DNA of 50,103 nt from Croceicoccus mobilis (lineage in GTDB: Bacteria > Pseudomonadota > Alphaproteobacteria > Sphingomonadales > Sphingomonadaceae), in contig NZ_LYWZ01000010.1 of the NCBI RefSeq assembly GCF_001661965.1, positions 1-50,103 on the forward strand, read 5' to 3'. Every line of letters starts with the position of its first letter. Position 1 is the stretch's first letter. Shown piece after piece: positions 1 to 50,103 of the stretch. A model generated the notes under the pieces. That model saw only the letters and a list, made by a program, of their open reading frames with translations. It made no database searches and was not told where the DNA came from. The position numbers and the translations under genes are program-made.

Positions 1-74
1 TGAGAACGGCGGAGCAATATTCGACCACGGTAGCGGCGGGATAGTCCTGCTGCGGGCGGCGTAAAAGTCGTCCA
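1..74. repeat. IS21 left end with two transposase-binding repeats
   Basis: Two related 20-bp repeats lie at 8-27 and 55-74, both starting GGCGG and ending CCA. They match the two repeats at the right end. Multiple end repeats of this kind are a hallmark of IS21 and serve as IstA binding sites. Confidence 0.8.
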
Positions 75-105
75 CCTTGAAGCCTTTCTGCCGAGTCAGG
101 GAGGT

Positions 106-1614
106 GTGGGGATCTACAGCGTGGAACTTTATCTTCAGGTCCGTCTGGCTTGCGCGGATGGCATGAGCCAACGGGCGGCGGCGAAGCGTTTCAATGTGTC
201 GCGCGAAACGGTACGCAAGATGCTGTCGTTTTCATCGCCGCCGGGTTACCGGCGCCAGTCCGTACCGCAGCGCCCGAAGCTGGACGGGTTTGTGGCGATC
301 ATTGATGGATGGCTTGAGGGTGACCGCAGTGTCCCGCGCAAGCAACGCCATACGGCGAAGCGGGTATTCGACCGTTTGCGCACCGAGCATGGTTTCACCG
401 GCGGCTATACGATCATCAAGGATTACATCCGGGAGCGCGAACAGCGCAGCCGGGAGATGTTCGTGCCGCTGGCGCACCCTGCGGGAGATGCGCAGGCCGA
501 TTTCGGGGAAGCGCTGGTGGAGATCGGCGGGGTGGAGCAGAAGGCCTACTTCTTCGCGCTCGATCTGCCGCACAGTGATGCCTGCTATGTGCGGGCCTAT
601 CCGGCGGCGGTGGCGGAGGCCTGGGTGGACGGACACGTGCATGCCTTCGCGTTTTTCGGCGCGGTACCGCGCTCGATCGTCTATGACAACGATCGCTGCC
701 TTGTGACGAAGATCCTGCCCGACGGCACGCGGCAGCGTGCCACGCTGTTCAGCGCTTTCCTGTCACATTACGTGATCCGCGACCGCTATGCTCGCCCGGG
801 CAAGGGGAACGAGAAAGGCAATGTGGAGGGGCTGGTAGGCTATTGCCGGCGCAACTTCATGGTGCCGATCCCGAAGTTCCCGACCTGGGAGGCGTTCAAC
901 CTGTGGCTGGAGGAGCAATGCCGCAAGCGCCAGCAGGACAAGGTGCGCGGGCAGAGCGAGACGATCGGTGAGCGGCTGCAGCGCGATCTCGCGGCCATGC
1001 AGCCTCTGCCCGCTACACCCTTCGAGGCCTGCGATCAGAAAGGCGGGAGGGTCTCCTCGCAATCCCTGGTGCGCTACAGGACCAACGATTATTCGGTTCC
1101 GGTGGCCTGGGGCCATCAGGAGGTCTGGATCAGGGCCTATGTCGATGAGGTGGTGATCGGCTGCCGCAGCGAAGTCATCGCCCGTCATCCTCGTTGCTAT
1201 GCCCGCGAGGAGGTTGTCTTCGACCCGCTCCATTATCTCCCGCTGATCGAGCAGAAGATCAACGCATTCGACCAGGCTGCGCCTTTGCAGGGCTGGGACC
1301 TGCCCGAAGCGTTCACGACACTGCAGCGGTTGATGGAAGGGCGCATGCACAAACATGGCAGGCGCGAATATGTGCAGGTACTGCGCCTGCTGGAAACGTT
1401 CACCCTCGCCGATCTCCAGGCGGCGGTCGAACAGGCCATCGATCTTGGCGCCATCGGCTTCGATGCCGTCAAGCACCTCGTCCTGTGCCGGATCGAACGC
1501 GTACCGCCCAGGCTGGACCTGGACGTCTATCCCTTCCTGCCACGCACCACGGTCGAGAAGACCTTTGCCAGAGCCTATCTGAGCCTGCTCTCCGACCGGC
1601 AGGAGGCCGCATGA
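106..1614 (+). CDS. istA: IS21 transposase IstA
   Basis: This 502-residue protein is the DDE transposase of the element. It cuts and joins the IS ends with help from IstB. An N-terminal helix-turn-helix lies at about residues 18-42 (SQRAAAKRFNVSRETVRKML). The RNase H-like core follows, with candidate acidic residues at D132 (QADFGEA), in YDND near 194-196, and in NEKGNVEGLVG near 240. The GTG start at 106 is the furthest upstream in frame and gives a normal family length. The stop overlaps the istB start in ATGA (1611-1614), so translation is coupled. Confidence 0.93.
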   Translation: MGIYSVELYLQVRLACADGMSQRAAAKRFNVSRETVRKMLSFSSPPGYRRQSVPQRPKLDGFVAIIDGWLEGDRSVPRKQRHTAKRVFDRLRTEHGFTGGYTIIKDYIREREQRSREMFVPLAHPAGDAQADFGEALVEIGGVEQKAYFFALDLPHSDACYVRAYPAAVAEAWVDGHVHAFAFFGAVPRSIVYDNDRCLVTKILPDGTRQRATLFSAFLSHYVIRDRYARPGKGNEKGNVEGLVGYCRRNFMVPIPKFPTWEAFNLWLEEQCRKRQQDKVRGQSETIGERLQRDLAAMQPLPATPFEACDQKGGRVSSQSLVRYRTNDYSVPVAWGHQEVWIRAYVDEVVIGCRSEVIARHPRCYAREEVVFDPLHYLPLIEQKINAFDQAAPLQGWDLPEAFTTLQRLMEGRMHKHGRREYVQVLRLLETFTLADLQAAVEQAIDLGAIGFDAVKHLVLCRIERVPPRLDLDVYPFLPRTTVEKTFARAYLSLLSDRQEAA

Positions 1615-2378
1615 GCGATCAGGCCCCGGAGATCCTTCTCGCTCACCATCTCAAGGCGCTCAAGCTGCCTACGTGCCTGCGTGAGCATCACAAGCTCGCG
1701 CGGCAATGTGCCGCTGAAGGCGTCGATCATATCCGCTTCCTCGCCCGCCTCGTCGAGATGGAAATGATCGACAGGGAGCGTCGCATGGTCGAGCGGCGCA
1801 TCAAGGCCGCGCGCTTCCCCGCCGTCAAAAGCCTCGACAGCTTCGACTTCGCCGCCATCCCCAGGCTCAACAAGATGCAGGTGCTCGAGATGGCGCGCTG
1901 CGAGTGGATCGAGCGGCGTGAGAACGCCATCGCTCTGGGGCCATCAGGCACCGGAAAGACGCACGTAGCGTTGGGGCTCGGACTGGCAGCATGCCAGAAA
2001 GGACTGTCGGTGGGCTTCACCACCGCGGCAGCGCTGGTCAGCGAAATGATGGAGGCCCGCGACGAGCGCCGTCTTCTGCGCTTCCAGAAGCAGATGGCCG
2101 GATACAAGCTGCTCATCATCGACGAACTGGGCTTTGTGCCGCTCTCCAAGACCGGCGCCGAACTGTTGTTCGAGCTGATCTCCCAGCGTTACGAACGCGG
2201 CTCCACCTTCATCACCAGCAACCTGCCCTTCGACGAATGGACCGAAACCTTCGGATCTGAGCGTCTCACAGGCGCGCTCCTCGATCGCCTGACCCATCAC
2301 GTCAGCATCCTCGAGATGAACGGCGAAAGCTATCGCCTCGCGCACAGCCGGGCCCGCAAGGCCAAAACCAGACCCTGA
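1611..2378 (+). CDS. istB: IS21 ATPase helper IstB
   Basis: IstB is a 255-residue AAA+ (DnaC-like) ATPase that assembles on target DNA and activates IstA. It shows a Walker A motif (GPSGTGKTH) and a Walker B motif (LLIIDELGF). The frame is open further upstream, to 1194, but that part only shadows istA. The ATG at 1611 overlaps the istA stop by four bases, matches the IS21 arrangement and gives the usual family length. Confidence 0.93.
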   Translation: MSDQAPEILLAHHLKALKLPTCLREHHKLARQCAAEGVDHIRFLARLVEMEMIDRERRMVERRIKAARFPAVKSLDSFDFAAIPRLNKMQVLEMARCEWIERRENAIALGPSGTGKTHVALGLGLAACQKGLSVGFTTAAALVSEMMEARDERRLLRFQKQMAGYKLLIIDELGFVPLSKTGAELLFELISQRYERGSTFITSNLPFDEWTETFGSERLTGALLDRLTHHVSILEMNGESYRLAHSRARKAKTRP

Positions 2379-2389
2379 AAATTACACCA

Positions 2390-2442
2390 ATGCCGGGGGG
2401 AGTGGCCCTCGGGCTACGCCCTCACGCCACTCCCCCCGGCAT
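2390..2442. repeat. 17-bp perfect inverted repeat downstream of istB
   Basis: The arms at 2390-2406 (ATGCCGGGGGGAGTGGC) and 2426-2442 are perfect reverse complements around a 19-bp loop. The structure starts 12 bp after the istB stop and lies inside the IS. It has no T-run after it, so it is either an mRNA-end structure or a barrier to transcription leaving the IS rather than a canonical Rho-independent terminator. Confidence 0.75.
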
Positions 2443-2451
2443 GTAACACGA

Positions 2452-2501
2452 TGGCCTGGTTTTACGCCGCCGAATGGCCGACTTTTGCTCCGCCGTTGAC
2501 A
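2452..2501. repeat. IS21 right end with two transposase-binding repeats
   Basis: Read on the minus strand, 20-bp repeats occupy 2494-2475 (GGCGGAGCAAAAGTCGGCCA) and 2471-2452 (GGCGGCGTAAAACCAGGCCA). They are inverted relative to the left-end copies. The spacing between repeats is shorter here (23 bp start to start) than on the left (47 bp). Confidence 0.8.
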
Positions 2502-3012
2502 GTCGATCCTTCCGCAGGCTCGGCAAAGTCTGATGAGCGAAAACCTGGCTGAACACCTTCCGCAAAATTGTCGTGCGGCTGGCGCTCCGGCGGATCGAAG
2601 ATTGCGCCAACCAACTGCTTTTGAACCGCTTGCGAAGCCGGAGACCTCCAAGCACGCGACACACAACGAATGCCAGCAGACGATCAGTGCCAACCGCTGC
2701 AAAATTCGCGAGCGCCTTCAATCCCTCGAAAGATGACACCGCCTGCAAAATGGCTGGGCGCAAGAATCCACGCTTAAGTAGCTGTTGAGTCTTCACTTCG
2801 AAGGTTGCGAAATCCCCCGGCGTTTGGCAGTAGAGGGCGGCGAGGACGCTGCCGCCCGACACCGCTGAAATCGTAGCGACTTGGTCTAGCAAGCCTTCGT
2901 CATGAAGGGCGCGCAGGCACCCAAGATGGAACGCCATTGCCCGGGATCCACCGCCTGACAGCGCAAGGCCGATGTCCGGCCGGGTCCCAACGGTCGGATC
3001 AGCCTGCGGCAT
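2502..3012 (-). pseudogene. Patatin-like phospholipase, truncated by IS21
   Basis: The N-terminal part of a patatin-fold lipid acyl hydrolase is present. The oxyanion-hole motif GGGSRA is at residues 20-25, and the nucleophile region ISAVSGGS puts the catalytic serine at residue 52. IS21 interrupts the gene after about codon 170, and the frame then reads 26 foreign residues of IS sequence to a stop at 2422. The catalytic Asp of the Ser-Asp dyad should lie in the missing part, so the product is predicted inactive. The start overlaps the upstream E2-E1-JAB gene by 14 bp, so this was the last visible gene of that operon. Patatins are membrane-degrading effectors (CapV) in CBASS, which is the inferred role here. 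Confidence 0.85.
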
Positions 3013-5233
3013 GGTCGATAGTCCCTTCGCCGCTTATGCAGCCCGACCAGCCAACCCTGAACCAAGTATCGACTTCACCGCATATGAACATGGCGTAGGG
3101 TGAACCGGTTGGCTCGATATGGGCTTGAAGATAAGCGAATACTCCTTCGTCATCGCCGCTCGGTCGGGCGCTCACGCCCTTTGGATGGCTATGCCATTCG
3201 CCGACATATTGGATGGTTCCTGCCGAGCGTAGATGGATTGCATCGACATGCGGCTTAAGATCCTTCGCGCCGCGCTCGAAGTATGTCGGTGACTGCCGAC
3301 TGTCGGGCGGAGCGGGAAGCGCGTCTAGGACGTGCAGCACACTGCGGGAGAGGTCGAAGGAACCGAGAAGAACCCCGCCTGTTTCGTTCGGCGCCGCTCG
3401 TTCTCTCAGCGTTCGCATCGCTGCTACCGCATTTTGAGAGACCGAGACCCGAAAGTCCGCCAGCGCATGACGCGAGACCTGCGACACCGTGACACTGAAA
3501 GGCAAGACCAACCCATTTTCCGGATTGAGTCTCCAAAGGTGGAGCCGCGACCGATCGGCGTCGGACAGAATTGTGGCCAGTTGGCCGGCAGCAATCCCGC
3601 TTAGGGTCTGAACCTGCCAGGGAGGCAGGGGCCTAGTGAGATCTTGGCAGGCATTCGCATAGCGCAGCATGTCGAGACGAGCACTGCCGAGATGTCTCAT
3701 CAAGGGGCGACAGGTTCCCGCAGCGAGAAAATACTGCGCTTCGATCTCGTCGATACGTACGCTGCGATTCCCGTCCTCGGCGAGAAGCACGAGGTCGCAT
3801 CCGTCGGGATTGAAAAAGAGGCTGGCGACCCGCGCTGCGGGTTCGGCATCGGCAAGGTAGCCAAGCGCTGCGGGAGAAGCGCTGAAATCGACCGTGAGGT
3901 CGGCTTCTGCGAGCGCCTCATCGATGGCGGCGCGCTCGTTGCCGGAATCGAGTATGTTTGCGATAATGGCTTTGCAGCCGTCTTCGTCGAGGATGGCATC
4001 GAGCAAAGCGCGCTGAGTCTCTGCTTTCGGCCAGCCTATCATATCGTTGGTTTGGACCTGCCGCACGAGATTGTGCGGCAGCAACACGTCGTCGTCGACG
4101 ACAGTCCAAGTACCAAGCCCGGCCCGGGTGGTATTCGCCATGACATGCGAGCCGATCGCGCCTGCACCAATCCCCACGAGCTTAAAATCGCGTTCGGCGG
4201 CGTTTCCTGAATAGAGTCGCGCGAGGCTGCGATCGATGCGATTGACGACTCGCCAGCCATGGAGTTTGATCGCTGACAAATCGGGTTCGGCACCGCCCAG
4301 GAGGACGCCCAATGCACCTTCTGGAGTGCGTTCGGCTCGCCCAATCAGCACGCTGAGCTCATGCAGTCTTACGTTTGGCGAGAAGGCTATGACCTCGAAC
4401 GCTTCGACCTCAGCCTCAGCCGAGCTCTTTTTTGGGATGGTGATTAGCAGGACAGCCATCGCGTCATTGCCGGCCATCCGCCCGACTATCCAATCGCCGA
4501 GCTTTTTGGAGATATCTGTGCCCATTGGCTCTAGAAGATCCCGGAGCTCGCCGAGTGTCGTCGGCCGCGCGTGGAGCGCGCCGTGCACCTGAGGTTCGAC
4601 TGTCTCCTGAAACAGAGAGAACTCAACGAAGCCAGTATCCCTGGTCTCGGAAGCCCCAAGCAGGAGTGTATAGCGACCGGCGCTCTCGATGGCCTTTTGG
4701 ACGTAACACTTCTCGGGTGGAACCCCGGATGGCAGGATGAGTGTGTTAGCCGTTGAAGGGATCAGTGGTTCGAGCGACTGGCCTTCTTGGTGGAGCTCGC
4801 CGCGTGCGGTGCGCGCGAACCAGTCGCGGATGCGTTCGACGAGTGCCTGCGCCGTCAGCCCGCGCTTTAGATCGGCCCAGTTCTCCTCCCAGATACAGAG
4901 GCTAAGACCATCGCCGGTTGCCGCGAAGTTGGTATGGACATTATCGATTGGAAAGTTGTCTCGTCGGGAAAAGACGCTCGGCGGGTATTCATCGTCGGGC
5001 CAGAACAGGAGGCGCACCGGCTCCTTGTGCCTAATGTCGACAGCCTTATCCTGCACCAGCTCGGGCTGCACGACCAGGTCGACTTGGTCGAACGCACCAC
5101 TGAAGTCGCTACCCTGAAGCCTGGCAAAGGCAGGAACCGAATCCTGTGCCAGATAAGAGAGTAGATCCCGCGCTCGCTGCGATCGGGGTGTGTCAGCCTC
5201 AGCGCCCGCCACGGCCCGCCCGCGGCGCAGCAC
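2999..5233 (-). CDS. E2-E1-JAB triple-domain ubiquitin-like conjugation protein
   Basis: This 744-residue protein joins three activities that are usually separate. Residues about 20-150 look like a prokaryotic E2 domain, with candidate catalytic C113 in GDGLSLCIWEENW. Residues about 345-560 form a ThiF/E1 adenylation domain with GIGAGAIGSH (354-363), ExxK-type downstream sequence and candidate thioester C508 in AAGTCRPL. Residues about 600-725 form a JAB/MPN metalloprotease with E617, HSHP (H681, H683) and SGDD (D695). E2-E1 matches CBASS Cap2, and JAB matches Cap3. The role inferred is to attach a target through its C-terminus and release it. The GTG at 5233 overlaps the MBL gene by 35 bp, and a later start is possible. 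No ubiquitin-like substrate is encoded in view. Confidence 0.88.
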   Translation of the reverse strand: MLRRGRAVAGAEADTPRSQRARDLLSYLAQDSVPAFARLQGSDFSGAFDQVDLVVQPELVQDKAVDIRHKEPVRLLFWPDDEYPPSVFSRRDNFPIDNVHTNFAATGDGLSLCIWEENWADLKRGLTAQALVERIRDWFARTARGELHQEGQSLEPLIPSTANTLILPSGVPPEKCYVQKAIESAGRYTLLLGASETRDTGFVEFSLFQETVEPQVHGALHARPTTLGELRDLLEPMGTDISKKLGDWIVGRMAGNDAMAVLLITIPKKSSAEAEVEAFEVIAFSPNVRLHELSVLIGRAERTPEGALGVLLGGAEPDLSAIKLHGWRVVNRIDRSLARLYSGNAAERDFKLVGIGAGAIGSHVMANTTRAGLGTWTVVDDDVLLPHNLVRQVQTNDMIGWPKAETQRALLDAILDEDGCKAIIANILDSGNERAAIDEALAEADLTVDFSASPAALGYLADAEPAARVASLFFNPDGCDLVLLAEDGNRSVRIDEIEAQYFLAAGTCRPLMRHLGSARLDMLRYANACQDLTRPLPPWQVQTLSGIAAGQLATILSDADRSRLHLWRLNPENGLVLPFSVTVSQVSRHALADFRVSVSQNAVAAMRTLRERAAPNETGGVLLGSFDLSRSVLHVLDALPAPPDSRQSPTYFERGAKDLKPHVDAIHLRSAGTIQYVGEWHSHPKGVSARPSGDDEGVFAYLQAHIEPTGSPYAMFICGEVDTWFRVGWSGCISGEGTIDHAAG

Positions 5234-6314
5234 CGGTCAGCAGCGCGGCAGAACCTCCCGCGCTCTTCGTCACGCTGAAGCCCTTCTTTCCGATCTCGAT
5301 TTCGAGAGGCTTTGGCTTCGTGCTGCTTGGATGATCCATGGTGACGAGAAATTCGCCGTCGTGCCCCTTGGCGACCCGCTTGTAGTAGTTCGCTGCTTGG
5401 CGATGTGGAGGCTGATCGCTGTCGTCATTCCCAGGGATGGGGCAGCTAGTCGAAACCAGCAGCGCACCTTTGGTGCCCTGATCCTCATAGAGCCATGCGA
5501 TACGCTCGCCCGGTTCAGTTTCGTCTTTGCCCTTCTCTGCAGCGAGCGAAAGGTAACTAGTGTGGTGCGGGACGTTGTTGATGTCCCAGATCAGCCGATC
5601 GTCATTCTTCTTCTTGCGCGTGATCCGGATGATGTCGTCGATGACCTCGTGCCCAACATCCGCCGAAAGCAGGAGCCGGGTCAAGCGCTCGTCGACGTCG
5701 AAGGTCGCTTGCATAAAGATCGCGGTGTCGTTGCGCTTGTAGGTGTCATCCTCGCAATGCTCGGCGAAGGGTGACAGTACGAAGAATTCGATGCCGTCAG
5801 CCGCAAGATTGAACTCCGGGGCAAGAGTGCCTGCGTCGCTGATAAGGTTACGCCGCTTAGCGGGGTCAATACCACGCTCCTTGAGGAAGTCGTTGAGCGC
5901 ATCTGGACGACCAAAGACTCGTATGCCTTCGCCCTCGATGAAGCGGTGCCGCGCCTCGGAGCGCAGCGTTCGTGCTTGGCCCTTGACCCCCTCCTCAAGG
6001 ATTGCCGTTGCCGGGACCCACATCGTCTTTATCTTGATACGGTCATCATCTTGGTACTTTTCCGCGTGGTTCAACCAAAAGACCTCGCTAGCGCGTTTGC
6101 AGTGATCCGTGTCGAGGTGCGTGAAAGCCACCACATCGATCTCGTTGCCGCCATCGAGCCGGGCGCGTATCTCTCCCTCAAGATCACAGCGCTTGTCGTC
6201 TTTATCGTCAGGATTGCGCATGTCCGCGAAATCGAAGAGCGTACGACGGTCGTTATCGAGTTCGATGAGGCAGGTATCGGCATTTCCGATTGGAAAGAAA
6301 GTAACTTTGGGCAT
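5199..6314 (-). CDS. Metallo-beta-lactamase-fold hydrolase of the Ub-like operon
   Basis: This 371-residue protein has the metallo-beta-lactamase fold. The opening MPKVTFFPIGNADTCLIEL and the metal motif THLDTDH (H66, D68, D70, H71) resemble the ComEC-type HxDxDH subgroup rather than true lactamases. A later PHHTSYLS segment may supply another metal ligand. No signal peptide is visible, so it is likely cytoplasmic. Its gene overlaps the E2-E1-JAB gene, which implies co-translation. MBL-fold proteins next to E2/E1/JAB genes are a known arrangement in bacterial ubiquitin-like operons, where their substrate is unclear. It could be a nuclease or phosphodiesterase effector, but I cannot decide from sequence. 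Confidence 0.82.
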   Translation of the reverse strand: MPKVTFFPIGNADTCLIELDNDRRTLFDFADMRNPDDKDDKRCDLEGEIRARLDGGNEIDVVAFTHLDTDHCKRASEVFWLNHAEKYQDDDRIKIKTMWVPATAILEEGVKGQARTLRSEARHRFIEGEGIRVFGRPDALNDFLKERGIDPAKRRNLISDAGTLAPEFNLAADGIEFFVLSPFAEHCEDDTYKRNDTAIFMQATFDVDERLTRLLLSADVGHEVIDDIIRITRKKKNDDRLIWDINNVPHHTSYLSLAAEKGKDETEPGERIAWLYEDQGTKGALLVSTSCPIPGNDDSDQPPHRQAANYYKRVAKGHDGEFLVTMDHPSSTKPKPLEIEIGKKGFSVTKSAGGSAALLTGAAPRAGRGGR

Positions 6315-6375
6315 TCAACCTTCTCCATGACCCGGTCAAGCGACCAGATTTCATCCTCGCGCTTTATTCCAGTCG

Positions 6376-6615
6376 CTATTTCCTGTCTTTCGGTGGGCAG
6401 GGGTCATTGCCGTGGCTATCGCTACGGGCAATCTTACCATCCCGGTTGTGGATGCGAAATTCGGAGTTCTGATTGCGGCTAATGTCACGGCCGCGGTCAA
6501 TCGCTTCGCGTTTCGTGTCATGGTGCGTGCTGGCGCGGCTGGCGCCACCCCTCTTTACATCCCATCCCCCGCTCGGATTGGGGACCACGTGGTGGCTCTT
6601 CGGACCTTTGCTCAT
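6376..6615 (-). CDS. DUF2188 small protein
   Basis: This 79-residue protein matches the DUF2188 pattern: HHVVPNPSGGWDVKRGGASRAS, then an HDTKREAIDRGRDISRN segment and an IHNRDGKIARSDSHG tail. It is small, basic and soluble with no signal peptide. The function of the family is unknown. It is the first gene of the minus-strand operon, 61 bp before the MBL gene, and diverges from the XRE repressor across 135 bp. Confidence 0.75.
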   Translation of the reverse strand: MSKGPKSHHVVPNPSGGWDVKRGGASRASTHHDTKREAIDRGRDISRNQNSEFRIHNRDGKIARSDSHGNDPCPPKDRK

Positions 6616-6750
6616 TGACGGATCCCTCGCGATTTAACATCTTCGGCGCAAAGAAAATACGCCTACTCCGGAAATCATATCTATCGCTTGAAAATCGGAA
6701 GTCAAGAAGTTAATGTGCGCCTACACCGAATTTTTTGAGGAGGGCCGCTT
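6616..6750. promoter_or_regulatory. Divergent promoter region of the defence operon and XRE repressor
   Basis: This 135-bp AT-richer spacer separates the DUF2188-led operon from the XRE-ImmA pair. It contains two direct copies of GCCTACNCCG, at 6661-6670 and 6719-6728, each followed by a short A-rich run. They are candidate binding sites for the XRE protein. A strong ribosome site GAGGAGG (6737-6743) precedes the GTG at 6751. The operator role is inference. Confidence 0.5.
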
Positions 6751-7074
6751 GTGGTCAACATCTTGGGCGATAAGATTCGCGACCTGCGGAAAGAGAAGAA
6801 GCTGACGCTTGACAAGCTCGCGGAGCTAACCGGCTCGAGCAAGAGCTATATATGGGAACTGGAGAACAAAAATCCACCGCGACCATCAGCCGAAAAGCTG
6901 TCGAAGATTGCCGAACAGCTGGGAGTGACAATCGAATATCTGCTCGACGACGAAAACAAGGTTACTGAAGCTGATGCAGTCGATGCGCAATTCTATAGAA
7001 AATACAGAAATATGCCCGCTGAGACGCGCGAAAAAATCCGCAAGATCGCTGACATGTGGGACGATAGCGAATAA
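6751..7074 (+). CDS. XRE-family repressor, CapH-like
   Basis: This 107-residue regulator has an N-terminal XRE helix-turn-helix at about residues 5-62 (LTLDKLAELTGSSKSYIWELE). A charged C-terminal helix follows (FYRKYRNMPAETREKIRKIADMW), probably for dimerisation. The same layout is found in CapH, the repressor that CapP cleaves in CBASS loci, and in ImmR-type repressors. The GTG start is supported by GAGGAGG eight bases upstream. Its stop overlaps the next ATG in TAATG (7072-7076). It probably represses the divergent defence operon and itself. Confidence 0.85.
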   Translation: MVNILGDKIRDLRKEKKLTLDKLAELTGSSKSYIWELENKNPPRPSAEKLSKIAEQLGVTIEYLLDDENKVTEADAVDAQFYRKYRNMPAETREKIRKIADMWDDSE

Positions 7075-7982
7075 TGGACGGTAAGTCGCCGCAACGCTGG
7101 GCCATCGACCTGACCCTGCTTCTCAATGCTCGTGACGGTGGCGATCGCTTTCCTGTAGATGTGAAGTCTCTAGCGAAGGACTATTCGCATCAGGTTTTCC
7201 CGAATGACCCGGTCACGCTTATCAAGGGTGCCAGCCTCGATCGTTTTGAAGGCGGGCTCTACAAGGCCCCGGCAGGCAAGAAGGGCTGGGGCATCATCTA
7301 CAATTCGGAGATCAAGTCCCCGGGTCGAATCAACTTCACCCTCGCCCACGAGTTTGGCCATTATCTCGTCCATAGGCACCAGTTTCCCGATGGCCTGCAA
7401 TGCAGCGCAGAGGATATGGCGAAATGGGATAGCACCTATGGCCAGATCGAGCACGAAGCGAACGAATTTGCAGCAAGCTTGCTAATGCCCCGTGACGACT
7501 TCGCAAGGCAGCTTCCACCGAAGAGCAAGCCTGCCTTTGAAGACCTCGGCGCATGCGCAGATCGTTATGGGGTCTCGCTTTCGGCAGCGACCTTGCGTTG
7601 GTTGCAGTTCAGTGAGCGTCGGACCCTGCTCGTGGTGTCACGAGATGGTTACATCTTGTGGGCGCGTTCAAGCCCAAAGGCGCTGCGCACCGGAGCCTAC
7701 ATTAAGACCGCGAACATGCCGCCAGTCGAGGTGCCAAGTAGGTCATTGGCCGCTCAACCGCATCTGTTGGAAAACGGCAAGGGTAAAGCTGAGCATGATG
7801 CTCTTGGATGGCTAAACGAGCCGTGCATCGAAGAGACTTTTGTTTCGGAGCGCTATGACACGATCTACACACTGTTGCATCTCGGCCCTGCTCCATCCTG
7901 GAGCGGGCATGGAAGCGACACCGAGGAGGACAGTTTTGACCGTATGACAAGCCGACCACCTGGATCTTCTTGGCTTGGTTAG
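7074..7982 (+). CDS. ImmA/IrrE-type zinc metallopeptidase, CapP-like
   Basis: This 302-residue protein has a zinc-peptidase motif AHEFGH (HEFGH at 92-96) and a downstream third-ligand segment IEHEANEFAASLLMPR (about 126-140), as in ImmA/IrrE (DUF955) proteins. These peptidases cleave the XRE repressor encoded next to them, often after DNA damage. In CBASS the equivalent CapP is activated by single-stranded DNA and cleaves CapH. The one-base overlap with the XRE gene supports a working pair. The C-terminal 150 residues contain no motif I recognise and may sense the signal. Confidence 0.87.
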   Translation: MDGKSPQRWAIDLTLLLNARDGGDRFPVDVKSLAKDYSHQVFPNDPVTLIKGASLDRFEGGLYKAPAGKKGWGIIYNSEIKSPGRINFTLAHEFGHYLVHRHQFPDGLQCSAEDMAKWDSTYGQIEHEANEFAASLLMPRDDFARQLPPKSKPAFEDLGACADRYGVSLSAATLRWLQFSERRTLLVVSRDGYILWARSSPKALRTGAYIKTANMPPVEVPSRSLAAQPHLLENGKGKAEHDALGWLNEPCIEETFVSERYDTIYTLLHLGPAPSWSGHGSDTEEDSFDRMTSRPPGSSWLG

Positions 7983-8074
7983 AATTGCTGAAGGGGAAAG
8001 TTCTCTGACCGATGACCGCTATCGCGTCAGTTTTCTCGAAACCGGATTAACCGCTTGCGGCCCAAGTCCTGCCG

Positions 8075-8710
8075 CTACAAGGCTCGGCCAAACCAGATAA
8101 CCCGGCCCACCACGTGAACCTCCGACCGATCCATGTCGTGCCAGGTCGGGTAAGCAGGATTATCGCTGGCAATGGTAATCTGGCGGCCACCCGGCTTGAT
8201 GGCGATACGCTTCACGACCAACGCATCATCAGCCCGCAGGACGTAGATTCCATCGCGCAATCGTGAGCCATGGTCTGACGCGTCGACCAGGACCTCGTCA
8301 CCATCGCTGAGCGTGGGTTCCATCGAGTCACCCTTTACGCCGACGATCGACAGGCTGGCGCTCTTGGCCGAGGTCAGGTGCCGCAGCCACCGCTCATCGA
8401 ACCCGAACCGTGTGTGTGCGGTCTCACTAGACGCGACCGCGCCAAAGCCGGCAGATGCTTCGACATCGAGAACCGGTATCTCTACCATGCCATCATTGAC
8501 CGGGTTGGCGGGACCGCCGAGCACTTGCTCATCTACGCCGAAGAAGCAGGCGAGTGTCTTTCGGTCTTCGTCATCGAGCTTTCTCGGAGAGCCGCGCTTG
8601 ATGAATTGTTGTACATAAGCGGGGTTGCGGCCGAGCAGCCGCGATATCGAAGCGTAGCCATATCCACCCTTGAGGATCAACCGGTCGAGTTCTTCCCTGA
8701 CGTGTTCCAT
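8075..8710 (-). CDS. S24-family autocleavable repressor (LexA/C2/SetR-like)
   Basis: This 211-residue protein has an N-terminal DNA-binding region (about 1-60, YASISRLLGRNPAYVQQF) and a C-terminal S24 peptidase. The serine is in GDSMEPTL (S129) and the lysine in LVVKRI (K167). The likely self-cleavage bond is A87-G88 in EASAGFG. Proteins of this type are inactivated by RecA-stimulated self-cleavage during DNA damage. In SXT/R391 elements the analogous SetR controls conjugation. The gene diverges from a small HTH gene across 110 bp containing clear operator-like repeats. Confidence 0.9.
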   Translation of the reverse strand: MEHVREELDRLILKGGYGYASISRLLGRNPAYVQQFIKRGSPRKLDDEDRKTLACFFGVDEQVLGGPANPVNDGMVEIPVLDVEASAGFGAVASSETAHTRFGFDERWLRHLTSAKSASLSIVGVKGDSMEPTLSDGDEVLVDASDHGSRLRDGIYVLRADDALVVKRIAIKPGGRQITIASDNPAYPTWHDMDRSEVHVVGRVIWFGRAL

Positions 8711-8734
8711 CTGTCTGTCCTTCGAATCTCAATC

Positions 8735-8749
8735 GTAGGAATTTTCCTA
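8735..8749. promoter_or_regulatory. Palindromic operator candidate near the S24 repressor gene
   Basis: TAGGAA-TT-TTCCTA at 8736-8749 is a perfect palindrome 26 bp upstream of the S24 start codon. With the preceding base its left half reads GTAGGAA. The same half-site (GTAGGAAA or TTTCCTAC) recurs three times in the traA/HTH promoter region, which points to a shared regulator. Confidence 0.6.
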
Positions 8750-8762
8750 GACTCGCCGATAT

Positions 8763-8788
8763 GAACCTACTAAGAACATAACAAGAAC
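8763..8788. promoter_or_regulatory. Triple GAAC repeat: alphaproteobacterial SOS-box array
   Basis: GAAC occurs at 8763, 8774 and 8785, spaced exactly 11 bp apart, giving two overlapping GAAC-N7-GAAC units. On the minus strand this is GTTC-N7-GTTC, the known LexA box of Alphaproteobacteria. It lies between the S24 gene and the HTH gene at 8821 and probably overlaps one or both promoters. Host LexA or the S24 repressor could bind it. Confidence 0.75.
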
Positions 8789-8820
8789 ACAAGGGATTTG
8801 CGAGTCGGAGCGAAAGGGTC

Positions 8821-9129
8821 ATGACCTTGCTGGAACGGATCGAAAAGTATCTGAAAGATCGTCATATTTCGGCGACACGCTTCGGTAGGCGGGCAGTCGG
8901 TGATCCTCGATTCGTACTCGACCTCAGGCAAGGGCGTAAGCCGCGCCGCAGAACCCTCGAGCGGCTGGAAGCGTATCTACAGTCGGTTGAGAGTACCGAT
9001 CCCGACTGCATCAAGAGTGAGGGTGAGTGCGCTCGCCAAGCTGATAATAGCGACCTGCAACATCCTGCCAGAGTTTTGCCCCGTCGAGCTCGCCGGCCTG
9101 GCTTAGCTGATCGATCTTCGACGCAATGA
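8821..9129 (+). CDS. Small helix-turn-helix protein
   Basis: This protein has up to 102 residues. Its first 60 residues look like a short DNA-binding domain (ATRFGRRAVGDPRFVLDL, then RKPRRRTLERLEAYL). Similar small proteins are common in sphingomonad mobile DNA. The last 40 residues are low in pattern and rich in Arg, and may be poorly conserved. It is divergent from the S24 repressor and shares its operator region, so it could play a Cro-like opposing role. That role is inference. Confidence 0.65.
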   Translation: MTLLERIEKYLKDRHISATRFGRRAVGDPRFVLDLRQGRKPRRRTLERLEAYLQSVESTDPDCIKSEGECARQADNSDLQHPARVLPRRARRPGLADRSSTQ

Positions 9130-9254
9130 ATTTTCGGGTCTGCAGGCCAAGACAGCGTTCTCGCTTTCGAGATGCTTCTTGGCTATTTTCTCAGCGATGC
9201 GTTGAGATGATTTAGAGGGGAGAGGGCCGATTTACCCCCGAAGGAGAATGAGCC

Positions 9255-9464
9255 ATGAGCGATCCAGACAAGAATCCCACTGGTGGCAAGCAGGACTGGG
9301 AAGGTCTTCGTGAAGTCGACCGGGCCATCGCCGAGAATCGTCTCACTTCCTACACCTGGAAAAAGACTTGGGCTGACCCTTGGGGACGGCTCAAGTTGAT
9401 TGTGATTTTTGCTGCATTGGCAGCTTTTGTCGTGTTCGTAATTGTGCACGACGTCATCCTTTAG
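9255..9464 (+). CDS. Small single-pass membrane protein
   Basis: This 69-residue protein has a soluble N-terminus (about 45 residues) and one C-terminal membrane helix (LKLIVIFAALAAFVVFVIVHDVIL). A ribosome site AAGGAG at 9241-9246 precedes the ATG with good spacing. It converges with traG, whose stop lies 5 bp away. I do not recognise a family. Its place at the end of the transfer operon suggests an accessory conjugation or entry-exclusion role, which is a guess. Confidence 0.6.
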   Translation: MSDPDKNPTGGKQDWEGLREVDRAIAENRLTSYTWKKTWADPWGRLKLIVIFAALAAFVVFVIVHDVIL

Positions 9465-9468
9465 CATC

Positions 9469-12171
9469 CTACCATTCCTTCACATCGTCCGCCGCTTCGG
9501 CAGAGGCTCCCTTCGCATCGCGGGTCTTGCCATCGAGGTAGCCTTTCACGGTCCCGATCCGTCGATCTCCCTGTTGCTGCACCCGATCGACATCGCGGGC
9601 GATGTCTTCACGTTCGCTGGACGGGGCGTTCAGGCTTCCCGGCACACCGCTAAGCCGCACTGATCCCCGGACGCTCTCGGCGCTGCTCACTGAGGGCCGA
9701 GCGATGGACGCAGAGGCCGGCAAAACCAGGTCGCCCGAGATCTCGTCGTTGAGCCGGTCCGCATAGCCTTCGACGAACCGTGCCTGGAGCTGCTGGCCCC
9801 GCGCGCTCATCTGGAAGTCGATGTCGTCAAAGCGGACCGGGCCGTAGTAGTCCCGGTTAGCCTCGATCTCCGCCATGCCCCATTCGCGATAGGCCTGGCT
9901 GAGGTTGAGAGTGCCTGCGGCATTGGCACTTTCGTACCAGCTTGCCTGGTTCTCGAGCCGGCTGGCGATCTCTTCGGCGCGGCGCGCTTCGCGTGTGTAG
10001 CTCTGCGCTTCGGTGATCGAAGTCGAGATCCCCGCCGAGCTGCTGGACACCAGCGCTTCGGAGCTTGAGCTTGTCTCACGCAAGAAGCCCTCGCGCGTGC
10101 TCGACCAGCTACGGCTGTCCGAGATCTGGCGCAGCGCTCCCATGATGCGCGAGCGGTCTTCTGAAGCGATCCCGATATCGCTATCGGTCCAGCTCTGGTT
10201 GCGTCCTCCCTTAACACCTATGCTCGCCGAGCCAGCGCCTTTTTCTCCCTTCAGTCCTAGAGCGCCATCCCCGTTCAAGAACCAGGATACGGTGATGTCA
10301 TCGGCCGCGCGGCGCGAAAGCCCGAATTGCTGCTGGAGTGTCTTCGAGGCGTTGTCGACTTCGCTGAAGGCGCTGCCGATGCTGTCGCTCGTTGACGTGC
10401 CACTGACGCTCTCGTTCGAGCGCGAGCGGGTGTAGGCATCGCGCAACTCGCTGAAGCGGGTGACAGCCGAACTCGTTGATTGCTGGGCAAGGTTCGAGAA
10501 TGTCTCGCTCTGGCCGCGGCTCTGGCTAGCCATGGTCGCAAGCCGGCTCGAGAAGTCCTGCCCGAGTGTCGGGGTAAACGGATAGCTCGAGGTCGGCACG
10601 GTGGCGAATTCGGCTTGAGCGAAGCCGGTGGTCTGGGTGCCGTTTTCGCCCGTGGCTCGCGTCTGCGCGGCGCCGTAGCCAATGTTGGGCGCGAGGCTGG
10701 CTTGCGCAAACTGGCGCGAAAACACGTTCGAGTTCTCAAGGCTGGAATTGCCGAGCGAAACATTGCCGGTGCTCGCTTCGCGCGCCGCCTCTTCTGCCGC
10801 GTTCTGGCTCGGATTGAGGTAGCTCGTTGCCTGGCCCGATATTGCGAGCGCGCCCCTGGCGACGCCGCCTGCAAGGAACGGTATCGATGCAACGAGATAA
10901 CCGGCCAGGATCCCGATATCGTTGTTGACGTCGGTCATGCCGGAGAAGGTCGCGAGGCTGAGACCGGTTGCGCCGCCCGCTGCCGCCACATCGCTCGCGC
11001 CCTTGAGCATCAGGATCATGTGCAGGATGACGAACAGCGGCCCCCAGGCTGCCAGATAGAAGAAGCCCGTGACGTATCCTCTGAGTGCGATCGGTCCGGT
11101 CTTGGGCATCAGGAACAGCGGGAAGAGCACCGGAAAGAGCGCGTAGAATACGACCGTCAGGACGACATTGAGGATCGGGACCCACTTCATCGCGTTATGC
11201 GCGATCGAGGAATAGGTCCGTTCGGTCTGGATATCGGCGCGGGTCTGCGCGAACACATCGACGCTCGATGCGCCGCTTGCTCCGGCGAAGCCATGCATCG
11301 CCTGGTTCATGGCGTTGATGGTCAGAACCTGGCGGAAGATGCTGCTTGCATCCTTCGAGACTCCTGTGAGGTACTGATAGGCAATCGGCAGGTCGGCAAT
11401 GAGCTTGGCCGTCGCGAGCGCTTCGGTCTCCCGGGGGTAGAGCTGGCGCCCGGCGACCTGCGTCATCTCATCGATAAGCCCGGCCCATTGGCTGGAGAGC
11501 GCAGTGTATGCTTCGCGGCAGGTGATGATCGTGGCCGTGACGCTATCATCCGCCTGCCGGGTTACGAAGCGCTGTGCACGCGCGGCACTGCCGGGCGCAA
11601 TCGTCGCCCAGATATCGTTGCTCTCTGACAGCTCTTTCATCGAGTAGCGGCCTAGGAGCAGGTCGTAAAACACGCATTGCCGGATATGCTCATCGAAATT
11701 GGCGGCAAATTCCGGATCGGCAATGCGCAGCGAGCGTGTCGCCTCAAGCAGACGAGCGCCATAAATCATGCCGTTCTTCGAATAGTTGAGATCGTCGGGA
11801 AGGCCGAAGACGAGCTCTGCGGAACGGGTTAGATAGTCGCCCGCCTGGCTGGTAAAGCTTGCCATGAGCGCTAGGCCCAGCGGGACATTGGCGACCGTGG
11901 CCGGTGCAAGGCTCGGATTGACGCGGTCGGTGACCTGCACATCCATGCGCGGCACCATCAGGCACATGTAGATGAGCGTCGCGCCGAGGAACCAGTTGAG
12001 CCAGGCGCGCCAGTCCTGGTTGAACGCGACGACAATGACCGCAAGCGCCATCCCCATGACCAATGCCACCTGGATCAGGCTCTTGTAGCCACCGGCCCCG
12101 GTCCACGCGGCGACGGCGTTCAAGACATTGACGATGTATTCGCCGCCGCCGGTGGTGAAGATCTCGACCAT
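9469..12171 (-). CDS. traG: Mating-pair stabilisation / pilus assembly protein TraG
   Basis: This roughly 900-residue inner-membrane protein is the TraG of F-type systems. Its N-terminal half is needed for pilus assembly, and its periplasmic C-terminal half stabilises mating pairs. The N-terminal region (MVEIFTTGGGEYIVNVLNAVAAW) and several membrane helices up to about residue 440 match the TraG_N domain. The rest is Ser/Ala/Gln-rich and likely coiled. I chose the ATG at 12171 because it lies 10 bp after the traH stop, whereas the longer frame to 12261 runs into traH. It is the last gene of the operon. Confidence 0.92.
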   Translation of the reverse strand: MVEIFTTGGGEYIVNVLNAVAAWTGAGGYKSLIQVALVMGMALAVIVVAFNQDWRAWLNWFLGATLIYMCLMVPRMDVQVTDRVNPSLAPATVANVPLGLALMASFTSQAGDYLTRSAELVFGLPDDLNYSKNGMIYGARLLEATRSLRIADPEFAANFDEHIRQCVFYDLLLGRYSMKELSESNDIWATIAPGSAARAQRFVTRQADDSVTATIITCREAYTALSSQWAGLIDEMTQVAGRQLYPRETEALATAKLIADLPIAYQYLTGVSKDASSIFRQVLTINAMNQAMHGFAGASGASSVDVFAQTRADIQTERTYSSIAHNAMKWVPILNVVLTVVFYALFPVLFPLFLMPKTGPIALRGYVTGFFYLAAWGPLFVILHMILMLKGASDVAAAGGATGLSLATFSGMTDVNNDIGILAGYLVASIPFLAGGVARGALAISGQATSYLNPSQNAAEEAAREASTGNVSLGNSSLENSNVFSRQFAQASLAPNIGYGAAQTRATGENGTQTTGFAQAEFATVPTSSYPFTPTLGQDFSSRLATMASQSRGQSETFSNLAQQSTSSAVTRFSELRDAYTRSRSNESVSGTSTSDSIGSAFSEVDNASKTLQQQFGLSRRAADDITVSWFLNGDGALGLKGEKGAGSASIGVKGGRNQSWTDSDIGIASEDRSRIMGALRQISDSRSWSSTREGFLRETSSSSEALVSSSSAGISTSITEAQSYTREARRAEEIASRLENQASWYESANAAGTLNLSQAYREWGMAEIEANRDYYGPVRFDDIDFQMSARGQQLQARFVEGYADRLNDEISGDLVLPASASIARPSVSSAESVRGSVRLSGVPGSLNAPSSEREDIARDVDRVQQQGDRRIGTVKGYLDGKTRDAKGASAEAADDVKEW

Positions 12172-12181
12172 GGTGCCCGCC

Positions 12182-13618
12182 TCAGGGGACGATCGAGCGC
12201 GACTGGAGTCCGCGCGACCAGTCGAGCGCGGCGGACATCGAAGGCGACATCGAGGCGGCAAGCGCGTTCTCGATCATCGCGGTCTTCTCGATGATCTGCA
12301 TGATCGCGGAGACCTTGGCCTGTCCGGTTGCCTGCCGCTGGACGAGGCCAGAGCGCACCTCGGCGACCTGGCCACGCCAGATTGCGAGCTTGGCTTCGTC
12401 GGCGGCGATGAAGCTTGCCATCGAGCGACCGGCTTCCGAGACGATCCGGTCGAGGATGGCATAGAGCAGGTCGATGCTAGCGATCTCAGCGAGCGTGTCA
12501 CGGTCGTCGGTCGGCATTCCGCGCCCATAGGCGGCCTGGACGGTAAGGATCTTGTAGAGCGGCACCGAGGCAACCTGCAGCAGTTCCTTTTCGGCATTGC
12601 CGATCGCGGTGTCGGTGCGGATTGCATCAACCATATTGCCGATAAGCAGCGCCACACGTGGGCGTATGGCCTTCGCATTCGATAGGCTCATCTGCTCGAA
12701 GGTGGGATTGAGGCAAAGATCGGTCTCGTCGCAGCGAAAAACGCGCACGGTCTGGCCCTGCGTCCCGTCTAGGAGCGCGCTTACGAGCGTCGAGGACGCG
12801 TCGCCCGAGAACGGCACGAACTTGCCTGCCTCGTCATCCTTGGGCGGCACGTAGATGACCGTGCCAATCAGCGTCATGGCGTATTCTGCAAGCTCGCGGT
12901 CGAAAGTGCCGCCGGGATTGAAGAAGGCGCTCTTTTTCAGGACGTGCCAGGTGTAGTTGCGCGCGACGCCGGGATTGACGTCAGCATAGTCGGTGCCGGC
13001 GCTGTCGTTGGTTGAAGCGCGTTGTCCGCGTGTGCCGCAGCCATGCTTGGCTGCGGCGTAATCCGTGAAGATCCCTTCCGAATTGCCGATCGCCTCGCAG
13101 ATTGCCTTGTCGGCCAGATCGCCCTTGGGCCAGATGCCGCCGACCAGCCCTTGCGCCATTTCACACGAGTTGATCGACAGATTGTTCATGAGCTGAGCCT
13201 TTTGGCTGAACTCCTGCATGATCTTGTTGCACTCGGGGCAGACGGTATCGATCGCCAGGCTGAAGGCGAACCCGACCGCGTTGTTAGCAACCGCCTTCAT
13301 GAGCGCGACCATCTCGCTCGCATTGATGAAGGAAAAGGACCCCGCAAAGATGTCGATCCCGCCGCAGCCCGCCCTTGCGCGCGGCAGCTGGAGATTGGCG
13401 ATATTGGTGGTCTTCTGCGGGAAGCGTGTCCAGACATTGCCGAGGCTGTAATAGCCCGCCGATTGACCTTCGAAGGCGGTCGGGCCGGTGACATTCGCCG
13501 CCGCGCCCATATCGTCAATGAAGCGGTCCATGCTGTCGCCAACATTCGCTGCGACAGGTGAGCCGACCAAACTGGTGGCGGCGAGGGTCAATGCCGCATT
13601 GCGGATGCTAGTAATCAT
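12182..13618 (-). CDS. traH: Conjugal transfer pilus assembly protein TraH
   Basis: This 478-residue periplasmic/outer-membrane-associated protein is required for F-pilus assembly, working with TraF, TraW, TraU and TrbB. The signal peptide (MITSIRNAALTLAATSLVGSPVAA) and the body (FEGQSAGYYSLGN, RFPQKTTNIANLQLPRARAG, CGGIDIFAGSFSFIN) are typical. The ATG at 13618 directly precedes the signal peptide and overlaps the traF end by 11 bp. The longer frame to 13681 is not needed. Confidence 0.94.
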   Translation of the reverse strand: MITSIRNAALTLAATSLVGSPVAANVGDSMDRFIDDMGAAANVTGPTAFEGQSAGYYSLGNVWTRFPQKTTNIANLQLPRARAGCGGIDIFAGSFSFINASEMVALMKAVANNAVGFAFSLAIDTVCPECNKIMQEFSQKAQLMNNLSINSCEMAQGLVGGIWPKGDLADKAICEAIGNSEGIFTDYAAAKHGCGTRGQRASTNDSAGTDYADVNPGVARNYTWHVLKKSAFFNPGGTFDRELAEYAMTLIGTVIYVPPKDDEAGKFVPFSGDASSTLVSALLDGTQGQTVRVFRCDETDLCLNPTFEQMSLSNAKAIRPRVALLIGNMVDAIRTDTAIGNAEKELLQVASVPLYKILTVQAAYGRGMPTDDRDTLAEIASIDLLYAILDRIVSEAGRSMASFIAADEAKLAIWRGQVAEVRSGLVQRQATGQAKVSAIMQIIEKTAMIENALAASMSPSMSAALDWSRGLQSRSIVP

Positions 13619-14420
13619 GTCCTGCTTCCTTGGAGGTGAGAAGGTAGATGCGGTCCTGGAGTTCGTCGGCCGAGAGCACACCGTAACCGATCGGGATCGG
13701 GCGTTTGGTCACGCTGTCCCACAGCACCAGAGCGGGGGTGGCTTTGCCTTCGAGACCAAGCTTGCCGCGCTGGTTTGTCTCGACCCGATAGTCGGGAAAA
13801 TGCCGGGATGGACCGCCATCGGTGGAGATCGCGCGCACGGTGATCCGCCAGCGGTCGGCGACGCCCTTCACGATCGGGCTCATCACTTCGCACGGTCCGC
13901 AGGTCGAACTGAAGAAATAGAAAAGGCCGTAGCGCTGCGAGAGCGTTGCCATGACGTGATCGCGCTCCGCGCTGCGGGCATCCTGCCACTGCTTCTTGGC
14001 GACCGCTCCGACGGGGCGTTCAAGCGTGTAGTCGAGGTCCGGGTCCTGCCAGATCGCCCGCTGCCAGACATCGGAGAACAGCGAGGCGCGGTCGAGCTGC
14101 GCGCGCTGGAAGCGGATATAGGCCGCTACATTGGCCTCGGTCGGATAGAGGATCGCGCGCGCCTTGAGTTCGCGAAGCTCGGAGGTGATCGCGTCGAGTT
14201 CCTGCGTTGCCGCGACCTGCTCGGCTTCAGGCTGTTGTGGCTCTTCAATGGGAGCGGGCTTCACGCAGTAGAACCAGTAGCCGAGCCTGCGCTCTTCGCA
14301 GTAGAGCGCGTCTGCCGAGGTGGTCGATCTTGTGTCCCGCCGCTCCTGCGCCTGGGCCAGAGTGGCGGGCAGGGCAGCGATGCCGAGCGCGAGCGCCGTG
14401 AGGTGATGCAGATGGGTCAT
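13608..14420 (-). CDS. traF: Conjugal transfer protein TraF, thioredoxin-like
   Basis: This 270-residue periplasmic protein has a signal peptide (first 25 residues) and a thioredoxin fold. TraF acts in pilus assembly and supports folding of Cys-rich partners. F-plasmid TraF lacks the active pair, but here CGPC is present at 174-177, so this copy may be redox-active like TrbB. A second Cys pair is near residues 41-52. The ATG overlaps the traN stop in ATGA. Confidence 0.9.
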   Translation of the reverse strand: MTHLHHLTALALGIAALPATLAQAQERRDTRSTTSADALYCEERRLGYWFYCVKPAPIEEPQQPEAEQVAATQELDAITSELRELKARAILYPTEANVAAYIRFQRAQLDRASLFSDVWQRAIWQDPDLDYTLERPVGAVAKKQWQDARSAERDHVMATLSQRYGLFYFFSSTCGPCEVMSPIVKGVADRWRITVRAISTDGGPSRHFPDYRVETNQRGKLGLEGKATPALVLWDSVTKRPIPIGYGVLSADELQDRIYLLTSKEAGHDY

Positions 14421-16138
14421 TGGCCGCCCCTTGCGTAGTAGTCTTCGATCTTCTGCTGGATGAGGATGGAGGTCTCGAGTTCGTCGGGAAGTCGGGCCGC
14501 GTCGGTGAACTCGGCATAGACTTCGCTGAAATCCATCCGGCTGAGGTCGAGCCGGGCAAACTCGTCGAGAGTGAACCCCTCACATTGTTCTTCTTTGGGC
14601 TTGTCCCATGGCTTGGGGAGCTGCTTGCGGCCCTGTTCCTGCAGGATCCGCGACAGCTTGCTCTCGAAGCAGCAGTAGACCTTCTTCTTGGTGAGGCAGA
14701 CGCCGAGGAACTTGTCCGAACAATAGGTCCCCACATAGGCGCACAGCCCCTGCGCATCGCGCTGGTGGAGTAGCACTTCCTCGCGATCGCAGCCGAGCGC
14801 AACCAGCAGGCTGATCCCCGGAATGAGCGGGAAACCCTTACCCTTGCAGCAGTTGAGCACGCCGAAGACCTTGGACGAGCAGGTGTTGCGCGTGCCGCGG
14901 AACAGTGTCAGCGTGTTCGGATCGAACTGGCCGCGCGCCTCGTCCATGGCGTGCAATGCGACCGCCGCATCCTTGAACTCGTCATTGGCGGTGCGCTCGA
15001 TCGTCTCGCAGCTGCCATCGATGCAATAGACATCGCCGTCGCAGACATACTGGGTGGAGCTGTCCGTACCGGGCAGGGGACATTCGTAGATGCGCTCCCA
15101 GGTCTCGCAGGGCGTCTCGTCGGTGAGGCATTCCTCGCCGATGAACCGGCAGGTGCCCTGGCTTTCGATGTCCGAACAGTCGGTCGCCGCATCGCGCGAT
15201 GTGCAGGTGTAGCTACGCTGCCATTCCCAGCAGGGCCGCGTAACCGAGACACCGTCGATCACCCGTGTCTGCGGATCGGCATCGGTGCAGATCTCGGTAT
15301 CGAGCGTACAGTCGCCATTATCGGCAAATCCGGTGCACTGGCTCTCGTCGGAAAAGGTATCGATCGAGTTGTCCGTGGTCACCGCATAGGGCGTGTAGCG
15401 CGCATCTGGAGTGTCGCATGTGATTTCGGCGATGGGGTCGCCAGGTTCGGTGCAGTATCTGTAGAACTGGTCCTGCCGCCACTGGAGGCAGGGGCCGGGC
15501 CGATACCCCGTGATCCGGCACGAGCCTCCATCGAATGCCGAGCACCAGGGATATCCATAGACTGTGCTCGTCTCATTGCAGAGATAGTGCCATTGCTGGC
15601 GCCGGGTCACGCTGGCAACGAGCGGCACCGCGCACTGACCCACCGACTGGTCGATCCGCGTGCCGGTGTTGCAGGTCGCAGTATAGGTTCCCGCCGCGCT
15701 CGAGCCGGGCGGCAGCGGGACACAATTGCCCTGGCCGCCGGAGATATCCATGCCACTGGTATAGTCGAGCGGGGTCTCGTTGATGGCGAGGCTGCGCGCG
15801 ATGACGTCCTCGATCTCGCTTGGATCGAAGCGCGCGCGATTGGCCACGCTTTCGCGCATTGCCCGATAGCCCTGGTGTCCGGAGGCTGCCGCTGTCGCAT
15901 TGCTCTCGATCCGGTCGGGGTCGCCGGCGAGCGATTCGAGGTTTTGCACGGCGTCGCGGTCGTAATTGGGCAGGTTTGCTGCATTGGGCTGCGATCTGGC
16001 AGCTTCTTGCGCTTCGCCGCGCAGGCTTTGGCCAAAGGCCTTGCCATCGGCACGCGCGTCCTGCTGCTGCGCGGAAAGGGGCGCGGCGACGGCGAGAAGA
16101 CCGAGCAGTCCTATGCGAAGCGATTGTATGAGCCTCAT
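14417..16138 (-). CDS. traN: Mating-pair stabilisation protein TraN
   Basis: This 573-residue outer-membrane adhesin contacts the recipient surface during conjugation. A signal peptide occupies about residues 1-24. The mature protein is unusually rich in Cys, with many repeated C-x(n)-C segments between residues about 135 and 510, as TraN proteins are. These disulfides probably depend on the DsbC-like and TraF proteins of the same operon. It overlaps both trbC and traF by four bases. Confidence 0.92.
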   Translation of the reverse strand: MRLIQSLRIGLLGLLAVAAPLSAQQQDARADGKAFGQSLRGEAQEAARSQPNAANLPNYDRDAVQNLESLAGDPDRIESNATAAASGHQGYRAMRESVANRARFDPSEIEDVIARSLAINETPLDYTSGMDISGGQGNCVPLPPGSSAAGTYTATCNTGTRIDQSVGQCAVPLVASVTRRQQWHYLCNETSTVYGYPWCSAFDGGSCRITGYRPGPCLQWRQDQFYRYCTEPGDPIAEITCDTPDARYTPYAVTTDNSIDTFSDESQCTGFADNGDCTLDTEICTDADPQTRVIDGVSVTRPCWEWQRSYTCTSRDAATDCSDIESQGTCRFIGEECLTDETPCETWERIYECPLPGTDSSTQYVCDGDVYCIDGSCETIERTANDEFKDAAVALHAMDEARGQFDPNTLTLFRGTRNTCSSKVFGVLNCCKGKGFPLIPGISLLVALGCDREEVLLHQRDAQGLCAYVGTYCSDKFLGVCLTKKKVYCCFESKLSRILQEQGRKQLPKPWDKPKEEQCEGFTLDEFARLDLSRMDFSEVYAEFTDAARLPDELETSILIQQKIEDYYARGGQ

Positions 16139-16890
16139 GGCCGTTCTCCTTCGAGCCTGCGGGAATGGAGGCGCGCGAGCTGCGCTCCCGGACCGCCTCC
16201 CGAAGCGAAGGTGTCAAGCACTTCGGCCACGCTGATATTGCCGGCAATGCGGTCGTGCGGCGGCAAGACGTCTTTGCAGTCGAACCCGTCGCAGGGGCTG
16301 AAATCGCTTGCGATCATCACGAAGCTCGGGGCAACCTTGATATCGAAGGCGCGGAACAGGCGCGGGTCGATCCCGAGCGCGCCGGCATCATCGCTATCGC
16401 TCCAGATGGCGGCGATGCGTTTCTTGAAGCTCGAGCTGTCGCCTTGCGGGAAACCGCGCAGTACGGTGACGCCGCCGGCCCTTGAGACATCGCGAACCAG
16501 CGCCTTCAATGAGGGCTCGGGCATTGCCAATGAGGCAAAAGCGATGAACCGGGGCGTGTCGCCCATCGCTGCCACTTCCGCGTCGGCCTGGGCGCGGATC
16601 ATGCCATCGAGATCGAGCGGCCCGGCATTCGCGGTCGCCTGCGCAGTCTCGGCATAGGCTGCGCGATTGTCGAAAGCCGTTTGCTGAGCGGCGCGCGCGT
16701 CTTCTGCGAGGGCATCCGCTTTTGTCCTGACCGATGTGGCGAGAGCCTCGGCGTCGGCGGCATGTTCGGCCGCGCGTGCGCGGATCTCAGCGAGGTCAAG
16801 ATCGGGCCCGGCATCCTGCGCCGAAGCGGCGGCAAATCCGGCAGCGATCACGAGGCTCAGGCCAACGAGTATGGGGAAAGCGTTTCTCAT
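16135..16890 (-). CDS. trbC: F-type pilus assembly protein TrbC
   Basis: This 251-residue periplasmic protein forms a complex with TraW and is needed for pilus assembly. The signal peptide is MRNAFPILVGLSLVIAAGFA, followed by an Ala-rich helical stretch (about 30-95). The conserved thioredoxin-like TrbC domain (FIAFASLAMPEPSLKALVRD, later FDIKVAPSFVM) comes next. The ATG at 16890 gives the signal peptide and overlaps the traU stop by four bases. The longer frame to 17376 is traU shadow. Confidence 0.92.
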   Translation of the reverse strand: MRNAFPILVGLSLVIAAGFAAASAQDAGPDLDLAEIRARAAEHAADAEALATSVRTKADALAEDARAAQQTAFDNRAAYAETAQATANAGPLDLDGMIRAQADAEVAAMGDTPRFIAFASLAMPEPSLKALVRDVSRAGGVTVLRGFPQGDSSSFKKRIAAIWSDSDDAGALGIDPRLFRAFDIKVAPSFVMIASDFSPCDGFDCKDVLPPHDRIAGNISVAEVLDTFASGGGPGAQLARLHSRRLEGERP

Positions 16891-17900
16891 AGCGCGCAGC
16901 AATTCCTCTTGCGCCAGACGAGGTATCCCATGTCTTCGCCGATGGCGGGGATGACCTGTCCGGGGGACTGGAAGGTGGTTGAGGCGCCGATGGGCGGGCA
17001 GGCGTAGCGGCCCTTGGTCGCCGGGTTGGGGTTGGTGGTCTGGAAGCGGTATTGCTGCTTGCGCATCACCGGCATGAGGTACTTGCCGCACAGACCCTTC
17101 GAACCCATCGTCCCCCACGAGACCAGCTCGCGGTGGAGTTTGTAGGCGAAGCGTGAGAGCACGAGCCGCGAGGCCTGCACATGTCCGATCGAGGCCGAGA
17201 CATTGCCGTTCATCGGGTACATCGACCCTTGGCAGCCCGCGCACCAGAACATCTCGTCGAGCGGCAAATTGGCGGTCGATGCAGCGCAATCGGCCGCACA
17301 GGCGGCGAGCGCCAGCGGGTTGGCAAACAGCACCGCTTCGGGATTGATTATCGCGGTGAGTTCGCTGTCCTGCCACAGCGGATCGATCTCTGAGATATAG
17401 AGGATATCGATCGAACCTGGCTCAAGGCACAGAAAGTCGGCGACGATTTCCATCCAGTAGATGAGCGGATAGGCATACCAATGGACGTGCCAGCTCGAAT
17501 AATACTGGCTGGCGCCGCCCACCGCCGAAGGACCCGAGATTGAGCGGAACCCGATATCGAAGCCGGGATCGAGTTTCATCCCGCCGAGGTTGACGAAGCA
17601 CCACGGCTTCATACTGACATCGGCGAGCCGAACCGGCTCCCAGAACCCCATCGCGATGCCGGGCCGAAGCCCGCACAGGCAGACTGGCAGGTCGGGATTG
17701 TCGGGATCGGGGCGATTGCTGGGCCAGATTTCGAGCCCGCCGACCGATATCGGGAACAGGCACGACCAGCAGATGTCGGTGATCGGGTTTACGAACTGCC
17801 CGGTGCATTTGCCCGGGCCGGCATCGGCCGAAGCGGGTGATGAGAAGACCAGCGATAGCATCGCCGTGAAGAGTACGAGGAAGGCGCGGATTCCGGTCAT
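16887..17900 (-). CDS. traU: Conjugal transfer pilus assembly protein TraU
   Basis: This 337-residue periplasmic protein is essential for DNA transfer and pilus assembly. It has a signal peptide (to about residue 26) and strongly typical TraU sequence: TDICWSCLFPISVGG, CLCGLRPGIAMGFWEP, YWMEIVADFLCLEPGSID and CAGCQGSMYPMNG. Many conserved cysteines are present. It lies between traW and trbC with four-base overlaps on both sides. Confidence 0.96.
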   Translation of the reverse strand: MTGIRAFLVLFTAMLSLVFSSPASADAGPGKCTGQFVNPITDICWSCLFPISVGGLEIWPSNRPDPDNPDLPVCLCGLRPGIAMGFWEPVRLADVSMKPWCFVNLGGMKLDPGFDIGFRSISGPSAVGGASQYYSSWHVHWYAYPLIYWMEIVADFLCLEPGSIDILYISEIDPLWQDSELTAIINPEAVLFANPLALAACAADCAASTANLPLDEMFWCAGCQGSMYPMNGNVSASIGHVQASRLVLSRFAYKLHRELVSWGTMGSKGLCGKYLMPVMRKQQYRFQTTNPNPATKGRYACPPIGASTTFQSPGQVIPAIGEDMGYLVWRKRNCCAL

Positions 17901-18529
17901 GGCTGTGCCTTCCGGCGCGGCAGCGCAATCTCGCTGACTTCGAGGAAGCGCCCGTTCTGGCGCACTCGCGCGGGAACAGCCTTGATACCGAATTTTTGCG
18001 TCAGCTTGCCACTCTGGTCGAAATAGAAACGGCGCTGGCGGGCCTTCATCAGTTCGAGCGGTGCGCCTTTCACGAGGATGAGCTTGGCATTGGCATCTTG
18101 CTTGAGCGCCCAGGCGATTTGCGCGGGATCGTCGCCGTCGAGAAAGAGGAGGTCGGAGCGCAGCTTGACGCTGTCGAGCGGATTGACCCGGGTTCCGGCG
18201 GCATGGATGAGCTCGCCTTTGGCCCCGCGGATATCGGCGGCGAGCGTGATCGTCGGGTCGAACGCCCAGCTACGGCTTGCGCTTGCGCGAGTGAGGCCGG
18301 CAACCGGTTCGGGCCGGTTTACGCGGGCGATCGTGCGACGCTTGAGCTCCTGATTGAGGCGGGCGGTCTCGCCCGAATTTTCCATCTGCGCGAGGCGCGT
18401 ATGGATCTGTTCGAGCAGGTCGCGCTCGATCACGGGGAAGACCGCGCCGCGCTGGCCGTAGTCTCGTGCTTGCAGGCTGGCCGGGAGCGCAGCGAGGAGA
18501 AAGGCGCCGAGCGGAAGGAAGGAGCGCAT
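17897..18529 (-). CDS. traW: Conjugal transfer protein TraW
   Basis: This 210-residue periplasmic protein partners with TrbC. A signal peptide (MRSFLPLGAFLLAALPASLQA) precedes RDYGQRGAVFPVIERDLLEQI, a TraW signature. The C-terminal half contains RQRRFYFDQSGKLTQKFGIKAVPA, also typical. The ATG at 18529 overlaps the end of the S26 peptidase gene by one base. The longer frame to 19348 is shadow. Confidence 0.93.
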   Translation of the reverse strand: MRSFLPLGAFLLAALPASLQARDYGQRGAVFPVIERDLLEQIHTRLAQMENSGETARLNQELKRRTIARVNRPEPVAGLTRASASRSWAFDPTITLAADIRGAKGELIHAAGTRVNPLDSVKLRSDLLFLDGDDPAQIAWALKQDANAKLILVKGAPLELMKARQRRFYFDQSGKLTQKFGIKAVPARVRQNGRFLEVSEIALPRRKAQP

Positions 18530-19035
18530 CACAGGATTGCCCTCCCGCTGCCGAGGATCTGCCCGCGACACACGTACCCGATTGCGCCGTAGCGGCTGTC
18601 GAGCCCGCGCGGATGGTCGGTTCCGGTGTAGTAGCAACCTTCCGGTATTGCGCCTTCGGGACCGCGCGTAAGCGGCACGCCAAGGCGGGTGACCTCGAGC
18701 AGGCTCGCGACCTGCTTCCCGTTGATGAAGACCGCATCGCCCTCGTGGCGCACGACATCGCCCGGCATGCCAAGCACGCGCTTGCCGAACATCTGCGGTC
18801 CTTTTCCGAAATGCCTTTCGAGCAGCTCGCTTTGCGGCGGCTCGAAGAAGATCAGGCTGCCGCGTTCGATCGGCGCGTGCTTGTCGAGCCAGAACGCCCA
18901 GTTGGGCAGGCTCGGGCTCGCATTGATGAGGAACGCGTGGTCCTTGCTGAAGGCATCGAGCGGCGCCCAGGCGAGCGGCAGCAGGACGAGGCCCGAGAGC
19001 AGCAGCGAACGGCGGATCGTGCGGGTCAGGCTCAT
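18529..19035 (-). CDS. S26-family signal peptidase, TraF/TrhF-like
   Basis: This 168-residue membrane-anchored serine peptidase resembles IncP TraF and IncH TrhF, which process pilin and can cyclise it. After one N-terminal membrane segment, NASPSLPNWAFWL offers catalytic S42, and FGKRVLGMPGDVV offers the base K85. A C-terminal GYVCRGQILGSGRAI segment completes the fold. F itself lacks a gene of this kind at this place, so its presence marks an F/H-like mosaic operon. Likely substrate: the TraA propilin. Confidence 0.88.
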   Translation of the reverse strand: MSLTRTIRRSLLLSGLVLLPLAWAPLDAFSKDHAFLINASPSLPNWAFWLDKHAPIERGSLIFFEPPQSELLERHFGKGPQMFGKRVLGMPGDVVRHEGDAVFINGKQVASLLEVTRLGVPLTRGPEGAIPEGCYYTGTDHPRGLDSRYGAIGYVCRGQILGSGRAIL

Positions 19036-19412
19036 GGCTGCTTCTCCCCGGCGAGCTTGTCCGCAATGCGCTGCTCGAGTTCGGAGGTTGCGTCGTCGGC
19101 AGCGCCCGCGAGCACGGCCTCGGCAACCAGCACCACGCGGCCGTCATGGCCCATGTCGGCAACGGCGCTTTCGGCGGCCTTGAGATAGGCGAGGCTTGCC
19201 GCCTGGACGACCGCCGGATCGGCATCGGCGCGCGCGGCCTCCTCGACGAAGGTGCCGATGGTCTCGGCAAGCCGGACCGTGACGATCCGCTGCTTGGGGG
19301 CGCTGGTGACCTGCTGGGTAAGCCACGCGCCCCACAAGAGCGCAGCAACGAGCAAGGCTACGGCAAGCAGTTTCGGGCCAAGCAGGCGCAGCGGGAGGTT
19401 GAGTTTATCCAT
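19032..19412 (-). CDS. trbI: F-type conjugation protein TrbI
   Basis: This 126-residue single-pass inner-membrane protein has a membrane helix at about residues 13-32 and a periplasmic helical domain (QRIVTVRLAETIGTFVEEAAR). TrbI affects pilus outgrowth or retraction in F. The ATG at 19412 gives a family-typical length. The longer frame to 19526 runs into the upstream gene. It overlaps the S26 gene by four bases. Confidence 0.85.
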   Translation of the reverse strand: MDKLNLPLRLLGPKLLAVALLVAALLWGAWLTQQVTSAPKQRIVTVRLAETIGTFVEEAARADADPAVVQAASLAYLKAAESAVADMGHDGRVVLVAEAVLAGAADDATSELEQRIADKLAGEKQP

Positions 19413-19812
19413 GGCGAGAAGATCCTTCGGAGAGGCGGCGGTCGAGGCGGCGCAGGAAGGCCGGCAGGCGCAGCAGGGCGAGACCGCCGGCTGCGATGAG
19501 AAACGCGATCTGGAGGTCCTGGGCAAAGAAGCGGCGCGCGATCGGATCGGCGGTGCGGTAGTGATCGGCGAGGTTGCCGAGCTGCGCGAACAGCGCCGTG
19601 AGATCCCAGCCTGCTACAGCCAAGAACACGAACAGCGGCAGGCCGAGGACCAGCAGCAGCGTGCTCGCCGCGAAGCTTGCCGTTTTGATCAGCACCAGGC
19701 AGGTGCCCTGGAAAAGCGCCAGCCAGTCGATCGCACGGTGCTTGTCGCAGGCTTGTCTGACTGACGGAAGCGGCACGCGATCTACGAGCGTGGTGGTCTC
19801 GAGCACCATCAC
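19405..19812 (-). CDS. Hypothetical membrane protein in tra operon
   Basis: This 135-residue protein has two or three membrane helices (about 38-62 and 100-118). I recognise no family. It overlaps traC by four bases and trbI by eight, so it is clearly translated with the transfer genes. Its place between traC and trbI holds no conserved F gene, and a role in T4SS assembly or membrane anchoring is only inferred from context. Confidence 0.72.
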   Translation of the reverse strand: MMVLETTTLVDRVPLPSVRQACDKHRAIDWLALFQGTCLVLIKTASFAASTLLLVLGLPLFVFLAVAGWDLTALFAQLGNLADHYRTADPIARRFFAQDLQIAFLIAAGGLALLRLPAFLRRLDRRLSEGSSRHG

Positions 19813-22358
19813 ATGCCTCCTTCCACACCTGCGACCAGCGCGACTGCGCGCTCCAGCGGCATGCCGTTTTCGACATGGCGGTGGATTGCGGCATAGGTGT
19901 CAGGATCGGAGGAGAAGATGGTTGCCGAGAGTGGGTCGAGCACCAGGCGTCCAACGGCTTCCATCTCGGGACCTTTGAGGTAGATCTCGCTGTACTCGGT
20001 GCCCGAGCGCTTGAGGCTGCGGATCAGCGTCTCGGTCCGGTCGTCCATGTCGAGCCGGGCCTCCTTGCGGAAATCGGCGATGGTCTCGGGCTTCTGCTGG
20101 AGCACCAGCATCCAGTCGCTATTCTCGAGCGCGGCCCGCGCGCCATCGGACTTGTAATAGTCGTTCAAGGACTGGGTGGCGGTCGCAAGCGCGCCGCCAT
20201 ACTTGCGCGCGGTGCGGGCATAGGTCTCGACGAACTCGCCCATCGAACCGCCCCTGAGCATCGCCCAGGCCTCGTCGATCAGCAGCAGCTTCTTGGTCGA
20301 GCGCGACGAGCGCGTCATCGCCTGACCGGTCATGAACATGATTGCCGAGAGGACAACGCTTCGAAGCTCCTCGCGGGACGCGAGGTCGCTCATCTCGAAG
20401 ACAGTGAAATCGTCTTCGAGCGCGAAACTCGCTTTCCCCGAGAAGAACCCGGCATAGCTGCCACCGCGGCAGAAGGGCGCGATCGCTGTGGCTAGGTCCT
20501 TGCCCGCCTCGTTCTCGCTCTGATGGAGCGCATGCGCGACGTCGTCGATCGCGCCCCCGCTGCCGAGCGCATTCCAGACCTGTGTTACTGCACGATCGAT
20601 GAGGCCGCGTTCGGTGTCAGAGGGCGCGGCGCTTGGCCGCGCCATCTGGCCGACGATCGCCTTGATCATCGCAAAGCAGTCGAGCCGGTAATCCTCGTCT
20701 TGATGCGCCCTTGCATCGTCGACCATCGAGAACGGGTTGAGCGAGAATCCCGAGGCGAGCGTGAACTCGACAAAGCGGCCGCCCTGAAGTTTGATCGAGT
20801 GCTCGAAACTCCGGCCGTCATCGATCACCACGACCTTGGCGCCAGCGCCGCGCAGCGCGGCGCATAGCTCCTGCAGCAGCACCGACTTGCCCGAGCCCGA
20901 CTTCCCGCAAATCGCGATGTTGTGGTTGCCCGCCTTGTTCTCGAAGGGCGACCAGAAGAAGGGCTGGCCGCGCCGTCCGAGCAGCAGCAGGTGCGGGATC
21001 GTGCCGCCGAGATACTCGCCCTGCAGGGGGGCGATATTGGCCGCGGTGGTCGAGAGCATGGTTCGAAAGCGTTTGAGCCGCGCAAGGTCGTGGACCAGAC
21101 CATCGGCGAGGCTCAACGGGAACGAGGCGACGAGGCCCTGGAGCTGGAGGAAGCGCTCGTCGGCAAGGTCCCATCCGGCCGCCTTGTAAATCGCCTTGAC
21201 CGTGCGCTCATGCGCATCGCCTTCGCCGAGCGGCGAGATCGTGGTGAGACCATAGAACAGCTTGACGAGCTTCTTGCCCGCTTGGAGTTCGGCCTGGACG
21301 TGTCTCCATTCTGCCGACTGCTCCGACAGTTTGGGCAGGAAGCGCGCGCTTTTGGTCTCCGACAGGCTGGTGGTGCGCATGAACTTGTAGCCTGCGCGCG
21401 CCGAGGCGGCTTCCTGGTCGGGATAATGCAGGCACAGCATGGTCGCAGCCGGGCAGGGAAAGCGCAGCTTGTCGGTGAACATGTCGCCGATGAGCCGCGC
21501 GCATTCCCACGGTGCCCAGCGCTCAGGGGTAGAGCGCACGCCGTAATGGCGCATATCGAAGCGGTCGGGATAGCATTCACCTACCTGCGGCACGCCATCT
21601 CGCGAGCGCCCGGTCTCGCGGAAGCGCTCGGTGCGCAAGATCAGCCGGTCGTCCTCGACTTCGAGTTCGATGTCGCGGCGGATCGCTTGCGCGTCGAGCG
21701 TGTCCTCGCGGTTCCAGTGGGTGAGATCGGGTTCGCGCGCGGTGGTCGGCGAGGTGAGCTCGTCGACCAGTGCGAGGAGGCCTGCGGGCTCGAGCCTGTT
21801 CGATGCAAGGCCGAGCGAGTTCAGCATCCCCGACATCCCGTCGCGGCATTCGGTGAGTTCTGCATCGGTGACGCTTCCGGGCACCGGAACGCCGAGCGAG
21901 AGCACCAGACGCACATGGCGTGCATGAAACGGCGCGTGTGCCGAGCCCGACTTCCAGACGAGATCGTAGAGCCGGTTGGTGCGGGCTTTCGCAATCGCTT
22001 CGTAGATCCCGCCCTGCTCGTAGCGCGGTGCGAACCACGGGCCGACGATGGCGCCGATGCGCGGGGACGCGAAGTTCAGCACTTGGAGGCAGGCGCCTTG
22101 CGGCAGGCTCTCGGAAAAGAACTGGCCGAGGATCTCACCTGTCCGCTCGTCGGCGCCGATGAGCGGGGTGACTTCGAGAATGAAGCCCTTCGAGTGCGCG
22201 TTGCGGTAGAGCCCCGGGCCCTCGTCATAGACTCGGTACGGAAGCCAGTCCGACAGCATGTCGAGCGCGAAACGCGGCTGCGCATGATCGCCCCTTTTCG
22301 CATCGCCGAACAGGCCAGCGAGAAGCGCGTCGCGCGCAGAGGATAGCGAGAGGTTCAC
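19809..22358 (-). CDS. traC: T4SS ATPase TraC (VirB4 family)
   Basis: This 849-residue cytoplasmic ATPase powers pilus assembly at the inner membrane. The N-terminal TraC_F_IV domain is followed by a RecA-like motor with Walker A GKSGSGKS (485-492) and Walker B LLLIDEAWAML (about residue 690). The conserved TATQSLNDYY segment follows. Length and motifs match F TraC. The start overlaps the traV stop in ATGA and lies 28 bp after a GC-rich hairpin. Confidence 0.96.
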   Translation of the reverse strand: MNLSLSSARDALLAGLFGDAKRGDHAQPRFALDMLSDWLPYRVYDEGPGLYRNAHSKGFILEVTPLIGADERTGEILGQFFSESLPQGACLQVLNFASPRIGAIVGPWFAPRYEQGGIYEAIAKARTNRLYDLVWKSGSAHAPFHARHVRLVLSLGVPVPGSVTDAELTECRDGMSGMLNSLGLASNRLEPAGLLALVDELTSPTTAREPDLTHWNREDTLDAQAIRRDIELEVEDDRLILRTERFRETGRSRDGVPQVGECYPDRFDMRHYGVRSTPERWAPWECARLIGDMFTDKLRFPCPAATMLCLHYPDQEAASARAGYKFMRTTSLSETKSARFLPKLSEQSAEWRHVQAELQAGKKLVKLFYGLTTISPLGEGDAHERTVKAIYKAAGWDLADERFLQLQGLVASFPLSLADGLVHDLARLKRFRTMLSTTAANIAPLQGEYLGGTIPHLLLLGRRGQPFFWSPFENKAGNHNIAICGKSGSGKSVLLQELCAALRGAGAKVVVIDDGRSFEHSIKLQGGRFVEFTLASGFSLNPFSMVDDARAHQDEDYRLDCFAMIKAIVGQMARPSAAPSDTERGLIDRAVTQVWNALGSGGAIDDVAHALHQSENEAGKDLATAIAPFCRGGSYAGFFSGKASFALEDDFTVFEMSDLASREELRSVVLSAIMFMTGQAMTRSSRSTKKLLLIDEAWAMLRGGSMGEFVETYARTARKYGGALATATQSLNDYYKSDGARAALENSDWMLVLQQKPETIADFRKEARLDMDDRTETLIRSLKRSGTEYSEIYLKGPEMEAVGRLVLDPLSATIFSSDPDTYAAIHRHVENGMPLERAVALVAGVEGGM

Positions 22359-22939
22359 TTGGGCTCTCCTTCGGGCAGAACGGGGTGGGGCACCTGGCCG
22401 GGGGAGGGGGGACGACCAGGTGCCCCGGGGTCCGGCGCTTTGGCGCCGGGCAGCTCCGTCAGATCCTGCGAGGGGATGACCAGGACATCGGGAGGCTGCT
22501 GGGGGGACGGATTGGAAAGCTGAAAAGGAATTGCTTCTGCGGCGGCGGGCGGGGCGACTTCTGCTTCAGCCGGACGCGCCAGTGCGCGAAGCACGTCGCC
22601 GGTCGAACGCGGCGCGCGCCAGCGCTCGGCAGCGCGATCGGGCAGCACGACATGAACAACCCGGGCCTCGTGGATGTGGCCCGTCCCGTCGCGGTAGCCC
22701 GCAACAACGATCCGCAATCCGCGATCACCGGCCCTGTGCGCTCCCGCAGAGGCATGACCGGACCGTTCTGCCTGTGAAACGCGGGTCGCGGTATCGTCGA
22801 TCATCGAGGTCGGCGCGCAGCTTCCCTCCGGTGCCCGGCAGGAAAAGTCGCCCTTGACGTTGCCGCCAAGCGTCGCACAGCCGGCGATCATCAACGCGAG
22901 AATTGCCGTCGCTCCGACACGGGTCGCACCGCCGCTCAT
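22355..22939 (-). CDS. traV: Outer-membrane lipoprotein TraV (VirB7-like)
   Basis: This 194-residue lipoprotein has signal and lipobox LMIAGC (lipidated C21), then LGGNVKGDFSCRAPEGSC, the TraV signature with its two further Cys. TraV forms the outer-membrane core with TraK and TraB. The C-terminal 60 residues are Pro-rich and variable. It overlaps traC and the dsbC-like gene by four bases each. Confidence 0.9.
   Translation of the reverse strand: MSGGATRVGATAILALMIAGCATLGGNVKGDFSCRAPEGSCAPTSMIDDTATRVSQAERSGHASAGAHRAGDRGLRIVVAGYRDGTGHIHEARVVHVVLPDRAAERWRAPRSTGDVLRALARPAEAEVAPPAAAEAIPFQLSNPSPQQPPDVLVIPSQDLTELPGAKAPDPGAPGRPPSPGQVPHPVLPEGEPK
22387..22426. repeat. 11-bp inverted repeat at the traV-traC junction
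   Basis: GGGGCACCTGG (22387-22397) and CCAGGTGCCCC (22416-22426) are perfect complements around an 18-base GC-rich loop. The repeat lies in the Pro/Gly-rich 3' end of traV, 28 bases before the traC start in the mRNA. It could stabilise mRNA ends or control traC translation by coupling to traV. Confidence 0.55.
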
Positions 22940-23814
22940 TGCTTCGATCCGGTCTTGGCATTGGCAAAGGCGCGCAGTGTCTTTGCATCACGGTAGCCGT
23001 GCAGCACCGCACCGTCGCGCGCCCGGACGATTACCGGGGTTCCGGCAAAGCCGTTGGCCTGTGCAAAGGCTTCGTTGGCATCGAGCGCAGCTGCTTTCTT
23101 GCAGGCGGCGCGCGGTTCGAGGTGCTTGCCGGTATAGGCGGCATGGAGCGCCCCGATCGGATCGGCGGCGCAGAGCACCGCCTCGGACCTGCGCCGGCTC
23201 GATGCGCCGAAGATCGAGATCGGCCGTTCCTCTACAAGAACGCCTGCCTTCTCGAGTTCGCCGGTGAGCCGCTTACAGTAGCCGCACTGGAAATCCGAGA
23301 AGACAACCAGCTTCGGCCCCTTGGGATTGCCCCACAGGATCGCGCCTTCCTTGGGAAGGGCTTTGAGATCGACATGCGTCGCGACCTGCCTGTCGCGGGT
23401 TTCGGCAACGTCATGGCGCCCTCCAGTGTCCTCGCCGGCGTGGCGGGCTGCGCCGGCGGCGAGCAGGTCGGGGTTGAGTTCGAGCAGGCGCGCGGCAGTC
23501 ACGTCGCGCCGCTCCTCCATGTCGTAGAGCCGCCCGACGAAGAGGTAGCGTGCCGCTTCGTCGATGTAGAACAGCGTCTCTCCCGAGACGACCTCGCACC
23601 ATGGCGCGAATGTCGTGCAATCGAGCGCGTCGATCGGCGTTCTGGGCAGACGAAGCTTGAGCGCTTCAACCACATCTCGCGTGATCGCGGCCTGCGCGGG
23701 CATGGCGGTTACGATCGCGACGCCGCTTGTAAGGAGGGCTGCTGCGCTGGCGGCGGCGAGCGATATGTGCGCGGCGCGCGCCTTGAGGCCGGGCCGCTGG
23801 TTCGAGTAGTTCAT
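22936..23814 (-). CDS. DsbC-like disulfide isomerase of the transfer operon
   Basis: This 292-residue protein has an N-terminal signal or anchor (about 20-42), a DsbC-type dimerisation domain (TTFAPWCEVVSGETLFYID) and a thioredoxin domain with CGYC at 177-180 (FSDFQCGYCKRL). The C-terminal FAGTPVIV carries the cis-proline. It should correct disulfides in Cys-rich partners such as TraN, TraU and TraH. The same gene placement near traB/traV occurs in SXT/R391-type operons. Confidence 0.9.
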   Translation of the reverse strand: MNYSNQRPGLKARAAHISLAAASAAALLTSGVAIVTAMPAQAAITRDVVEALKLRLPRTPIDALDCTTFAPWCEVVSGETLFYIDEAARYLFVGRLYDMEERRDVTAARLLELNPDLLAAGAARHAGEDTGGRHDVAETRDRQVATHVDLKALPKEGAILWGNPKGPKLVVFSDFQCGYCKRLTGELEKAGVLVEERPISIFGASSRRRSEAVLCAADPIGALHAAYTGKHLEPRAACKKAAALDANEAFAQANGFAGTPVIVRARDGAVLHGYRDAKTLRAFANAKTGSKQ

Positions 23815-25094
23815 TGGGGTGTGCTCCTGACATGGACGCCGTCGAGAAAGACGATCTCGACTGCGATGCCGGTCGGCATCTCGACGACGGGTTGGTACTG
23901 TTCTGCGCGTTCGATGAGGTATTTGCTGACGGTGTCGGCGGCTTCGCCCGCGCCCTGGCCCAGGCCGCCTGCGAGGATGTCGGTCGGCGAGAGCGCGTCG
24001 CGCTTGCCGTCGCTGCCGACAGGCTGCGCAAAGATGCCGTTGGCATTGGCCGAGAAGCCGCGGCCGAAGCCGCCGACGATTCCGGCGAGCAGCGCCTGGC
24101 TGACGAGGCTGCCTTCGCGGCTGACGACATTGCCGCGCACGCCCGACTTGCCGGCGAAGGCGATGAATCCCTTCACTTCGCTCACCGCGAAGCGTCCGCC
24201 GGGCTGCGCACAGGTCATGCGCACGAGCTTGACGTAAACCTTCTCGGCCGAGAGATCGCCTCGCGCCGCGCCGTTGACGAGGCAGCCGGTGAGATCGGTG
24301 GTGAGGAGCTTGTTGCCCTGCAGCACCGAGCGCGCCGGACCGGTGATCCGCAGCACCACGGGCAGCGGATCGCTCTGGCTGGTGACCCCGGTCGAGGCGT
24401 CGACCCCGACGATTACGGTGGCAGGTGCATAGCTGTTGGGCGGCAGGTAATCGCGGCTTGCCTCGAGCAGCAGCGCCGGCGCGCTTTCGGTTGCCTTGGC
24501 CTTGGCGGTGCCCGGCTTGTCGTTTGAGAAGCTCAGCAGGCTTGCCTTGGGTTCGCTGGGTGGCTCGAGCGGTCCGGGAGCGAAGCCCGGAGCCCGCGGA
24601 TCGACTGCGGCCACCGGCGCAACTGGGGGATTGGTGCGGACGGTTTCGAGTTCCGAGCGCAAGGCAGCGTTCTCCGCCGAGATCGCATCGATCGCAGCTT
24701 GCCCGTCGCTCAGCATCCGCGCGTTCTCGCCCCGCAGCGTTTCGAGCTCCTGCTCGATCGAAGCCCTGGGAAGCTGGGTCTCCTGCAGGTCCTTGATCGC
24801 CTTGCCCTGCGCATCGAGGCGGTTGCCGTAAGTGGCGACGAATTCGCGCTGCGAGAGATTGCGATTGACCAGCGCGCCGGTCTCGATCGTGGTTGCGCCC
24901 GCGCCGTCGGCGCTCGCTTCATCCTCGCCGCCGAAGATGAACATCGAACCGGCGATGAGCGCCACGCCGCCGATCCCGGCAAGCAACAGCTTCTGGCGCT
25001 GCGCGACCGTGCGGTTGAGATCGCGCCGGGCTTCGCCGCGCGTCTCGTCCTTTGGCGCTGCCGCGGGCGTATAGCTTGTGTCGGTATCGGCCAT
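23811..25094 (-). CDS. traB: Conjugal transfer protein TraB (VirB10-like)
   Basis: This 427-residue protein spans both membranes in the T4SS core. It has a short cytoplasmic N-terminus, one membrane helix (about 36-54), a coiled coil (about 85-150), a Pro-rich stretch and a C-terminal beta domain with YAPATVIVGVDAS and PTGIAVEIVFLDGV. It overlaps traK by one base (TAATG) and the dsbC-like gene by four. Confidence 0.94.
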   Translation of the reverse strand: MADTDTSYTPAAAPKDETRGEARRDLNRTVAQRQKLLLAGIGGVALIAGSMFIFGGEDEASADGAGATTIETGALVNRNLSQREFVATYGNRLDAQGKAIKDLQETQLPRASIEQELETLRGENARMLSDGQAAIDAISAENAALRSELETVRTNPPVAPVAAVDPRAPGFAPGPLEPPSEPKASLLSFSNDKPGTAKAKATESAPALLLEASRDYLPPNSYAPATVIVGVDASTGVTSQSDPLPVVLRITGPARSVLQGNKLLTTDLTGCLVNGAARGDLSAEKVYVKLVRMTCAQPGGRFAVSEVKGFIAFAGKSGVRGNVVSREGSLVSQALLAGIVGGFGRGFSANANGIFAQPVGSDGKRDALSPTDILAGGLGQGAGEAADTVSKYLIERAEQYQPVVEMPTGIAVEIVFLDGVHVRSTPQ

Positions 25095-25849
25095 TATTTG
25101 AGCCCTCCCTTGGTAAAGACAAGGAAGGCTTGCGTGCTCTCGCCGGGCTCGAGGGAGTTGCGGCCATAGGCAAAGGCCAGCGCCCCGGCGGGCGCCTCGC
25201 GCTCACCGGCAAGGTCGACGAGTGCCGGGCCAAGATTACGGAGAGTAAAGGCTTGGCCGATCAGTTCGGCGCCTTCGTATTCCGCGACCTGCTGCACTTC
25301 GAGGCTGTCGGTGTGGCGTGGTCGCGAAAGTTCGGCACGGGCGCGGAAGCCCGGCAGGACCCCATCGCTGGCCATCGCTTCGATCAGCCGGATCGCGGCC
25401 TCGTCGCGCGTCACTGCTGCGCCTTCCCATTCACTCGCCTGGGATTTGGCGAGCGCGGGATTGGTGACGAAGAGCTGGCTCGCTTCCTCGCCTTCGACGC
25501 GGCAGGTGAACTTGTAGACATAGCCCGCGCTGCTCGTCGCGAAGAAGCTGACCTTGGCGCTCGCATATTGCAGCGGCACCGAGACATAGATGTCGCCGCG
25601 CACCGGCTCGTGGGTCACCTCGAAATCGTTGTAGGGAAAACCGCTCGCCATCTTCGAGACATTGGCGAAACCGTCCTCGATGAGGGCGATACGGGTCAGC
25701 GCGCCGCGCGCGAGCACGCAGTCGATCGCGGCGCCATCAGCGGCCTCGACGAACTGGTCGGCATGTGCCGGTGAAGCGTAGGCGGCCGTGGCGATTGCCA
25801 GCGCAACGCTGGTCAGCGCGGCGGGGAAGGGGCGGGATAGGAGTGTCAT
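25094..25849 (-). CDS. traK: Conjugal transfer secretin-like protein TraK (VirB9-like)
   Basis: This 251-residue periplasmic/outer-membrane protein has a signal peptide ending near ASPAHA (residue 30). The beta-rich body ends in GQAFTLRNLGPALVDL and the C-terminal motif GRNSLEPGESTQAFLV. TraK binds TraB and TraV in the outer-membrane core. It overlaps traE by four bases. Confidence 0.92.
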   Translation of the reverse strand: MTLLSRPFPAALTSVALAIATAAYASPAHADQFVEAADGAAIDCVLARGALTRIALIEDGFANVSKMASGFPYNDFEVTHEPVRGDIYVSVPLQYASAKVSFFATSSAGYVYKFTCRVEGEEASQLFVTNPALAKSQASEWEGAAVTRDEAAIRLIEAMASDGVLPGFRARAELSRPRHTDSLEVQQVAEYEGAELIGQAFTLRNLGPALVDLAGEREAPAGALAFAYGRNSLEPGESTQAFLVFTKGGLK

Positions 25850-26415
25850 GGGTTCTCCTCCTCGTTTTCGGTTGGGAGCTGGCGGAAGCCGGTGAGGCCG
25901 AGACTGAGGCCGCGGCGGTTCCAGCTGAATTCGAAGCTGCGCTCTTGGCTTGCGATCACCTGCGCACCGACGAAGGTCTTGAGCGTGCCGGTGACGACAG
26001 CGGTGAGCGCCTGCGCGTCGACCTCCATCCGCGAGATGACGAAGGCCTGGCTGATGTCCGAACCGCGCTGCTCGTCGACGATCTTGACGAGCTCGGCCTT
26101 GAGGCTCCCGTGCGCTGACGGATCTGCCACCTTGAGGACCTGTTCCATCCAGTAGTCGAGGCTCTCGGGTGCGCGATTGAGCAGCATGAGCGCGGTGTCG
26201 CGGGTTACGAGTTCGAGGTAGTGCGCATCGGTACCGCCGCTCCCGAGCGTCAGGCGCTCGGTCGTGACAGGCACCAAAATGACGCTTTCCTCGCGCGTCG
26301 CCGCCGCGCCGACCGCCAGCAGGCTGGTAAGGCCCAGCACGGCTGACAGCGCGGCGAAGCGGTTGCGCTGTTTGAGGTGACGCTGCGCTTCCTCATAGGC
26401 GAATTCGTGTTTCAC
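25846..26415 (-). CDS. traE: Conjugal transfer protein TraE (VirB5/8-like)
   Basis: This 189-residue inner-membrane protein has one N-terminal membrane helix (about 21-40) and a periplasmic domain containing SGGTDAHYLELVTRDTALMLLNRAPESLDYW, typical of TraE. It is required for F-pilus assembly. It lies 12 bp after traL and overlaps traK by four bases. Confidence 0.93.
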   Translation of the reverse strand: MKHEFAYEEAQRHLKQRNRFAALSAVLGLTSLLAVGAAATREESVILVPVTTERLTLGSGGTDAHYLELVTRDTALMLLNRAPESLDYWMEQVLKVADPSAHGSLKAELVKIVDEQRGSDISQAFVISRMEVDAQALTAVVTGTLKTFVGAQVIASQERSFEFSWNRRGLSLGLTGFRQLPTENEEENP

Positions 26416-26427
26416 TTGGGTCCTCCC

Positions 26428-26715
26428 TCAGCCTGCGAGCAGGCGGCAGTGGGAGGGCGGCGTGGCTTTCAGCCCGAGGAAGCTCCCCGGCAGATACCAG
26501 TAGGCAGCATGGACCAGTTTCGACCCTGCGCCTGATGCCTTCGCCTTTCGAAGGGCGAACCAGGTCATGACCGATAGGCCGGTGCCGATGATGATGTGCT
26601 GCGAAAGGATGCCCCACGCGAAGGGGACGAGCAGTCCCGCAAACTCGTCGATGGTCCAGAAGCCGATGAGCTCCGGGTCGTCGAGCCGCCGTGGAACGAG
26701 GTATCTGTCGGCCAT
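26428..26715 (-). CDS. traL: Conjugal transfer protein TraL (VirB3-like)
   Basis: This 95-residue protein has the TraL signature RYLVPRRLDDPELIGFWTIDE and two membrane helices (about 22-60). TraL anchors early pilus assembly in the inner membrane. It lies 26 bp downstream of traA and 12 bp upstream of traE. Confidence 0.92.
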   Translation of the reverse strand: MADRYLVPRRLDDPELIGFWTIDEFAGLLVPFAWGILSQHIIIGTGLSVMTWFALRKAKASGAGSKLVHAAYWYLPGSFLGLKATPPSHCRLLAG

Positions 26716-26741
26716 GCCGCCCTCCCGTCGTTAGACCGCGA

Positions 26742-27068
26742 TCAAATGGTTGCGGTCACGACCGAGGTGACGATCGGCACGCCTGTGCCGACGCCAATTC
26801 CGACACCGACCGGGACCGCGACCTGCCCAAGGGCGAAGCGGCCCGAGGCGAGCGCGATCAAACCGCCGGCAAGGCTGAGGACGGTGATGATCTTGCCGCC
26901 CGAACCTTCGAGGAAGTCAGTGAACTTCTGCAGCGCCGGATCAAAGGTCGTGTCGGCACCGGCATAGGCGGCACCGGCGCAGGCGACCGCAATCGCGGCC
27001 GGAAGAATATAGTCGCGGGCACGAATGCCTTTGACGGATGGGCGGGGAAGGGTGATTGCATTGTTCAT
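26742..27068 (-). CDS. traA: F-type pilin TraA
   Basis: This 108-residue propilin has a long leader ending near AGAAYAGADTT, so mature pilin is about 68 residues. Two hydrophobic helices (IITVLSLAGGLIALASG and a Gly/Val-rich C-terminal segment) suit a pilin subunit. The ATG at 27068 is preceded by GGAG at good spacing. The longer frame to 27245 is not needed. It is the first gene of the transfer operon, and an exact SOS box lies 35 bp upstream. Confidence 0.88.
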   Translation of the reverse strand: MNNAITLPRPSVKGIRARDYILPAAIAVACAGAAYAGADTTFDPALQKFTDFLEGSGGKIITVLSLAGGLIALASGRFALGQVAVPVGVGIGVGTGVPIVTSVVTATI

Positions 27069-27102
27069 CGAGGAACTCCGTTTCGAACATTGGCAGCGAT
27101 GC

Positions 27103-27117
27103 GTTCGCTGTATGTTC
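27103..27117. promoter_or_regulatory. GTTC-N7-GTTC box upstream of traA
   Basis: GTTCGCTGTATGTTC is an exact match to the alphaproteobacterial LexA box, 35 bp before the traA ATG. Read on the minus strand it overlaps a possible -10 (CATACA). GTAGGAAA lies 23 bp further upstream. Confidence 0.72.
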
Positions 27118-27331
27118 TTTCCTCGATTGGAAGGCAGGGTGTAGGAAAACGGAAACTGCCGCACGCGGCATTCCGACCAAGAGAAATCGTCGATTCTGGG
27201 CAATCTGACCGGGCTTTGCGCGACCGGTGCAGACATTGCGGCCAAGAATACCGATCATTGCGCCACCCATACCGAAATCTGAGATCGAGGGACCGGACTC
27301 TGCGCGAATCAAATCGTGTGACGATGAGCCA

Positions 27332-27372
27332 GTTTCCTACGAGTTCCTTATTTGTTCTTTTTCCTTTCCTAC
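27332..27372. promoter_or_regulatory. GTTC array flanked by two TTTCCTAC elements upstream of the HTH gene
   Basis: Exact GTTC copies at 27343 and 27354 are 11 bp apart. Near-copies GTTT (27332) and TTTC (27365) extend the same 11-bp phasing. TTTCCTAC at 27333 and 27365 are 32 bp apart, about three helical turns. The array sits just upstream of a candidate -35 element. Confidence 0.7.
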
Positions 27373-27431
27373 AGTTTGACGCGTCGCCTAGCCTGTTGGT
27401 GATTCGCTAAAGATCACCGGAAGCAGGAACA

Positions 27432-27893
27432 ATGGCGCGAAACACAAACGACAAATGGGGAGAACTATCGCGAGGAGTCGCCGCTTTCCTCGACCATGCC
27501 GTGGACGAAAGTGGCAAGTCCCGGCGGACGATTGCCGCACAGACGAATATCAACAAGGACGCGCTCCGACGCATCCTCGCCGGGACAAGGTCAGCCACAC
27601 TGCTTGAGGCGCTGGCCATCCTTGACGCGAGCGGTCACGCGCCGCGCACCTCCCTGATGCTGGCACTCGCGGGGTACTCGCAGCGTAGCAAGGATTGGCA
27701 GAATAGCGGCGTGCTGGAATTTCTTGAAACCTTCATAAGCGAGTTGCCGTCTGCTTTGGATCAAGCGCTGGGCGAGAGGCTGCTCGATGTGAGACCGCGC
27801 TGGGCAAAGGGGACCGCTCACCGCACCGCCGGTCTCCTGTCGGATCACCTCGCGCAACTGGAGCGGCAGGATGAACAAAGCTTCGCTCTCTGA
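27432..27893 (+). CDS. Helix-turn-helix regulator
   Basis: This 153-residue protein has an N-terminal HTH at about residues 28-65 (RRTIAAQTNINKDALRRILAGTRSATLLEALAIL), of the XRE/lambda-repressor type. The C-terminal part is helical with no catalytic motif. It is divergent from the tra operon and sits directly behind the SOS-box array, which suggests a transfer or excision regulator. It overlaps the AlpA-type gene by 23 bp, or abuts it if that gene starts at 27895. Confidence 0.75.
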   Translation: MARNTNDKWGELSRGVAAFLDHAVDESGKSRRTIAAQTNINKDALRRILAGTRSATLLEALAILDASGHAPRTSLMLALAGYSQRSKDWQNSGVLEFLETFISELPSALDQALGERLLDVRPRWAKGTAHRTAGLLSDHLAQLERQDEQSFAL

Positions 27894-28161
27894 AATGACG
27901 ACTGGTCTCGAAACGGACGCGGAAGCCGTTCCTGTCGAGCCAACGCCAGACCGGCTCATTCGTCTTCCCGAGGTCATGGCGCGCGTGGGCCTGCGCCGAA
28001 CGGCAATCTATCAGCGGATGCGCGAAGGCCGTTTTCCAAAGTCGCGTTCGCTCGGTCCCCGTTGCACGGTTTGGGTCGAAGCCGAGATCGATGACTGGAT
28101 CGGTTCTGTTGTCGAACGCACCGACGAGATATGTCAGAACACGCCCCGAATTTCGAGATGA
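27871..28161 (+). CDS. AlpA-family / excisionase-like DNA-binding protein
   Basis: This protein of up to 96 residues has a winged-helix AlpA domain: RLPEVMARVGLRRTAIYQRMREGRFPKS, then WVEAEIDDWI. AlpA-type proteins activate integrase expression or act as excision factors in mobile elements. GGAGCGGCAGG precedes the ATG at 27871. An ATG at 27895, just after the upstream stop, would also keep the domain. No integrase is present in the window. Confidence 0.82.
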   Translation: MNKASLSEMTTGLETDAEAVPVEPTPDRLIRLPEVMARVGLRRTAIYQRMREGRFPKSRSLGPRCTVWVEAEIDDWIGSVVERTDEICQNTPRISR

Positions 28162-28208
28162 TCATGGTTTGCGTCCCGTCACCGCTCGAATAAACGCGCG
28201 CTGTCCCG

Positions 28209-28595
28209 CTAGCCGGAAAGCACTTCGATTATCCGGCATTCGCCAACCGCTCCGTGCTGGCAGTCGTCGACCATATGGCGCAGTTCGGTTCGCAGTTTTC
28301 GCAAGTCACCAAGCTTCCGATCCACTTCGCGTAGGTGGAGGCTGGCAATAGAGTCCACGGCTTCGCACGATTGCGATGGATCATCCGACAAAGAAAGCAA
28401 TTGGCGCACCTCCGCCATGGTGAAGCCGAGGTCGCGTGCGCGGCGGATAAACCGCAATCTGGCCAATTCGGTCGGGCCATAGTCCCGGTAGTTTCCGGCG
28501 GTGCGTGGTGGTTCCTCCAGCAATCCGGTCCGTTCGTAGTAGCGGATCGTTTCGGCGGTCGTGCCGGTCTTCCGCGCCAGGGCACCAATCTTCAT
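28209..28595 (-). CDS. MerR-family metal-responsive regulator 1 (CadR/PbrR-like)
   Basis: This 128-residue protein has the MerR HTH (MKIGALARKTGTTAETIRYYERTGLL), a dimerisation helix and three cysteines, C77, C112 and C120. The pattern matches CadR-type Cd/Pb/Zn sensors. The ATG at 28595 starts the canonical MKIG, and the longer frame to 28694 would cross the operator. It is divergent from a DUF3703 gene across 82 bp containing a textbook MerR operator. The exact metal cannot be read from sequence. Confidence 0.9.
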   Translation of the reverse strand: MKIGALARKTGTTAETIRYYERTGLLEEPPRTAGNYRDYGPTELARLRFIRRARDLGFTMAEVRQLLSLSDDPSQSCEAVDSIASLHLREVDRKLGDLRKLRTELRHMVDDCQHGAVGECRIIEVLSG

Positions 28596-28611
28596 GGGTT
28601 TCTCGCAATGC

Positions 28612-28642
28612 TTGACCTTGTAGCCACTACAAGGTGCATAAG
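28612..28642 (+). promoter_or_regulatory. MerR-type promoter/operator for the DUF3703 gene
   Basis: The perfect dyad ACCTTGTAG-CCA-CTACAAGGT (28615-28635) lies between -35 TTGACC (28612-28617) and a -10 near CATAAG (28637-28642). The 19-bp spacer is the overlong kind that MerR proteins activate by DNA distortion. The promoter reads rightward, away from merR. Confidence 0.85.
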
Positions 28643-28677
28643 ACGATTCGAAGATGCAAGCAGAACGGTAAAATCCT

Positions 28678-29040
28678 GTGGCAAAGAAGGACATTATTGA
28701 ACTTATCGAAGCTGAGCGGCGCGTTTTCCGTGCCGCCAGGCAGTCTGGTGACCGGGCTTTGGCTTGGACCGCGCTCGAGCGGGAACATATTCTGGGCCAG
28801 GGCTTCTTCGGGCCGCACCTTCGTTCACATATGACGATGCTGGGCTATGCAGTTGAAACCCGCGATGGCCGCGAAGTTCTGGGGCAGGTCATACGTCTTG
28901 CGCTCGCTCCCCTTGGTAATCTCACCGGACGGCTCCCCTGGGGCAATACCGGACGCGCAAACGTGAGCGCATTCGCGCCAATGCCATACCCGGACGACCT
29001 CGCGGAGGTTTTCACCATCTCTTCGGACGAGGTTCGCTAG
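28678..29040 (+). CDS. DUF3703 protein
   Basis: This 120-residue soluble protein has the DUF3703 pattern EREHILGQGFFGPHLRSHMTMLGYAVETRD and LGNLTGRLPWGNTGRANVSAFAPMPYPDDL. The family often accompanies metal or mercury resistance genes, and its function is unknown. The His residues could bind metal. It starts with GTG, 36 bp downstream of the predicted -10, and is followed after 8 bp by the methyltransferase gene. Confidence 0.82.
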   Translation: MAKKDIIELIEAERRVFRAARQSGDRALAWTALEREHILGQGFFGPHLRSHMTMLGYAVETRDGREVLGQVIRLALAPLGNLTGRLPWGNTGRANVSAFAPMPYPDDLAEVFTISSDEVR

Positions 29041-29048
29041 CACGCGCC

Positions 29049-29693
29049 ATGGCAATTCTATCCAACGAACAGGTTGAACGTCTCTACGACAAGAACGCGG
29101 GAATCTATGACCGATTGGTGTCGGGGTTTCGGTGGGCCGGTCTTGGTCGCTGGCGACGCGATCTGGTTAACCGGCTTGAACTCAAGGCCGGTGACCATGT
29201 GATCGATCTATGTGCTGTCACCGGCGCAAACCTCGCGTTTCTGCTTGAGAGAGTAGGACCAAGCGGCAAGGTGACGCTGGTCGACCTTTCGCAAGGCATG
29301 CTCGACCAAGCCCGTCGACGAGCGAAGCGCCTGCGAGCTAGCAATGTCGAATTTGTGCAGTCAGACGTAGCCGCCTTCCGCTTTCCGAGCGAGACCAGCG
29401 CAGTCATCAGCACCTTTCGACTGGAAATGCCACCTGACTACGCCGCGATCATCGAGCGCGCCTCAGCTGCTCTCCCGACGGGTGGCCGGATGGCCCTGCT
29501 TGGCCTGAAGCACCCCGAGCGCTGGCCGCGATGGCTGATTGAAATCGGAATATTCGCTACGAAACCGTTCGGCGTCTCGCGCGAATACGAAGAATTCCGC
29601 CCGTGGCTACCAGCCCGCCGAGAGCTGAACGAACTCCATTTCCGCGAGTTTCTGGCAGGATGCGCTTACGAATTCGTCGGTGCCAAATCGTAA
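29049..29693 (+). CDS. Class I SAM-dependent methyltransferase
   Basis: This 214-residue protein has a Rossmann methyltransferase fold of the UbiE/ArsM-like group: motif I VIDLCAVTGANLAFLL, motif II VTLVDLSQGML and a later LPTGGRMALLGLKHPE. Motif I carries Val where DLCxGTG normally has Gly, which might weaken SAM binding. It is co-transcribed with DUF3703 under MerR control, so a substrate linked to metal or metalloid stress is plausible but unproven. Confidence 0.82.
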   Translation: MAILSNEQVERLYDKNAGIYDRLVSGFRWAGLGRWRRDLVNRLELKAGDHVIDLCAVTGANLAFLLERVGPSGKVTLVDLSQGMLDQARRRAKRLRASNVEFVQSDVAAFRFPSETSAVISTFRLEMPPDYAAIIERASAALPTGGRMALLGLKHPERWPRWLIEIGIFATKPFGVSREYEEFRPWLPARRELNELHFREFLAGCAYEFVGAKS

Positions 29694-29726
29694 TGCGGCA
29701 GAAGCCGCAGTTGCGTGACTGCTTTT
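29694..29726 (+). terminator. Probable Rho-independent terminator after the methyltransferase gene
   Basis: Two overlapping hairpins follow the stop: TGCGGC-AGAA-GCCGCA (29694-29709), then GCAGT-N6-ACTGC (29707-29722) followed by TTTT. The second has terminator form, though its stem is short. They share bases and cannot form together. Confidence 0.5.
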
Positions 29727-29791
29727 GTCTAGCTTCATGCGGGTTCCCCTGTTGAGTTCGAGCCCAAATACACCACATCCGCTTGCGCTGG

Positions 29792-30448
29792 TCAGTCGAT
29801 TTTAACCGTGCGCAGATAGGGGCGCAGCGTTGTGAAACCTTGCGGGAAGCGCGCTTTCGCTTCTTTATCGGAAACAGACGGTGGAATGATGACGTCATCC
29901 CCACTCTGCCAATTGACCGGGGTTGCCACGCCTTTACTTTCGGTGAGCTGGACTGAATCGAGCAATCGGAGCACTTCTTCGAAATTGCGTCCGCTGCTCA
30001 TCGGATAGAGTAGCATCGCACGGATTTTTTTGTCCGGGCCAACGATATAGACGGCGCGAACGGTAGCATTGTCGGCTGCGGTTCTTTGCTCCGCACTGCC
30101 AGTCTCCTCGGCGGGCAACATATTGTAGAGTTTGGCCACCTTCAGGTCGCTGTCGCCGACCACCGGGTAATCGACTTTATTGCCGCTGACCGCCTCGATA
30201 TCGGGTAGCCAGTCGCGATTGTCTTGGCTGCTGTCGACCGACAGGCCGAGAATCTTGGTGTCGCGTTTGGCAAATTCCTCGCCGAGACCGGCCATGTAAC
30301 CCAGCTCGGTCGTACAAACCGGGGTAAATGCCTTTGGATGAGAAAACAGGATAGCCCAATTGTCGCCCATCCAATCATGGAAGGTGATGGTGCCTTGGGT
30401 CGTTTCCGCTGTGAAATCGGGAGCTGTCGAGCCAATGGAGAGGGTCAT
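29792..30448 (-). CDS. 1-Cys peroxiredoxin (Prx6 family)
   Basis: This 218-residue cytoplasmic peroxidase reduces hydrogen peroxide and organic peroxides. The active site is HPKAFTPVCTTE with peroxidatic C45. The C-terminal domain (LRLLDSVQLTE, GVATPVNWQSGDDVIIPPSV) is typical of Prx6. The ATG at 30448 is preceded by AGGAG, and the longer frame to 30538 is not needed. It lies 194 bp after the TonB receptor gene. Oxidative stress caused by metals may explain its position. Confidence 0.94.
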   Translation of the reverse strand: MTLSIGSTAPDFTAETTQGTITFHDWMGDNWAILFSHPKAFTPVCTTELGYMAGLGEEFAKRDTKILGLSVDSSQDNRDWLPDIEAVSGNKVDYPVVGDSDLKVAKLYNMLPAEETGSAEQRTAADNATVRAVYIVGPDKKIRAMLLYPMSSGRNFEEVLRLLDSVQLTESKGVATPVNWQSGDDVIIPPSVSDKEAKARFPQGFTTLRPYLRTVKID

Positions 30449-30642
30449 GTCAAAACTCCTATTTATTCTGGGGGAGGTGTCCGCCGTCCTCATATTTTGG
30501 CGGGTGTGTGGCCTGCGGCACGTCGAATGTCGGCGCAATCGATTGCGTGAGTCTCGACCTCACCTGCATTTAGTGAGGCGGAAATGCTCACTGGCGCTCC
30601 CGCCTCCTACAAGATTGCGCGATCATCGGCCGGCGTAGATAC

Positions 30643-32877
30643 TCAGAAGCGCACGCTAGCGCCTGCTACGAAGCGCCGGGGAGCCCCCGGTCTCAAACCC
30701 GAAGGCCGACGCGCTACAGCATAAGCATTGTCGAACAGATTATCCACTCTGGCAAACAAAGAGAGACCTTCCGTCAGCGCAAACCGGCCGGCGAGATCAA
30801 AGACAATCCTTTCGTCAATACGCTCATCGGGCGAAATATCCCCGCTACCTGCTTCGGTGCGTACTTGCGATGTGTAATTGGCGCTCACGAGCAAGGATGC
30901 CGGTCCAAATGCGAGCCCCGTTTCGGCATAGAATTGGTGGCGAGCGATGTAGGGGAGTGCGTCGCCCTGGGACACGGAACCGAAGAACGCACTCTCGAAA
31001 CTGCTTTCGAATTGCGCGTCGGTGAGCGTGTAAACCACCGAGAAGGGAATAGAAATTTCCCTACCCACTTGATGCTCCGTCGAAGCTGCCAGCTCCAACC
31101 CCTTCACGGAGACGGCCCCAGCATTGAACTGGTCGCCAATATCCCCGACGCTACACCCCACGGATTGTGTGCAGTTTCCGAGCAGATTGGAATAGTCGGA
31201 ATAAAACGCAATCGCGGAAGCTTGAATGGCGCCATTCCGAAAACGCCCACCAAATTCATAGTTCCAGCTTTTCTCGGCTCGTGCCTCCGGATTTCCGGGC
31301 CCGGGGGGAGAAAAACCGCGCGAAGCGCCTGCAATCAACAGCACGTCTCCCAGTGCATAGGTTGCACCGAGTGCGGGAAGCCATTCGTCAACGTTGGTCT
31401 TGCGTATGCGCGCAGGTCCATCGAGACGAGCGGGGTCGGCTCGATCATAGTCCAGTCGAGTAAGGTCGATGCCTTCGTACCGAATGCCGGGTGTCAGAGT
31501 AAGCCCGCCGATCTCGATCCGGTTCTCCAGATAGAAAGCGATCGCCTTCGCCTTCGCCTCGCGATTGGCTTGAGCGCCCGGAGCCGTCTGCCGGACGAAA
31601 ACGAGATCTCCATCCGTTTGCGTATAGAATTCCTCATTCTGCAACCGGTCTTCTTCATCCTCGTGATACCGGAGCGACGCAGCCAGGTTGTGCCTGACCT
31701 CGCCGGTCTCGAAAGGTCTTTCGAACGAAAGCTGGACGCCTTCGCTCCGATAGACGCGGTTGTTGTTGCGAATGCGAAGGGCACCTTCAGCGCTGTCTGC
31801 GCCTCGCAGGATTGCGAGGCCTCTCTCGTTTGAGGAGGGAGCATCGAAAACGGGTTGGATGGCATCAAAGCTGCCATCACCATCGAAATCGATGTCCTGT
31901 AGCTTCGACCAACTTCGTGTGAAATCGTTGCGATATAGGGTAACCGCGAACTGCGTGTCGTCAGGCAACCGGAGGGTGCCGGTGAGCCGATATTGATCGT
32001 GCTCGCCCGTGAAAACGTCGCGTTGGCTGGCCGAATAGCGCCGGTACGGATCGCTCGCGAAATCCGCGTCGGCGAGGCCCAAATAGGTTTCGTTCGCCTC
32101 AAGTTCGGATCGACCATAGGCGAACTCGAGGCGAGCATCGACCGGCGAATCTGGGTTGGTGTGGACGGCGAAGCGGGCGCGATAGTCCTGACGTTGAAAA
32201 CCGGTCTCGGCGCCGGGAAGCCCATCTATCGTCTTGAACCCGTCACTGCCTTGCTGATAGCTTTCTACCATCGCCCCGAAATTGTCGGCACTAGCGCCAA
32301 TCCAGCCATGACCCTGATAATAGCCGCGAGAACCAAGCTGGCCGGAAGCTTCGCCAGCCAGGCTCTCGGTCGGTATCGGAGTCGATCGGAAATTGATGGC
32401 CCCGCCGATCGTGCGAGGACCATAGCGTACCGAGCCCGCGCCCTTGATCACTTCGACTGCGTCCATTCGACCGATCGCGGGAAAGTAATACGCGGCCGGA
32501 GCGGCGTAGGGGGCAGGGGCAATGAGAACGCCATCTTCCATCAAGGTGATGTTGCTCGACCGTTCGACCGGCGCGCCGCGCAAGCCAATATTCGGGAATA
32601 GCCCGAAACCGTCCTCTTCCTGAATGTTGACCCCCGGCACCTGGCGCAGGACACGGTTGACGTCACCATGCTCGAATTCGCTCAGTTCCTCGCCATCGAT
32701 TAGGTCCGCCGCACCGGCCACTTCATACGCATCGATGCGACCGCCAATCACGATAATCGATTCGCTTGGGTTTGCTATCCCGTCCTGCGATTGCCGCTCA
32801 TCGGTCGGGTCTTTTTCATTGGCGTAAGCAGGGGCGGCCAGTGCAATTGCTATGAGCGAGGCGGTAGCGCGATACAT
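30643..32877 (-). CDS. TonB-dependent outer-membrane receptor (FecA-like)
   Basis: This 744-residue receptor has a signal peptide (to about residue 19), a plug domain (about 40-165: VLRQVPGVNIQEEDGFGLFPNIGLRGAP, IEVIKGAGSVRYGP-like) and a 22-strand barrel ending in aromatic F (GASVRF). The family imports ferric siderophores, citrate complexes or other metal chelates using TonB energy. Location beside metal efflux genes suggests a metal-complex substrate, but the ligand is unknown. The ribosome site AAGGA precedes the ATG, and a perfect inverted repeat lies 28 bp upstream. Confidence 0.93.
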   Translation of the reverse strand: MYRATASLIAIALAAPAYANEKDPTDERQSQDGIANPSESIIVIGGRIDAYEVAGAADLIDGEELSEFEHGDVNRVLRQVPGVNIQEEDGFGLFPNIGLRGAPVERSSNITLMEDGVLIAPAPYAAPAAYYFPAIGRMDAVEVIKGAGSVRYGPRTIGGAINFRSTPIPTESLAGEASGQLGSRGYYQGHGWIGASADNFGAMVESYQQGSDGFKTIDGLPGAETGFQRQDYRARFAVHTNPDSPVDARLEFAYGRSELEANETYLGLADADFASDPYRRYSASQRDVFTGEHDQYRLTGTLRLPDDTQFAVTLYRNDFTRSWSKLQDIDFDGDGSFDAIQPVFDAPSSNERGLAILRGADSAEGALRIRNNNRVYRSEGVQLSFERPFETGEVRHNLAASLRYHEDEEDRLQNEEFYTQTDGDLVFVRQTAPGAQANREAKAKAIAFYLENRIEIGGLTLTPGIRYEGIDLTRLDYDRADPARLDGPARIRKTNVDEWLPALGATYALGDVLLIAGASRGFSPPGPGNPEARAEKSWNYEFGGRFRNGAIQASAIAFYSDYSNLLGNCTQSVGCSVGDIGDQFNAGAVSVKGLELAASTEHQVGREISIPFSVVYTLTDAQFESSFESAFFGSVSQGDALPYIARHQFYAETGLAFGPASLLVSANYTSQVRTEAGSGDISPDERIDERIVFDLAGRFALTEGLSLFARVDNLFDNAYAVARRPSGLRPGAPRRFVAGASVRF

Positions 32878-32904
32878 GTGAAGAATCCTTTCGAGACATT
32901 TACC

Positions 32905-32951
32905 AGCCTACTACTGCTATTGAGACGTATTCGCAATAGCAGTAGTAGGCT
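32905..32951. repeat. Perfect 18-bp inverted repeat upstream of the TonB receptor gene
   Basis: AGCCTACTACTGCTATTG (32905-32922) and its exact complement (32934-32951) flank an 11-bp loop. It sits 28-74 bp before the receptor ATG. It could be an operator for a dimeric regulator or a 5' leader hairpin. On the plus strand a short TTTT follows, so it could also stop rightward transcripts. Confidence 0.7.
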
Positions 32952-33078
32952 TTTATGCCCATATTGGGTGAGGGCGGCTCGCGGTGCATCGGTTCTGGAC
33001 TGCAATACCGTCCGCGACCGGCGCGCGATGAGGGCTCAGGGTCTGCGAACGGCCGGGCAGGAACAGGCCAGCGAAAGC

Positions 33079-34032
33079 TTAATCACCGACCGTGTTTTTC
33101 CCGTTGTTGGGTGCCGGGTGGGCAGGGATCAGCGCATCATCGCAGTCCGTAGCGAGGCAGGGCTCGAAAGTGACATGTGCGATGCCGAAATCCTTTTCCA
33201 GCATCGCCCGCGCGCGTCGCTTGACTCCCTCGAATGCTGTTTGGGAGTAATCAACAAGAGTGAGATGGGCTTCGAGCGCCCGGTGATGTTCTCCCAGATT
33301 CCAGACATGGACGTGGTGAATATCCTGCACGCCGCCAAGCGCGCGCAGGTTTTCAACCATCTGATCAAATTCCACCTCGTCCGGCACTGCTCCCATCAGC
33401 AGACGAACGGTTCGCGGTAGGAGCGTCGCGCCCTGCCAGATGACATAGGCCGCGATGATGAGAGTGATGATGAGATCGGCGACGACGAGATCGTATAGAA
33501 TAATTAGCACTCCGGCGACGATCACACCGATCGAGGCCAGCGCGTCCGAAACGTTATGAAGGAAGGCAGCCTTCATGTTAATGCTGTCATGCGCGCCGCG
33601 ATAGACAATGAATGCGGTGACGAGATCGATGACAAGTGCGATCCCGGCAACCCAGATCACGGTCCAGCCTTCGACCGGCTGCGGCGCGGCGAAACGGTTG
33701 ATCGCCTCAACGATCAGATAGAATCCGATGATCAGCAAGGTCGTCAGATTGATGAGTGCGGCGACCACTTCTCCCTGGGCGTAGCCGAAGGTCATCAGCT
33801 TGTCCGCCGGACGCCGGCCTATGCGTCGCGCAAACCACGCAAGACCAAGAGAGGCCGCATCGCTGAAGTTGTGCAATGCATCCGCGATAAGCGCCAGTGA
33901 CCCTGAAAGGATGCCGCCGACAATCTGGGCAAGGGTCAGGAGGACATTGATCGCGACCGCGAGGATCAGCTGACGATCGCTAAGGTTTTCCTCGCCGTGA
34001 CTGTGGCCAGCTTGATCGTGCGAGTGCGCCAT
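33079..34032 (-). CDS. CDF zinc/cadmium/cobalt efflux protein, CzcD/ZitB-like
   Basis: This inner-membrane antiporter of about 317 residues exports divalent metal in exchange for protons. It has a His-rich N-terminus (HSHDQAGHSHGEEN) and six membrane helices. The metal-site motifs HNFSD (TM2) and HNVSD (TM5) are both HxxxD, typical of Zn transporters. A cytoplasmic C-terminal domain carries DIHHVHVWNLGEHHRALEAHL. The ATG at 34032 overlaps the upstream stop (TGATG). GTG at 34035 is an alternative. Confidence 0.94.
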   Translation of the reverse strand: MAHSHDQAGHSHGEENLSDRQLILAVAINVLLTLAQIVGGILSGSLALIADALHNFSDAASLGLAWFARRIGRRPADKLMTFGYAQGEVVAALINLTTLLIIGFYLIVEAINRFAAPQPVEGWTVIWVAGIALVIDLVTAFIVYRGAHDSINMKAAFLHNVSDALASIGVIVAGVLIILYDLVVADLIITLIIAAYVIWQGATLLPRTVRLLMGAVPDEVEFDQMVENLRALGGVQDIHHVHVWNLGEHHRALEAHLTLVDYSQTAFEGVKRRARAMLEKDFGIAHVTFEPCLATDCDDALIPAHPAPNNGKNTVGD

Positions 34033-34898
34033 CACTTTTCTCCGCTATTTGCGATTTTGTTGCCGGCGGTATCCGGATGCTGAAGGATCGCATCGGAATT
34101 ATCGATTGCTCCGATCGCGGCGTTAAATCCGACTGCAATCATTCCGAACATCGCAAGCCCGGAGATGAAGGCCGCGAGTGCTGCCAAATTCAAACCTCCC
34201 AGTCTGCCCGGGATTTGCAGCAAAAAATGAACCGACCAGACAAGAAAGTATCCTGCGAGTAGAATTGCCAACCGCGCGTCCGCTGTTTCGCTCATGCCGT
34301 GGAGAAGCCAAAACCCGGCTACCGCTGCGGCAACAAAGGCGAGTGACAGAAAAACATGGATCGCTAGACGATCCATGCGTTTCATCGCGCTGTCGCGAAA
34401 TCCGGCTGTTGTCTTTCGCCCCACCAGGAAAAAGGTGATTCCAACCCCTAGTGTTGCTGCGAAACCGGCGAAGACAGACACGGCTGCTGCTGCACCCAGA
34501 GCGATGCCACCAAACCCCAGCGCAATACCGCCTTGAAGCGCAATGGTCATCTTCGGCCCGCGTCTTCCCACGGCGTCGGACAGGGTTCCAACTGAGTCGC
34601 GATGCGAAGCCCAGCCTCCGATCAGCACCGCCAGAAGATAGAGAGTCCCGCCAGCGGGGAGCAGGGCTGCGTCTATGAAGTCACCCCTTGCTTGTCCAAC
34701 TGCAGGACCGGTCAAAACAAGCGCAAGTGCGGCAAGGGCGCCAGAGTGGACGGCCGCCGCGAACCCATTTTCGTTCGGGGTAGGCCCGTGCTTTTCTTCC
34801 CAGACAACGCCAGCACCCAGGCCGAGGCTTGCCAGCATCGCCAAGGTCAGGATCGCCGACAAATCCTCAGTTACAAATATCTCGTGGACGAGGCTCAT
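34032..34898 (-). CDS. Hypothetical multi-pass membrane protein in metal operon
   Basis: This 288-residue protein has about seven or eight predicted membrane helices. I do not recognise the family. It has no HxxxD, CPx or other clear metal motif. It sits between two CDF genes with four-base or shorter overlaps on both sides, so it is translated with them. It may be a transporter partner or metal permease. Confidence 0.75.
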   Translation of the reverse strand: MSLVHEIFVTEDLSAILTLAMLASLGLGAGVVWEEKHGPTPNENGFAAAVHSGALAALALVLTGPAVGQARGDFIDAALLPAGGTLYLLAVLIGGWASHRDSVGTLSDAVGRRGPKMTIALQGGIALGFGGIALGAAAAVSVFAGFAATLGVGITFFLVGRKTTAGFRDSAMKRMDRLAIHVFLSLAFVAAAVAGFWLLHGMSETADARLAILLAGYFLVWSVHFLLQIPGRLGGLNLAALAAFISGLAMFGMIAVGFNAAIGAIDNSDAILQHPDTAGNKIANSGEK

Positions 34899-35524
34899 TC
34901 CCGTGTTTCGCCATGAACCGTTCCCGCCTCGTCGTGCTTGTCACTGTGCGCGTCGCGCAGGATATCGATCCCGCCGTAAAGAGCTATGCCAGCCACAGCG
35001 ATGCCGACCACAAGGTCCGGCCAGTTCGCGCCTGTGATCATAACGATGACGCCAGCGATGATAATCCCGCCGTTCGAAATGAAGTCATTGAAGCTGAATG
35101 TGGTGGCGGCCCGCATGTTGACGTCCTTGTTCTGCATCTTTTGCAACAGGCGAAGGCAATAGAGGTTCACTATGCCCGCGACGGCAGCCATCGCGATCAT
35201 CAGGATGCCACCCGGCTCAGAACCTTCAACAAACCGCCTGACGGCATCAGCAATCACTCCGCCGGCAAAGATCAAAAGCATGACGCCAGAAAAGCGCGCT
35301 GCGCCTCGCTTCCAGGAGCGCGGTCGACTCAGCGCAAGGAGACTGAGAGCGTAGACAAGCGCGTCCGACGAATTGTCGAGCCCGTTGGCCAAGAGCGCGT
35401 TCGAGTCCGCAAAATAGGCAACGACAAAGAAACCAACCGCGATTGCGACGTTGAGCCACAATACGATCCACAATGTGCGTCGCTTGTCCGCCGAATCCAG
35501 ATCGAAGTCATCGTTGCAGCTCAT
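34895..35524 (-). CDS. Short CDF-type cation transporter
   Basis: This 209-residue CDF-like protein has about six membrane helices but lacks the cytoplasmic C-terminal domain. The TM2 motif is GLDNSSDALVY (DxxxD rather than HxxxD). The TM5 region is SFNDFISNGGIIIAG. A Cys at position 3 and an acidic N-terminus could bind metal. It overlaps the P-type ATPase gene by four bases. The changed metal site suggests altered selectivity. Confidence 0.82.
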   Translation of the reverse strand: MSCNDDFDLDSADKRRTLWIVLWLNVAIAVGFFVVAYFADSNALLANGLDNSSDALVYALSLLALSRPRSWKRGAARFSGVMLLIFAGGVIADAVRRFVEGSEPGGILMIAMAAVAGIVNLYCLRLLQKMQNKDVNMRAATTFSFNDFISNGGIIIAGVIVMITGANWPDLVVGIAVAGIALYGGIDILRDAHSDKHDEAGTVHGETRE

Positions 35525-38016
35525 ACTGGCTTCTCTGCTATGTCTTTTGTGCTGCCCTTCTCTTTATACGCCAGAAGGCGAAGCGCATTGGCGACCACGA
35601 TTAGCGTTGATCCCTCGTGAACCGCGACAGCGGGGCCTATCCCGAGACCGAAAATGGTTGCCGGGATGAGCACGACAACAATTCCGAGACTGACGATCAT
35701 GTTCTGCCGGATGATTGACCGGGTTTGTCGGCTCAGATCGACGGCGAAAGGCAGTCGGGCGAGATCATCGGCCATCAGCGCGACATCGGCTGTCTCCAAT
35801 GCAACGTCCGAGCCGGCAGCCCCCATTGCTATTCCGACCGTTGCGTTCGCCATGGCCGGAGCGTCATTAACCCCGTCTCCGACCATCGCAACCTTGTCCT
35901 GGCCGGCAAGCTTGCGGATGGCCTTGACCTTGTCGTCGGGCATGAGATTGCCCCAGGCCTCGTCGAGGCCGACTTCCTTTCCAACCGCATCGGCCACTCT
36001 TTGGTCGTCGCCCGAGATCATGATCATTCGGGTGATCCCGAGGCCGCGCAACGCTTCGAGCGTCGCCTTTGCTGCCGCCCGCGGCGTGTCGAGCAAACCG
36101 ATCGCTCCAAGATCGCGCGTTTCCGAGCGAACGCCCATCGTCGTCCGCCCGCGCTCGCGCATGGACTCGATAGCATCCGACAGTTCGGCACCGAGCTGAG
36201 GGACCCCGTCTTGCCCGAACATTTCGAGCTTTCCGATCCACACCCGCTCACCGCCGACAAGCGCGGTGATCCCCTTGCCTGTGAAGCTTTCAAGACTTGT
36301 AGCTTCGGGCAGTGCCTCATCGCCAAGCCGCTGCTTGCCGTCCCTAACAATCGCCTGTGCTAGGGGATGATCGCTCAGATTTTCAGCCGCCGAGGCAATC
36401 GCAAGCAGTTCGTTTTCAGATACACCCTGCGCGGGTTGGACATCGGTCATGCGGGGCTCGCCTTCGGTAAGAGTACCGGTCTTGTCGAACGCGATGGCCT
36501 TGAGCGCGCCGAGATCCTCGAGCGGCGCGCCGCCCTTTACCAGAATGCCGCTGCGTGCTGCTCTGGCTACTCCGGACAAGACCGCGCTCGGGGTCGCGAT
36601 CGCCAAAGCGCAGGGGCTGGCAGCCACAAGCACCGCCATCGCCCGGTAAAAACTGTCGCGGAACGGCTCGTCGATGACAACCCAGGCGAAAAGGAGCAGG
36701 CCGGCCAAAGCGAGCACGGCAGGCACAAAAATTCGCTCAAAGCGCTGCGTGAAGCGCTGGGTAGGAGATTGCTGAGCCTCGGCTTCGCTCACCATTTGGA
36801 CGACCTTGGCGAGGGTCGTGTCACTCGATCGCCGGGTCACTTCCACTTCGAGCGCGCCCGATCCGTTGATCGTCCCTGCGAAGACGCGATTGTCATCCGC
36901 AAGATTGTCAGGATTTGCGCGCGCAGAAGCGATATTCGAAACCGCGCTCTTGTCGACCGGCACGCTTTCCCCGGTCACCGGAGCCTGATTGATGGCACTG
37001 ACGCCGTCCAAGATGAAGCCGTCAGCCGGAAGGCGTTCGTTCGGACGCACGATTACGACGTCGCCTAGCGCAAGCTCCTCGACCGGAACCTCAACGACGT
37101 CATCTCCACGTTTTACTCGTGCCGTTTCCGGCGCGAGCTCGGCGAGCGCCTCGATCGCCCTCTTGGCGCGGCCCATCGCGTAGTGTTCGAGCGCGTGGCC
37201 GAAACTGAACAGGAACAGCAATAGCGCGCCTTCGGCCCATTCCCCGAGAAAGGCGGCGCCCGCAGCGGCGACAAGCATGAGGCTGTCGATTTCAAACCGG
37301 CGCAGGCGCAAATTGTCCCACGCCTCTCGGACGGTAAAGAATCCGCCAAAGAAATACGCCGCGAGATAGCATGCGAATGGCAGCCATCCTGGATGCCCAG
37401 ACCATAGCTTCTCAATCCCGAACCCGGTCGCGAGAAATACGCCCGAGGCGAGCGAGAAATAGAGTTCGGTGTTCGCGCCGAAAATGCCACCATGACTGTG
37501 CCCGGCACGATCTTCATCATCGTGATCATGGTCTTTGGAAGAGTGCTCGGCGTTCCTGGCGACATCGCCCGCCAGAACCGACACGCCGAGGTTCTTGAGC
37601 TCGCCAGCAATCCTAGGCTCATCGGTTAGCTGACGGTCGTACTCGGCGATGAACCTCCCGCTCGCATCAGCATTTGCTTCGAGGATACCGGGTTTGCTGG
37701 CCAGCAGGTCCGCGACCGTTTGGGCACGGCGGGTGGAATTGATGCCATCGGCTTGCCAGACAACGTGTCCGTAGCGTTCGGAGATTTCCGCTCCGGCCAC
37801 ATGGGCCAACTCCTTGATGCGGGCGACAGTCAGGCGATCGGCATCGTATGATATCGCTAGTCGGGCGGATGCATCTTTCTCGCCGGGCAATATCGTGACC
37901 TCGTGCACGCCGATCCGCGAGCTGAGCAAAGACTGCAAGCGCGCGATGCAATGATCGGTTTCGCTCGGGATGTCGGGAAGGAGCGGTGAGACTTCGAGTT
38001 CGATGGTTCGCGTCAT
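35521..38016 (-). CDS. P1B-4-type heavy-metal translocating ATPase
   Basis: This 831-residue pump exports metal ions from the cytoplasm. It shows TGE (348-350), SPC in TM6 (467-469), DKTGT (D511), SDHP (549-551), GDGVND (713-718) and HEGST in TM8 (800-804). SPC plus HEGST marks the P1B-4 class (Co/Zn/Cd/Ni/Fe). The 180-residue N-terminus contains degenerate HMA-like repeats and the His-rich segment HSSKDHDHDDEDRAGHSHGG, although P1B-4 pumps often lack N-terminal metal domains. GGAAG precedes the ATG. Confidence 0.94.
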   Translation of the reverse strand: MTRTIELEVSPLLPDIPSETDHCIARLQSLLSSRIGVHEVTILPGEKDASARLAISYDADRLTVARIKELAHVAGAEISERYGHVVWQADGINSTRRAQTVADLLASKPGILEANADASGRFIAEYDRQLTDEPRIAGELKNLGVSVLAGDVARNAEHSSKDHDHDDEDRAGHSHGGIFGANTELYFSLASGVFLATGFGIEKLWSGHPGWLPFACYLAAYFFGGFFTVREAWDNLRLRRFEIDSLMLVAAAGAAFLGEWAEGALLLFLFSFGHALEHYAMGRAKRAIEALAELAPETARVKRGDDVVEVPVEELALGDVVIVRPNERLPADGFILDGVSAINQAPVTGESVPVDKSAVSNIASARANPDNLADDNRVFAGTINGSGALEVEVTRRSSDTTLAKVVQMVSEAEAQQSPTQRFTQRFERIFVPAVLALAGLLLFAWVVIDEPFRDSFYRAMAVLVAASPCALAIATPSAVLSGVARAARSGILVKGGAPLEDLGALKAIAFDKTGTLTEGEPRMTDVQPAQGVSENELLAIASAAENLSDHPLAQAIVRDGKQRLGDEALPEATSLESFTGKGITALVGGERVWIGKLEMFGQDGVPQLGAELSDAIESMRERGRTTMGVRSETRDLGAIGLLDTPRAAAKATLEALRGLGITRMIMISGDDQRVADAVGKEVGLDEAWGNLMPDDKVKAIRKLAGQDKVAMVGDGVNDAPAMANATVGIAMGAAGSDVALETADVALMADDLARLPFAVDLSRQTRSIIRQNMIVSLGIVVVLIPATIFGLGIGPAVAVHEGSTLIVVANALRLLAYKEKGSTKDIAEKPV

Positions 38017-38132
38017 TGCCTATTGCTTCCCATTGGAAATTGACCGCTCCCGGTGCCGCAGACCCGTAAGCTTGCAGGTTCGCGAAACCCGAATAGGGAC
38101 TAGCGAAGCCCGCATATTGCGTAACGAAAGCG

Positions 38133-38558
38133 TCAATGTGCGTCCTGACCTGCCGGCACTTTCAGCGAATTCGCTGGACAGCGGTGAAACGTGCGCGTGA
38201 CACCGCGATAATTGCGGGTTGTCAGTTTTTCGGCGGTGCGCTCTTCGATGGTAAGATGACGAACCCGCATCGGCCGTTCATGACCTTCAAATGGCATGTG
38301 CGCGTGGGTGTAAGCGATGGCATCGCCCTCGTCTCGCCAAATTCCGACGGCGGCGGGGCCACCGTCCGGAAGCTGCACTTCGGCATAATAGCCATCTGCG
38401 AAAAACACCCAGGCCGGTCCGCTATCACAAGACCGCGTTTCACCAAGGCTCCAGACACCGGCGATCGGAACAAGCGTGCTCTGATCCTGCGCCGATGCTG
38501 GAACACTTGAAAGTATCAGGGCGCCGGCAAGAGTCACACTGAGCTGGCTACTAATCAT
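38133..38558 (-). CDS. Secreted hypothetical protein downstream of czcA
   Basis: This 141-residue protein has a signal peptide (MISSQLSVTLAGALILSSVPASAQ). The mature part has two Cys (in RSCDSGP and FHRCPAN) and several His (YTHAHMPFEGHERP). It is likely periplasmic and may hold metal. I recognise no named family. The ATG at 38558 follows GGAGAG and lies 13 bp after the czcA stop. Confidence 0.75.
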   Translation of the reverse strand: MISSQLSVTLAGALILSSVPASAQDQSTLVPIAGVWSLGETRSCDSGPAWVFFADGYYAEVQLPDGGPAAVGIWRDEGDAIAYTHAHMPFEGHERPMRVRHLTIEERTAEKLTTRNYRGVTRTFHRCPANSLKVPAGQDAH

Positions 38559-38571
38559 TGATGCTCTCCAT

Positions 38572-41500
38572 TCACGTAACCTCTTGCAGCTCTTGCCGTT
38601 CCTCGGGAGTGACGTTGCGGCGCAGGCGGTCCCACCAGCGTTGACGCCACGTCCGGTCATCCTTTCTGGTGGCGAAGACGAGCTTCAGGATCGCGGGAAG
38701 GACGAACAAGGTGAGCGCAGTGGCGGTGATCAGACCGCCAATGACCACCGTTGCCAGAGGCCGTTGAACCTCCGCTCCAGTGCCGGTCGCGATCGCCATG
38801 GGGACAAACCCGAGCGACGCGACCAGAGCCGTCATCAATACTGGACGCAAGCGCGCCAGTCCGCCTTCCACGATGGCCTCATCGAGCGCCATCCCCTTGT
38901 CCAGACGCTGGCGTATTGCAGTCACCATCACGAGACCGTTGAGGGTCGCCACGCCCGAGAGGGCGATGAACCCGACTGCCGCCGAAACCGAAAACGGCAT
39001 TCCGCGCAGAGCCAGCGAGAAGATGCCGCCAGCGAGGGCGAGCGGGATCGCGCTGAAAACAGCCAGAGCGGGAACCCAGCCTCCGACTGCCATATAGAGC
39101 AACAGGAGAATAACCGCGAAAGCGATCGGGATAACGATCTGCAACCGTTCCTGCGCAGCCTGAAGGTTCTGGTACTGGCCGCCCCACTCGATGAAGGCTG
39201 CAGCGGGCAATTCGACCTGCGCCTCGACATTCGCCCTCGCTTCCTCAACGAAGGAGCCAAGATCGCGCTCGCGCACGTTGGAGGAAACGATCACCAGCCT
39301 GCGTCCCTGTTCACGGCGGACTTCGGCAAGGCCATCCACAACCCGGAATTCGGCGACCGAGCGCAGCGGTATGGTCGCTCCGTTCGGAAGCAGCACCGGC
39401 AATGCACCAAGCTGATCGAAATCATCGCGTGTCGCATCCGAAAGCCGAACGACGACCTCGAACCTTCGATCGCCTTCAAAGACCAGCCCGGCAGGCCGCC
39501 CGCCCAAAGCAATTGCGACGGATTGAGCGACGTCTTCGACCTTCAGCCCATATCGAGCGATCGTTGGACGATCGAAGGCAATATCAAGCGTTGGGAAACC
39601 GGTGACCTGCTGGACTTTAACATCCGCAGCTCCCTCGACCTCGCGCAAAATCCCGGCGACCTCGTTCGCTGCCGAGGTCATGGCGGTCAGGTCGTCGCCG
39701 TAGATCTTGACCGCGACATCGCCGCGCACGCCAGCGATCAGTTCGTTGAAGCGAAGTTCGATTGGTTGGCTGAACTCATAGAGATTGCCAACCAGGCCTC
39801 CCAGAGCACTCTCCATTTCTGCCACCAGATCATCTTTCGAAAGATCCGGGTCAGGCCATTCATCGCGCGGCTTCAGGATCACATACGCATCGGAGGCGTT
39901 GGGCGGCATCGGGTCGCTGGCCACTTCCGCAGTACCGGTACGTGAGAATACCAGCTGCACTTGCGGAAATTCCTCCAATCGATCTTCTACTCGCCGCTGC
40001 ATCGCCAGAGACCGCTCGAGAGATGTGGAAGGGATTCGCAATGATTGCACCGCGATATCGCGCTCGTCGAGCTGCGGTGTAAACTCGCTGCCAAGGAAAC
40101 TGAACACCAGAGCAGCAACGGCAAAAATGCCGGCACCGGCCCCGATCACCGGCCAAGGGCGGGCGATGGCTTTGCGGACAAGAGGCCCATAGCGTTCCTT
40201 GGCGATCCGGATCGGTTTGACTTCCTTCTCCGTCAGTTTTTTGTTCAGCAGGATCGCGATCATCGCCGGGACGAAAGTCAGCGAGAGTACGAATGCCGAC
40301 GCGAGCGCCAGCATGACCGTGATGGCCATCGGCGAGAACGTCTTGCCCTCGACTCCGGTGAAGGTCAGCAACGGTGCGAACACCAGAAGGATAATCGCCT
40401 GACCATAGACAGTCGGCTTGATCATCTCCTGCGCGGCAAGCCGCGTTTCCGTCAGCCGTTCGCCAAGTGTCAGGAGCCGGCCCTCATGCTCCTGTCTGGC
40501 CGCAAGACGTGCCACACTATTCTCGACGATAATCACGGCCCCATCGACGATCAGACCGAAGTCAAGCGCGCCCAGACTCATCAGATTGCCTGACACTCCG
40601 AGCCGGTTCATGCCGATCGATGCCATCAGCATCGAAAAAGGGATAACCAGAGCGGCGATAATTGCGGCCCGTATGTTGCCGAGCAAAAGGAACAGGATGG
40701 CTATGACCAGCAGCGCACCCTCGACGAGATTCTTCTCGACGGTCGCGATCGTTGCATCGACGAGAGACGAACGATTGTAGACGATTTCGGCTACCACACC
40801 TTGTGGCAGGGAGGCGCGGACTTCGTCAAGCCTCTCAGCGGCCTGGGCTGAAACAGTGCGGCTGTTTTCTCCTGCCCGCATGAGGACGGTACCAACCACA
40901 GCCTCGTCGCCATTCAGCGATGCAGCCCCGGTTCTGAGATCACCGCCAATGCTGACCGTTGCGACATCTCCCACGCGAATGGGAACGCCTCCACGTGTAG
41001 ATATGACTGCTTGCTCGATGTCCTGGACACTGCCGAGCCGTGCATCGACACGAGCCAGCAGGGCTTCTCCTGATCGCTCGACGAAATTCGCGCCTTCGGC
41101 AAGGTTGGCGGCTTCCAGCGCATCGATCACCTCATCGAATGAAAGCCCGTAGCCTGTCATGCGAGCAGGATCGGGCTGTACGAGATATTGCTTTCGGAAA
41201 CCCCCGATGGAATCGACACCGGCGACGCCATCGACCGACCGCATGAGTGGAGCGACCACCCAGTCCTGAATGGTACGCAGATAAGCAGCCTTAGCGACAT
41301 CGCTATCCAGCCTGTCACCGCGTTCGGTAACGAAGCTTCCGTCGGACTGCCAACCGACCGCATTGCCCTTCGGTGCTTCCTTGCCCCCCGGATGCTCGAA
41401 CTCGATCGTATACATGAGCACTTCGCCCAGACCGGTCGAGATAGGTCCCATTACCGGTTCTGCTCCTTCGGGCAGCGAAGCGGTGATCGGCGTCAGGCGC

Positions 41501-41883
41501 TCATTGACCTGCTGCCGCGCGAAATAGATGTCAGTACCTTCTTCGAAGATTGCAGTAACCTGGCTGAACCCGTTGCGCGAAATCGAACGGGTCATTTCCA
41601 GACCATCGATCCCGGCGAGACCGGTTTCCACCGGATAGGTTACCTGCGTTTCGACCTGGGAGGGGGAAAGGGCGGGCGCTTCGGTATTGATCTGCACCTG
41701 AACGTTCGTAATGTCGGGTACGGCGTCAATGGGAAGCCGAAGAAGGTTCATCACGCCATAGATGGCGACACCGATCGTCAAAACGACCATGGCCCAGCGA
41801 AAACGCACGGCCATGTCGAGGATCATGCCGATCAGGCCGTGGCGGTGCGAGTGCTCCGTTTCCTGCATGCGATCAGTGTCCAT
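38572..41883 (-). CDS. czcA: Heavy-metal efflux RND pump, CzcA/CusA family
   Basis: This 1103-residue inner-membrane RND transporter moves metal ions outward with CzcB and CzcC. Twelve membrane helices and two large periplasmic loops fit the family. The TM4 motif DFGLIVDGAVIIVEN is the HME signature of CzcA-type divalent metal pumps (Zn, Co, Cd, Ni). I chose ATG 41883 (MDTDRMQETEHSHRHG), overlapping the czcB end by 11 bp. The His-rich start may bind metal. Confidence 0.95.
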   Translation of the reverse strand: MDTDRMQETEHSHRHGLIGMILDMAVRFRWAMVVLTIGVAIYGVMNLLRLPIDAVPDITNVQVQINTEAPALSPSQVETQVTYPVETGLAGIDGLEMTRSISRNGFSQVTAIFEEGTDIYFARQQVNERLTPITASLPEGAEPVMGPISTGLGEVLMYTIEFEHPGGKEAPKGNAVGWQSDGSFVTERGDRLDSDVAKAAYLRTIQDWVVAPLMRSVDGVAGVDSIGGFRKQYLVQPDPARMTGYGLSFDEVIDALEAANLAEGANFVERSGEALLARVDARLGSVQDIEQAVISTRGGVPIRVGDVATVSIGGDLRTGAASLNGDEAVVGTVLMRAGENSRTVSAQAAERLDEVRASLPQGVVAEIVYNRSSLVDATIATVEKNLVEGALLVIAILFLLLGNIRAAIIAALVIPFSMLMASIGMNRLGVSGNLMSLGALDFGLIVDGAVIIVENSVARLAARQEHEGRLLTLGERLTETRLAAQEMIKPTVYGQAIILLVFAPLLTFTGVEGKTFSPMAITVMLALASAFVLSLTFVPAMIAILLNKKLTEKEVKPIRIAKERYGPLVRKAIARPWPVIGAGAGIFAVAALVFSFLGSEFTPQLDERDIAVQSLRIPSTSLERSLAMQRRVEDRLEEFPQVQLVFSRTGTAEVASDPMPPNASDAYVILKPRDEWPDPDLSKDDLVAEMESALGGLVGNLYEFSQPIELRFNELIAGVRGDVAVKIYGDDLTAMTSAANEVAGILREVEGAADVKVQQVTGFPTLDIAFDRPTIARYGLKVEDVAQSVAIALGGRPAGLVFEGDRRFEVVVRLSDATRDDFDQLGALPVLLPNGATIPLRSVAEFRVVDGLAEVRREQGRRLVIVSSNVRERDLGSFVEEARANVEAQVELPAAAFIEWGGQYQNLQAAQERLQIVIPIAFAVILLLLYMAVGGWVPALAVFSAIPLALAGGIFSLALRGMPFSVSAAVGFIALSGVATLNGLVMVTAIRQRLDKGMALDEAIVEGGLARLRPVLMTALVASLGFVPMAIATGTGAEVQRPLATVVIGGLITATALTLFVLPAILKLVFATRKDDRTWRQRWWDRLRRNVTPEERQELQEVT

Positions 41884-43036
41884 GTTCGGCTTCCTCTTTT
41901 TCGAGTTCGGCTTTGAGCAGGAAGGCATTCTCGGTTGCGATCCGCCAGTTCGCTTCGAGACCGGATTCGATCACCACGCGGCCTGCGGAACGTGCGCCGG
42001 TCACCACCGGACGGGTCTGGAAGCCGCGGCGCGTGCGCACGAAAACCACTTCCTGGCCGTCGAGTGACTGCACCGCGCTTTCGGGCACCGACATGCGGCC
42101 CGTGTCGACCTCGCCCGAAGGTCGGATGCGCGCTTGCAGGAAGGCACCTGGTTGAAGACCGGGGATGGACCGCGTGAGCGAAAGGACTGCCGTCGCGCTG
42201 CGGCTCTCAGGATCGAGCGATGGCGTGACGGAGCGGACCCGCGCTCCGATCTCGCGGTTTTCTGCAAGTTCCAGCGTGGCTTCATCGCCTGGCTGAATAC
42301 GGCTCGCTTCTGCAGAGGGGAGCGCGACTTCGATCTGCATCGCATTAGGATTCACGATTTGGTAGAGTTCCTCTCCCGCATCGACAAACGAACCAAGGAC
42401 AATAGGCGCCGCCGTTACCCGTCCTGCAAGAGGGCTGGTAACCGCCAAAGACCGACCGTCGCCACTCACGCCCGCTGCCGCAACCGCTGCCTGCGCGCGG
42501 GACAGTTCTGACTGGGCGACCTGGAGATTGGCGCGCACCGCTTCGAGATCCTGCCGCGCCGTAACATTGGCTTCGAAAAGCCGGCGTTCGCGCTCATAGG
42601 CGGCTGACAATTCGTTGACGCGCGCGCGCGCCGCGCTCAATTGCGATGCCAAAGCTGCCGCTTCCGCACTTTCGATACGCGCAATGGTTTCACCCTGCCG
42701 GACGTAATCACCCAGCGTTTTTTGAACGCTCCGCACCACGCCCGCCGCTCGCGCATCGATCCGCGCGCTGCCTGTGGGGCTAGCGGCGATTGTGGCTGGG
42801 AACACTAGCTCTACCGCCGAGCCCTCACCAACGGTCTCGACCATGATTTCGGAGCTTCGAATCTGCTCTTCGCCGAGTAGGACCAGTCCTTCCGGGAGAT
42901 CGCTTTCTTCGGTTTCCTCTTCGCTGTGCGGTTCTGCGCCGTTGTCCGGCCACAGCATTACAGCAGCCGCAAAAACAAGAATGATCAGGCCGATCAGTAC
43001 GGCCAAACGCTTACGGTTCATGGGTATTTTCCTCAT
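41873..43036 (-). CDS. czcB: RND periplasmic adaptor, CzcB/HlyD family
   Basis: This 387-residue membrane-fusion protein has an N-terminal membrane anchor (about 9-27) and an acidic stretch (EPHSEEETEESDLPEG). Lipoyl, helical-hairpin (about 115-175) and beta-barrel domains follow. It links CzcA to CzcC. The C-terminus ends in EEAEHGH, a possible metal-binding tail. It overlaps czcC by four bases. Confidence 0.94.
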   Translation of the reverse strand: MRKIPMNRKRLAVLIGLIILVFAAAVMLWPDNGAEPHSEEETEESDLPEGLVLLGEEQIRSSEIMVETVGEGSAVELVFPATIAASPTGSARIDARAAGVVRSVQKTLGDYVRQGETIARIESAEAAALASQLSAARARVNELSAAYERERRLFEANVTARQDLEAVRANLQVAQSELSRAQAAVAAAGVSGDGRSLAVTSPLAGRVTAAPIVLGSFVDAGEELYQIVNPNAMQIEVALPSAEASRIQPGDEATLELAENREIGARVRSVTPSLDPESRSATAVLSLTRSIPGLQPGAFLQARIRPSGEVDTGRMSVPESAVQSLDGQEVVFVRTRRGFQTRPVVTGARSAGRVVIESGLEANWRIATENAFLLKAELEKEEAEHGH

Positions 43037-44286
43037 TGGGCGCCAAGCCAGATCAACTGCGCCGCCAGGCGACCGCGATCTTCCTGGGCTTGGATCAAGG
43101 CTTCTCGGATTGCATCGCGGGCTTCGGCCGCAGCCAGAACCTCGATCAGCGGGAACCTGCCGTTGCGATACCCAATCCGGACGAGGCGCAAGGCTTCTTC
43201 CGCTTGAGGCAGGGAGGTTTGGGACAGAGTCTCTACACGAGCCTCGGCGGCGAGAAAGCGGCCGCGCGCCTGGGTTACTTCGAGTTCGAAATCCGCGCGG
43301 GCGACAGCCTCGCGTGCGGAGGCCGCGCGGAAGCGGGCCTCGGCAGCGGCGATGTTACCCTGATTGCGATTGCGGAAAGGAAGGGGAATCGAGACGCCCA
43401 CTAGGAAGGCCTGATCCCTGCTTTCCTCGAACCGCCTGACACCGGCGGAGATGGCCGGATCGGGAACACCCAAAGAGCGCTCCCTGTCGATCGCAGCGTC
43501 CGCCGCCTCGCGTTCGGCACGCGCGACTTGGAGACGCAAAGCAGAAGGCGATGCAAGAAGCATCGCAGGAGGTTCGATCCCGGGAAACGCCGATGGCACG
43601 TCCGGGGGAGGGGACGTTTCACCCCAGAGCGCCACCAACGCGCTCCGCGCCGCTATCTCTGAAGCTCGCGCGGCTTCAAACTCCGCCTCGGCTTCAGCAA
43701 GGGCCGCTTCTGCACGAAGCGAGCGCAGCGGCGGCTCGCGGCCAACTTCGACAAGCAGGCCAGCTATACGCGCGAGTTCGCGATTGCGTTCGACTACGTC
43801 GCGGGCAAGTTCCAGTCGCGCAGCTGAAGCGACCGCCTCGATGTAGCGTTCGCGCACCATGCGACTCAGCTCAGCGACCGACAATTCTCCAGAAAGCATT
43901 GCCACGCGCGCCTCGGCCTCGGCCGAGCGAATGCGTGCGCCCCGCTTGCCGCCTAGCTCGAGGCGCTGACTCAAAGACAGCGTATATTCGGTTGCTTGCA
44001 GCCCTGAAAAGGCACCGCTTCCTGCGATGTTCTCCGCTTCAAAGGCAAGCTCAGGATTTGGCCGAAGCCGTGCCTGATCGATAAGCGCGCGTGCCGCGTC
44101 CGTTTCGGCCTGCGGCCCGATCAAACGCGGATTGTCTGATTGCACCTGCGCGCTTTCGTCCACACCCGCACGCGCGAGAGCTTCGTCGAGCGTCAACACC
44201 GCGCGTTCTTGTGCACGCACCGCACCGGGCAGTACTGCGAGGCTCAGCCCTGCAAAAAGGGCGCCTCGCCAAATAATGGCAAACAT
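43033..44286 (-). CDS. czcC: RND outer-membrane channel, CzcC/TolC family
   Basis: This 417-residue outer-membrane factor has a signal peptide (to about residue 25) and two OEP repeats with long alpha helices. Family patterns include ARALIDQARLRPNPELAFEAENI and PLPFRNRNQGNIAAAEARF. It forms the exit duct for CzcAB. AGAGGA precedes the ATG. It lies 64 bp after the Cys/His-rich gene. Confidence 0.94.
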   Translation of the reverse strand: MFAIIWRGALFAGLSLAVLPGAVRAQERAVLTLDEALARAGVDESAQVQSDNPRLIGPQAETDAARALIDQARLRPNPELAFEAENIAGSGAFSGLQATEYTLSLSQRLELGGKRGARIRSAEAEARVAMLSGELSVAELSRMVRERYIEAVASAARLELARDVVERNRELARIAGLLVEVGREPPLRSLRAEAALAEAEAEFEAARASEIAARSALVALWGETSPPPDVPSAFPGIEPPAMLLASPSALRLQVARAEREAADAAIDRERSLGVPDPAISAGVRRFEESRDQAFLVGVSIPLPFRNRNQGNIAAAEARFRAASAREAVARADFELEVTQARGRFLAAEARVETLSQTSLPQAEEALRLVRIGYRNGRFPLIEVLAAAEARDAIREALIQAQEDRGRLAAQLIWLGAQ

Positions 44287-44350
44287 GAATTGATTTTTCC
44301 TCTACTGACATGCCGAATGCGCGCCGACATTGCGGCGGCAATACTGGACG

Positions 44351-44695
44351 TCAGATTCGAGGAGGGGGCGTCAAAATCGCTTGCTGGACTGCAGTCAGGC
44401 CGACGGGTTCGAAGAAATGCTGTGCACCGGATGAACGCTCACCGGCCCCGATATCCGCATTGCCTGCAAATTGGACTCCATGATGGCAATGGCCGTGGGC
44501 GCAGATGCCATGCTGCTCATTCGGGCTGTCCGGCAAGTCTTGACCAGTCTCGCTACTTGCAGCTTCGACACTTGTAAGTTCGCCAATTTCAGGCCCGCAT
44601 ACCGCCGCGTCCACGCTTACGCTGAACACCAGGCCGAAGAGAATCAGCATGGCGAAAAACGGCTTCAAGGCAAGAAGGGGCATACGGAGGGTCAT
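44351..44695 (-). CDS. Secreted Cys/His-rich small protein
   Basis: This 114-residue protein has an N-terminal hydrophobic signal or anchor (about 8-30). A segment around residues 60-75 (EQHGICAHGHCHHG) holds two Cys and five His, which suggests metal binding in the periplasm. Similar small proteins often lead czc operons (CzcI/CzcN-like positions). Its start overlaps the upstream small gene by four bases. Confidence 0.75.
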   Translation of the reverse strand: MTLRMPLLALKPFFAMLILFGLVFSVSVDAAVCGPEIGELTSVEAASSETGQDLPDSPNEQHGICAHGHCHHGVQFAGNADIGAGERSSGAQHFFEPVGLTAVQQAILTPPPRI

Positions 44696-44880
44696 GACAC
44701 TTTGGCCCCGCTAGCAGGACCAATCACATGGCACAAGTCGATATTCTCTTCGAATTCCGAAGCCGTCGCGCAGCTCAATGCATAAGAACGAACAAATGCG
44801 CTATTCATGTACCGACCTGGGTCGACACAAACGCCGTAATAGAAAGATATAATATCACACTGCATCGCGTGACCGGTCAT
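44692..44880 (-). CDS. Small hypothetical protein between FTR1 and Cys/His genes
   Basis: This possible 62-residue protein (from ATG 44880; an alternative ATG lies at 44865) contains four Cys and two His. Its stop overlaps the next start by four bases and its start overlaps the FTR1 gene end, which supports translation in the operon. I recognise no family, and it could be chance. Confidence 0.45.
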   Translation of the reverse strand: MTGHAMQCDIISFYYGVCVDPGRYMNSAFVRSYALSCATASEFEENIDLCHVIGPASGAKVS

Positions 44881-46786
44881 TGTTTGATGCTCGGGTGTGA
44901 TTAATCCAGAAACCAAGTAAAAGTACGGATGCCATTGCAAGTTGAGCGCCAATCACTTGGAACGTCGGATAAACTCCAAGCATACTTAGTCGCGGACCGC
45001 CGGCTATCGGCGCAATTCCGATCACACCCGCTTCCTGCAAGCCCGCGATCCCTTTGCCAATCAGGACAATCGCAAGCAGGGCGATGAGCACCGAACTGTA
45101 GGCAAAGAACTTTCCGATCGGCAGCGTCCGGCTGTAGCGCAGCAGCAGCCAGGCGATGACGACAAGGAGCAAACCGGCCGTGGCAGCGCCCGCCAGCAGA
45201 TAGCCCGTACTTCCCTGAGCGGACAGCGCAGCGTAAAAGAGGATGGTTTCGAAGACCTCTCTATAGACGACAAGGAATACGATCCCGAACAGGAACCAGA
45301 GCGATCCGCGCGAAAGCGCCTTGCCAAGCTTGTCGCGGATATAGCGCTGCCAATTGTCTGCCTGTGATTTTCCGTGCATCCAGACGCCAACCGACAGAAG
45401 GACCAGCGCTGCAATCAGCGAACCGAATGCCTCGATCGATTCCCGGCCGGCACCGCTGATGTCGAGAAGATAGGTCGCCGCAAGCCAAGTAAGCGCGCCT
45501 GCCACCAGCGCACCGGTCCACCCGCCATGAACAAATCGCAATGCCCGATCCTGTCCCGCCTTCCTCACGAAAGCGATCATGGCGATCACGATCAGCAATG
45601 CCTCCAGACCCTCGCGGAGGAGGATCGCGAAAGATGCCACGAAGGTTGACCAGCCCGTCGCAGATTCCGGCGCAAGGACATTTTCAGCCTGTACGAGCAA
45701 ACCCTCGATGGCCCGGATCCGTTCGCTTATCGCAGAGGTCGGCAGATCTGCGTCGATGGCTGCACGCAAGTCCATCATCCCGCTCTCGATACGCACCAGA
45801 AGATCCGGATTGCGTGTCGCCAATATCGGTTCGACGGGTTCGAACCCGTCCAAATATGCCGACAGTGCGAGCTCCTTGGCCCGGGAAATATTCCCGTTCG
45901 CGTGGGCGCGTTCAGCTTCTGCGAGCCGGGTACGTGTGATGCCAAGAGGCCCCGCTGCATCGGCGATCGCCGACGGGTTGGCCCGAAGATAGGCCATGAG
46001 CGCGTCCGCGCGCACTTGCCCGATCTCTCCTGCCAGTTCGTCCGGCGTGATCTTCGTGAGAGCGGCAAGATCGGGAAAGCGTTTGCGTAGTTCGGAATCT
46101 GACTTCCATAGACGCGCCCCTTCGTCGACCGCCTCAAAGGCGACGGATCCCGAATAGAAGGCCAGGGCCCAACGATCGTCGGAGGAGAGCTGCGAGAAAC
46201 CGGGCATGGCGGTGCCATCGATCCCTTGGTCGATAACCTGATAGAGACCCATAATGCTGCGCTGACGCGCGCGATCGACGTCGGTAAATGCGATCGGCGG
46301 TGGATCAAGGCCCGCAGACGCCGGCCCGCGACCGTTTCCTGACACCCCGTGGCAACTGGCACAAGTCTCCTGGTACAGCAGTCTTCCGCGCTCAAGATCG
46401 GGCGCCCTCGAAGGCGAGAGCGTGATCGGATAGATGGCTAGGAGATCCGCAGCGAGCTTTCTGGCTGCCGTGGCAACTTGATCAACGGGGGCCATCGAGA
46501 GGATATCGGCTTCAAGTTGCTTCGCGTTTGCCTCTAGCCGAACGCGACCGGGGCGTTCAGGCAATTCCGCAATACCCGATCGTACCGTACCGGCGAATTC
46601 GACCATTTCCTCATATTCGACTTCGTTGACGACTTCGCCGTCCTCGACGGCAGCTGCATAATCTACCGCCATGTAATCGAGCAGGCGCCAGATCGTGTTG
46701 GGTTCTGCCGCCAACGCTTGCGCGCTGCCGAACGACAACAGAAGGGCCAGGCAAATGCCGGACAGGCGCGCCAAATATTTCATCAT
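44855..46786 (-). CDS. Cytochrome c-FTR1 iron/metal permease fusion
   Basis: This 643-residue protein has a signal peptide (to about residue 27). A periplasmic helical region and a cytochrome c domain follow, with CASCH (142-146) and axial Met in GTAMPGF (M194). A C-terminal FTR1 permease of about seven helices has REGLE (391-395) and REVFE (509-513). FTR1 proteins take up Fe through the paired RExxE motifs, coupled to iron oxidation. The heme domain probably supplies redox chemistry. It overlaps the short CDF gene in ATGA. Confidence 0.9.
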   Translation of the reverse strand: MMKYLARLSGICLALLLSFGSAQALAAEPNTIWRLLDYMAVDYAAAVEDGEVVNEVEYEEMVEFAGTVRSGIAELPERPGRVRLEANAKQLEADILSMAPVDQVATAARKLAADLLAIYPITLSPSRAPDLERGRLLYQETCASCHGVSGNGRGPASAGLDPPPIAFTDVDRARQRSIMGLYQVIDQGIDGTAMPGFSQLSSDDRWALAFYSGSVAFEAVDEGARLWKSDSELRKRFPDLAALTKITPDELAGEIGQVRADALMAYLRANPSAIADAAGPLGITRTRLAEAERAHANGNISRAKELALSAYLDGFEPVEPILATRNPDLLVRIESGMMDLRAAIDADLPTSAISERIRAIEGLLVQAENVLAPESATGWSTFVASFAILLREGLEALLIVIAMIAFVRKAGQDRALRFVHGGWTGALVAGALTWLAATYLLDISGAGRESIEAFGSLIAALVLLSVGVWMHGKSQADNWQRYIRDKLGKALSRGSLWFLFGIVFLVVYREVFETILFYAALSAQGSTGYLLAGAATAGLLLVVIAWLLLRYSRTLPIGKFFAYSSVLIALLAIVLIGKGIAGLQEAGVIGIAPIAGGPRLSMLGVYPTFQVIGAQLAMASVLLLGFWINHTRASNNDRSRDAV

Positions 46787-47424
46787 GCAATCTGCTGCGT
46801 TTTCATATCGCTGCGCGCATGGCGGATAATTTCGAGAGCCGAATGGAGGAACAAAAACGCAATCGCAGCGGCCACGATGATATCAGGCCATGCGCTTCCC
46901 AACCAATAAACCAAACCGGCTGCGACGATGACCGCGACATTGGCCAGGGCATCGTTGCGTGAAAATAGCCATATCGCGCGCGCTTGAGCATCGCCTCCTT
47001 TGCGAAAGCGAGCGAGCACAAAAACGGCGGCAAGGTTGATAAGCAGGGCGACAAAACCCACCCAGCCCATGATGCCGGCTTCCGGCTGCACCATATCGAA
47101 CATGCGCCAGATCGCCGCGCCGATCACACTCACACCAAGCGCCGCCAGAAACAAACCTTGCGCGAGCGCCACCCGAGCACGCGTCGATGCCGTCCATCCG
47201 AGCGCAAGCAGTCCGATGAAGGTGATCGAGCCATCGCCAAGGAAATCCAGCGCGTCGGCTTTGAGCGCCTGGCTCGCGGCTAAAAACCCGGCGGCCAGCT
47301 CGATCATGCCGAAACCGACATTGAGGATAATCACGATCCAAAGCGCGCGGCGGTATTGCGGATCGTCAACCGCCCTCTCGGGGTCGCCGGTGCAACCACA
47401 GTCTTCCGAATCATCTAAACTCAT
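46783..47424 (-). CDS. Short CDF-type cation transporter, first gene of the metal operon
   Basis: This 213-residue CDF-like protein has about six membrane helices and no C-terminal cytoplasmic domain. The N-terminus has CGC (SEDCGCTGDP). TM2 reads KADALDFLGDGSITF (DxxxD) and TM5 reads SRNDALANVAVIVAA, which differ from the HxxxD sites of CzcD. It is divergent from MerR 2 across 138 bp with a MerR-type operator, so it is likely the first metal-induced gene. Confidence 0.85.
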   Translation of the reverse strand: MSLDDSEDCGCTGDPERAVDDPQYRRALWIVIILNVGFGMIELAAGFLAASQALKADALDFLGDGSITFIGLLALGWTASTRARVALAQGLFLAALGVSVIGAAIWRMFDMVQPEAGIMGWVGFVALLINLAAVFVLARFRKGGDAQARAIWLFSRNDALANVAVIVAAGLVYWLGSAWPDIIVAAAIAFLFLHSALEIIRHARSDMKTQQIA

Positions 47425-47433
47425 GATTTTTGA

Positions 47434-47464
47434 GCTTTACAATCTCCAGTTACTGGAGGATCAA
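47434..47464 (-). promoter_or_regulatory. MerR-type promoter/operator for the metal operon
   Basis: Read on the minus strand, -35 TTGATC (47464-47459) is followed by the dyad CTCCAGT-A-ACTGGAG (47458-47444) and a -10 near TAAAGC (47439-47434) with a 19-bp spacer. TGTAAA with a 17-bp spacer is the alternative. The promoter drives the short CDF gene and those behind it. Confidence 0.75.
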
Positions 47465-47466
47465 GG

Positions 47467-47493
47467 ACTTTCTGCGCACCTTTCGCAGAAAGT
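47467..47493. repeat. 10-bp inverted repeat in the merR 2 leader
   Basis: ACTTTCTGCG (47467-47476) and CGCAGAAAGT (47484-47493) are perfect complements around a 7-bp loop. The repeat lies between the MerR operator and the merR 2 start. It may be a second operator or a leader hairpin. Confidence 0.55.
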
Positions 47494-47562
47494 CTGACGG
47501 CCGATGTGCGATTGCGTCGCGGAGACACACACCCTGCGATGGCCATCATCGAGGATTAAAGA

Positions 47563-47958
47563 ATGCAGATAGGAAAAATTGCCCGCGCGACCGGGACCAA
47601 AGTCAACACCGTTCGCTATTATGAAGAGATCGGTCTTCTGAAGCCCGCTCCGCGCTCCCAGTCGGGACGAAGGATTTACGCAGACGCCGATGTCGAACGG
47701 CTCGCATTCATCCGGCGGGCTCGGGGTTTGGGCTTTTCGGTGTCCGAAGTTCGCTCGCTGCTCGAAGTGTCGGACGCACCAAACCGGGATTGCAAGGACG
47801 CTGCGACTTTGGCACGAAATCATTTGCGCCGGGTGGAAGAGCAGATCGAACAGCTGCAGGCGATGAGACAGGAACTGATCGGCCTGGCACGGGCCTGCGA
47901 TGGGGGCACTGCCACCGACTGCGGCATCATCGGCGGGCTTGCTAGAAAATCCGCCTGA
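47563..47958 (+). CDS. MerR-family metal-responsive regulator 2 (CadR/PbrR-like)
   Basis: This 131-residue regulator starts MQIGKIARATGTKVNTVRYYEEIGLL. It has cysteines at C77 (RDCKDA), C112 and C120 (RACDGGTATDCGII), the same positions as regulator 1. The pattern matches CadR-type sensors. It is divergent from the metal operon and likely represses and activates it through the dyad at 47444-47458. It converges with lspA, whose end lies 26 bp away. Confidence 0.92.
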   Translation: MQIGKIARATGTKVNTVRYYEEIGLLKPAPRSQSGRRIYADADVERLAFIRRARGLGFSVSEVRSLLEVSDAPNRDCKDAATLARNHLRRVEEQIEQLQAMRQELIGLARACDGGTATDCGIIGGLARKSA

Positions 47959-47984
47959 AGATTGCCTTGGCAAAAGCGCAGAAT

Positions 47985-48476
47985 CTACACTTTCGGCGCG
48001 GTGCCATCGTCGCGCTGCGTTTCTCCGGACCACCAGGTAACGAGAAACAATGCCACTCCAAGGACTATTCCGACATCCGCGAGATTGAACGCCGGCCAGT
48101 GATAGCCGCCGACATAGAAGTCGAGAAAATCGGTGACCGCTCCGTCCGCCAGTCGGTCGGCAACGTTACCCAATGCACCGCCAATGATCGAACCTATCGC
48201 GGCGGATTCGAGGCGTACGGTACTGCGCCAGAGCCATCTGGCCAGAACGCCCACGACAAGAAGCGCGAACCCGGACAGCAAATAGGGCGCGATTGGATTG
48301 CCGGAACTCAGGAGGCCGAATGTAACACCGCGATTATATCCGAGCACCAGATTGAAGAATGGAAAAACATCTATCACGCGGGCAGGGTCCATGACCACAT
48401 TCACAATAAGCCATTTTGAAATGAGATCGCTCGCGAAGACTGCGACGGCGATCGAAAGACCAAGACTTCGGTACAT
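47985..48476 (-). CDS. lspA: Lipoprotein signal peptidase LspA (PbrC-like)
   Basis: This 163-residue inner-membrane aspartyl peptidase cuts lipoprotein signal peptides. It has about four helices and the conserved segments SKWLIV, NRGVTFGLL, GNVADRLADGAVTDFLDFY and WPAFNLADVGI, which carry both catalytic Asp. The ATG at 48476 follows AAGGA, and a frame to 48551 is not needed. Extra lspA copies occur in pbr-type lead resistance operons, fitting the adjacent CadR/PbrR-like gene. Confidence 0.92.
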   Translation of the reverse strand: MYRSLGLSIAVAVFASDLISKWLIVNVVMDPARVIDVFPFFNLVLGYNRGVTFGLLSSGNPIAPYLLSGFALLVVGVLARWLWRSTVRLESAAIGSIIGGALGNVADRLADGAVTDFLDFYVGGYHWPAFNLADVGIVLGVALFLVTWWSGETQRDDGTAPKV

Positions 48477-48785
48477 ATTGGTTCCTTGGATGATCGGCAG
48501 ATATCTCTGATTCTCTGGACGATAGAAATCAGGTCTGGGCCCGGTACTCATCGATCATGTCAATGCAGAGAGGTCAACTGTCCCGCCGATCACTGGCCCA
48601 GCCATTCAGGCATCCGAATGTCATCGGCACGTGATCCCAGCGCGGGAAAATATCTGTCTCCGCCATGCCTTGATGGGCAAGCAAAACATTTTCGCCGATG
48701 TCGCAAATTGCACCGGTTTCGCGTGGGGGCACACGAGGTGGATCGCGGACTCATACTGCGGCGGTGGGAATGTCAAGAAACGGAG
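48477..48785. other. Gene-free stretch between lspA and IS3
   Basis: This 309-bp region should contain the lspA promoter. Small frames here have no family match or good ribosome site, and I see no RNA gene or repeat. It may be the remnant of a sequence interrupted by the IS3 insertion. Confidence 0.5.
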
Positions 48786-48811
48786 TGAAGCGTCCCGGAT
48801 TTTCCGGAGGC
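48786..48811. repeat. IS3 terminal inverted repeat, orfB end
   Basis: This 26-bp end matches the other end (50078-50103) except at position 14 (A here, G there). Confidence 0.85.
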
Positions 48812-48824
48812 AGTTTCAATTGAG

Positions 48825-49733
48825 TCATGCGACCATATCGAGGTTCCCTCTAGCTGCATAGTAATTGGCTTCGGCCTCAGCGGGTGGGATGTGCCCGATG
48901 GGGCCGAACAGACGCTGGTTGTTGAACCAATCGACCCAGCGTAGCGTTGCCATTTCCACGGCCGACACGCTTGGCCATGATCGCTGCCGCCAGATCACTT
49001 CCGCCTTGTAGAGGCCGTTGATCGTCTCGGCCAAAGCGTTGTCGTAACTGTCGCCAACGCTGCCAACGGACGGGACGAGGTTGGCCTCTGCCAAGCGCTG
49101 GGTGTAGTTCATGGCCAGATATTGGACGCCCCTGTCGCTGTGATGGATCAGGCCGTCATCAGGGCCAGGCCTGCGCGCATGGATCGCCTGTTCCAGAGCA
49201 TCGAGCACGAAGCCGGCGGTCGCCGACGTGCTGACCTTCCAGCCCACGATCCGGCGGGCATAGGCATCGATCACAAATGCCACGTAGACGAACCCGGCCC
49301 AGGTGTGGACATAGGTAAAGTCGACCACCCACAAAGCGTTCGGCCGGCTGACGCGGAACTCGCGGTTGACCTTGTCGAGCGGGCACGGCGCCTTGGGGTT
49401 GCTGACGGTCGTGACCGTCGTCTTGCCTCGTCGCACGCCTGCCAGCGACATGGTGCGCATCAACCGTTCCACGGTGCACTTGGCCACAGCGATGCCCTCG
49501 CGGCGTAACTGGTGCCAGACCTTGCGGGAACCGTAGAGGCCAAAGTTGTTGTCATGGACACGCCTGATCTCTTCCTTGATCTCATCATCGCGCCGGGCAC
49601 GGGCCGGACGCCTGGTAGGATCTGCAAGCCGGGCAGCATGCTCGTGGTAGGAGGACGGGGCGATCGCCAGTTCACGGCAGATCGGCTCGATACCCAGTTC
49701 CTCACGGTGCGTGTCGATAAACGACATCACCAT
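48825..49733 (-). CDS. IS3-family transposase OrfB (DDE integrase domain)
   Basis: This 302-residue catalytic subunit has an HTH_21 segment (about 40-100, [14 protein letters not shown]) and a retroviral-type integrase core. Acidic residues occur in [16 protein letters not shown] and [11 protein letters not shown], and the family C-terminus [16 protein letters not shown] follows. It is intact, so the element is probably functional. Confidence 0.94.
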
Positions 49734-50053
49734 TTGCCGTGGCGGTCGAGCTCCGCCTGAGCAAAATATGCGGATGCCTTGCGGAGTATCTCGTTGGCCC
49801 GGCGCAACTCCTTCACTTCGCGTTCCAGCGCCTTGACCCGGTCCCGGTCGCTGGCGGCCTGCGCCGCTGGTCCCGCTCGTCGGCTCGCCTCCTCACGGCA
49901 CCAGCGGCGCAGCGTCTCGGTCGTGCAGCCAACCTTCCCGGCAATCGAAGACAACGCTGCCCATTCCGACGGGTAATCCCCCCGGTGCTCATCCACCATT
50001 CGCACCGCGCGGTCACGAAACTCTGGCGAAAACTTGTTCCTTGTAGCGCTCAT
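49727..50053 (-). CDS. IS3-family transposase OrfA
   Basis: This 108-residue protein has an N-terminal HTH ([44 protein letters not shown]) and a leucine-zipper-like helix ([25 protein letters not shown]). It binds the IS ends. Its stop overlaps the first orfB ATG region (AAATGGTGATG), so OrfAB may form by frameshifting and OrfB by coupled re-initiation. I see no clear slippery heptamer. Confidence 0.93.
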
Positions 50054-50077
50054 TCTGGCTCCTTCTCACAAATAGGA

Positions 50078-50103
50078 GCCTCCGGAAAACCCGGGACGCT
50101 TCA
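50078..50103. repeat. IS3 terminal inverted repeat, orfA end
   Basis: Read on the minus strand this end starts TGAAGCGTCCCGGG and pairs with 48786-48811. It precedes orfA by 24 bp. Confidence 0.85.

Follow-up and report, generated by a model that had tools for sequence, protein, structure and literature searches.

Transfer of a conjugative element of marine alphaproteobacteria, seen here in Croceicoccus mobilis, is probably switched on by DNA damage, and we consider it likely that the host LexA protein and a RecA-cleavable S24 repressor of the element jointly lock it, with GTTC-N7-GTTC boxes acting as host LexA operators. Damage-triggered transfer is judged probable because predicted LexA boxes at the repressor switch, the pilus operon and a regulator operon persist in distant relatives. 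The window, by which we mean the whole stretch of 50,103 nucleotides that was analysed, is the complete contig C2 of the source genome; its motifs and the context of its relatives suggest that it holds the switch and the transfer region of an F-type integrative and conjugative element (ICE), with the following features:

8075..8710, minus strand: S24-peptidase repressor, 211 aa (PF00717, 1e-18), with Ala87-Gly88, Ser129 and Lys167
8736..8749: palindrome TAGGAA-TT-TTCCTA, candidate S24/Cro operator
8763..8777, minus strand: GTTCTTAGTAGGTTC unit, containing a third GAAC and overlapping the next box
8774..8788, minus strand: predicted LexA box GTTCTTGTTATGTTC, identical to the box at C15:5539
8821..9129, plus strand: divergent Cro-like HTH gene, 102 aa (PF13443, E 0.054, under the cut-off)
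9469..27068, minus strand: F-type T4SS gene cluster, reading leftward, with Pfam matches
26742..27068, minus strand: traA-type pilin, first gene of the cluster, adjoining traL (PF04956, E 7.1e-5, 23.4 bits, under the cut-off of 27.9)
27103..27117, plus strand: predicted LexA box GTTCGCTGTATGTTC before traA
27140..27148, minus strand: TTTCCTACA element, reading towards traA
27333..27340, plus strand: TTTCCTAC, upstream copy at the HTH promoter
27343..27357, plus strand: predicted LexA box GTTCCTTATTTGTTC before the HTH gene
27365..27373, plus strand: TTTCCTACA element at the HTH promoter
27432..27893, plus strand: HTH regulator gene, 153 aa (PF13560, E 0.0016, under the cut-off)
27871..28161, plus strand: AlpA-family regulator (PF05930, 2e-19), overlapping the HTH gene

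The element, its relatives and its cargo

The transfer cluster gave Pfam matches to TraL, TraK, TrbI (TraB-like), TraC_F_IV, TraU, TraN, TraF, TraH and TraG_N, family calls that cover the scanned ORFs only and whose start codons are projections; the ORFs at 17422-17928 and 22355-22939 had no Pfam match. An IS21-type element lies at the left end of the window and an IS3-type transposase pair (the type is our own label) at the right end, and a tRNA scan found no tRNA gene in the window.

The original prediction had placed this circuit on a plasmid, which is not borne out: the relatives that were read are tRNA-linked chromosomal ICEs, a search of a plasmid collection with the window DNA returned one short match, and the HTH protein had no match in that collection. 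Homologues sit in large chromosomal contigs, and in the closest ones some 20 kb separate the S24 gene from the HTH gene. At least 12 loci could be named, from Erythrobacter, Aurantiacibacter, Porphyrobacter, Qipengyuania, Croceicoccus, Altererythrobacter, Alteriqipengyuania and Citromicrobium, and they include three metagenome bins with broader or other names. The full ICE context was read for part of the loci; there a phage-type integrase adjoins the tRNA gene and a TrwC-type relaxase lies further inward. The tRNA is tRNA-Met(CAT), followed directly by the integrase, in G130, G060, G054, G208 and on contig C21 of the source genome itself, and tRNA-Leu(CAG) in G251 and G128. Contig C21 carries the tRNA-Met, the integrase, a transglycosylase gene, a CHC2/Toprim primase gene and a relaxase, and we infer that it is the missing left part of the window's element.

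Directly beside the S24 gene, 6751-7074 matches the repressor CapH (4.8e-32) and 7074-7982 the M78 protease CapP (1.1e-67), a pair known to sense DNA damage; CapP is described as being activated by single-stranded DNA and as cleaving CapH (PMC13373217). Because an operon with E2/ThiF/JAB and patatin domains faces these two genes, this cargo may have a damage switch of its own. The region 2422-6314, a candidate ubiquitin-like defence operon, encodes a 196-aa ORF with a patatin domain, a 744-aa E2-ThiF-JAB fusion and a protein of 371 aa whose PADLOC matches (RTasMBL, LmuA) are weak. Further cargo at 28209-46786 includes MerR, DUF3703, a 1118-aa ORF at 38572-41928 and an FTR1-domain protein, and matches ICE regions of G130 and G208 at up to 100% identity, which points to recent exchange.

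LexA-type boxes and their conservation

GTTC-N7-GTTC is the LexA motif of Alphaproteobacteria (PMC8565304; PMC12907096), and units of this form do occur at the three promoter regions for which they had been proposed. Exact matches in the window number 6, against 1.34 expected, a count reached by none of 100 shuffles. Genome-wide the plain pattern is only weakly specific (128 matches versus 98 for the reversed control), and we therefore used the refined pattern GTTCN5WTGTTC, which is specific (30 versus 4). Three strict boxes fall in the window where 0.36 would be expected from genome density (Poisson P 0.006), an excess that is modest taken by itself.

A LexA matrix was built from 12 boxes elsewhere in the same genome. 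The neighbours of ten box loci were scanned against NCBIfam and Pfam and gave clear matches to LexA (C3:192670), RecA (C27:26622), UvrA (a match cut by the locus end), RmuC and a PA0069-family radical SAM protein, as well as a FixJ-like response regulator; no clear family was found beside the boxes at L102, L111, L113 and L115. The matrix comprises the boxes at the five clear genes, those four, and the boxes at L099, L110 and L117, which were taken as outside ICEs with their neighbours unscanned. The four best sites in the window are 27343 (23.2), 8774 (22.7), 27103 (16.0) and 8763 (15.0); the 12 matrix boxes, one of which (at the PA0069 gene) is identical to 8774, have leave-one-out scores from 12.3 to 22.6, and two in-gene matches in the window, at 3400 and 32092, score 9.4 and 9.6. 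Among 40 random sequences with the dinucleotide frequencies of the window there was a mean of 0.25 sites at or above 16.0, with a maximum of 2 and a best score of 20.0. We regard conservation as stronger evidence than these motif counts.

At the repressor switch, conservation was tallied over the 30 S24 matches with loci, the window included. A Cro-like gene lies opposite the S24 gene in 29 of them, making this a conserved pair; 29 have a LexA box, 29 have the palindrome in the form AGGA-N2-5-TCCTAGAC, and in 28 the operator and the box overlap as CCTA-TA-GAAC. The broken copy L079 lacks box, palindrome and overlap, and L078 lacks the overlap. The window's box at 8774 directly follows a candidate cro -10 at 8768-8773 (by eye). 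Of the three GAAC copies, phased at 11 bp, that had been pointed out at 8763-8788, all are present in the window, but the triple arrangement is not conserved, since the GTTCTTAGTAGGTTC unit occurs in one of the 30 loci, the window itself. S24 paralogues on C18 and C1 of the same genome also have a box and paired TAGGAA/TTCCTA elements, that on C1 having a weak-looking box (GTTCCCGTTGCGTTC). The intergenic region of the C13 paralogue has no box; a strict box at C13:103293 (L096) lies within the adjoining Cro-like gene. Two of the plasmid S24 matches, L131 (56% identity) and L132 (50%), were checked and show no box in the 260 bp upstream.

The HTH protein gave 64 matches in 48 of 298 genomes, all of one family, and in 30 of the 96 genera sampled. 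Leaving out three partial matches (G156:C152, G058:C4, G136:C1:3311935) gives 61 regions, including the window's own locus (L038), which were tallied by one script; related loci share ancestry, and the 61 should therefore not be counted as independent events. Because the search for boxes required exact matches, their halves are fixed by it, and the evidence lies in their recurrence at fixed places. The HTH-side box is found in 13 of 13 loci at about 86% protein identity or above, 26 of 27 at 44-60% and 13 of 21 at 32-43% (52/61 in total), and the traA-side box in 13, 25 and 17 loci of the same groups (55/61); the lowest identities at which they occur are 38% and 34%, respectively. TTTCCTAC accompanies them on the HTH side in 58 and on the traA side in 50 of the 61 regions. 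Neither box nor element is present in L053, L194 and L203. L181, L190 and L193 lack the traA-side box, L190 being the second HTH/traA locus of the source genome, on C12, which has the HTH-side box; the six loci L197-L202 lack the HTH-side box although TTTCCTAC is kept at the HTH gene.

The 52 HTH-side boxes have 29 different spacers, in every one of which a T precedes the second GTTC. On the traA side most boxes are GTTCGCTGTATGTTC (35) or GTTCGCTGTGTGTTC (9), and eight lie on the opposite strand; their almost invariant spacer could reflect another constraint. In L051 and L061, where traA was not recognised, the traA-side box is on the opposite strand with the spacers TTTTTAT and TATTTAT, which resemble the transglycosylase box described below, as if a different gene sat there. 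A divergent alignment of 14 loci (48-56% identity) with the reference L036, from which L053 (without a box), L051 and L061 were left out although all three are counted in the 61, keeps the eight GTTC positions of both boxes invariant. The HTH-box spacer is 67.6% identical in this alignment versus 80% for the whole intergenic region, and of 354 offsets in the intergenic alignment 11 have all eight positions invariant, the HTH box having the lowest spacer identity among them.

Two other accounts of the boxes can be weighed against these data. That the repeats arose by chance, or are retained for promoter or coding reasons rather than for LexA, could appeal to the slight genome-wide enrichment of the plain motif and to a plus-strand ORF of 239 aa (26691-27410) that overlaps two boxes; with both halves of the HTH box intact around so many different spacers, and with its spacer the least conserved among the fully invariant offsets, we think this highly improbable. 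A plan of the SetR type alone, in which S24 would act as the sole SOS sensor and bind the GTTC repeats directly, with host LexA uninvolved, has more to recommend it. Self-cleavage requires an Ala-Gly (or Cys-Gly) bond and a Ser-Lys dyad (PMC8565304), and in an alignment with 12 relatives and host LexA all 13 S24 sequences keep Ala87-Gly88, Ser129 and Lys167; the GAAC repeat, moreover, abuts the S24/cro operator region. It is nonetheless unlikely in our view: the boxes score high on a matrix drawn from lexA, recA, uvrA and other boxes of the genome, S24 has no match to a LexA-type DNA-binding domain whereas host LexA has one, and the S24/cro regions have, in 29 of 30 loci, a palindrome of their own of the shape expected for an XRE-type dimer. 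A search of S24 against solved structures gave no match at E 0.01. Assignment of the boxes to the LexA type, as first proposed, is upheld by their match to the motif at lexA, recA, uvrA and rmuC of the same genome and by their conservation at traA, HTH/alpA and S24/cro.

A second motif at the promoters

The original prediction had also noted TTCCTAC/GTAGGAA in all three regions and had inferred that host LexA and the S24 repressor govern conjugation and AlpA. The motif is there, but it is better written as TTTCCTACA, and the S24/cro region has its own palindrome. By itself the count of TTCCTAC in the window (5 versus 1.96 expected) is weak, because 2 of 100 shuffles reach 5, and one match, at 9347, falls within a gene. 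At the HTH promoter the copy at 27333 is less widely conserved than that at 27365, being retained chiefly in the closest elements. The invariant 9-mers of the divergent intergenic alignment are GTTCGCTGT, TGTAGGAAA, TGTTCTTTT and TTTCCTACA. The genome has 16 copies of TTTCCTACA versus 6 for the reversed control, and by position eight of the 16 lie in or near ICE regions:

C2:27140 and C2:27365
C12:232992 and C12:233202
C21:255358, C21:269415 and C21:278403
C18:393009

Between the transglycosylase and primase genes of C21, outside the window, a box GTTCTATTTATGTTC at C21:255336 stands 7 bp from TTTCCTACA, and a box with TTTCCTACA at equal spacing lies near a 302-304 aa gene in six other ICE copies (G130, G060, G054, G208, G251, G128). 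The five tRNA-Met elements read all have TTTCCTACA ahead of an 817-aa gene that lies next to the relaxase and is traD-like by position alone, and in none of them is there a LexA box within 400 bp; four of the five have TTTTCCTACACCCC before this gene (C21:278403, L164) and the fifth has TTTTCCTACACCCC or a match one base shorter. As a separate observation, two other elements of the genome share an identical box, GTTCTTGACATGTTC, at C18:394158 and C1:11970, roughly 3 kb away from relaxase genes.

By eye, TTCCTA usually stands 17 bp before a TA-starting hexamer at the HTH, transglycosylase and traD-like promoters and 18 bp before one at cro; none was seen at such spacing at traA, and the host lexA promoter has TTGACG instead of TTCCTA. 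TTTCCTACA may therefore serve these elements as a -35-like or activator site of their own. It is also possible that TTTCCTACA represents half-sites of the S24/Cro operator, through which S24 would directly repress the traA, HTH-alpA, traD-like and transglycosylase/primase promoters as well. This second reading is compatible with LexA control and draws on the presence of TTTCCTACA at several ICE promoters and of the same hexamer in inverted pairs in the S24/cro regions, but at the target promoters the element is a sense-oriented, non-palindromic 9-mer, and its distance from the TA-starting hexamer in most HTH, transglycosylase, traD-like and cro sequences is like that of a -35 or activator site. 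We hold it to be a minority possibility. The view of TTCCTAC as a simple S24 site is not supported: the motif extends to TTTCCTACA, also marks the traD-like promoter and often stands 17-18 bp before that hexamer, which makes a function as a -35 or as an activator site equally likely.

A proposed two-repressor lock and its known counterparts

Under the joint control by LexA and S24 that we favour, LexA would occupy the cro, traA and HTH-alpA promoters and the transglycosylase/primase promoter on C21 in undamaged cells, and the element's S24 repressor would keep the S24/cro promoter shut through the TAGGAA-TT-TTCCTA palindrome. On damage, RecA filaments would lead LexA and S24 each to cleave themselves, and the simultaneous release of the cro-like gene, the HTH-alpA operon and the pilus operon would start transfer. 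TTTCCTACA would add a second, element-specific promoter signal, either a site for an element regulator or an unusual -35, with the HTH/AlpA pair as an activator, or S24/Cro using half-sites, as candidate readers. More tentatively, and clearly less probable than the lock itself, the released HTH/AlpA pair may be a new kind of ICE activator, which would read TTTCCTACA as a site overlapping the -35 and turn on the traA, traD-like/relaxase and transglycosylase/primase operons, in a plan common to several ICE lineages of the family sampled.

ICEs of the SXT/R391 family integrate in prfC, whereas the relatives read here lie at tRNA genes (tRNA-Met or tRNA-Leu). Like SXT/R391 (PMC4542580, PMC4344509), the present element would be a chromosomal conjugative ICE with an SOS link via RecA, and its HTH-S24 (CI-like) repressor has paired operators and faces a Cro-like gene on the opposed transcript; SetR of SXT is reported to be cleaved under RecA and to repress setCD (PMC4542580, PMC4344509). 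The parallel with SetR holds for the S24/cro part, and no activator of the SetC type was found: the FlhC family (PF05280) had no match in any of six genomes, with a positive E. coli control. Unlike in SXT/R391, the predicted LexA boxes are directly on the transfer promoters, and an HTH and AlpA operon adjoins traA. Direct action of host LexA on an integrative mobile element has a precedent in SGI1, where LexA binds the promoter of the master activator sgaDC, which is induced in the SOS response, and sgiAT was negative (PMC9927553). SGI1, however, is an element that IncC plasmids mobilize, and the LexA binding demonstrated there concerns one activator promoter (PMC9927553), whereas the present element has tra genes of its own and its predicted boxes are spread over the switch, the T4SS operon and the regulator operon. 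For Erythrobacter, 14 ICEs have been described in eight of 14 genomes, in three groups by tRNA, one of them with heavy-metal genes (PMC4919336); the main text of that paper does not contain the words 'LexA', 'SOS' or 'repressor' and does not describe a control circuit. Among open-licence papers, judged by titles and the openings of abstracts, none describing a LexA-controlled ICE in Alphaproteobacteria was found.

SOS control of ICEs is known chiefly from element-borne repressors such as SetR and, for SGI1, from LexA on one activator. The conservation seen here suggests that host LexA acts directly on the switch and the regulator operon as well as on the transfer machinery, and about half of the strict LexA boxes of this genome (14 of 30, by our own assignment) lie beside genes of conjugative elements. 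We predict that DNA damage would increase the transfer of metal-carrying ICEs in these bacteria.
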